Shown: positions 1 to 33,041 of the stretch, in pieces
How positions within the stretch are numbered: the stretch's first letter is position 1
How the letters are laid out: each line of letters opens with the position of its first letter
Translations under genes and position numbers: made by a program
Notes under the pieces: generated by a model
What the model saw: the letters and a program-made list of their open reading frames with translations, nothing else
What the model was told of the DNA's origin: nothing
The model's database searches: none
Origin: an uncultured Clostridium sp.
GTDB lineage: Bacteria > Bacillota > Clostridia > Lachnospirales > Lachnospiraceae
DNA length: 33,041 bases
Assembly (NCBI GenBank): GCA_900541315.1
Contig: UQJF01000015.1
Span: forward strand, 1-33,041
Direction: 5' to 3'

Positions 1-93
1 AAAAATGATTTTCGTCACTTTCCACAATGAAAATGAACTACCCGTGTATAGTAACGGGAAAAGAAGAAATAAGAGCAATAAGGAAAATAAATA

Positions 94-122
94 TTTACAA
101 TTGTATGATTAGATTTTATAAT
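94..122 (+). promoter_or_regulatory. Promoter of the fluoride riboswitch transcript
   Basis: TTTACA at 94-99 and a perfect TATAAT at 117-122 are separated by 17 nt, a near-consensus housekeeping promoter. Transcription would start about 7 nt later and immediately copy the riboswitch aptamer, so this unit has its own start site. Confidence 0.75.
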
Positions 123-129
123 AAATGTC

Positions 130-190
130 GGGAATGAAGTTCTCCCAAGGGAAACCTGAACCGCTTAAAAATATAAGCTGATGACTTCTG
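130..190 (+). ncRNA. Fluoride riboswitch (crcB motif) aptamer
   Basis: The stretch has the layout of the known fluoride (crcB) aptamer. Pseudoknot strands GGGA (130-133) and TCCC (143-146) flank ATGAAGTTC. Stem P1 is GAAGT (136-140) with ACTTC (184-188). Stem P2 is GCTT (163-166) with AAGC (175-178). The hallmark GCTGATGACTTCTG follows. The P1 and P2 3' strands also form the 5' half of the terminator at 175-227, so aptamer and terminator exclude each other, as expected of a fluoride-activated switch. No fluoride exporter or other plus-strand gene follows: the next gene is araC-like on the opposite strand, so the switch looks orphaned. The identification rests on motif and pairing by eye. Confidence 0.85.
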
Positions 191-227
191 TGATGAAAAA
201 TTCACGGAGTCGCCAGCTTTTTTTGTA
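175..227 (+). terminator. Intrinsic terminator, expression platform of the fluoride riboswitch
   Basis: AAGCTGATGACTTCTGTGA (175-193) pairs, with G-U pairs and small mismatches, with TCACGGAGTCGCCAGCTT (202-219) and runs into seven Ts. Its 5' strand overlaps the 3' strands of both aptamer helices. Confidence 0.85.
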
Positions 228-300
228 ATATGAGCAGTTAAAAGTCTGCCAGTTTATGAACTGACAATCTTTTCACAAAGTGATGTTGGGATCAAAAGGT

Positions 301-336
301 CATAAAATCAGGCACAGAAAGATTTCGGGAGAACAT
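301..336 (+). repeat. Copy of dispersed repeat (GAYTCCGGGAGNACAT core)
   Basis: Positions 304-336 match 22106-22138 over 33 nt with a single mismatch. The core GATTTCGGGAGAACAT is at 321-336. This copy has no plus-strand gene after it and runs into the stop codon of the minus-strand araC-like gene. The preceding 225-300 holds nothing else I recognise apart from a small CAGTT/AACTG hairpin. Confidence 0.75.
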
Positions 337-1241
337 TATTTATGAAAGGGTGTGCCGGCAAACAGATTCCTGTATTTTAAAGGTGAAAGGCCATAAGTTC
401 CCTTGAATTGTTCAATAAAATAGCTGATCTGATTATATCCTACATCAGCACTGATCTCAGTTATCGGCTTTTTTGTGTTCAAGATCAGGTTTTTTGCCAT
501 ATAAAGCCTGTACTTGTTCAGGTATTTAATAGGGGACAGCCGGGTGTATTTGCGGAACAGATCTGTACAGCGGTTTTTATTGATGATCCCGTAAGCAGCG
601 ATCTGGCGGACAGTTAAAGGATCCTGGTAATGGTTGTGGACGAAACTTAACAGGGACTGGAACAATTCCATTTCTTCCTCGTCATTCTGCTCCGGTTTTT
701 CATCAAAGGAGCGGATCAGTTCCTCAAATATCCGGGATAGAAAGTTGATAACGGAAAAATATCCCAAAGGTTCACCGGTCTGATCTAAAAGGCTTTCCAA
801 AATGTCTATCTGTTCCGGGTTTAAAAGCTGGATGGAACTGGTGAAACTTTCATTTTCCAGAAAAGGACGGATATAGTGCTTTAAGATCATGGGATGAAAA
901 ATATCAGGGGAAAAGTTGATGCACAGAGAACAGGCATCTTTTCCAGTGGTCCGGGAACTGTGAAACTGGTGGTCTTTTACCAGAAGAATCTTATCCCCGG
1001 ACAGCCGGAGAGAATCACCGTTAATGCAATATTCCAGCTCTCCCTGGAAAACCCAGTTTAACTGCAGTTCATTATGCCAGTGGAAGGGGGTTGAATCCCT
1101 GGCTGCATGATGATAGGTCTGTGTGAAAATGGAAATAGGAAAGTCTTCCGACAGATAATTGACTTTTTCCTGCAGGTCATTGGTGGTGGAAATGACAAAT
1201 TCAGTTCCGGCCTGATTGCATTTTGGAAAGGAAACATTCAT
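336..1241 (-). CDS. AraC family transcriptional regulator
   Basis: A 301-residue regulator of the usual AraC/XylS length. The N-terminal half is a cupin-like sensing domain (FHWHNELQLNWVFQGELEY near residue 55, followed by a loop ending in DHQFHS). The last ~100 residues carry the two helix-turn-helix motifs, with LTVRQIAAYGIINKNRCTDLF as the first and ITEISADVGYNQISYFIEQFK as the second, followed by the typical GLSPLKYR. AAGGAG lies 11 nt upstream of the ATG. It is transcribed away from the M20 amidohydrolase gene, so it may regulate that divergent gene (inference). The effector cannot be read from the sequence. A possible diverged copy of the dispersed repeat core lies in its leader at 1269-1284. 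Confidence 0.9.
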   Translation of the reverse strand: MNVSFPKCNQAGTEFVISTTNDLQEKVNYLSEDFPISIFTQTYHHAARDSTPFHWHNELQLNWVFQGELEYCINGDSLRLSGDKILLVKDHQFHSSRTTGKDACSLCINFSPDIFHPMILKHYIRPFLENESFTSSIQLLNPEQIDILESLLDQTGEPLGYFSVINFLSRIFEELIRSFDEKPEQNDEEEMELFQSLLSFVHNHYQDPLTVRQIAAYGIINKNRCTDLFRKYTRLSPIKYLNKYRLYMAKNLILNTKKPITEISADVGYNQISYFIEQFKGTYGLSPLKYRNLFAGTPFHK

Positions 1242-1268
1242 AAAGTATTATTCTCCTTTTTTGTAGTG

Positions 1269-1284
1269 ATATCCTCTCAGGGTC
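1269..1284 (-). repeat. Possible diverged dispersed repeat core in araC-like leader
   Basis: On the minus strand the 16-mer GACCCTGAGAGGATAT matches the copy at 21936-21951 at 13 of 16 positions and is preceded by AGAAAA, as in other copies. It ends 27 nt before the start codon, close to the spacing seen for three other genes. Confidence 0.45.
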
Positions 1285-1467
1285 TTTTCTGATATAAATT
1301 ATCCCAAGTATACCACTTTTCTATGTTTTCCGGAATGGAAACAGCAATAATATGGTACAAATGTGATATAATCTGTTCTATTAATGATAGAAACATGGAG
1401 ACCATGTGACTATACTGGGGATAAAGACCGGACAGAGCATTGCCGGTAATATAAGGAGGATATGATA

Positions 1468-2694
1468 ATGGTATCTGTAAATGGCGAAAGATTATTGTCA
1501 AGGATCAATGAACTGGGAAAAATTGGAAAAGACGCAGAAGGAAGAAGAACAAGACTGGCTGCTTCTGATGCAGATAAACAGGGCAGAGACCTGGTTTCTG
1601 AATGGATGAAGGAAGCTGGCCTGGAGGTAGTGACGGACCGGATTGGAAATATTTTCGGTATCTGGGAGACACCTGAAAACAAGGATCAGGCACCTCTTAT
1701 GATAGGTTCCCATATTGATACTGTTATTAATGCAGGACAGTTTGACGGGTGTCTGGGAGTCATCTCCAGTATTGAAGTGATCAAAACATTAAAGGATAAT
1801 GGAATGGTTTCAGCAAGACCTGTTGTTGCAGCTGCATTTACCAATGAAGAAGGTGTCAGATATTCACCGGATATGATGGGTTCCCTGGTTTATGCAGGAG
1901 GCATGGAGGTGGAAGAGGCTCTGGACACAGTAGGGACTGACGGTACTATTTTACGGGATGAATTAAAGCGCATTGGATATGAAGGAACGGTAGAACCTGG
2001 ATTTATTAAGCCATATGCATTTGTTGAGCTGCATATTGAACAGGGACCGATCCTTGATCATGAGGGCATCCGCATTGGTGCAGTAGAGAACCTTCAGGGG
2101 ATCCACTGGCAGAGAGTGACGATTGAAGGTGCTGCAAACCATGCAGGAACCACACCAACTGCATTAAGACATGATGCAGGACTGGCAGCAGCAAAGGTAA
2201 TTGTATTCTTAAGACAATTAGTGGAAAAATCAGGAGGCGTTGCCACAGTAGGCTGCATTGAATTGAAGCCTAATGCTATTAACGTTATCCCATCTAAAGC
2301 AGTATTTACCGTTGACCTGAGAAACCCGGACAAAGAAAAGCTGGATAATGATGAAAAGATCCTGTCTGAATACTTAAAAAATCTGGCAAAAGAAGATGAT
2401 GTCAGGATTTCTGCAGAACGTATGACGGAATTCGATCCGGTTCCATTTGACAAAGAAATTGTAGAAAAGGTGGAAAAGGCAGCTAAAGCCCACGGTTTAA
2501 GTGTAAAACGCATTACTTCCGGTGCCGGTCAGGATGCCCAGATGCTCGCAAGGCTCTGTCCAACAGCCATGATCTTTGTTCCAAGCGTTAAAGGCATCAG
2601 TCATAATCCGGAGGAATATACAAAGGATGAGGATGTACTGGCAGGTGCAGATGTATTTTTAGATGTTGTAATGGACATGGTGCAGGTGAAATGA
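1468..2694 (+). CDS. M20 family metallohydrolase (N-carbamoyl-amino-acid hydrolase / allantoate amidohydrolase type)
   Basis: A 408-residue dinuclear-metal amidohydrolase. The family's metal ligands are visible: H82 in GSHIDTV, D93 in FDGCLGV, E127/E128 in NEEG, H189 in HIEQGP and H379 in SHNPEEYT. This set is typical of N-carbamoyl-L-amino-acid hydrolases and allantoate amidohydrolases, which cleave a carbamoyl or ureido C-N bond in the cytoplasm. The exact substrate is not determinable here. An ATG at 1462 sits only 2 nt after AAGGAGG, so the ATG at 1468 with 8-nt spacing is preferred. A TATAAT at 1367-1372 may be its -10 box; no good -35 is seen. The CobW-like gene follows after 70 nt and may be co-transcribed. 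Confidence 0.9.
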   Translation: MVSVNGERLLSRINELGKIGKDAEGRRTRLAASDADKQGRDLVSEWMKEAGLEVVTDRIGNIFGIWETPENKDQAPLMIGSHIDTVINAGQFDGCLGVISSIEVIKTLKDNGMVSARPVVAAAFTNEEGVRYSPDMMGSLVYAGGMEVEEALDTVGTDGTILRDELKRIGYEGTVEPGFIKPYAFVELHIEQGPILDHEGIRIGAVENLQGIHWQRVTIEGAANHAGTTPTALRHDAGLAAAKVIVFLRQLVEKSGGVATVGCIELKPNAINVIPSKAVFTVDLRNPDKEKLDNDEKILSEYLKNLAKEDDVRISAERMTEFDPVPFDKEIVEKVEKAAKAHGLSVKRITSGAGQDAQMLARLCPTAMIFVPSVKGISHNPEEYTKDEDVLAGADVFLDVVMDMVQVK

Positions 2695-2725
2695 TATAAT
2701 TTGGGCAGCTAAAAAGAGCCTGGGA

Positions 2726-2741
2726 GACTCCGGGAGTACAT
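2726..2741 (+). repeat. Dispersed repeat core in CobW-like leader
   Basis: GACTCCGGGAGTACAT matches the core of the dispersed repeat. It ends 23 nt before the start codon at 2765, with AAGGAG in between. The longer AAAATCAGGCACAG flank found in other copies is absent. Confidence 0.6.
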
Positions 2742-2764
2742 AAAAGGCAAAAGGAGTGAGAGAT

Positions 2765-3742
2765 ATGATAAAGATCGATCTGATCACTGGATTTTTAGGT
2801 GCCGGAAAGACAACCTTTATAAAAAAGTATGCTTCTTATCTGATGAAACAGGGCAGAAAGATCGGAATACTGGAAAATGATTTTGGGGCAGTTAATGTGG
2901 ATATGCTTCTTTTACAGGACCTGGAAGGGGATAATTGCAGTCTGGAAATGATCGCAGGAGGCTGTGATGCAGACTGCCACAGACGCCGTTTTAAGACAAA
3001 GTTGATCGCAATGGCTATGTCCGGTTACGACCGGGTGATCATAGAGCCATCTGGTATTTATGATGTAGACGAATTTTTTGATGCTCTTTATGAGGAGCCA
3101 CTGGATCGTTTCTATGAACCGGGAAATGTGATAGCACTGGTAGATGCGGGGCTGGAAGAAGACCTTTCAAAAGAGGCGAAATATCTGCTGGCGACTGAAG
3201 TGGCAGATGCAGGCTGTGTCCTTTTCAGTAAGTGTGATGAAGTGCCGGAAAAGCAGCTAAAGGCAACTCTTTCTTATCTGAACCAGGCCCTGGAGCAGGT
3301 ACACTGTAAACGCAGATTTACCCTGGATCAGATTCTGTGTAAAAGCTGGGAAGATCTGGATGAGGCTGATCACAAACGTCTGCTGACCTGCGGATACCGT
3401 ATGGAAGATTATGAAAAAATGCCTCTGGAACAGAGTAAGGTATTTGAATCATTATATTACCTGAATTTCTCCATGGACCCTAAGAAGCTGGAAACAGCAG
3501 TAAAAAAGATGTTTCAAGATCCTGCCTGCGGCAAGATTTTCCGTATTAAAGGCTATATGAAGAATGGCAGGAAAGATGAAACGGAAAACTCTCAGGAAAG
3601 CGGCTGGCTGGAACTGAATGCTACTGTTAAAGAATTTAGCTTAAAATCAGTGCCAAAGGGCCAGGAAGTTCTGATCGTGATCGGTGAAAAGCTTTCAAAA
3701 GAGAGAGCAGCCCTTTATTTAGGCCGGAACCCCGATGTTTAA
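2765..3742 (+). CDS. CobW/G3E family GTPase
   Basis: A 325-residue P-loop GTPase of the G3E (CobW/HypB/UreG) class, whose members act as metallochaperones or metal-insertion factors. The Walker A GFLGAGKTT is near the N-terminus, the EPSG switch segment follows a Walker B-like DRVII, and SKCDE stands for the NKxD guanine-recognition motif. The CxCC metal-binding motif of zinc-type COG0523 proteins is replaced by GGCDADCHRR, with two spaced cysteines, so the metal may differ (inference). A GTG at 2756 overlaps the AAGGAG ribosome site, so the ATG at 2765, 8 nt downstream of it, is the credible start. It follows the M20 hydrolase closely on the same strand. Confidence 0.85.
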   Translation: MIKIDLITGFLGAGKTTFIKKYASYLMKQGRKIGILENDFGAVNVDMLLLQDLEGDNCSLEMIAGGCDADCHRRRFKTKLIAMAMSGYDRVIIEPSGIYDVDEFFDALYEEPLDRFYEPGNVIALVDAGLEEDLSKEAKYLLATEVADAGCVLFSKCDEVPEKQLKATLSYLNQALEQVHCKRRFTLDQILCKSWEDLDEADHKRLLTCGYRMEDYEKMPLEQSKVFESLYYLNFSMDPKKLETAVKKMFQDPACGKIFRIKGYMKNGRKDETENSQESGWLELNATVKEFSLKSVPKGQEVLIVIGEKLSKERAALYLGRNPDV

Positions 3743-3764
3743 GCCTGTTTTAAGCAAAAAACAG

Positions 3765-3793
3765 TTTACAAAAAGAACAGTACAGGTTATAAT
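3765..3793 (+). promoter_or_regulatory. Near-consensus promoter upstream of a short terminated transcript
   Basis: TTTACA (3765-3770) and TATAAT (3788-3793) are spaced by 17 nt. A strong terminator lies about 60 nt downstream, before the next gene begins, so this promoter makes either a small RNA or an attenuated leader. Confidence 0.65.
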
Positions 3794-3799
3794 ATTTCC

Positions 3800-3896
3800 C
3801 GTTGGACAAGGACAGATATGGCAGAGCCGCAGATGCTCTGTGCATAAATAAAATAAGCTGATGGATTCTGTGAAACAGATGACATCAGCTTTTTTA
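3800..3896 (+). ncRNA. Candidate small RNA or attenuated leader (~95 nt)
   Basis: The span between the promoter at 3765-3793 and the terminator at 3855-3896 contains a further hairpin, GCAGAGC at 3820-3826 with GCTCTGTGC at 3834-3842. It codes for nothing obvious. It does not have the fluoride aptamer's 5' half, although its terminator shares AAGCTGATG with the riboswitch at the window start. Its role is unknown; it could regulate the transglutaminase-like gene by attenuation. Confidence 0.4.
3855..3896 (+). terminator. Intrinsic terminator before the transglutaminase-like gene
   Basis: AAGCTGATG (3855-3863) and CATCAGCTT (3883-3891) form a perfect 9-bp stem followed by a T-run to 3895. Confidence 0.8.
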
Positions 3897-3955
3897 CTGC
3901 CATGCATATGGCGAATGCATCAGTGATGTGTTCGCTGAACGTGAAAGGAATAAAT

Positions 3956-4981
3956 ATGGAACCATATTACTATACAAAGATGAGTAAGCCAAAGCAGGCT
4001 GTTTACCATGCTATTTATCAGGGACTTATGGCGCTTTCAGACAGCTTCCAGGTGCCAAAGCTGGAAGGAAGAGAATTAAGTGATGTATTTTTCCAGCTGC
4101 GCTTAGATCATCCGGAGATATTCTGGGCAGAAGGCTTTCATTACCGGTATTACCAGGACTCAGCGAATATTACTTTTCTGCCGGAGTATATTTTTGAAAA
4201 AGGAAAGATAAAAGAACATCAGAAAGCATTAAAAGCCAGAGTAGAAAAGCTGGCACGGCCTGCAATGAAGCTTTCAGAGTGGGAAAAAGAAAAGTATGTA
4301 CACGATTTCATCTGTGAAAATATTCATTATGATAAATTAAAAAAATCCTATTCCCATGAGATCATAGGCCCTTTGGGACAAGGAGTAGGGGTATGTGAAG
4401 GCATTGCCAAGTCTGTAAAAGTGCTTTGTGATGCATTAGGTATCTGGTGCATGATTGCAATTTGCGGAAATAACCCGGAAAAAGGAATTAAATATCGTCA
4501 TACCTGGAATATTGTAAAGATTAACGGTACTTATTATCATCTGGATGCTACTTTTGACAATACTTTAGGTAAGCATAGCTTTGATGCCAAGGAGATCCGT
4601 TATGATTACTTTAACCTGGATGATAAAAATATTTTCCGCGATCATGAGCCATTGATCGCACCGGCACCGGTTTGTACGGATGGGGATCATTTTTACTACA
4701 AAGAAAAGAAAGTGTCCTTTACAAAGACAGAAGATGTGTATAAACGTTCCCTTCAGGCTGCAAAAAAGGGAAAAATGCTTACCTTCCACTGGAGAGGCGG
4801 TTATCTTACAAGGGCAGTTCTGGATGAGCTGTTAGATCTGATCAAAAAGGCGGGAGAAGAAAAGGGCAAGACCGCCCGTATTGCGTTAAACTGGCCGCAG
4901 GCTGTGCTGCGCCTGGAATATGTAGAAGATGGGCAGGAAAAGGTGACTCTGGAAGAGGCAAACGAAGGAGAGCAGGAGTGA
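3956..4981 (+). CDS. Transglutaminase-like (papain-fold) protein
   Basis: A 341-residue cytoplasmic protein with a bacterial transglutaminase-like core. The Cys-His-Asp triad is visible as C147 in GVGVCEGIAKS, H182 in YRHTWNIV and D197 in YHLDATFD. Such proteins are thiol hydrolases or crosslinking enzymes; the substrate is unknown. There is no signal peptide. An in-frame ATG at 3902 lies just after the terminator and lacks a ribosome site. The ATG at 3956 has GAAAGGA upstream and starts a natural MEPYYY N-terminus. The stop codon overlaps the GTG start of the next gene by 4 nt, so the two are translationally coupled and probably work together. Confidence 0.8.
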   Translation: MEPYYYTKMSKPKQAVYHAIYQGLMALSDSFQVPKLEGRELSDVFFQLRLDHPEIFWAEGFHYRYYQDSANITFLPEYIFEKGKIKEHQKALKARVEKLARPAMKLSEWEKEKYVHDFICENIHYDKLKKSYSHEIIGPLGQGVGVCEGIAKSVKVLCDALGIWCMIAICGNNPEKGIKYRHTWNIVKINGTYYHLDATFDNTLGKHSFDAKEIRYDYFNLDDKNIFRDHEPLIAPAPVCTDGDHFYYKEKKVSFTKTEDVYKRSLQAAKKGKMLTFHWRGGYLTRAVLDELLDLIKKAGEEKGKTARIALNWPQAVLRLEYVEDGQEKVTLEEANEGEQE

Positions 4982-5979
4982 GATTAGATTGTGGAGGAAT
5001 GGAATTTGAAAAGCTGGCAGACCTGTTGGAGCTGGGACAGTTTGAACTGATCGGTCTGCCGGAAGGGGAAGCAGGGAAAATACCTTCCGATATCCGCCTG
5101 GTGTATATGATGAATGATACAGCGGAAAGCTTTCTGGTATTCCATGAGGCAGTCATGACGGGTACCTATCTGCCGGAGTATGAAGGAGAGTTAAGAGCGG
5201 CATTAGATAGAGAAGAAAGTGACCGGTCAGGAAAAAATGAGCAGGAAGGTGGCCGCTATATCCTGGCAGTTCATCAGGGAGATACAGTCTGCACATTATT
5301 CTTCAAAAAGATCACACTGGAATGTGAACTGTATGACTATGGCCATATCGGACATTTTTGGGTAAAAGACTATGAATATCTCCGCCAGTTAGAATACAAG
5401 ATCGCTATTTTGGGAGATAAATGGGAATATCTGGGAGAAACATGCTGCAGTGAGGAAGAAAAACAGCTGGCACTTTTAAGGGGATTTCCGCCTTTAAGCT
5501 ATCTTTTTTATCCGGCAGCCTCTTTAGCTTATGTAAGAGAAAAAGAAGAACCATGGAAGCTTTCTGCCCAGGCAGCAGAGTTAGTGGAAGAAGCGGCAAA
5601 GCAGGTGGGGGATAGCTGGTTTGCAAAAATGGTAGCTTTATATAAAAGATACCCTCTAAGGGTACTGGCCAGATATATTGCCTGGATGTTTCACAGGACT
5701 TCCCACAGGAAAGTGACAGATAGACTGATAGAACAGATAGATGAGGCAGCAGCCTGCTATCCAAGGCGGCATTTTGGAGAAGAACAGGAAAAACACCATA
5801 CAGATCTGTTAAAAAGGGCCAAAATGAGAAAAAAGGAACTGGAAGAGCAGGGAATACAGGCTAAGATATACCGGGAAGAGCCATTTATGGTGGGAGATGA
5901 TACACCATTTAAGATATATGTGATGAAATTTAAAACAAAAAATGGAAACCGGACATCACAGATAGAGGAAATTCGGTGA
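4978..5979 (+). CDS. Uncharacterised protein, possibly DUF3878 family
   Basis: A 333-residue soluble protein with no membrane segment and no catalytic motif I recognise. The length and composition recall a Firmicute protein family of unknown function (DUF3878), but I name it only tentatively. The GTG start at 4978 overlaps the previous stop codon (GTGA) and has AAGGAG 7 nt upstream. A later ATG at 4999 has GGAGG only 1 nt away and is less likely. The C-terminal third is rich in Arg, Lys and Glu and probably helical. Its coupling to the transglutaminase-like gene is the only clue to function. Confidence 0.6.
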   Translation: MRLDCGGMEFEKLADLLELGQFELIGLPEGEAGKIPSDIRLVYMMNDTAESFLVFHEAVMTGTYLPEYEGELRAALDREESDRSGKNEQEGGRYILAVHQGDTVCTLFFKKITLECELYDYGHIGHFWVKDYEYLRQLEYKIAILGDKWEYLGETCCSEEEKQLALLRGFPPLSYLFYPAASLAYVREKEEPWKLSAQAAELVEEAAKQVGDSWFAKMVALYKRYPLRVLARYIAWMFHRTSHRKVTDRLIEQIDEAAACYPRRHFGEEQEKHHTDLLKRAKMRKKELEEQGIQAKIYREEPFMVGDDTPFKIYVMKFKTKNGNRTSQIEEIR

Positions 5980-6025
5980 TCCCGGCATTTTGTGATGCAG
6001 ACATTTTTGCAAAAAGGTTTCGATG

Positions 6026-6065
6026 GATAAAAACAGATAAGAACAGATAAAAACTGATAAGAACA
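6026..6065. repeat. 20-bp tandem repeat, two copies
   Basis: GATAAAAACAGATAAGAACA at 6026-6045 is followed directly by GATAAAAACTGATAAGAACA at 6046-6065, one mismatch, just before the shared terminator. Confidence 0.8.
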
Positions 6066-6095
6066 GCAGAGGAAGTTCACCCCTCTGCTGTTTTT
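6062..6095 (+). terminator. Intrinsic terminator between convergent genes
   Basis: AACAGCAGAGG (6062-6072) pairs with CCTCTGCTGTT (6082-6092), followed by Ts. The stop codon of the minus-strand RelA/SpoT gene (6077-6079) lies in the loop. In the minus direction the T-run is weaker. Confidence 0.8.
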
Positions 6096-7330
6096 GTATC
6101 TAATAATGCTGTAAGTTTTTCCTTCAGGGTTTTTGCTTCTTCCCCCTGCTCCCTGATGTAAGAGGCATCCGGTATCTCAATATCATGGATCAGGGAATTG
6201 CGCATTTTTCGCAAAAAGGCGATCTGGTTGATACATTCCTTATCCAGTACGTCTAAACGTTTTAAGGCATTGATATTAAACACACTTACAGACCGGGAAC
6301 TGCGCTTGGTCACACGGTTTAGCAGGTTTTCAAGAGGTACCCACTGGGTAAAGAAATAGTTGATCGCTTCCTGATGCTCTGTACTTAAATTGGAATCATC
6401 AGAGTGCAGCTTCTGGTATGCCTGGTATTTCTTTTCATTTCCACTGATGATCTGGTCAATGATCTGCTGGGAAATGGTACGCTTATCTTTTTCAAATTTT
6501 ACGGACTTTACAATGGGACCGATATCCTTAGCACGTAATATCTTCAAACTGCTTAAAAAACGGAACAGCAGTTCAATATTTCCCATACGAAGCTTAATAT
6601 CTTCCGGAAGGAAGTTGTTGCTTAAATAATTGTATAAATAAGATGCAAGCTCAAACTGGTTGGCAAAGGTAGCCTGGCTGTTCTGGATCCTTTCATTTCC
6701 GGCGGCCTGGAGACGTTCTAAGGCAATCTCACCGGTAAGCACCAGTCCGTTTAATTCGTCTAAAATAGCTAACTCTTCTTCAGAAAGTGTTCCCTGCATA
6801 GGCTTGTAGATCAGGTCATGTTCCACCTCGGACCATGCATGCATCAGAACGGAAGCTACCTGGATCTCTATTTTTGCGGCGCAGTATCGTTTTTCTGAAG
6901 GCTGTACCATATCTTCTTTCAGGTGGATACGATAATGATTGGCCCAGTAACCGGAAAAACGTTTATTGTAGGTAGGCGGCTTTGACTGCTCCGGGAACTG
7001 TTTGCGTTCAATAATCTGGAACAGGTCGCTGATCAGGGAATCTACCTTTACACGGTCTCCGGGGAAGTAAAGGGAAACACGGATTCCGCACAGATCTGCA
7101 ATATCTTCATAAATTTCCTTCATGTTTTTATAGGGAATGCTCCGTTTGGCATTTCTGCGCAGCACCTTGCTTTTTAAACGTCCCGGATTTTTGATCCTGT
7201 AAGTGACCATGGCACGGATACCGGCAGACTGTAAGGCATCTTCTAACTGGGAAGAAGAGATACGTCCAAGATTTTCATAAAAAGTAAGCTTCTTTTTATA
7301 GTTTTCGATAAATTGATTGATTAAATCCAT
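6077..7330 (-). CDS. RelA/SpoT-domain protein with C-terminal HEPN-like RNxxxH motif
   Basis: A 417-residue protein. Residues ~35-180 match a (p)ppGpp synthetase-type nucleotidyltransferase: TYRIKNPGRLKSK near 43-55, a DIAxxxGIRV-like segment at 76-85, YWANHYRIHL for the usual GYRSLHL, and an IEIQ...EVEHDLIYK segment at 154-176 with the conserved Glu-His pair E170/H171. The QxRT motif is replaced by QVAS. The middle is helical. Near the C-terminus, LRKMRNSLIHD contains R377-N-S-L-I-H382, the Rx4-6H signature of HEPN ribonucleases. There is no TGS or ACT domain, so this is not a long Rel. AAGGAGG lies upstream of the ATG. It could be an alarmone synthetase, a toxSAS-like toxin or a two-activity conflict protein (inference). 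Confidence 0.75.
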   Translation of the reverse strand: MDLINQFIENYKKKLTFYENLGRISSSQLEDALQSAGIRAMVTYRIKNPGRLKSKVLRRNAKRSIPYKNMKEIYEDIADLCGIRVSLYFPGDRVKVDSLISDLFQIIERKQFPEQSKPPTYNKRFSGYWANHYRIHLKEDMVQPSEKRYCAAKIEIQVASVLMHAWSEVEHDLIYKPMQGTLSEEELAILDELNGLVLTGEIALERLQAAGNERIQNSQATFANQFELASYLYNYLSNNFLPEDIKLRMGNIELLFRFLSSLKILRAKDIGPIVKSVKFEKDKRTISQQIIDQIISGNEKKYQAYQKLHSDDSNLSTEHQEAINYFFTQWVPLENLLNRVTKRSSRSVSVFNINALKRLDVLDKECINQIAFLRKMRNSLIHDIEIPDASYIREQGEEAKTLKEKLTALLDTKTAEG

Positions 7331-7352
7331 AGAGTTCCTCCTTTACAGTACG

Positions 7353-7410
7353 ATGTTCTCCCGGAGTCTTTCTGCATCTTTTTTGCAAGAAATATTTTCA
7401 CAAAATCAGG
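7353..7410 (-). repeat. Dispersed repeat, inverted pair (second arm truncated)
   Basis: On the minus strand GACTCCGGGAGAACAT (7353-7368) is preceded by AAGATGCAGAAA, a full copy of the core and flank. A partial copy in the opposite orientation, TTTTCACAAAATCAGG, follows on the plus strand at 7395-7410. The minus-strand core ends 22 nt before the start codon of the RelA/SpoT gene. Confidence 0.7.
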
Positions 7411-7602
7411 ATTATTGTCATTATAGACTATCATAACACAAGACAGTAAGGTCTGCAAGAAAGAGCACATCATGAATATAGTATCTGTTAGTATCCGTGT
7501 AAAAGTAGTATTGAAAAATGTTGCGGTCCATAAGCTGCATGACCGGTAATGCTGGGAAAATGTGTAAGCAGCCTAATGAGAAAAAATATGCAGGCAGCCC
7601 AC

Positions 7603-7632
7603 TTGACAGTATACCCTGGTGGGGTATACAAT
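7603..7632 (+). promoter_or_regulatory. csoR-copA promoter
   Basis: TTGACA at 7603-7608, with TATACA at 7625-7630 (16-nt spacer) or TACAAT at 7627-7632 (18-nt spacer). The CsoR operator fills the spacer and overlaps the -10, so a bound repressor would block polymerase. Confidence 0.75.
7609..7629. promoter_or_regulatory. CsoR-type copper operator
   Basis: GTATACCC-TGGTG-GGGTATAC is a perfect 8-bp inverted repeat around 5 nt, the GC-rich-centred form known for CsoR operators, placed between -35 and -10 of the copper operon. Confidence 0.85.
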
Positions 7633-7687
7633 GCATATATTCCCAGTGAAAAGGTGGGGAAAATAAAAGGGAAAGACAGGAAGGTTT

Positions 7688-7993
7688 ATGGAAGAAGAAA
7701 AGTGTTGCTGCCACCATAAAACCAAGGAGCGGTCTGAAAAGGAATATAAAGACCTGATTCACCGGCTGAACCGTATTGAAGGCCAGATACGTGGAATCAA
7801 AGGCATGGTGGAAAAAGATGCTTATTGTCCGGAAATACTGGTACAGGTAGCAGCTGCCAATGCAGCATTAAACAGCTTTAATAAGGTTCTTCTTGCAAAT
7901 CATATCAGAACCTGTGTGGCAGAAGATATAAGAGCAGGAAAAGACGAAGTGATCGATGAACTTGTGACCACCTTGCAGAAGCTGATGAGGTAA
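7688..7993 (+). CDS. csoR: CsoR family copper-sensing repressor
   Basis: A 101-residue all-helical DUF156 repressor. The Cu(I) ligand set of CsoR is present as C47 (DAYCPEIL), H72 and C76 (NHIRTC). The RLNRIEGQIRGIKGMVE segment is the family hallmark. An N-terminal CCCHH cluster is an extra possible metal-binding tail. By family knowledge it represses its own operon and releases DNA when copper binds. The cognate operator is at 7609-7629 and copA follows after about 100 nt. AGGAAGG lies 3 nt upstream of the ATG. Confidence 0.92.
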   Translation: MEEEKCCCHHKTKERSEKEYKDLIHRLNRIEGQIRGIKGMVEKDAYCPEILVQVAAANAALNSFNKVLLANHIRTCVAEDIRAGKDEVIDELVTTLQKLMR

Positions 7994-8093
7994 TGGGTAT
8001 AGTAAAAATCAGCGGATCCGTTCTACGACAGCAGGTAGCGCAGTGCAGCAGCAGGGAGAATCTGGGCGGATATAGAAAGGAGACAACAGTACA

Positions 8094-10670
8094 GTGAAAC
8101 AGTATACAGTAACGGGAATGAGCTGCGCAGCATGCAGCGCCCGTGTAGAAAAGGCAGTTTCTAAGGTGCCGGGAGTAACTTCCTGCTCAGTCAGCCTTTT
8201 GACTAATTCTATGGGGGTGGAAGGAAACGCCACAGACCAGGAGATCATAAAAGCAGTAGTAGATGCAGGTTATGGTGCATCTGTCAAAGATGGGAGGAGT
8301 GAAAAAAATGGCCAGTCAAACAGCGCTGTAGCTTCTGAAGAAGCCCTTGCAGACCATGAAACTCCCATTTTAAAAAAACGTTTGCTATATTCGGCAGGAT
8401 TCTTACTTGTCCTTATGTATTTTTCTATGGGACATATGATGTGGAACTGGCCGCTGCCGGCATTTATGGATGGCAATCATGTGATGATGGGGCTGGTACA
8501 GCTATATCTTACCGTGATCATTATGATCATAAACCAGAAGTTCTTTATCAACGGTTTTAAGAGCCTGTTCCATGGTGCTCCCAATATGGACACTTTAGTA
8601 GCTTTAGGATCTTTTGCATCTTTCGGATACAGCTCATATGCTTTGTTTGCCATGACCTATGCCCAGCATAAGGGGGACGCAGAGGCTGTTATGGGTTATA
8701 TGCACGAATTCTATTTTGAGTCTGCTGCGATGATCCTGACACTGATTACAGTGGGAAAAATGTTAGAGGCCCGTTCTAAGGGAAAAACAACGGATGCATT
8801 AAAGAGCCTGATGAAACTGTCACCAAAAAGCGCTATAATAGAAAGAGATGGAAAAGAGACTGAATTACCTGTTGAGCAGGTATGTACCGGAGATATATTT
8901 GTTGTCCGGCCTGGTGAAAACATACCTGTTGATGGTATTGTATTGGAAGGAAACAGCGCGGTAAACGAAGCGGCTCTTACTGGTGAAAGTATTCCTGTAG
9001 ATAAGCAGGCAGGAGACCGTGTTTTCGCAGCCACCATTAACCAGTCTGGTTTTATCCGCTGTGAATCCACCCGTGTAGGTGAAGATACTACACTTTCACA
9101 GATCATCCGTATGGTCAGTGATGCGGCAGCTACCAAGGCACCCATTGCCAAAGTAGCAGATAAGGTTTCCGGCATTTTCGTTCCTGCAGTTATCTCCATT
9201 GCAGTTGTTACTGTGATCGCATGGCTGATCGCTGGGGAAAGCGTCGGTTTTGCCCTTGCAAGAGGCATTTCTGTTCTGGTCATCAGTTGTCCGTGTGCTT
9301 TAGGACTTGCCACGCCTGTTGCTATTATGGTAGGAAATGGTGTGGGCGCTAAGAACGGTATCCTTTTTAAGACTGCTGTTTCTCTGGAAGAAACTGGAAA
9401 AGTTGAGATCGCAGTATTAGATAAAACAGGAACGATCACCAGCGGTGAGCCAAAGGTAACAGATGTACTGGCAGCAGATGGATATTCTAAAGAAGAACTG
9501 TTACGATCAGCATATTCACTGGAAAGCAAAAGTGAGCATCCACTGGCAAAGGCGATCGTAGCTTACGGGGAAGAAAAGCAGACAAAACAGCTTGCGGTTA
9601 CTGGATTTAAGGCACTTCCCGGAAATGGCCTGGAAGGAAAAGTGGGGGATGCAGATGTAAAAGGCGGCAGCCTGAAATTTGCCCAGAGCCAGACGAAGAT
9701 CCCGGAAAAGATCAGAAACCAGGCAGAAAAACTGGCAGAAGAGGGAAAAACTCCCCTGATGTTCCTGAAAAATGGTATACTTATGGGTATGATCGCAGTT
9801 GCTGATGTGATAAGAGCAGACAGTTCACAGGCAGTAAAAGAACTGCAGGATATGGGCATCGAAGTAGTTATGCTGACTGGTGACAATGAACGCACAGCCA
9901 AAGCCATTGGCCGTCAGGCTGGCGTAGACCGGGTGATCGCAGGTGTTCTTCCGGATGGAAAAGAGGAAGTCATCCGCAAGCTAAAGGAACAGGGCAAAGT
10001 TGCTATGGTAGGTGACGGTATTAATGATGCCCCTGCTCTTACAAGGGCTGATATGGGAATTGCCATTGGTGCTGGTGCAGATGTTGCTATTGATGCAGCA
10101 GATGTAGTCCTGGTAAAGAGCCGTTTAAGCGATGTGCCTGCAGCAATCCGTTTAAGCCGCGGAACTCTTAGAAACATACATGAAAATCTGTTCTGGGCCT
10201 TTTTCTACAATGTGATCGGGATCCCTCTTGCAGCAGGTATCTGGATCCCTGTTTTTGGGTGGAAGTTAAACCCGATGTTTGGCGCCGCAGCCATGAGCTT
10301 ATCCAGCTTCTGCGTTGTGACCAATGCGTTAAGGCTGAATTTACTGAATGTCAAAGACAGCCGCAAAGATAAGAAGATCCGCCGCAAAGCAGCTGTTCCG
10401 GCAGGAAAAGTGGTTGCTGCGGCAGAAATAAATACAGAAACAAAAAAGGAGAATATGACCATGACAAAGACAATGAAAATTGAGGGAATGATGTGCGGAC
10501 ACTGTGAGGCAGCTGTTAAGAAGGCTCTGGAAGCATTAGACGGTGTAGCAGGCGCAGAAGTAAGCCACGAAAAAGGAACAGCTGTTGTAACCTTGGAAAA
10601 GGATGTAGACAATGCCGTTCTTACAAAGGCAGTAGAAGATAAGGATTATAAGGTAGTGTCTGTTCAGTAA
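8094..10670 (+). CDS. copA: Copper-exporting P1B-type ATPase with an extra C-terminal HMA domain
   Basis: An 858-residue Cu(I) exporter in the membrane. An N-terminal HMA domain has GMSCAAC (C11, C14). The transmembrane CPC motif is at 399-401, the phosphorylation site DKTGT at 443-447, and SEHPLAK, TGDN and [12 protein letters not shown] complete the catalytic core. YN in FFYNVIGIP and MSLSS near the end of the membrane region mark P1B-1 copper specificity. After a lysine-rich linker, a second HMA domain (GMMCGHC, C801, C804) forms the C-terminus. The extra domain resembles the copper chaperone CopZ and may also be made separately from an internal start. Start is GTG, with AAAGGAG 11 nt upstream. 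Regulated by CsoR through the upstream promoter. Confidence 0.93.
10446..10670 (+). CDS. Possible internal start producing a CopZ-like copper chaperone
   Basis: Inside copA, in the same frame, AAGGAG at 10446-10451 precedes ATG codons at 10455 and 10461 (9-nt spacing for the second). A product from 10461 would be a free ~69-residue HMA protein, [19 protein letters not shown]..., the size and motif of CopZ. The linker just before it looks like a former intergenic region joined in frame. The span given starts at the ribosome site. Separate translation is an inference. Confidence 0.5.
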
Positions 10671-10724
10671 GCAATAAAAAAACATGTTTTTGGGCAAAAT
10701 CAACAAAAACCGAAAGAAAGTGTA

Positions 10725-10753
10725 TTGACTAATGGTGATAATGATGATATTAT
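10725..10753 (+). promoter_or_regulatory. Promoter of the PTS operon
   Basis: TTGACT (10725-10730) and TATTAT (10748-10753) with a 17-nt spacer, upstream of the RAT/terminator leader. Confidence 0.7.
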
Positions 10754-10779
10754 GATTATATCGTTACATTATTGACAAT

Positions 10780-10812
10780 ATTGGTTGCTTTAAGGCAACA
10801 TGCAAAACCAAT
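10780..10812 (+). promoter_or_regulatory. RAT-type RNA antiterminator (BglG/LicT family target)
   Basis: ATTGGTT at 10780-10786 pairs with AACCAAT at 10806-10812 around an inner GTTGC/GGCAAC region, and the 3' side carries GCAAAACC, the conserved end of ribonucleic antiterminator sites. Its 3' half is the 5' half of the terminator that follows, so the two structures exclude each other. No BglG-family antiterminator gene is in the window. Confidence 0.75.
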
Positions 10813-10860
10813 TTTGAATGATATTTCTTTATGTAGATATGTGTTCAAAGTTGGTTTTTG
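10804..10860 (+). terminator. Leader terminator controlled by the RAT
   Basis: AAAACCAATTTTGAA (10804-10818) pairs with TTCAAAGTTGGTTTT (10844-10858), followed by Ts. It blocks read-through into the PTS genes unless the antiterminator forms. Confidence 0.8.
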
Positions 10861-10968
10861 TTATTTATAAACATAGGATCGCGAGAGTGCAGAGTACGCA
10901 GCAATCCGGTATCAGAGGACCAAAATATATGACGAGTATGATTTATGATCTATAAGGGGGAAATCATC

Positions 10969-11457
10969 ATGTTTCAGGGAATTAAAAAATTGTTCGGTTC
11001 CAAAAAAGAAAAGGAGCAGATCCTGGCGCCGGTTGCAGGTCAGGCAGTACCTTTAAGTGAAGTTCCTGACCCGGCTTTTGCGCAGGAGATTTTAGGAAAA
11101 GGTGTTGCAATACAGCCTGCTGAAAATGAATTCAGGGCGCCGGCATCCGGTGAAGTGATAGTTCTGTTTGAAACCGGCCATGCAGTGAGCATCCGTACAG
11201 AAAGCGGCGCAGATGTGATCGTCCATATTGGTTTAGATACTGTAAATCTAAAGGGTCAGTTCTTTACTACCCATGTAAAACAGGGAGACACAGTAAAAGC
11301 AGGCGACCTGCTGATCACAGCAGATATAGAGCAGATCAAGGCAGCTGGTTATGATGTGATCACACCAGTGATCGTCTGCAATTTTTCTGATTTCCCGGAT
11401 ATTGCATGTCACCCGGGAAAAACAGTAAAAGCCATGGATGAGATCATTACGTTGTAA
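10969..11457 (+). CDS. PTS glucose-type EIIA protein
   Basis: A 162-residue cytoplasmic phosphocarrier of the glucose/N-acetylglucosamine EIIA family. H86 in VHIGLDTV is the expected phosphorylation site and H71 in FETGHAV the partner histidine, four residues earlier than H90/H75 of E. coli EIIA-Glc. It passes phosphate from HPr to the EIIB domain of the next gene. The ATG at 10969 has AAGGGGG 8 nt upstream; an earlier in-frame ATG at 10945 has none. It lies behind the RAT/terminator leader, so expression should depend on an antiterminator responding to the sugar. Confidence 0.92.
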   Translation: MFQGIKKLFGSKKEKEQILAPVAGQAVPLSEVPDPAFAQEILGKGVAIQPAENEFRAPASGEVIVLFETGHAVSIRTESGADVIVHIGLDTVNLKGQFFTTHVKQGDTVKAGDLLITADIEQIKAAGYDVITPVIVCNFSDFPDIACHPGKTVKAMDEIITL

Positions 11458-11563
11458 TGATCCTCAACGTGGATAGAAAGGGGATTTGAAACCAGGAGAG
11501 GGGTTCAAATAAATCAGCCGGGGGCAGATGTCTGCCGGCATCAAAAGAAAGGGGTTTTTAGTT

Positions 11564-13021
11564 ATGATGAAGTTTTTTCAGAAACTTGGTAAGTCATTGA
11601 TGCTTCCAGTGGCGTGTCTGCCAGTGTGCGGTATCCTTATGGGTATCGGATACATCCTGGCACCGGCAGCTATGGCAGGTGAGGTTCAGGGATTTACCGC
11701 AGGAGGCTTATCGTACTCTATCGGACTGTTTCTGATCAAAGCAGGGGGAGCATTGATCGATAATATGTCCTGGCTGTTCGCGGTAGGTGTAGGCGTAGGT
11801 ATGGCAGATGATTCAGATGGAACAGCAGGTCTGGCAGGTCTTGTATCTATGTATATGATCACCACACTGTTAAGTCCCGGTGCTGTTGCCGGTATTACCG
11901 GACATGAGGCAGCGCCTGCATTTGGTAAGATCATCAACCAGTTCGTTGGTATTCTTTCCGGTCTTATCGGTTCTGCATGCTACAACAAATATAAGACTGT
12001 TAAACTGCCGGATGCATTGGCATTCTTCAGCGGCAAGAGAGCAGTTGCGATCTTTACAGCTATTTATTCCATAGTTGCAGCTTTAGTCTTGTTTGTAGTA
12101 TGGCCTCTGGTTTACGGTGGTCTGGTAGCATTAGGCGAAGCATTTATCGGAATGGGTGCTGTTGGAGCAGGTATCTATGCATTCTTTAACCGGCTTCTGA
12201 TCCCATTTGGCCTGCACCATGCGTTAAACTCTGTATTCTGGTTTGATGTTGCAGGAATCAGTGACCTAAGCAAATTCTGGGGCAATACCGGTGTTTACGG
12301 ACAGACTGGTATGTACATGACCGGCTTCTTCCCATTTATGATGTTCGGTCTTCCTGCAGCCTGCATCGCTATGTATCAGACTGCAAAACCTGCTAAGAAG
12401 AAAATGGTTTACGGACTTTTAGCTTCTGCAGCTTTCTGTTCTTTCTTTACAGGTGTTACAGAACCAATTGAGTTTTCCTTTATGTTCCTGGCTCCAGGGC
12501 TGTATGTAGTGCATGCCCTGTTAGCAGGTATTACAGCAGGCATCACCGTTGCCCTGCCGATCCGTGCAGGCTTCTCCTTCTCAGGCGGTGCTGTTGATAT
12601 GGTACTTAGTTCCTTTACGCCACTTGCAGAAAATCCATGGCTGCTGATCCCGGTAGGTATCGCAGTTGGCGTTCTTTATTATATCGTATTCCGTTTCGCT
12701 ATTACAAAGTTCAATTTAAAGACACCGGGACGGGAAGATGATGATGCAGAAGAGTTAAAGGCAACTCTGGCAAACAATGATTACACCTCCGTTGCAAAAA
12801 TCGTTTTGGAAGGCGTTGGCGGTCCTGAAAATGTAACTTCCATTGACAACTGCATTACCAGATTACGTCTGGAAGTAAAGGATTATACAAAGGTTAATGA
12901 AAAGGTGATCAAGTCAGCAGGTGTTGCAGGCGTGATACGTCCAAGCAAGACTGCTGTCCAGGTTATCATCGGAACCCAGGTACAGTTCGTAGCAGATGAA
13001 TTTAAGAAGCTTTGCAAGTAA
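11564..13021 (+). CDS. PTS EIICB transporter, glucose/N-acetylglucosamine type
   Basis: A 485-residue sugar permease. The EIIC membrane domain (residues ~1-390) has many transmembrane segments, including MLPVACLPVCGILMGIGYIL at the start and the conserved FTGVTEPIEFSFMF loop. The C-terminal EIIB domain carries the phospho-cysteine C430 in SIDNCITRLRLEV. It takes phosphate from the EIIA encoded just upstream and phosphorylates sugar during import. The exact sugar (glucose, GlcNAc or similar) is not certain. The ATG at 11564 with AAAGGGG 9 nt upstream is preferred over one at 11528 that lies in a GC-rich hairpin (about 11518-11540). Confidence 0.9.
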   Translation: MMKFFQKLGKSLMLPVACLPVCGILMGIGYILAPAAMAGEVQGFTAGGLSYSIGLFLIKAGGALIDNMSWLFAVGVGVGMADDSDGTAGLAGLVSMYMITTLLSPGAVAGITGHEAAPAFGKIINQFVGILSGLIGSACYNKYKTVKLPDALAFFSGKRAVAIFTAIYSIVAALVLFVVWPLVYGGLVALGEAFIGMGAVGAGIYAFFNRLLIPFGLHHALNSVFWFDVAGISDLSKFWGNTGVYGQTGMYMTGFFPFMMFGLPAACIAMYQTAKPAKKKMVYGLLASAAFCSFFTGVTEPIEFSFMFLAPGLYVVHALLAGITAGITVALPIRAGFSFSGGAVDMVLSSFTPLAENPWLLIPVGIAVGVLYYIVFRFAITKFNLKTPGREDDDAEELKATLANNDYTSVAKIVLEGVGGPENVTSIDNCITRLRLEVKDYTKVNEKVIKSAGVAGVIRPSKTAVQVIIGTQVQFVADEFKKLCK

Positions 13022-13063
13022 ACGTACATGTTACCTGACGGTGATATCACCGCTTAGAAAAAT

Positions 13064-13112
13064 GAGCCGCCGCATAAAGGTGAGAACAGCCTTTTTTGCG
13101 GCGGTTTTTTTC
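13064..13112 (+). terminator. Terminator of the PTS operon
   Basis: CCGCCGCA (13067-13074) pairs with TGCGGCGG (13097-13104), extended by AAAG/CTTT, and ends in a seven-T run. A 14-nt perfect palindrome CGGTGATATCACCG (13039-13052) lies just before it. Confidence 0.9.
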
Positions 13113-13186
13113 AGCCTTTCTGTTTTCATTGTTTAAGTGCCGGATGCATAAGAGGTATTTTTACCAGGAACGGCAGTTTATTATTT

Positions 13187-13969
13187 TTACCAGGAACGCA
13201 GTCTTTTTTCCAGTATAGTTACTCCCTGATACAATATCCATGAAAGCAGGCATAAAATGATCAGGGCACTCATCAGTTTTGTCATTTCAAAGGTCTGGGA
13301 TGCATAAGTGATAAGATAGCCAAGGCCTGCTTTGGCACTTAAAAATTCACCGATGATCACACCTACCAGACAGAGCCCGATGTTTACTTTCATGGTACTC
13401 ATAAGCAGAGGAAGACTGCCGGGAAGGAGAACTTTGGTAAGTACATCTTTTTTACTGCCTCCCAGAGAAAAAATCAGCCGGATCTTATCATGATCCATTT
13501 GGTTAAAGCCTGTATATAAAGTCATGACAGAGCCAAAAACAGCAATGGAAACAGCAGCAGTTACCACCATGCGCATACGGCTTCCAAGCCATACAAGGAG
13601 AAGGGGTGCCAGAGCAGATTTTGGAAGGCTGTTTAATAGAACTAAAAAAGGCTCAAACACCTGGGCAGCAAGAGGATCTGACCAGAGAAAAAGGGCTGTG
13701 ATAAGGCTGATCAGGGTACACAATAAGAAGCTTACCAGGGTTTCGGTCAATGTGACTCCGGTGTGGAGAAAAAGGCTTTTATCCAAAAACATGTGAAACA
13801 GACACAAAAGGATCTGGGAGGGGCAGCTGAATATAAAACGGTTGATCATTCCTAAAGAAGCCGTCAGCTCCCACAGGGACAGAAAAAGGATAAAAAGGAT
13901 GATACGGCATAATTTGATCTGTCTGGCTTCTCTTAAAAGCTTTGCTTCATATTCCTGCTGTCTGGTCAT
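13187..13969 (-). CDS. ABC transporter permease (NitT/TauT/SsuC type)
   Basis: A 260-residue inner-membrane permease with about six hydrophobic helices. The ABC-binding EAA loop reads GGSKKDVLTKVLLPGSLPLLM, followed by the family segment VGVIIGEFLSAKAGLGYLI. Homologues import nitrate, taurine, alkanesulfonates or pyrimidine/thiamine precursors. Its start overlaps the end of the ATPase gene by 23 nt, so the two are co-translated. No periplasmic-type binding protein gene is adjacent, so the substrate cannot be guessed. Confidence 0.88.
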   Translation of the reverse strand: MTRQQEYEAKLLREARQIKLCRIILFILFLSLWELTASLGMINRFIFSCPSQILLCLFHMFLDKSLFLHTGVTLTETLVSFLLCTLISLITALFLWSDPLAAQVFEPFLVLLNSLPKSALAPLLLVWLGSRMRMVVTAAVSIAVFGSVMTLYTGFNQMDHDKIRLIFSLGGSKKDVLTKVLLPGSLPLLMSTMKVNIGLCLVGVIIGEFLSAKAGLGYLITYASQTFEMTKLMSALIILCLLSWILYQGVTILEKRLRSW

Positions 13970-14738
13970 CTGTTTTCAGCTCCTTCCACAAAAGATCAAA
14001 ATAATGGGAAAATTCCGGGCAGTTGCGCCGTTTTAAAGGAGTATTCATATCATCAGGAAATGAAACAGACAGAACAGCGCGGATACGCCCCGGTCTTGGA
14101 GTGAGGACGATAATACGGTCGGCGAAACTGATGGCTTCTGACAGGTCGTGTGTGACCAGAACAGCTGTTTTGTTAGCTTTTCTTAAAATAGAGCTGATAT
14201 CATCGCATACAGTAAGCCTGTTCTGATGATCAAGAGCAGAAAAAGGCTCATCCAGTAAGAGCAGGTCCGGTTTTAGGGCCAGGGTGCGTATAAGGGCGGC
14301 TCTCTGGCGCATGCCGCCGGAGAGAGCAGAAGGCTTTGCATGTTCAAAACCGGCAAGTCCATAATCAGAAAGCATGGCAGACAGTTCTTTTTTCCGGTCA
14401 TCTGTCAGCTGATGCTGGATCTCCAGTCCAAGTGAGACATTAGAAAGAATATCCCGCCATTCAAACAGCTGGTCTTTCTGGAACATGTAGCCGATATGAA
14501 AAGCATTTCCCGGATTTTTTTCCAGAAGTTCCCCATCCAGGAAGATGGCACCGGCTTCCGGTTCGTCAAGGCCGCAAATAAGGGATAAAAGAGTGGATTT
14601 TCCACAGCCGGAAGGGCCTAGAATGGCTACAAATTCCCCGTGCTCCACAGTAAAAGAAATATCAGAAAGGGCCAGCGTTTCCTTATGTTTACTGTGGTAG
14701 GAAAAGCTGACCCTGCAAACCTGCAGTTTGGGTTTCAT
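13947..14738 (-). CDS. ABC transporter ATP-binding protein (NitT/TauT/SsuB type)
   Basis: A 263-residue ATPase with Walker A GPSGCGKST, Q-loop YMFQKDQLF, signature LSGGMRQR, Walker B LLLLDEPF and the switch histidine in LVTHDLSEA. It energises the permease encoded immediately downstream. The ribosome site is weak (GGGG). The gene lies 66 nt after the polysaccharide deacetylase gene on the same strand. A binding-protein gene, normally part of such operons, is missing on both sides. Confidence 0.9.
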   Translation of the reverse strand: MKPKLQVCRVSFSYHSKHKETLALSDISFTVEHGEFVAILGPSGCGKSTLLSLICGLDEPEAGAIFLDGELLEKNPGNAFHIGYMFQKDQLFEWRDILSNVSLGLEIQHQLTDDRKKELSAMLSDYGLAGFEHAKPSALSGGMRQRAALIRTLALKPDLLLLDEPFSALDHQNRLTVCDDISSILRKANKTAVLVTHDLSEAISFADRIIVLTPRPGRIRAVLSVSFPDDMNTPLKRRNCPEFSHYFDLLWKELKTDDQTAGI

Positions 14739-14804
14739 AAAGATACCCCAAAGTTCATTCTTGATTTAATATACGCAGAAAATGGAAAAATGTTTGCAGC
14801 GGTT

Positions 14805-16304
14805 TTACTGCTGTGCTGCAGTTGTTTCGTTAGCAGGTGTTTCATTCTGCGTCTGTCCGTAATTCCAGGTGACCGGAGTAGGACGGGATGTGTCAAAGAT
14901 CTGGGAAGAGTCAAATAAGTCACTTAAGCGCTTCTTTGCAGGATCTTCCTGGATCATATCTTCATACAGGCGGTATCCGTCTAAGTTTCTTCTTGCCATA
15001 CGCAGGTAATCATGTCCCATCTGGATCCAGGCCGGCTTGCTGGCATCCACATTGCAGAAATAGCGGAAGCCCTTGGAAGCAAGGTACTGGTAACGGTAAT
15101 TTTCCTCTGTATAAGGGTGCCAGTCTGCAATGTCGTTTCCATTTGGATAAATGTAAATATCTGTAGGTCCGATAAGGGATTCTACTTCATTTTCCCATTT
15201 ATCGGTATCTGTATAGAAACGCTCATCGCTGATTTTGTAAGGCTTTTCAGGGTTTCCGGAAACGCCCATCCATAAATGCCCCCAGCTATGGCTTGCCAGT
15301 TCCCAGCCGTCATCCCGCAGACACTGTGCTACTTTAGCAGCCTGTTCCCGTTCCCTTTCATAATCCGGGCTTTCGCTGTAGGAAGAAGCAGTGCGGTAGC
15401 CAAAGATGCCCTCATAACCAGTAAGGGCGATAATAGCTTTGGCTCCTTTATAGGAGAAATCCGGATGTTCATCAATAAAGTCATTTAAAATCGGAACCAG
15501 ATCATAAGAGCCGGCAGAAACTGTTCCGTCCTCCATTTTCATTTCACAGGAAGGCCGTCCGTCCTCACCAATGATGATCTTGCTTGCAAAGCCATCTCCG
15601 TCCATATATGGGTAGTAGCACACATCATCCTGGGACATGACAATAGGCTTCTTTCCTTCCGGAAGCATGATATTTCCCCAGGTGAATACAGGATTTCCAT
15701 TTTCATCGCTGGTTTCATAGGCAATATCATGGATGCGCACCAGAACGTAGCCGTCATTGTAAAGGGCATCTAAGATCTTTAAAAATTCATCTTTTGTGGT
15801 CATAACGGAGTTATATCCCCCTGAACGGGAATCTCCATCAAAAGCTTTTGCTGTATCCATGATCAGAGAGTGGAAAAATACATGGGTCACATTTTTTACA
15901 TCAGCTGGAACCAGGGCATCCTTTTCAGACTGATAAGTGGAAACTGCTTCCTCTATACGGGAGTCAGCTGCAAGAGAAGCATCCTGCTGCAAAAGTTCCA
16001 TGGCCTTGTCATAATCGTATCCTTTGGCCAGACGATCTGCCTGTGCGATCAATGTGTCAATGGGATCTGGTTCTTGTGCAGTGGAAGGCTTGTCCTTATC
16101 TGGTTTGCGGTTTGCCTCAGAGGCAGTGGCCGAAGCTGGCAATGATCCGGGCTTCTGTTTTAAAACAAAGTGCGAAAAGGCAAAAATACCGCCCCCAAGC
16201 AGAAGGGCGATGACTAAAAGTAATATAAAGGTAGGAAGGTGACGGGACAGGCGGAAGAAAAATCCTCTGTGGTTGCGCTGCTTCCGGAAATTTAAATTGC
16301 TCAT
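14805..16304 (-). CDS. Membrane-anchored polysaccharide deacetylase
   Basis: A 499-residue protein with a basic N-terminus and one transmembrane segment (residues ~24-47), then a Pro/Ser/Ala/Lys-rich linker and an extracellular NodB-type (CE4) domain. The metal and catalytic motifs appear as SQDD at 224-227 (D226, D227) and HSWGH at 339-343. Such enzymes remove acetyl groups from cell-wall or surface polysaccharides. The domain is long, with insertions, resembling Firmicute wall-associated variants. AGGAG lies 7 nt upstream of the ATG. The C-terminal tail is rich in Thr, Asn and Gln. Confidence 0.85.
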   Translation of the reverse strand: MSNLNFRKQRNHRGFFFRLSRHLPTFILLLVIALLLGGGIFAFSHFVLKQKPGSLPASATASEANRKPDKDKPSTAQEPDPIDTLIAQADRLAKGYDYDKAMELLQQDASLAADSRIEEAVSTYQSEKDALVPADVKNVTHVFFHSLIMDTAKAFDGDSRSGGYNSVMTTKDEFLKILDALYNDGYVLVRIHDIAYETSDENGNPVFTWGNIMLPEGKKPIVMSQDDVCYYPYMDGDGFASKIIIGEDGRPSCEMKMEDGTVSAGSYDLVPILNDFIDEHPDFSYKGAKAIIALTGYEGIFGYRTASSYSESPDYEREREQAAKVAQCLRDDGWELASHSWGHLWMGVSGNPEKPYKISDERFYTDTDKWENEVESLIGPTDIYIYPNGNDIADWHPYTEENYRYQYLASKGFRYFCNVDASKPAWIQMGHDYLRMARRNLDGYRLYEDMIQEDPAKKRLSDLFDSSQIFDTSRPTPVTWNYGQTQNETPANETTAAQQ

Positions 16305-16382
16305 AAAATACTCCTATGATGTTTGTTTATAAAGAGTATAACATAAAACAGACTATCTGAGTATATCATAACCTGCTTTTTG

Positions 16383-16411
16383 TTGATTTTTTAATACCAG
16401 AGTGGTATTCT
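16383..16411 (+). promoter_or_regulatory. HIT gene promoter with embedded inverted repeat
   Basis: TTGATT (16383-16388) and TATTCT (16406-16411) are 17 nt apart. A perfect inverted repeat AATACCA-GAG-TGGTATT (16393-16409) lies in the spacer and reaches into the -10, the position of a repressor operator. Confidence 0.55.
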
Positions 16412-16451
16412 AAAAATGAATTAAATCTAACAGAATGTGAGGTTCTAAAAA

Positions 16452-16892
16452 ATGGGAGAAATGGTTAAAGATCCAAATTGCGCATATTGTGTAGAGGGAG
16501 AACTGTTAGCTAAGTTTGGTTATCCATGCTGCGAGATGAAAACAGGCAAGCTGTATGTGTTCAAGGAGCAGAGCAAAAGAGGAAGAGTGATCTTAGCTCA
16601 TAAAAAACATGTCAGCGAATTGATCGAACTGACTGATGAAGAGAGAAATGATTATTTTGCAGATGTTGCAAAGGTTGCAAGAGCTATTCACAAAGTATTC
16701 AATCCGGATAAGGTAAACTATGGCGCATACGGTGATACCGGACATCATTTACATTTCCACATCGTTCCTAAATACAAAGGCGGCGAAGAATGGGGCAGCA
16801 CATTTGAGATGAACAGCGGTAGGACTATTCTTACAGATGCAGAGTATGAAGAGATGGCAGAGGCTATCCGCCAGGCATTAAAGGAAGTTTAA
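16452..16892 (+). CDS. HIT family nucleotide hydrolase
   Basis: A 146-residue protein of the histidine triad superfamily. The triad is H99, H101, H103 in GHHLHFHIVPK. These enzymes hydrolyse nucleoside phosphoramidates or dinucleoside polyphosphates in the cytoplasm. An N-terminal CAYC and a CC pair could bind zinc, as in some HIT proteins. The ribosome site before 16452 is weak (TGAGG); an ATG at 16461 is an alternative start. It has its own promoter and terminator, so it is a single-gene unit. Confidence 0.9.
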   Translation: MGEMVKDPNCAYCVEGELLAKFGYPCCEMKTGKLYVFKEQSKRGRVILAHKKHVSELIELTDEERNDYFADVAKVARAIHKVFNPDKVNYGAYGDTGHHLHFHIVPKYKGGEEWGSTFEMNSGRTILTDAEYEEMAEAIRQALKEV

Positions 16893-16941
16893 AAGATAGT
16901 TAGTAAGAAGTTTATAAAATTATAAAAAGTCAGAAATAAGG

Positions 16942-16978
16942 CTGTTTTCAGTGCGAAAATACTGGAGACAGTTTTTTT
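16942..16978 (+). terminator. Terminator of the HIT gene
   Basis: CTGTTTTCAGT (16942-16952) pairs with ACTGGAGACAG (16961-16971), with G-U pairs, followed by seven Ts. Confidence 0.85.
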
Positions 16979-17052
16979 ATTGCCATAAATCAGAGTTTTC
17001 TTCATATTTTATAAAGAAGAAAAGACGCGGTGCAGCTGTAAAAGAGGAATGT

Positions 17053-18306
17053 ATGGCAAAGAATTGGAAAAAGAGAAAACTTTGCAGGTGGATGGGGCTA
17101 TGCCTGACAGTATGTATTCTGGTAATAAGCAGCCTGTATACAGTCTGTGGTGCAGAACCTGTAATACCGGTATCAGTGCCTGTAAACACAAATATCCAGG
17201 CGGTTTGTGTTCATGCACCGTCCGCTATTTTAATGGAAGCATCTACAGGTAAGATATTATTTGAAAAAGAGGCAGATGAAAAACGCAGTCCGGCCAGTGT
17301 GACTAAGATAATGACCCTTCTTCTGATCTTTGATGCCCTAAAAGATGGAAAGATAAAAATGACAGATCAGGTGACTACAAGTGCCTATGCAAAATCCATG
17401 GGCGGTTCCCAGGTGTTTTTGGAAGAAGGAGAAGTACAGACAGTAGAAACACTGATCAAATGTATTGTGATCGCCTCTGGAAATGATGCTTCGGTGGCTA
17501 TGGCAGAGTATATTTCAGGGACAGAAGAGGCCTTTGTGGATGCTATGAATAAGAGGGCAGAAGGCCTGGGGATGATGAACACCCATTTTACAGACTGCTG
17601 CGGGCTGACAGAGGATCCGGATCATCTGACTACGGCAAGGGATATTGCCATTATGAGCCGGGAGCTGATCAACTGTTACCCGGAAATACATAATTATTCT
17701 ACTATCTGGATGGAAAATATCACGCATGTGACCCGCCAGGGAACCAAGGAATTCGGTCTTGCAAATACCAATAAATTATTGAAAATGGCAGTAGATTTTC
17801 AGGTTACAGGCTTAAAAACCGGTTCTACTTCCAGGGCAAAATACTGTCTTTCTGCCACAGCGCAAAAAGACGGAGTCCGCCTTATCGCAGTGATCATGGC
17901 AGCACCGGACTACAAGGCACGTTTTTCTGACGCCAGAAATCTTTTAAGCTTCGGCTATGCCACCTGCAGGCTCTATGAGGATAAAGAAAAACTGCCTCTT
18001 CCACAAATGTCTGTTGCAGGAGGAGTAAAGGATCTGGTGCCACTGCAGGCAGAAGGAACATTTTCCTGGCTTAGCACAGAAGGAGAAGACCTGGGAAAGA
18101 TCGAAAAAAAGCTGGAGCTGGCAGAAAAGCTGGAAGCCCCGGTAGCACCGGGAACCCGCGCCGGTGTGATCGCCTATTATTTTAACGGGGAAAAGCTGGG
18201 AGAGCTTCCTGTTACGGCTGCAGAAGCAGTAGAACGGGCGGGATATAGGGATCATTTGCAGAAGGTTTTTAAAAGCTGGATCAGTATTCGCCGGACAGCT
18301 GCATAA
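17053..18306 (+). CDS. D-alanyl-D-alanine carboxypeptidase (DacF/S11 type)
   Basis: A 417-residue secreted penicillin-binding protein that trims the terminal D-Ala from peptidoglycan stem peptides. A signal peptide covers residues ~1-35 (KKRK, then a hydrophobic run ending VCGA). The active-site motifs are SVTK at 82-85, SGN at 142-144 and KTG at 255-257. The C-terminal domain and the final amphipathic stretch (LQKVFKSWISIRR) fit membrane attachment typical of S11 enzymes. An in-frame GTG at 16951 lies inside the preceding terminator; the ATG at 17053 with AGAGGA upstream directly precedes the signal peptide and is the real start. Confidence 0.92.
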   Translation: MAKNWKKRKLCRWMGLCLTVCILVISSLYTVCGAEPVIPVSVPVNTNIQAVCVHAPSAILMEASTGKILFEKEADEKRSPASVTKIMTLLLIFDALKDGKIKMTDQVTTSAYAKSMGGSQVFLEEGEVQTVETLIKCIVIASGNDASVAMAEYISGTEEAFVDAMNKRAEGLGMMNTHFTDCCGLTEDPDHLTTARDIAIMSRELINCYPEIHNYSTIWMENITHVTRQGTKEFGLANTNKLLKMAVDFQVTGLKTGSTSRAKYCLSATAQKDGVRLIAVIMAAPDYKARFSDARNLLSFGYATCRLYEDKEKLPLPQMSVAGGVKDLVPLQAEGTFSWLSTEGEDLGKIEKKLELAEKLEAPVAPGTRAGVIAYYFNGEKLGELPVTAAEAVERAGYRDHLQKVFKSWISIRRTAA

Positions 18307-18344
18307 AGATACTGTTAAAATGCAGAAAATACCAGGCAATTGAT

Positions 18345-18374
18345 TTGACGGAATGTTTTCTTCACAGATATAAT
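18345..18374 (+). promoter_or_regulatory. Promoter of the antiporter gene
   Basis: TTGACG (18345-18350) and TATAAT (18369-18374) with an 18-nt spacer. Confidence 0.65.
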
Positions 18375-18405
18375 ACCTTTCATAATGTATTAGTATTTCG
18401 AAAAT

Positions 18406-18421
18406 GATGTACTAGTACATC
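18406..18421. promoter_or_regulatory. Perfect 16-bp palindrome in the antiporter leader
   Basis: GATGTACTAGTACATC is fully self-complementary. It lies between the promoter and the ribosome site of the antiporter gene, about 20 nt before the ATG, and could be an operator or an RNA hairpin. Confidence 0.5.
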
Positions 18422-18440
18422 CGGGAGAAAGGGGAAAGCT

Positions 18441-20030
18441 ATGAACCAGATTTTACTGCTTACAGGAATTGTGATCGTGATCTGCATCCTGTCAGGCCGC
18501 CTGATCGACAAAATGGGAGTCCCATCCCTGCTTGCATTTATTCTTTTGGGAATGTGTTTTGGTGTAGATGGGATTTTTAAGATTTCTTTTGATGATTACC
18601 AGTTCAGCGAGCTGATCTGTTCTGTCAGCCTGATCTTTATTATGTTTTATGGTGGTTTTGGAACTAATATCAAAGAGGCAAAGCCAGTTGTATCAAGAGC
18701 GGTACTGCTTTCCAGTGCAGGAGTTCTTCTAACAGCCGGGATCACGGGAATTTTTATCCATCTGGTGTTAAAACTTCCTCTGCTTGAAAGTTTTCTGGTG
18801 GCATCAGTGATCGGCTCTACAGATGCGGCATCTGTATTTAACATCCTTCGTTCCAAAAACCTGAACCTGAAGGAAAATACAGCCTCCTTGCTGGAAATGG
18901 AGTCTGGTTCCAATGACCCGGTCTCTTATATGCTGACAGTGATCCTCACAGCAGTTCTTACGGGACAGTCTGTAAATATAGGATCCATGCTGTTTTTTCA
19001 GGTGTTTTTCGGTATTGGCTGCGGTGTGCTGTTTGGAAAATCCACAGCAGTTGTTTTAAACCAGGTGGATTTTGACATTGCCCAGGGAAAGACCATACTG
19101 GTATTTGCAGCAGCCATACTGGCCTATACGGTGCCTTCCATGATCGGTGGCAACGGATATTTAAGTGTGTATCTGTGCGGTATTATCCTGGGAAATTCCT
19201 ATCTCCCCCATAAACGGGATATGGTGCTGTTTTTTGATGTACTCACAGGTGTGGCCCAGATGATGATCTTTTTCCTGCTGGGACTTCTGGTAACTCCCAG
19301 TGAGCTGCCTCAGGTGATACTTCCCTCTCTGGTGATCATGATCTTCCTTACTTTTGTAGGCCGTCCGGTGTCTGTGGCAGCGCTTTTAGCTGGTTTCAGA
19401 TCCTCAAAAGGCCAGATTGGTCTGGTATCATGGGCCGGGCTGCGTGGCGTTGCCTCCATTGTATTTGCTATCTATGTAGTCCTGCGCCAGGTCCATCTGG
19501 GATATAATCTTTTTAATCTGGTATTTTGTATTGTATTGTTGTCTATTTCCATTCAGGGAACGCTGCTTCCATGGATATCGGCAAAATTTCAGATGATTGA
19601 TGAAAATGCAGATGTGCGTCGTACTTTTAATGATTATCAGGAGGAAGAAAGTATCAGCTTCGTAAAATTTCATCTCTATGGGCAGCATCCTTATGTGGGA
19701 AAATGTCTAAAGGAGATCACATTGCCCCCTAAGCTTCTGGTGGTACTGCTGATCCGTGGAAAAGAAGTGCTGGTTCCCAATGGGGATACCTGTCTGAAAG
19801 CCGGTGATCTGATGATCGCGGCAGCAGAGGAGTTTGAGGACCGGAAAAATATGACTCTCAGAGAGATCACTGTGGATAAAAATCATAAATGGAGCGGAAA
19901 AGCTTTAAGCCGTATTTCCATGCAGGCTGGAACGCTGATCGTTATGGTAAGGAGAGGAAAAGAAACGGTGATACCTACGGGAAATACTGTGGTATATGAA
20001 GGGGATGTGCTGGTACAGGTAAAATTTTGA
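18441..20030 (+). CDS. K+(Na+)/H+ antiporter, CPA1 type, with C-terminal RCK/TrkA_C-like domains
   Basis: A 529-residue cation/proton antiporter resembling NhaP2/CvrA. Residues ~1-385 form about a dozen transmembrane helices, with the functional motifs GSTDAASVF and ESGSNDPVSYM. The C-terminal ~130 residues contain two TrkA_C-like modules (segments ending CLKAGDLMIAAA and VVYEGDVLVQVKF), which by family knowledge can sense ligands and gate transport. AAAGGGG precedes the ATG. Its original terminator is split by the insertion sequence downstream. Confidence 0.88.
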   Translation: MNQILLLTGIVIVICILSGRLIDKMGVPSLLAFILLGMCFGVDGIFKISFDDYQFSELICSVSLIFIMFYGGFGTNIKEAKPVVSRAVLLSSAGVLLTAGITGIFIHLVLKLPLLESFLVASVIGSTDAASVFNILRSKNLNLKENTASLLEMESGSNDPVSYMLTVILTAVLTGQSVNIGSMLFFQVFFGIGCGVLFGKSTAVVLNQVDFDIAQGKTILVFAAAILAYTVPSMIGGNGYLSVYLCGIILGNSYLPHKRDMVLFFDVLTGVAQMMIFFLLGLLVTPSELPQVILPSLVIMIFLTFVGRPVSVAALLAGFRSSKGQIGLVSWAGLRGVASIVFAIYVVLRQVHLGYNLFNLVFCIVLLSISIQGTLLPWISAKFQMIDENADVRRTFNDYQEEESISFVKFHLYGQHPYVGKCLKEITLPPKLLVVLLIRGKEVLVPNGDTCLKAGDLMIAAAEEFEDRKNMTLREITVDKNHKWSGKALSRISMQAGTLIVMVRRGKETVIPTGNTVVYEGDVLVQVKF

Positions 20031-20034
20031 CAAA

Positions 20035-20055
20035 AGTTACAGTTCAACTGTAACT
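20035..20055. repeat. Inverted repeat after the antiporter gene
   Basis: AGTTACAGTT-C-AACTGTAACT is a perfect 10-bp inverted repeat right after the antiporter stop codon. It has no T-run on the plus strand, so it is not a terminator by itself. It abuts the split terminator. Confidence 0.6.
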
Positions 20056-20070
20056 GAAAAAAAGAGCAGG

Positions 20071-20078
20071 CCGATTGA
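20071..20078. repeat. Target site duplication, left copy
   Basis: CCGATTGA directly before the left inverted repeat; the identical right copy is at 21678-21685. Eight bp fits an IS4-family transposition event. Confidence 0.85.
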
Positions 20079-20109
20079 CCAATGTCATTAAGTTAATATG
20101 ACAAATCAA

Positions 20110-20147
20110 GATCTCAGTATTAGAAAATAATACTGGGGTCTTTTTTT
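20110..20147 (+). terminator. Terminator inside the left end of the insertion sequence
   Basis: GATCTCAGTATTA (20110-20122) pairs with TAATACTGGGGTC (20128-20140), followed by seven Ts. It stops transcription entering from the antiporter gene and now substitutes for that gene's disrupted terminator. Confidence 0.85.
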
Positions 20148-20179
20148 ATCAAAAGCTTGACAGGAACACAAAAATGTGT

Positions 20180-20224
20180 GGCCGCTCTCGCTACTGATTA
20201 TATTTAGAAGTTGCGAGAGCGGCC
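20180..20224 (+). promoter_or_regulatory. Strong hairpin before the transposase ribosome site
   Basis: GGCCGCTCTCGC (20180-20191) and GCGAGAGCGGCC (20213-20224) are perfect 12-nt complements with a 21-nt loop. It ends 26 nt before AAGGAGG (20251-20257) and may limit transposase translation or read-through. Confidence 0.6.
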
Positions 20225-20261
20225 CTTGTAATTAAGTAAATCTTGATTACAAGGAGGTCAC

Positions 20262-21530
20262 GTTTCAGATAGAGCAGATGAATTCTGTCTTAATCCTGGT
20301 AAGTGCTTCGTTAGAAAACGCAAACTATCATTTGAGACAGTTATACGAGGCATTATAGGGATGGAAAGTAAAAGCTTAACAAATGAACTAATCGATATGT
20401 TTGATTCATCACCTGAAATGCCTTCAGCATCTGCCTTTGTACAGCAACGAAGTAAAATTGAACCAGATGCATTTAAAACTATTTTTGAAAGTTTCACCTC
20501 AAAAATCACTACTAAAAAATCTGATACGCTTCGTATCCTTGCAGTTGATGGCTCAGATGTTCAAATAGCTACGAATCCTGGCGATTCCACTTCCTATCAT
20601 CCAGGAAGTAATGGACAAAAACCGTATAATCTCTTACATTTAAATGCTTTGTATGATTTAGAACATCATATTTATACAGATGCCGTTATTCAAGGTCGCT
20701 TGAATTGGAATGAACATTCCGCACTTCAGGAAATGGTTGATAAATCAGATATTTCAAAGGCACTTGTTGTTGCTGATAGAGGTTATGAGTCATATAACAA
20801 CATGGCACATATCCAAGAAAAAGGATGGTATTTTTTAATACGAATCAAGGATGGGAAAAATGGAATAAAGCAAGGCTTGGACTTACCTGATAGTGATGAA
20901 TTTGACGAAAAAATAAACTTGCAATTAACACGAAAACAGACAAAAGAAACGAAAGAATTATTCAAAAGAAAAAATTACTATAAATTCGTACCAAGTACTA
21001 CTTCCTTTGAGTATCTTCCTCTGAAATCAAAGAAAAATGATCCAGCAGTTTTTTACGAACTTAATTTCAGAATTGTTCGCTTCAAGGTGACAGATGAACT
21101 CTATGAAACAGTACTTACAAATTTAGATAAGGATGTATACCCACCTGAAAAACTAAGAGAATTGTATGCATCACGATGGGGGATTGAAACATCTTTTAGA
21201 GATTTAAAATATACTGTAGGAATGTTAGATTTTCATTCCAAAAAGGTGATGTGTATCCATCAAGAAATATACGCACATCTAATTATGTATAACTTTGCAG
21301 AAATGATTACCTCGCACATAATCATTAAAAAGAAGCAAAGAAAATATACATATAAAGCCAATTTTTCGATTGCAGCTCACATGTGCAGATTATTCTATAG
21401 AGGAAAAGCCACATCACCCAATTTAGAAACCATTATAGCAAGACATATCATTCCTGTAAGGAATGATAGACATCGTAAAAGAAATCTTACGATCAAAGTC
21501 TTTCATGGTTTCCTATATAGAATAGCATAA
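20262..21530 (+). CDS. IS4-family transposase
   Basis: A DDE transposase. Counting from the first ATG at 20361, D63 (LAVDGSDV), D139 (VVADRGYES) and E276 form the catalytic triad, and YASRWGIETSFRDLK fits the IS4 Y-(2)-R-(3)-E-(6)-K signature exactly. The frame stays open upstream to 20247 and encodes DEFCLNPGKCFVRKRKLSFE, which reads like the normal N-terminus of this family. A perfect AAGGAGG (20251-20257) precedes it, yet no ATG, GTG or TTG exists there; a GTT at 20262 is at the right distance. The true start is therefore unclear: a rare codon, a lost start, or initiation at 20361 giving 389 residues. Confidence 0.85.
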   Translation, partial: VSDRADEFCLNPGKCFVRKRKLSFETVIRGIIGMESKSLTNELIDMFDSSPEMPSASAFVQQRSKIEPDAFKTIFESFTSKITTKKSDTLRILAVDGSDVQIATNPGDSTSYHPGSNGQKPYNLLHLNALYDLEHHIYTDAVIQGRLNWNEHSALQEMVDKSDISKALVVADRGYESYNNMAHIQEKGWYFLIRIKDGKNGIKQGLDLPDSDEFDEKINLQLTRKQTKETKELFKRKNYYKFVPSTTSFEYLPLKSKKNDPAVFYELNFRIVRFKVTDELYETVLTNLDKDVYPPEKLRELYASRWGIETSFRDLKYTVGMLDFHSKKVMCIHQEIYAHLIMYNFAEMITSHIIIKKKQRKYTYKANFSIAAHMCRLFYRGKATSPNLETIIARHIIPVRNDRHRKRNLTIKVFHGFLYRIA

Positions 21531-21596
21531 ATTTACAAAAATGGAATCATTTTTTAGGCAGATGTAAATCTGTCTAATTAGCATGCTTAAAAATGC

Positions 21597-21640
21597 AAAA
21601 TGGCAGGAAAGTACAAAACTCTCCTACCATTTTATTTTTG
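21597..21640 (+). terminator. Terminator at the right end of the insertion sequence
   Basis: AAAATGGCAGGA (21597-21608) pairs with TCCTACCATTTT (21622-21633), one mismatch, and leads into ATTTTTG. A smaller hairpin AGGCAGAT/ATCTGTCT lies at about 21556-21575. Confidence 0.75.
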
Positions 21641-21719
21641 AGTCAACTATTATACAATGTTAACTTAATGACATTGGCCGATTGACTTGCTCTTTTTTTC
21701 ATGTTATCCTATAAGAACC

Positions 21720-21757
21720 AGCAGAGAGGTCTCTCTGCTCTATCTGATTTTTTATTT
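21720..21757 (+). terminator. Terminator-like hairpin in the gene-free stretch
   Basis: AGCAGAGAG-GT-CTCTCTGCT (21720-21739) is a perfect inverted repeat followed within about ten nt by a T-rich run. It may be a second terminator of the antiporter unit. The rest of 21758-21898 shows nothing I can interpret. Confidence 0.4.
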
Positions 21758-21898
21758 CTATATTTTATGAATGGCCAGTTCGGCCTTAGGTTTCACAAAA
21801 TTATGTTTCAAAATGGAAAATGTAAAAGTGAGGTGATGTCACTGTCAGGCAACATGTCTGTTTTTAAAAGTGCAAGAGTGCAAAGTAAACATTATTAA

Positions 21899-22138
21899 AT
21901 GTATTTTCGGAGTCTTATTCCGGGAGAAAATCAATATGTCCTCTCGGAGTCTTTCCTGCACTTGTCTTTGCGGCCGATTTTCCGCCAGTTGCACCCGAAT
22001 TTCAGAGGCGGACGCAACGCCAACGCCTCTGAAATTTGGGCACAATTGACAACAAATCTTTTCGCAAAATCAAGTACAAAAAGATTCCGAGAGTACATTT
22101 TTCACAAAATCAGGCACAGAAAGATTCCGGGAGAACAT
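21899..22138. repeat. Composite dispersed repeat with a 163-bp imperfect palindrome
   Basis: Arms 21936-22010 and 22024-22098 are about 75-nt inverted copies (roughly three quarters identical by eye) around a 13-nt loop. The innermost 13 bp, AATTTCAGAGGCG and its complement, are perfect. Each arm ends in the repeat core (reverse at 21936-21951, forward GATTCCGAGAGTACAT at 22083-22098). A second forward copy ends in GATTCCGGGAGAACAT at 22123-22138, and partial copies lie at 21899-21933. The last core ends 25 nt before the aldo-keto reductase start. Short open frames over this region are by-products of the palindrome, not genes. Confidence 0.8.
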
Positions 22139-22163
22139 AAAAAACAGCAGGAGGAAAAGTTCC

Positions 22164-23192
22164 ATGAATAAGATCATACTTGGCAAAACAGGGATTATTA
22201 TTGAGAAACAGGGCTTTGGATGTCTGCCGGTCCAGCGTATCAGTCAACAGGATGCAGTGTATCTGCTGCACAAGGCTTATGATGGAGGCATTAATTTTTT
22301 TGATACGGCCCGGGCTTACTCAGACAGTGAGCAGAAGGTGGGAGCAGCATTTTCAGATATGCGTGACCACGTTGTTCTGGCAACAAAGACCGGAGCAAAA
22401 ACGGCAGAGGAATTCTGGAAAGACCTGGAAACAAGTCTTCGCACTTTAAAGACAGATTATATTGATATTTATCAGTTCCACAATCCGTCATTCTGCCCTC
22501 AGCCAGGTGGAGAAGACGGTCTTTACGATGCAGCTCTTAAAGCAAAAGAACAGGGGAAAATCCGTCATATTTCCATAACAAACCACCGTTTGACAGTAGC
22601 ACACCAGGCCATTGATTCCGGGCTTTATGAAACACTGCAGTTTCCGTTCAGTTATCTTGCCGGTGAGCAGGAGATGGAGCTTGTACAAAAATGCCGTGAA
22701 AAGAATATGGGATTTATTGCCATGAAAGGTATGGCAGGTGGTCTTATACAGGATGGCATTACAGCAGCTGCATGGATGGACACACAGGAGGGTGTTGTTC
22801 CAATCTGGGGTGTACAGCGGGAAAGCGAACTGGATCAGTTCCTTAAGTGTATCAGAGAAGGGGCAGAGCTGACAAAAGAACGTCTGGAGACTATCGAAAA
22901 AGACCGCAAAGAACTATGCGGCGAGTTCTGCCGTGGCTGCGGATACTGTATGCCATGTCCGGCAGGCATTGAAATTAACCAGTGCGCCCGTATGTCTCTT
23001 ATGCTTAGAAGAGCTCCGGCGGCTGCATGGCTGACTGAATCCTGGCAGCAGAAAATGCACCAGATTGAAAACTGCCTTCACTGTGGCCACTGCATGTCCA
23101 AATGTCCATACGGCCTCAACACGCCAGAACTATTGCAGGCAAATTACGAAGACTATTGGAAGGTGCTTGAGGAGAGTAAAAAGGAGAAATAA
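22164..23192 (+). CDS. Aldo-keto reductase with C-terminal 4Fe-4S dicluster
   Basis: A 342-residue oxidoreductase. The AKR tetrad is visible: D47 (FFDTA), Y52 (RAYSDSE), K75 (LATKTG) and H106 (YQFHNP). The C-terminal ~100 residues carry two cysteine clusters, CRGCGYCMPCPAGI and CLHCGHCMSKCPYG, which bind two 4Fe-4S clusters in this anaerobe-specific AKR branch. The physiological substrate is unknown. AGGAGG precedes the ATG, and the leader contains the dispersed repeat core. It is followed by its own terminator. Confidence 0.92.
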   Translation: MNKIILGKTGIIIEKQGFGCLPVQRISQQDAVYLLHKAYDGGINFFDTARAYSDSEQKVGAAFSDMRDHVVLATKTGAKTAEEFWKDLETSLRTLKTDYIDIYQFHNPSFCPQPGGEDGLYDAALKAKEQGKIRHISITNHRLTVAHQAIDSGLYETLQFPFSYLAGEQEMELVQKCREKNMGFIAMKGMAGGLIQDGITAAAWMDTQEGVVPIWGVQRESELDQFLKCIREGAELTKERLETIEKDRKELCGEFCRGCGYCMPCPAGIEINQCARMSLMLRRAPAAAWLTESWQQKMHQIENCLHCGHCMSKCPYGLNTPELLQANYEDYWKVLEESKKEK

Positions 23193-23205
23193 AATTAAGG
23201 TGAAG

Positions 23206-23248
23206 GATTGGATGCTGCTTTGTAAGAAGCGGCATCCAGTCTTTTTTT
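23206..23248 (+). terminator. Terminator of the aldo-keto reductase gene
   Basis: GATTGGATGCTGCTT (23206-23220) pairs with AAGCGGCATCCAGTC (23227-23241), followed by seven Ts. The T-run directly abuts the end of the hcp remnant. Confidence 0.88.
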
Positions 23249-23249
23249 C

Positions 23250-23345
23250 TCAATTTTGCCTTTTTTCACAGACACCGGTATTTCCTGTGCAGCCGGTACA
23301 TCCCACTGTCTGTTCCCACTGAAAGCAAAACATTTTCTTATTCAT
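23250..23345 (-). pseudogene. hcp: Remnant of hydroxylamine reductase (hybrid cluster protein) gene, 5' end only
   Basis: A 31-codon frame reads MNKKMFCFQWEQTVGCTGCTGNTGVCEKRQN and stops. It matches the start of Hcp, MFCFQCEQT..GCT...GVCGK, known from many anaerobes. The second cluster cysteine of CFQC is changed to Trp, and the remaining ~500 codons are absent: the sequence runs straight into the aldo-keto reductase terminator. It lies 18 nt after the ferredoxin-like gene on the same strand, the normal place for hcp next to a Crp/Fnr regulator. I infer a large deletion of hcp followed by point decay. Confidence 0.7.
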
Positions 23346-23363
23346 TTTAGTATGATTCTTTTA

Positions 23364-24083
23364 TTATTCCATAATTTTTCCATCAATACTTATCGTTACA
23401 ACCTGCCATGGAATAAACTTTCCGCTGTTTTGAAGAGCTTTTTTGGCAGCCATTTCAAGCCCACCGCAGCATGGAACTTCCATTCTTACGATCGTTACAC
23501 TTTGGATATTATTATTTTGAATGATTGCAGTCAGTTTCTCACTATAATCCACCTGATCTAATTTTGGACAGCCAATTAATGTGACCTTATTCCTGATAAA
23601 ATCCTGATGAAAGCTTGCGTAAGCGTAAGCAGTACAATCAGCTGCGATTAAAAGCTTTGCATCGTTAAAATATGGTGCACTGACTGGAGCCAGTTTAATC
23701 TGTACTGGCCAGTTCTGAAGCTTTGATACCGAATTTGCGGCTGAAGATGATTTTACAGACTCAGGTGTTTCCATTCGCTGGATCTGCATGATTTTAGATC
23801 CTGGACAGCCGGTATGAAGGGACATTGCCTGTTTTTTGGCAGCTGTTGTTTTCTGAGCTTCTTTCACAGCTTCTTCATTATATGCAGGTGCTTCTCTTTC
23901 CTCAAATGAAATTGCTCCAGTAGGACATTCCGGGAGACAATCTCCCAATCCGTCACAGAAATGTTCTCTTACCAGTTCGGCTTTTCCGGCGATGATATCA
24001 ATGGCACCTTCGTGGCAGGCAATTGCGCAGGCACCGCAGCCGTTACATTTTTCTTTATCAATCCGGATAATCTTTCTTATCAT
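23364..24083 (-). CDS. 4Fe-4S ferredoxin-type protein of the hcp locus
   Basis: A 239-residue iron-sulfur protein. The first cluster motif is C13-x2-C16-x2-C19-x3-C23. The second, CDGLGDCLPECP (C43, C49, C53), lacks one cysteine of the usual four, a form I believe is common in this family. The rest contains an alpha/beta domain with further cysteines (GCP, DC, GCPKLD, PCCGG). Such proteins often lie next to hcp and likely pass electrons to hydroxylamine/NO reduction; here hcp is reduced to a remnant just downstream, so its partner may be gone. GGAGGG lies upstream of the ATG. Confidence 0.85.
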   Translation of the reverse strand: MIRKIIRIDKEKCNGCGACAIACHEGAIDIIAGKAELVREHFCDGLGDCLPECPTGAISFEEREAPAYNEEAVKEAQKTTAAKKQAMSLHTGCPGSKIMQIQRMETPESVKSSSAANSVSKLQNWPVQIKLAPVSAPYFNDAKLLIAADCTAYAYASFHQDFIRNKVTLIGCPKLDQVDYSEKLTAIIQNNNIQSVTIVRMEVPCCGGLEMAAKKALQNSGKFIPWQVVTISIDGKIME

Positions 24084-24133
24084 TTTTACCCTCCGTTAAT
24101 AGTATTTAACTTTTGTTTCTGTTAGAATTATAG

Positions 24134-24154
24134 TATAATAAATACAACTTGTAT
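24134..24154. promoter_or_regulatory. Divergent promoter region with possible Crp/Fnr operator
   Basis: A plus-strand TATAAT (24134-24139) has no good -35. It is next to a perfect inverted repeat ATACAA-C-TTGTAT (24142-24154). Both lie between the divergent ferredoxin and Crp/Fnr genes and may be where the regulator binds (inference). Confidence 0.45.
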
Positions 24155-24181
24155 GTTTGATTTCCAACAGGAGGGAAGATT

Positions 24182-24874
24182 TTGAAAAAATATTTACCTA
24201 TTCTAAGAAACAGTCCATTTTTTAAAGGTCTTTCTGATAACGAGATATTATCCATATTGCACTGTGTAAACGGAACAATAATTTCCAAAGAACGAGATTC
24301 TTATATTTTCAGGGCAGGAGATTCTACCGATGTAATGGGGCTTGTGACATCAGGCTGTGTTCTTGTTATTCAGGAAGACCTTTGGGGACATCGTAATATT
24401 CTGTCCAAATGTCATACCGGTGATTTTTTTGGAGAACCATATGCAGCAAGCCCGGGGGCTGTTCTGAATATCAGTGTGGTAGCTGATGGGGATTGTGAGA
24501 TTATTTTTTTTAATATCCAGAGGCTTCTGGTTACTTGTCCAACGGCATGTGAACATCATCAGAAGCTGATCCGAAACCTGGTCAGTGTCTTGGCAAATAA
24601 GATACTGATCCTGAACGATAAGATCACACACATTGGCAAGCGAACGACCAGGGATAAACTATTATCGTATCTGTCAGCAGAGTCGGCCAGACAGTCCTCC
24701 TTATCCTTTGATATTCCCTTTGACCGGCAGCAGTTGGCAGATTATCTTTGCATTGACCGTGCGGCAATGTCTACGGAGATATCAAAGTTACAAAAAGAAG
24801 GATTTATAAAAACAAATCGGAATCATTTTGAATTAACTGTTTCTGATGATGAGGATTTAAGAATAAAAATGTGA
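24182..24874 (+). CDS. Crp/Fnr family regulator (hcp locus type)
   Basis: A 230-residue regulator. The N-terminal cyclic-nucleotide-binding fold spans residues ~10-125 (FKGLSDNEILSIL, then IFRAGD and GDFFGE). The C-terminal helix-turn-helix includes FDRQQLADYLCIDRAAMSTEISKLQKEGFI. It lacks the N-terminal four-cysteine set of E. coli FNR, so it does not sense oxygen in that way. Regulators in this position usually control hcp and respond to nitrosative stress (family context). The start is TTG with AGGAGGG 6 nt upstream. Confidence 0.88.
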   Translation: MKKYLPILRNSPFFKGLSDNEILSILHCVNGTIISKERDSYIFRAGDSTDVMGLVTSGCVLVIQEDLWGHRNILSKCHTGDFFGEPYAASPGAVLNISVVADGDCEIIFFNIQRLLVTCPTACEHHQKLIRNLVSVLANKILILNDKITHIGKRTTRDKLLSYLSAESARQSSLSFDIPFDRQQLADYLCIDRAAMSTEISKLQKEGFIKTNRNHFELTVSDDEDLRIKM

Positions 24875-24963
24875 TATATATTAGTATAGTGGTTCAGTTA
24901 TCAAGAAAAATAATTAAGCATGTTTATAATGAACCGGTATATGTAGCTGATGGGGGTGAAACC

Positions 24964-26199
24964 ATGGCATATAGTGAATTAATTAAAAACTTTAATAAGA
25001 TACGTGATTACATGCGCGATTTTTATGTCTATGGTTTCAAAAGCCGGGATGATTATACGAAGAAAAGTGCCAGGTCTTATGATGACGAGAAACGTCGCAT
25101 AGAGAGCTGGCTTGGTGAGTATATGAAATTCCATCAGACTGCTGATGGTAAGAATGTATTTCTATCAATTGATAGCAGAGTAACCAGACACAATCCGCTT
25201 TATAAGGCATGGAAGACAAAGAGCTTTACGGACGGGGATATTACACTTCATTTTATCATTATGGATATTCTTTCAGATGGCCAGGAACAGTCACTTGTGG
25301 CTATTGTGTCTCAAGTGGACCAATATCTGAGTGCTTTTGATCATGCAAGAGTATTTGACGTTTCTACGATCAGAAAAAAACTTAACGAATACGTAAAAGA
25401 AGGATTGCTGGTAAGCAGGAAGAACGGTAAGATGATGTTATACCGTCGTACAGAAGAGCTTGAAATGCCAGGTACGGATGTTTTGGATTTCTTTTCAGAA
25501 ACTGCACCATGTGGTGTGATTGGATCGTTTCTGAAAGATAAAACAAATGACATAGCTGACAATTTTGCATTTAAACATCATTACATAACCGGTGCAATGG
25601 ACAGTGAAGTTTTGTGTACAATACTGGAAGCAATTCATGAAAAAAGAAATGTAACAGTTGAAATGCTCCATCGTAGGAAAAATCGTGTTACAGAATCGAA
25701 TGTCGTTCCGCTTCGGATAATGATCAGCGTGCAGAGTGGAAGGCAATATATGATGGCCTATGCTCCATATTTTAAACGGATAACAGCGTATCGTCTTGAT
25801 AATATTGTTGCTGTTAAAAATGGTGAGATTGCAGACCGATTTGATGAACTAAGAGATAAACTGAATGGAATGCAGCAACACATGTGGGGAGTAGCTACAG
25901 ACAGCCGGTCGGGAAATCGCATGGAACATATTGAATTTACAGTTTGGTATGACGATGGAGAACAGCATATACCAAGGCGATTAGAGCGCGAGAAACGAAT
26001 CGGAAAGGTGGAATATATTGATGAACATACATGCCGTTTTTTAGCTGATGTTTATGATGCAAGTGAGCTGATACCATGGATACGTACCTTTATCTGTCGA
26101 ATCACAGATATTTCAATTTCAAATAAATTTTTGGAAATACAGTTTAAAAAAGATTTGCAGACGATGTATGAGATGTATGGAATGGAAGGGGAGAAATGA
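24964..26199 (+). CDS. WYL domain regulator, first of a pair
   Basis: A 411-residue protein. Residues ~100-180 contain a winged helix-like segment (IRKKLNEYVKEGLLVSRKNGKMMLYRR). A WYL-type domain follows (KRNVTVEMLHRRKNRV...GRQYMMAYAPYFKRITAYRLDNIV), in which the namesake WYL is degenerate. A final domain ends ASELIPWIRTFICRI, like the WYL C-terminal extension. WYL proteins bind nucleic acid or nucleotide-like ligands and often control defence or RNA-repair genes. The ATG at 24964 with GGGGGTG upstream is preferred over an earlier GTG at 24871. Two nt separate its stop from the best start of the next gene. Confidence 0.8.
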   Translation: MAYSELIKNFNKIRDYMRDFYVYGFKSRDDYTKKSARSYDDEKRRIESWLGEYMKFHQTADGKNVFLSIDSRVTRHNPLYKAWKTKSFTDGDITLHFIIMDILSDGQEQSLVAIVSQVDQYLSAFDHARVFDVSTIRKKLNEYVKEGLLVSRKNGKMMLYRRTEELEMPGTDVLDFFSETAPCGVIGSFLKDKTNDIADNFAFKHHYITGAMDSEVLCTILEAIHEKRNVTVEMLHRRKNRVTESNVVPLRIMISVQSGRQYMMAYAPYFKRITAYRLDNIVAVKNGEIADRFDELRDKLNGMQQHMWGVATDSRSGNRMEHIEFTVWYDDGEQHIPRRLEREKRIGKVEYIDEHTCRFLADVYDASELIPWIRTFICRITDISISNKFLEIQFKKDLQTMYEMYGMEGEK

Positions 26200-26201
26200 T
26201 C

Positions 26202-27110
26202 ATGCTGTTTAATGAAATTTACAGTACATATTTTCAAACCGTTGGGAAAATCTTAACAGAAGCAGTGGAGCATCCGCTTACGACTGGAGAAATCAGTTCA
26301 ATCATTCAGAATCATGCATTTGAAGAAAGTGCATTGAATATTCCAGAGTCTTTGGGAATGGCACGCTGGCAATTATTGAAAGAAGATGGAACAACCATTC
26401 TTAGAAAAAAGCCAACTATGCCCCTTACGATTTTGCAGAAACGCTGGATCAATGCGATCGCATTAGATCCAAGAATACGTTTGTTTACGGATCGACCAGT
26501 TGTATTTTCAGATGTGGAACCGTTATTTCTTCCAGAAGATATTTACGTCTTTGATAAGTATTCAGATGGTGATCCGTATGAGAATGAAGAATATATTCGG
26601 AACTTCCGTTTGATATTGGATGCGATCAGGCATCAGTATCCGATTCAGATCAGTATTAGAAATCGTCATGGGGAACGAGTAACAACCAGGACAATCCCTG
26701 AATATTTGGAATATTCCGAGAAAGATGATAAATTTCGTTTGATTGGTACAGGAAGCAAATTGGGAAATACGATTAATCTTGGCAGGATCACTTCTTGTGA
26801 AAAGTGCGGGAATCAACAGGGAAAGATTGGAAAAAGAAATCTGCCGCAGCCGCGCAAAGTGATATTTGAACTGGTTGATGACCGGAATGCTTTGGAACGT
26901 GTTCTGCTGCACTTCGCACACTTTGAAAAACAAGTCGGGAAAATAGATGATCGAAAATATCAGGTGACATTACATTATGATAAAGAGGACGAAACAGAGA
27001 TTTTAATTCGTGTTCTTTCGTTTGGACCAATGATCCGCGTTGTGAAGCCCAGGGCATTCATTAATTTAATAAAGGGCAGATTGTCAGATCAAAAAAGTTG
27101 TGGACTGTAA
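26202..27110 (+). CDS. WYL-like regulator, second of a pair
   Basis: A 302-residue protein related in layout to the first: an N-terminal region, a WYL-like middle (YPIQISIRNRHGERVTTRTIPEYLEYSEKDDKFRLIG) and a C-terminal extension (ILIRVLSFGPMIRVVKPRAFINLIKGRL) typical of WYL regulators. CEKCGNQQG may be a small metal site with only two cysteines. An ATG at 26196 overlaps the previous stop but is 1 nt from AAGGGGAG; the ATG at 26202 has 7-nt spacing. The pair may act as a heteromeric regulator of the RtcB genes downstream (inference). Confidence 0.75.
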   Translation: MLFNEIYSTYFQTVGKILTEAVEHPLTTGEISSIIQNHAFEESALNIPESLGMARWQLLKEDGTTILRKKPTMPLTILQKRWINAIALDPRIRLFTDRPVVFSDVEPLFLPEDIYVFDKYSDGDPYENEEYIRNFRLILDAIRHQYPIQISIRNRHGERVTTRTIPEYLEYSEKDDKFRLIGTGSKLGNTINLGRITSCEKCGNQQGKIGKRNLPQPRKVIFELVDDRNALERVLLHFAHFEKQVGKIDDRKYQVTLHYDKEDETEILIRVLSFGPMIRVVKPRAFINLIKGRLSDQKSCGL

Positions 27111-27128
27111 AAGTTCGCAACTTTTTTT
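27093..27128 (+). terminator. Terminator between the WYL pair and rtcB
   Basis: AAGTTGTG (27095-27102) pairs with CGCAACTT (27116-27123), followed by a T-run to 27128. It implies that rtcB is transcribed from its own start or by regulated read-through. Confidence 0.75.
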
Positions 27129-27134
27129 CCATGA

Positions 27135-27278
27135 AAAAAAGAACCGGAAGAGATAAACTTAGATCATAGCAAAGCACATGAGGAACAGGATCTTGCCGGT
27201 GGACTTAAAATCCGCTGGGTAGCAGATGGCCGTCGTAATATCTGTCAGAAATGCTTTGTTGAGAAAGGATGTGTTTAA
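27135..27278 (+). other. 47-codon open frame ending 1 nt before rtcB, no start codon
   Basis: The frame ends ...GGLKIRWVADGRRNICQKCFVEKGCV and its TAA stops one nt before the rtcB ATG, an arrangement typical of translational coupling. It has no ATG, GTG or TTG. An ATG at 27131 lies one base out of frame across a run of seven As; six As would give an intact 48-codon gene. It may be a broken leader gene, a slippage-controlled one, or chance. The same DNA includes a tRNA-like anticodon arm (27199-27215). Confidence 0.35.
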
Positions 27279-27279
27279 A

Positions 27280-28557
27280 ATGTTTGAAATAAAAGGAAAA
27301 ATCACAACAGCAATCTGCTACGCAAAAGTTGTAGAAGATGAGGCGATCGGGCAGATCCGGAGAATGTGTGATCATGATCTGACAAAGGGAAGCAAGGTAC
27401 GGATCATGCCTGATGTCCATGCAGGAAAAGGCTGCACGATCGGGACGACCATGACAGTTACAGATAAGATTTGTCCGAATATTGTAGGAGTCGATATTGG
27501 TTGTGGAATGTATACTGTAAAGCTGCAGGATCAGGTGATCGATTTTGAAAAAATAGATGAAGCATGCCATTATGTTCCTTCTGGAATGAACGTATGGGAA
27601 GGAAGAATGGAGAGGTTTGATTTGACGCAGCTTAAATGTTATAGATCTTTGCGAGATGCAAAGCGATTGGAAAGATCGCTTGGAACACTGGGCGGAGGAA
27701 ACCACTTTATAGAGGTTGATCAGGCAAAGGATGGTACGTATTATTTAGTCATTCATTCAGGAAGCCGGAATTTGGGAAAACAGGTGGCTGAGTTTTATCA
27801 ACAGCTGGCAATTGATCTGCATGCGGGAAAAGAAGAGTATTTCATAAAGCGAGATGAGATTATCCGTACATACAAAGAGCAAGGAAGAAGAGCAGAAATA
27901 CAAGAGGCATTGAAGCAGTTAAAACAGAATTATGAGACACAGGATCTGGATGTGCCAGAAGATATCTGCTGGCTTTATGGACCATTTATGGATGATTACC
28001 TGCATGATATTGAAATCTGCCAGCGTTTTGCAAGAAGGAGCAGGGAGCGCATGGCGGAAATCATTATTGAAAGAACTAAAATGACGCAAGCAGAAGCTTT
28101 TCATACCATTCATAATTATATTGATGTCGATGAAATGATTCTTAGAAAGGGTGCAATTGCTGCACATGCCGGTGAAAAAGTATTAATTCCGATTAATATG
28201 AGAGATGGTTCTGTTCTTGCTGTTGGAAAAGGAAATGTGGAATGGAATAATTCAGCACCACATGGAGCCGGAAGGATCATGTCCAGAACAAAAGCGAAAC
28301 AGTCCATTGATCTGGAGAAATACAAAGCATCCATGCAAGGTATTTATTCTACGTCAGTGAATGTAGATACATTAGATGAGGCACCCATGGCATATAAATC
28401 GCTTGCAGATATCATTGATGAGATAAGGGATTCTGTAGATATCATCGATATCATGAAACCGGTATATAATTTCAAAGCTTCAGATGGGGAGGTGCCTTGG
28501 AAAAAGAAGGGTGGCACAAATGAGAGAAAAGATACAGGCTCAACTTCACAGAATTGA
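27280..28557 (+). CDS. rtcB: RNA-splicing ligase RtcB
   Basis: A 425-residue RNA ligase that joins 2',3'-cyclic phosphate (3'-phosphate) and 5'-OH ends using GTP and Mn2+, acting in tRNA splicing or repair of cleaved RNA. Visible motifs: MPDVHAGKGCTIG, GVDIGCGM with metal ligand C75, LGGGNHFIEV, VIHSGSRNLG, AHAGEKVLIPINMRDG, and APHGAGR with H328, the expected guanylylated histidine. The ATG at 27280 with AAAGGA upstream is preferred; an earlier ATG at 27226 lies in the leader. Its 3' end overlaps the nucleotidyltransferase gene by 38 nt. Confidence 0.93.
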   Translation: MFEIKGKITTAICYAKVVEDEAIGQIRRMCDHDLTKGSKVRIMPDVHAGKGCTIGTTMTVTDKICPNIVGVDIGCGMYTVKLQDQVIDFEKIDEACHYVPSGMNVWEGRMERFDLTQLKCYRSLRDAKRLERSLGTLGGGNHFIEVDQAKDGTYYLVIHSGSRNLGKQVAEFYQQLAIDLHAGKEEYFIKRDEIIRTYKEQGRRAEIQEALKQLKQNYETQDLDVPEDICWLYGPFMDDYLHDIEICQRFARRSRERMAEIIIERTKMTQAEAFHTIHNYIDVDEMILRKGAIAAHAGEKVLIPINMRDGSVLAVGKGNVEWNNSAPHGAGRIMSRTKAKQSIDLEKYKASMQGIYSTSVNVDTLDEAPMAYKSLADIIDEIRDSVDIIDIMKPVYNFKASDGEVPWKKKGGTNERKDTGSTSQN

Positions 28558-29284
28558 AGACGAGGAACATATAAAAATATTTTTAGCTGTTGAATCAGGA
28601 AGCTGGGCCTGGGGATTTGCATCCCCGGATAGTGACTATGATGTGCGGTTTGTTTATGTTAGAAGGACAGAGGATTATCTGAGACTGGAGATGGTTCGGG
28701 ATGTGATTGAACTACCAATCAATGATGTTTTGGATATCAATGGCTGGGATTTGCAAAAGACATTAAAATTACTGTACAAGTCAAATCCAACATTATTTGA
28801 GTGGTTTTCTTCTCCGATCGTTTATAAGGAAACAGAATTTGCTGGCAAGTTTCGTGATTTGATGATTCATTTTTTTTCATCAAAGAAGACGTTGTATCAT
28901 TATATTAGTATGGCCGAAGGGAATTATCGGGAATATCTTAAAGGCGATCTTGTCAGAGCAAAGAAATATTTCTACGTCCTGCGCCCGGTACTGGCATGCC
29001 AATGGATTTTGAATCAGGGTACGCCTCCACCTATATTGTTTTCAGAGTTGATGAAAGCAGAACTGCCAGTAGAATTAATCGATGCAGTGAATCAATTGCT
29101 GGAATTAAAGATGAACTCGCCAGAGGTGAGGTTGATTCCAAAGATTCCAGAAATAAATGAATATCTTGATAAAAGTATTCTGGATATTAAAAGTGCAGTG
29201 AGATTACTAGAGGATAACCATACACCAGATTGGAAAGAGTTGAATCAATTGTTTTTGCAGGAAATAAACCGAGATATGGCATAA
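28520..29284 (+). CDS. Predicted nucleotidyltransferase (YcgL/COG3541 type)
   Basis: A 254-residue protein of the polymerase-beta nucleotidyltransferase superfamily. The motif GSWAWGFASPDSDYDVRF holds the GS (27-28) and the catalytic DxD (D39, D41). Similar proteins are found beside RtcB in several bacteria; a role in end-modification of RNA is plausible but unproven. The start ATG at 28520 lies inside rtcB, with AGGGTGG upstream, so the two are co-translated. An upstream in-frame ATG at 28484 lacks this support. Confidence 0.8.
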   Translation: MREKIQAQLHRIEDEEHIKIFLAVESGSWAWGFASPDSDYDVRFVYVRRTEDYLRLEMVRDVIELPINDVLDINGWDLQKTLKLLYKSNPTLFEWFSSPIVYKETEFAGKFRDLMIHFFSSKKTLYHYISMAEGNYREYLKGDLVRAKKYFYVLRPVLACQWILNQGTPPPILFSELMKAELPVELIDAVNQLLELKMNSPEVRLIPKIPEINEYLDKSILDIKSAVRLLEDNHTPDWKELNQLFLQEINRDMA

Positions 29285-29341
29285 TGTAAAAATTTACGAT
29301 TCCATGATCTGGTTCTGGAAGATCAGCTTTGGACGTACCTT

Positions 29342-29374
29342 GCCGGACTTCATTTTCGATGGAGCCCGGCTTTT
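29342..29374 (+). terminator. Terminator-like hairpin after the nucleotidyltransferase gene
   Basis: GCCGGACTTCA (29342-29352) pairs with TGGAGCCCGGC (29360-29370), one mismatch and one wobble, followed by four Ts. The remaining gap 29375-29573 shows only a TATACT at 29517-29522 that might be a -10 box for the Fic gene. Confidence 0.5.
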
Positions 29375-29573
29375 AGACCTGCACACTCAAATACGCATCC
29401 TACGTGATTAGTACAGTTATTTACGAAAAGATGTACTAGAAGCAGTATTTCTTGTGACGGCAAAAAACACAATATCAAAGTTTGAATTTCATTGGTATTT
29501 TTGCCGATGGTATGGTATACTATGCAATAGATTAACGTGTTTTTTTGATGGAATTTATAGCGGAGGATAATAG

Positions 29574-30464
29574 ATGCGATATCTTTCTGTTGCTGAAATA
29601 GCAAAAAAATGGAATATGTCTGAACGCAGTGTTAGAAATTACTGCGCCCAAGGGCGTGTGAACGGTGCGTTTCTTACCGGCAAGACATGGAACATTCCGG
29701 AAAGCGCAGAAAAACCGGAGCGCACCAACAAAAGAAAAGAAGAACCGATTACTTTGTTGGATATCCTGAAAGAACAGAAGGCAAGTAGATACTCCGGTGG
29801 GATCTACCATAAAACACAGATTGATTTGACATATAATTCCAACCATATGGAAGGAAGCCGCCTGACCCACGATCAAACCAGATACATCTTTGAAACCAAT
29901 ACTATTGGCGTAGAAAAAGAAGTACTGAATGTGGATGACGTAATCGAAACAGCAAATCACTTCCGCTGCATTGACATGATTATTGATCATGCAAAAGCAG
30001 CTTTGACGGAGAAATTCATCAAAGAACTTCATTTAATTTTGAAGAACGGTACCAGTGATTCCAGAAAAGATTGGTTTGCTGTTGGCAATTATAAGAAACT
30101 TCCTAATGAAGTCGGCGGCAGGGATACAGCCCTTCCGGAAGAAGTTGCCGATAAAATGAAGGTCTTGCTGACGGAATACAACGCCAAAGAAGAAAAGAAC
30201 TTTGCGGATATTTTGGACTTTCATGTGAAGTTTGAGCGGATCCATCCGTTTCAGGATGGTAATGGGCGTGTGGGCAGGTTAATTATGTTTAAGGAGTGTC
30301 TGAAATACAATATCGTTCCGTTTATCATTGAGGACAATCTGAAGATGTTCTATTATCGTTGATTGAAGGAATGGGACAACGAAAAAGGCTATCTGACAGA
30401 TACTTGCCTGACCGCGCAGGACAAGTATAAAGCGTATTTGGATTATTTTAGGATTATGTATTGA
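29574..30464 (+). pseudogene. Fic family protein with HTH, interrupted by in-frame TGA
   Basis: The frame encodes an N-terminal helix-turn-helix (LSVAEIAKKWNMSERSVRNYC), then a Fic domain with the full AMPylation motif HPFQDGNGRVGR (H224) and the inhibitory helix motif S89-x3-E93-G94. Translation stops at a TGA at 30360-30362 after 262 residues, but the same frame continues LKEWDNEKGYLTDTCLTAQDKYKAYLDYFRIMY to 30464. This is the usual Fic C-terminus, and TGA most likely replaced a Gly codon (YYRGLKEW). The 262-residue product keeps the active site but loses its last helices, so it may or may not be active. GGAGG precedes the ATG. Confidence 0.85.
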
Positions 30465-30501
30465 AATTGAACAAAACAATATGATGTATGGGGGTGAATA
30501 C

Positions 30502-32372
30502 ATGCTTATTTATGCAGGTACAAAAAGTGATTTTATGATTGATATAGAGCATGATAGTTTGGAAACAAAATTATATGAAAATATAAAATTAAAGATGAAC
30601 CGAACGACGGGATTAAGTGAGCTGAACGCCTGGCGGAATTCATTAAAAGAAATGTATATTACATTGAATGATTCTGATATTCCAGAGGATGCAGGTGTGG
30701 CGATTGAATATAATATTCCCCAGACTTCAAAACGGGTAGATTTTCTTATTTCTGGTTATGGATTGAATGGAAAAGGAAATGTTGTCATTGTTGAATTGAA
30801 ACAATGGGAAAAATTAACAGCTATAGATGGTCAGGATGCAATTGTCGAAACATATACGGGCGGTGCGAACCGAAGAGTTGTACATCCATGTTATCAAGCT
30901 TGGTCTTACGCAGCTTTAATCAGGGATTATAATGAATATGTTCAGGACAACGAAATCAGCCTTCATCCTTGTGCGTATCTTCATAATTATCCAAGAATAG
31001 AAAATGATCCATTGGATAAAGAACAATATCAGGATATTATGGAGGAGACGCCTGCATTTACTTATGGGCAAAGGGAAGCTTTTCGTACATTTATTAAAAA
31101 GCAAATTATAATGGGGGACAAAGAGGATACACTGCTGAAAATTGAACAGGGAAAAATTAAACCTTCTAAGCAACTTCAAGATGCACTTGCAAATATGCTT
31201 AAAGGGAATCAGGAATTTGTTATGTTGGATGAACAGAAGGTTGTATATGAAAGCATTCTTGATTATTCTTGTCAGTGTCAGAAAGATGGAAAGAAAAGAA
31301 CAATTATTGTTGAAGGGGGTCCTGGAACCGGAAAACAGTTGTTGCAATTAATCTACTGGCTGAACTCACAAATCGAATGCAATTTGTTCAATATGTTTCA
31401 AAAAATGCTGCACCGAGAACTGTTTATCAATTTAAATTAAAGGGACATATGAAAAAAAACAGTGTAGATAATCTCTTTAAAGGTTCTGGAAGTTATACAG
31501 AAGCACCAAGAAATTCAGTTGAAACATTACTGGCTGATGAAGCACATAGGCTAAATGAGAAATCCGGTATGTTCCAAAATATGGGAGAGAACCAGATAAA
31601 AGAAATTATTCATGCCGCTGTTTGTAGTGTGTTTTTTATTGATGAGAGTCAGAGGGTTACACTATCAGATATTGGGAGTGTAGCTGAAATAGAAAAGTGG
31701 GCAGATTTGGAAGAATCAGAAGTTGTTAAAATGCAACTTGTTTCTCAGTTCCGTTGTAATGGTTCTGATGGATACCTGGCATGGTTAGATCAGGCGTTGG
31801 AAATCCGCGAAACAGCAAATTATGATCTTGACGGAATTGATTATGATATTCGTATCTGTGATACGCCTGCAGAAATGGAGGCAATTGTGATTGAAAAGAA
31901 CCGCGCCAGAAATAGAGCAAGAATTCTCGCGGGTTATTGTTGGGATTGGCCGAAGGCTACCAGAAACAATACAAATTTCCATGATATCGAAATTGGAGAT
32001 TATTCCATAAGCTGGAATCTAAATGGTGGAGATGCTTTTGCAATCAGTGAAGGGTCAGTTCATGAAGCTGGATGTATTCATACATCGCAAGGACTAGAAT
32101 TCGATTATACGGGTGTCATCATTGGTGATGATATGCGATTTGAAAACGGGAAAGTGATCACAGACTACACAAAACGTGCAAAGACCGATAATTCTTTGAA
32201 AGGAATAAAAACACTAGCGAAGAAAGACAAAGAAAAAGCAGATCAGGTTGCAGATGAAATCATAAAAAATACATACAGAACACTCATGACAAGAGGTATG
32301 AAGGGATGCTATGTATATTGCACGGATACAGCCTTGGCACAATATTTTAAGAAACTTTTAAAACAAAAATGA
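30502..32372 (+). pseudogene. DUF2075 helicase-like gene, frameshifted at Walker A
   Basis: The first part (30502 to about 31335) encodes a nuclease-like N-terminal region (SKRVDFLISG...NVVIVELKQWE) up to the P-loop GGPGTGK. There the expected Ser codon has lost one base, and the frame runs out at 31440. In the +1-shifted frame the sequence continues VVAINLLAELTNRM... with DEAH (LLADEAHRLNEKSG), FIDESQRVT, SQFRCNGSDGYLAWL, HTSQGLEFDYTGVIIGDD and a final YRTLMTRGMKGCYVY, all typical of DUF2075 helicase-like ATPases. One single-base deletion therefore breaks the gene in its ATP-binding motif. The start ATG at 30502 follows GGGGGTG. It is usually paired with a MazG-like gene, as here. Confidence 0.88.
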
Positions 32373-32388
32373 TAAAGGGGTAAAATTT

Positions 32389-32709
32389 ATGAAGGAAAAA
32401 ACAATAGAGCGTATTCGCAAATTTACAGAAGAGCGGGATTGGGATCAATTTCATAGTCCGGCAAATCTTGCAAAATCGATTGTGATTGAGGCAGCAGAGT
32501 TGTTGGAGTGTTTCCAGTGGAGTGATACAGAGTATGATCTGCAGCATATAAAAGAAGAACTGGCAGATGTACTTGTTTATTCACAAAATCTTCTTGATAA
32601 ATTGGAACTTGATGCAGATGAAATCGTGAATATGAAGATGAAACAGAATGAAGCAAAGTATCCGGTAGATAAAGCAAAAGGAAATGCGGCAAAATATACG
32701 GAGTTGTAG
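32389..32709 (+). CDS. MazG-like nucleotide pyrophosphohydrolase
   Basis: A 106-residue all-alpha NTP pyrophosphatase. The metal-binding ExxE (E34, E37 in IVIEAAELLE) and ExxD (E57, D60 in IKEELADVLVY) motifs are intact, so it should hydrolyse (d)NTPs or altered nucleotides to monophosphates. AAAGGGG lies upstream of the ATG. It sits 16 nt after the DUF2075 pseudogene, and the two often form an operon; it is the only intact member of this group. Confidence 0.88.
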   Translation: MKEKTIERIRKFTEERDWDQFHSPANLAKSIVIEAAELLECFQWSDTEYDLQHIKEELADVLVYSQNLLDKLELDADEIVNMKMKQNEAKYPVDKAKGNAAKYTEL

Positions 32710-32978
32710 TTTTAGTAATTCCGGTTGCATCTGAAATTCCTATGGCATTTAAAGAAAAGAGATTTTTAAGAATAGGATCGTCAAAATGTAATATTAAGGA
32801 TTACCCTAAGTGAGAAATTGAACTTTTCAAAATACTGGATGGAAGAACCGAAACGATGGAAACAGTACCGGCAAAATACCAGGAACTTCCATTTCGAAAA
32901 CTCTTTGGAAATTACGGTTTCAAAGGTATTGTTTTAAATCTAAAGACATTTATTAAGTATAATGGTATCGTAATTTAA
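32710..32978 (+). pseudogene. Fragment of a Schlafen/AlbA_2-type ATP-binding protein
   Basis: One frame reads VIPVASEIPMAFKEKRFLRIGSSKCNIKDYPK, stops at TGA (32811-32813), then continues in the same frame EIELFKILDGRTETMETVPAKYQELPFRKLFGNYGFKGIVLN and further to 32978. This matches the AlbA_2 (divergent AAA-4, Schlafen-related) region with its RIGSSK...YP and ELFK motifs; the TGA probably replaced an Arg codon. There is no start codon and the N-terminal part is missing, so it is a 5'-truncated, interrupted remnant. Downstream (32979-33041) a TATACT suggests a promoter for a gene beyond the window. Confidence 0.65.
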
Positions 32979-33041
32979 GACACTTCGAGAGACATTTTTT
33001 AATGAATCTGGTATACTGTAAGCACTATAGAAAGAAGAATC

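Follow-up and report, generated by a model that had tools for sequence, protein, structure and literature searches.

A MITE-like foldback element of Lachnospiraceae usually lies at a fixed distance from the Shine-Dalgarno core

Results

The 16-mer GAYTCCGRGAGNACAT, which recurs in the window (the whole 33,041-nt stretch of DNA analyzed), is the terminal inverted repeat of a non-autonomous, MITE-like foldback transposable element. The position of this element is locked to GGAGG, the core of the Shine-Dalgarno (SD) sequence, rather than to the start codon or, as far as the flanking columns show, to a promoter. It is very probably a non-autonomous foldback element of Lachnospiraceae that inserts at GGAGG in the DNA by means of a DDE-type transposase acting in trans.

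Copies in the Window

The original prediction had placed the core at seven positions, and it is present at all of them: five copies are exact (2726, 7353(-), 21936(-), 22083, and 22123), the one at 321 has one mismatch, and the one at 1269(-) has three. Two further degenerate cores, at 21899(-) and 21916(+), carry two mismatches each, and position 23926 is a three-mismatch match. With up to three mismatches allowed, the window holds 10 matches where 1.93 are expected (maximum of 5 in 100 shuffles). The distances from core to start codon were given as 27, 23, 22, and 25 nt, which is correct; the distance for the araC-like gene depends on the diverged copy at 1269 and not on an exact one. The features recognized in the window are collected in Table 1.

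Table 1. Element Copies and Associated Motifs in the Window
Feature	Position	Strand	Remarks
Composite element (nested or tandem), 5′ of aldo-keto reductase gene	21899..22138	.	Four cores; predicted fold z -8.5; left end ATGTATTTTCGGAGTC, right end GATTCCGGGAGAACAT
163-bp long-form element within the composite	21936..22098	.	Both inverted ends and central hairpin
Right-end core, facing aldo-keto reductase gene (start 22164)	22123..22138	+	GGAGG from +12
GGAGG (SD) of aldo-keto reductase gene, inferred target motif	22150..22154	+	
End core, element decayed or truncated, facing RelA/SpoT-like gene (6077-7330, minus)	7353..7368	-	GGAGG from +12 (7341-7337, minus)
End core facing CobW-like gene	2726..2741	+	GGAG from +12 (2753-2756); second end not recognized
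Diverged end core (3 mismatches), facing araC-like gene (336-1241, minus)	1269..1284	-	GGAG from +13 (1256-1253, minus)
End core (1 mismatch), 3′ end of araC-like gene, arm sequence upstream	321..336	+	GGGT from +12; second end not recognized

The cores at 21936(-) and 22083(+) point outward and bound a single 163-bp stretch, the length and end arrangement of which match copies in relatives. The additional diverged core at 21899(-) turns 21899-22138 into a composite. The original prediction had listed both cores and missed that they are the two ends of one element. A G motif begins at +12 or +13 in five of the eight window copies tested: GGAGG or GGAG is found at +12 after 22123, 2726, and 7353 and at +13 after 1269, and the weak form GGGT at +12 after 321. 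It is absent beside 21899, 21936, and 22083, ends that lie inside the composite or on its far side. No target duplication is visible at the window copies, which are decayed. Since, in addition, single copies lack a recognizable second end, the window seems to hold old copies. Rfam covariance models at the gathering threshold assigned no family to the repeat; the sole match in the window was a fluoride riboswitch at 121-197.

Distribution among Genomes

Relatives of the CobW-like gene served as the route to whole genomes. In a set of 20 genomes, six exact cores each were present in Falcatimonas sp. MSJ-15 (G018) and Fusicatenibacter saccharivorans (G020), and one other genome had a single core. 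The search of relatives that the original prediction had proposed found the exact core in 30 of the 397 genomes surveyed from the G020 family (a reversed-pattern control gave 3 matches), the richest being G190 (50 cores), G337 (47 exact, 85 with at most one mismatch), and G241 (21). Half of the 30 were judged to carry real copies (G018, G020, G034, G121, G178, G190, G195, G241, G244, G281, G299, G301, G337, G381, and G411). The remaining 15 were read by eye as chance matches, with the partner end absent and no SD beside the core; because SD presence was used in judging, the division depends in part on the SD rule itself. Six of the chance-judged genomes have one coding-like stretch in common, which we take to be polynucleotide phosphorylase.

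A class-wide draw of 391 genomes, searched with a slightly narrower pattern, matched only G020 and gave no sign of the element outside the family. With 30 of 397 family genomes and G020 alone class-wide, the element looks patchy. An exact 22-mer scan of GTDB contigs yielded no matches. On viral contigs a 21-mer had no matches and two 16-mers matched 1 and 7 stretches, of which only L247 resembles a real element. The 163-bp element is matched by none of the plasmids and by two unannotated fecal “phage” scaffolds.

Element Architecture and Mobility

Copies in the relatives form outward-facing pairs at recurring spacings. The element ends are ATGTACTC and GAGTACAT, with 16-bp terminal inverted repeats, and the long form, ATGTACTCTCGGARTC...GAYTCCGAGAGTACAT, spans 161–165 bp; shorter forms extend down to ∼31 bp (those near 31 bp were read by eye). 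Among 91 deduplicated pairs, drawn from eight genomes and including three window readings, lengths of 57 bp (15 pairs) and 161–165 bp (38 pairs) are the most frequent. Paired elements of 43–165 bp make up 88 of the 91 and the remaining three readings are of 196–240 bp, sizes that leave no room for a transposase gene. In 55 of the 91, the element is flanked by an exact 4-bp target duplication, compared with a mean of 2.95 and a maximum of 7 in shuffled pairings, and the signal is maximal at length 4 and at exactly these ends. Terminal inverted repeats, target site duplication, and small size, three features of a MITE, are present. The duplication of 4 bp would favor a DDE mechanism over the Y1 (HUH) transposase (RAYT) that partners REP/BIME repeats.

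An empty site is provided by G416, a sister genome of G337, which lacks the element of G337 locus L128 and has a single AGAT, with CCTCC, the SD complement of the neighboring gene, intact beside it (flank identity between the genomes is 88% on one side and 78% on the other). A second G337 locus is likewise element-free in G416, with a downstream flank too diverged to display the duplication junction. At three shared sites the lengths in G337 and G416 differ (L143, 77 bp and L357, 163 bp; L119, 48 bp and L360, 163 bp; L131, 163 bp and L363, 140 bp, respectively), which indicates that lengths change in place. The suggestion of a mobile 5′-UTR cassette is supported by the 4-bp duplications, the empty site, and the paired outward-facing ends.

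Distance to the Shine-Dalgarno Core

The distance from the element to the SD motif was measured in 87 elements outside the window (the 91 less three window pairs and one duplicate reading of 196 bp, L185). GGAG starts at +12 from one end in 50 of them, at +11 in 13, at +13 in 8, and at +14 in 2, and at any other position to about +42 at most once. The other element end has three starts in total, a count that is partly low by construction because whichever side matched an SD better within nt 6–22 was taken as the SD side; the +12 peak is not explained in this way. In ungapped columns, GGAGG at +12 to +16 carries 0.65–1.57 bits, and no promoter-like signal was found in the columns 40 bp upstream (each ≤0.23 bits, left end) or 32 bp downstream. 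The SD core varies in position with an SD-core standard deviation of 0.64 nt (n = 69; biased low, as the motif nearest +12 within 6–19 was taken, a choice of which the +12 histogram is free) versus 2.84 nt for the start codon (n = 72, two outliers), and the spacing from GGAGG to the start codon has a standard deviation of 1.57. The fixed leader position originally described holds, with the SD core (GGAG at +12/+13), not the start codon, as the tighter constant. In the relatives examined, copies are not placed at random with respect to start codons, and 72 of the 87 precede a gene start.

Among the 15 copies without a gene start, eight keep GGAGG or GGAG at +12/+13 or GAGG at +13, and five (L200, L108, L125, L177, and L181) have no listed motif on the chosen side. 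The 15 include L217, L209, L169, and L140, which look by eye like the 5′ arms of terminator-like hairpins. Orientation relative to the motif is mixed: for forms of at least 115 bp with a motif, 25 face it with one arm and 19 with the other, and 4 are unclear. The +12 spike, the retention of the motif where there is no gene, and the mixed orientation argue for target choice by sequence, beyond the survival of harmless insertions, as read from the insertions that have survived. These statistics use every exact copy in G337 and G190 and the listed places only for G241 (10 of 21) and smaller genomes.

Further copies follow the same pattern. Fourteen loci of G416 gave 13 pairs. In 10 of these, one side and one only carries GGAGG or GGAG at +11 to +13, three lack this arrangement (L355, L360, and L367), and six have a duplication; these loci were read after the rule was known, and four match G337 element loci on both flanks, so that the set is partly dependent. 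A set of 32 additional copies comprises 15 loci from other genomes and one viral contig, plus 17 one-mismatch G337 copies (the L370(+) row, which repeats L177, was dropped, and the second rows of L089 and L247 were merged). GGAGG or GGAG lies at +11 to +13 on one side in 22 of the 32, and a script found GGAGG, GGAG, GGGG, GGGT, or GGGA there in 26; the 15 loci were chosen by eye with their flanks already seen and chance-judged loci omitted, so this set is not blind. Of the script's misses, L238, L376, and L380 remain so after reading by eye, and the others have GGGG at +11 (L106), GGGAGG at +13 (L237), and GGAGG at +12 (L375).

Predicted Folding of the Leader RNA

The leaders, when folded as originally suggested, form predicted hairpins. 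The long form is a single predicted hairpin (z -11.1), the window composite folds strongly (z -8.5), and the short form folds moderately (z -2.35, with 5 of 200 shuffles equally good). The element hairpin excludes the SD, which in minimum-energy predictions for the long and short forms is in weak 3-bp pairing with nearby bases and in that for the composite lies within a small downstream hairpin. Relative to the 71 pairs of the G337 structure, 55 are kept in G018, 70 in G190, and 67 in G195, versus 25–34 in slid registers, the only controls. Pairs changed on both sides number 12, 9, and 6, respectively, in these pairwise comparisons with one reference. Pair retention together with two-sided changes indicates that the foldback is maintained, be it for transposition or as RNA.

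Search for a Transposase

A transposase with these ends was not found among the loci read for five families: those of PF01609 and PF00665 (8 genomes) and of PF13701, PF13612, and PF13546 (6 genomes) lack them. A 1.32-kb pair in G299 (L234) was considered as an autonomous partner, and no transposase was seen inside it. In L393, a 13/16 match next to an IS701-like gene falls within the open reading frame of a different insertion sequence and was taken as chance. There is no kilobase-scale element among the 85 G337 copies with at most one mismatch, all of which were read, and none was seen by eye in the 13-mer list of G190, a genome in many contigs.

Discussion

In the proposed mechanism, the transposase would act in trans; the target duplications and the one empty site show that the target is cut with a 4-bp stagger. 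The insertion point would be set, on statistical grounds, by GGAGG or GGAG, the first G of which is placed 12 (11–13) nt from the facing element end and ∼7 nt past the duplicated 4 bp. As GGAGG is the SD core, most insertions land in 5′ leaders just before the ribosome-binding site, in either orientation, leaving the SD and the start codon intact. Judging from this position and the predicted folding, the mRNA should contain a hairpin with its end 11 nt upstream of the SD. Internal deletion or rearrangement at the site of insertion accounts for at least some of the shorter forms, given the length differences at the same sites. The sparing of genes may be the reason why such targeting evolved.

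It is likely that the target machinery of the element family reads the SD core as DNA (GGAGG 12 nt from the nearer end), with insertion between promoter and ribosome-binding site as the outcome. Possibly the target mimics the element's own end, since the GGAGTC form has GGAG 11–14 nt inward; a bolder possibility is that targeting is coupled to the translation machinery or to its anti-SD RNA. If the reading is true, an element that homes to the SD core has a tolerable landing place before very many genes, and the hairpins seeded into 5′ leaders would readily supply gut bacteria with new regulation. The reading predicts GGAGG at +12 of fresh insertions and opens a way toward a transposase whose target preference we have not found described.

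Insertion might instead be random and untargeted, with survival only in the gap between promoter and SD. The large share of copies that precede a gene start, where insertion spares both promoter and coding sequence, would be accounted for in this way. Survival alone, however, would not yield a +12 spike of 50 in 87 with neighbors of at most 13, nor would it leave GGAG or GAGG at +12/+13 in 8 of the 15 copies that precede no gene, and the promoter-side columns show no fixed distance; random insertion is considered very unlikely. That the element is kept as a regulatory leader, with selection on the hairpin 11 nt before the SD for mRNA stability or translation control setting its position, would fit the conserved foldback, with its two-sided changes in all three comparisons, and the strong folding of the long form. 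It is nevertheless very unlikely, as the distance is retained where there is no gene, the downstream genes are unrelated to one another, the element occurs in both orientations, both loci tested are empty in G416, and length varies at the same site. Later co-option of the element as a regulator would be compatible with this evidence.

A site for a shared regulator or a transcription-start motif, without mobility, had also been proposed originally, and the fixed position before several unrelated genes of the window agrees with it. This proposal is unneeded and fits poorly with the mixed orientation and with columns that hold no promoter-like signal locked to the element. GGAG or GAGG is found at an unchanged distance in several copies without a gene start, including some that precede terminator-like hairpins. 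Target duplications, paired inverted ends, and nested copies also speak against it, and the empty site already contradicts it, which makes an immobile motif extremely improbable.

Insertion at the SD core would set the element apart from known systems. Correia elements and RUP insert at TA, TnGBS, ISLre2, and the ISKra4 group produce longer target duplications, and 4-bp duplications are made by IS701 and other insertion sequences. The element resembles the IS701 class in duplication length, but the IS701-like (PF13546) and other loci read here lack its ends. Among the matches listed in the open-licence literature there was no description of SD-directed insertion or of bacterial MITEs near ribosome sites, and the sequence GACTCCGAGAGTACAT is absent from the open-licence papers searched.

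One paper describes MITEs as strongly folding repeats with terminal inverted repeats and target duplications that are presumably mobilized in trans, gives Correia elements 26-bp inverted repeats, and finds pneumococcal RUP, BOX, and SPRITE over-represented between convergent genes (PMC3049150). The element is like RUP, BOX, SPRITE, and the neisserial Correia (NEMIS) repeats in being short and having MITE features, and unlike the pneumococcal repeats in lying at a fixed distance before SD motifs. For TnGBS, ISLre2, and the ISKra4 group, which have Mutator-like DDE transposases, a second paper gives the signal as the sigma-A promoter, 15–17 bp upstream of -35 (PMC3942029). The present element differs in that its signal is the SD and in that the transposases of those groups are known. 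Where members of the ISKra4 group have nearly identical inverted repeats, the same paper predicts a signal on both sides (PMC3942029), which is comparable to the mixed orientation of the element described here.

Incomplete copies of the element and copies on putatively viral contigs

In the element-rich relative G190, three copies of the foldback element (loci L147, L173 and L203), read by eye, lack the terminal ∼10–16 bp of one end. As a result of this loss, an internal AAGGGAG/GGAG is followed by host sequence; this motif at L147 looks, again by eye, like the Shine-Dalgarno sequence of the next gene. Half elements with a break near the central hairpin are found in the same genome at L156, L160, L196, L198 and L205. 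In L156, L196 and L198, GGAGG is kept near the expected distance from the surviving end (a start at +12, range 11–13). Two contigs filed as viral, L247 from IMG/VR and MT838758.1, carry between them one full-length and one near full-length copy.

Other features of the window

The composite element upstream of the aldo-keto reductase gene begins 197 bp beyond the end of a unit in which 45-nt inverted arms (87% complementary) enclose an IS4-family transposase ORF. These arms are unlike the ends of the foldback element.

Coordinates of additional features in the window
Feature	Position	Strand
Fluoride riboswitch	121–197	+
Riboswitch-like stretch	3847–3873	
Direct repeats	6026–6065	
Inverted-arm unit	20055–21701	
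IS4-family transposase ORF	20361–21530	

The fluoride riboswitch scored 47.8 bits against an Rfam gathering score of 34. The riboswitch-like stretch, located 5′ of the ORF at 3902, shares 85% identity across 27 nt with riboswitch region 167–193 and received no Rfam call. Overlapping GATAAAAACA-like direct repeats with a 10-nt spacing lie shortly beyond the ORF at 4978–5979.
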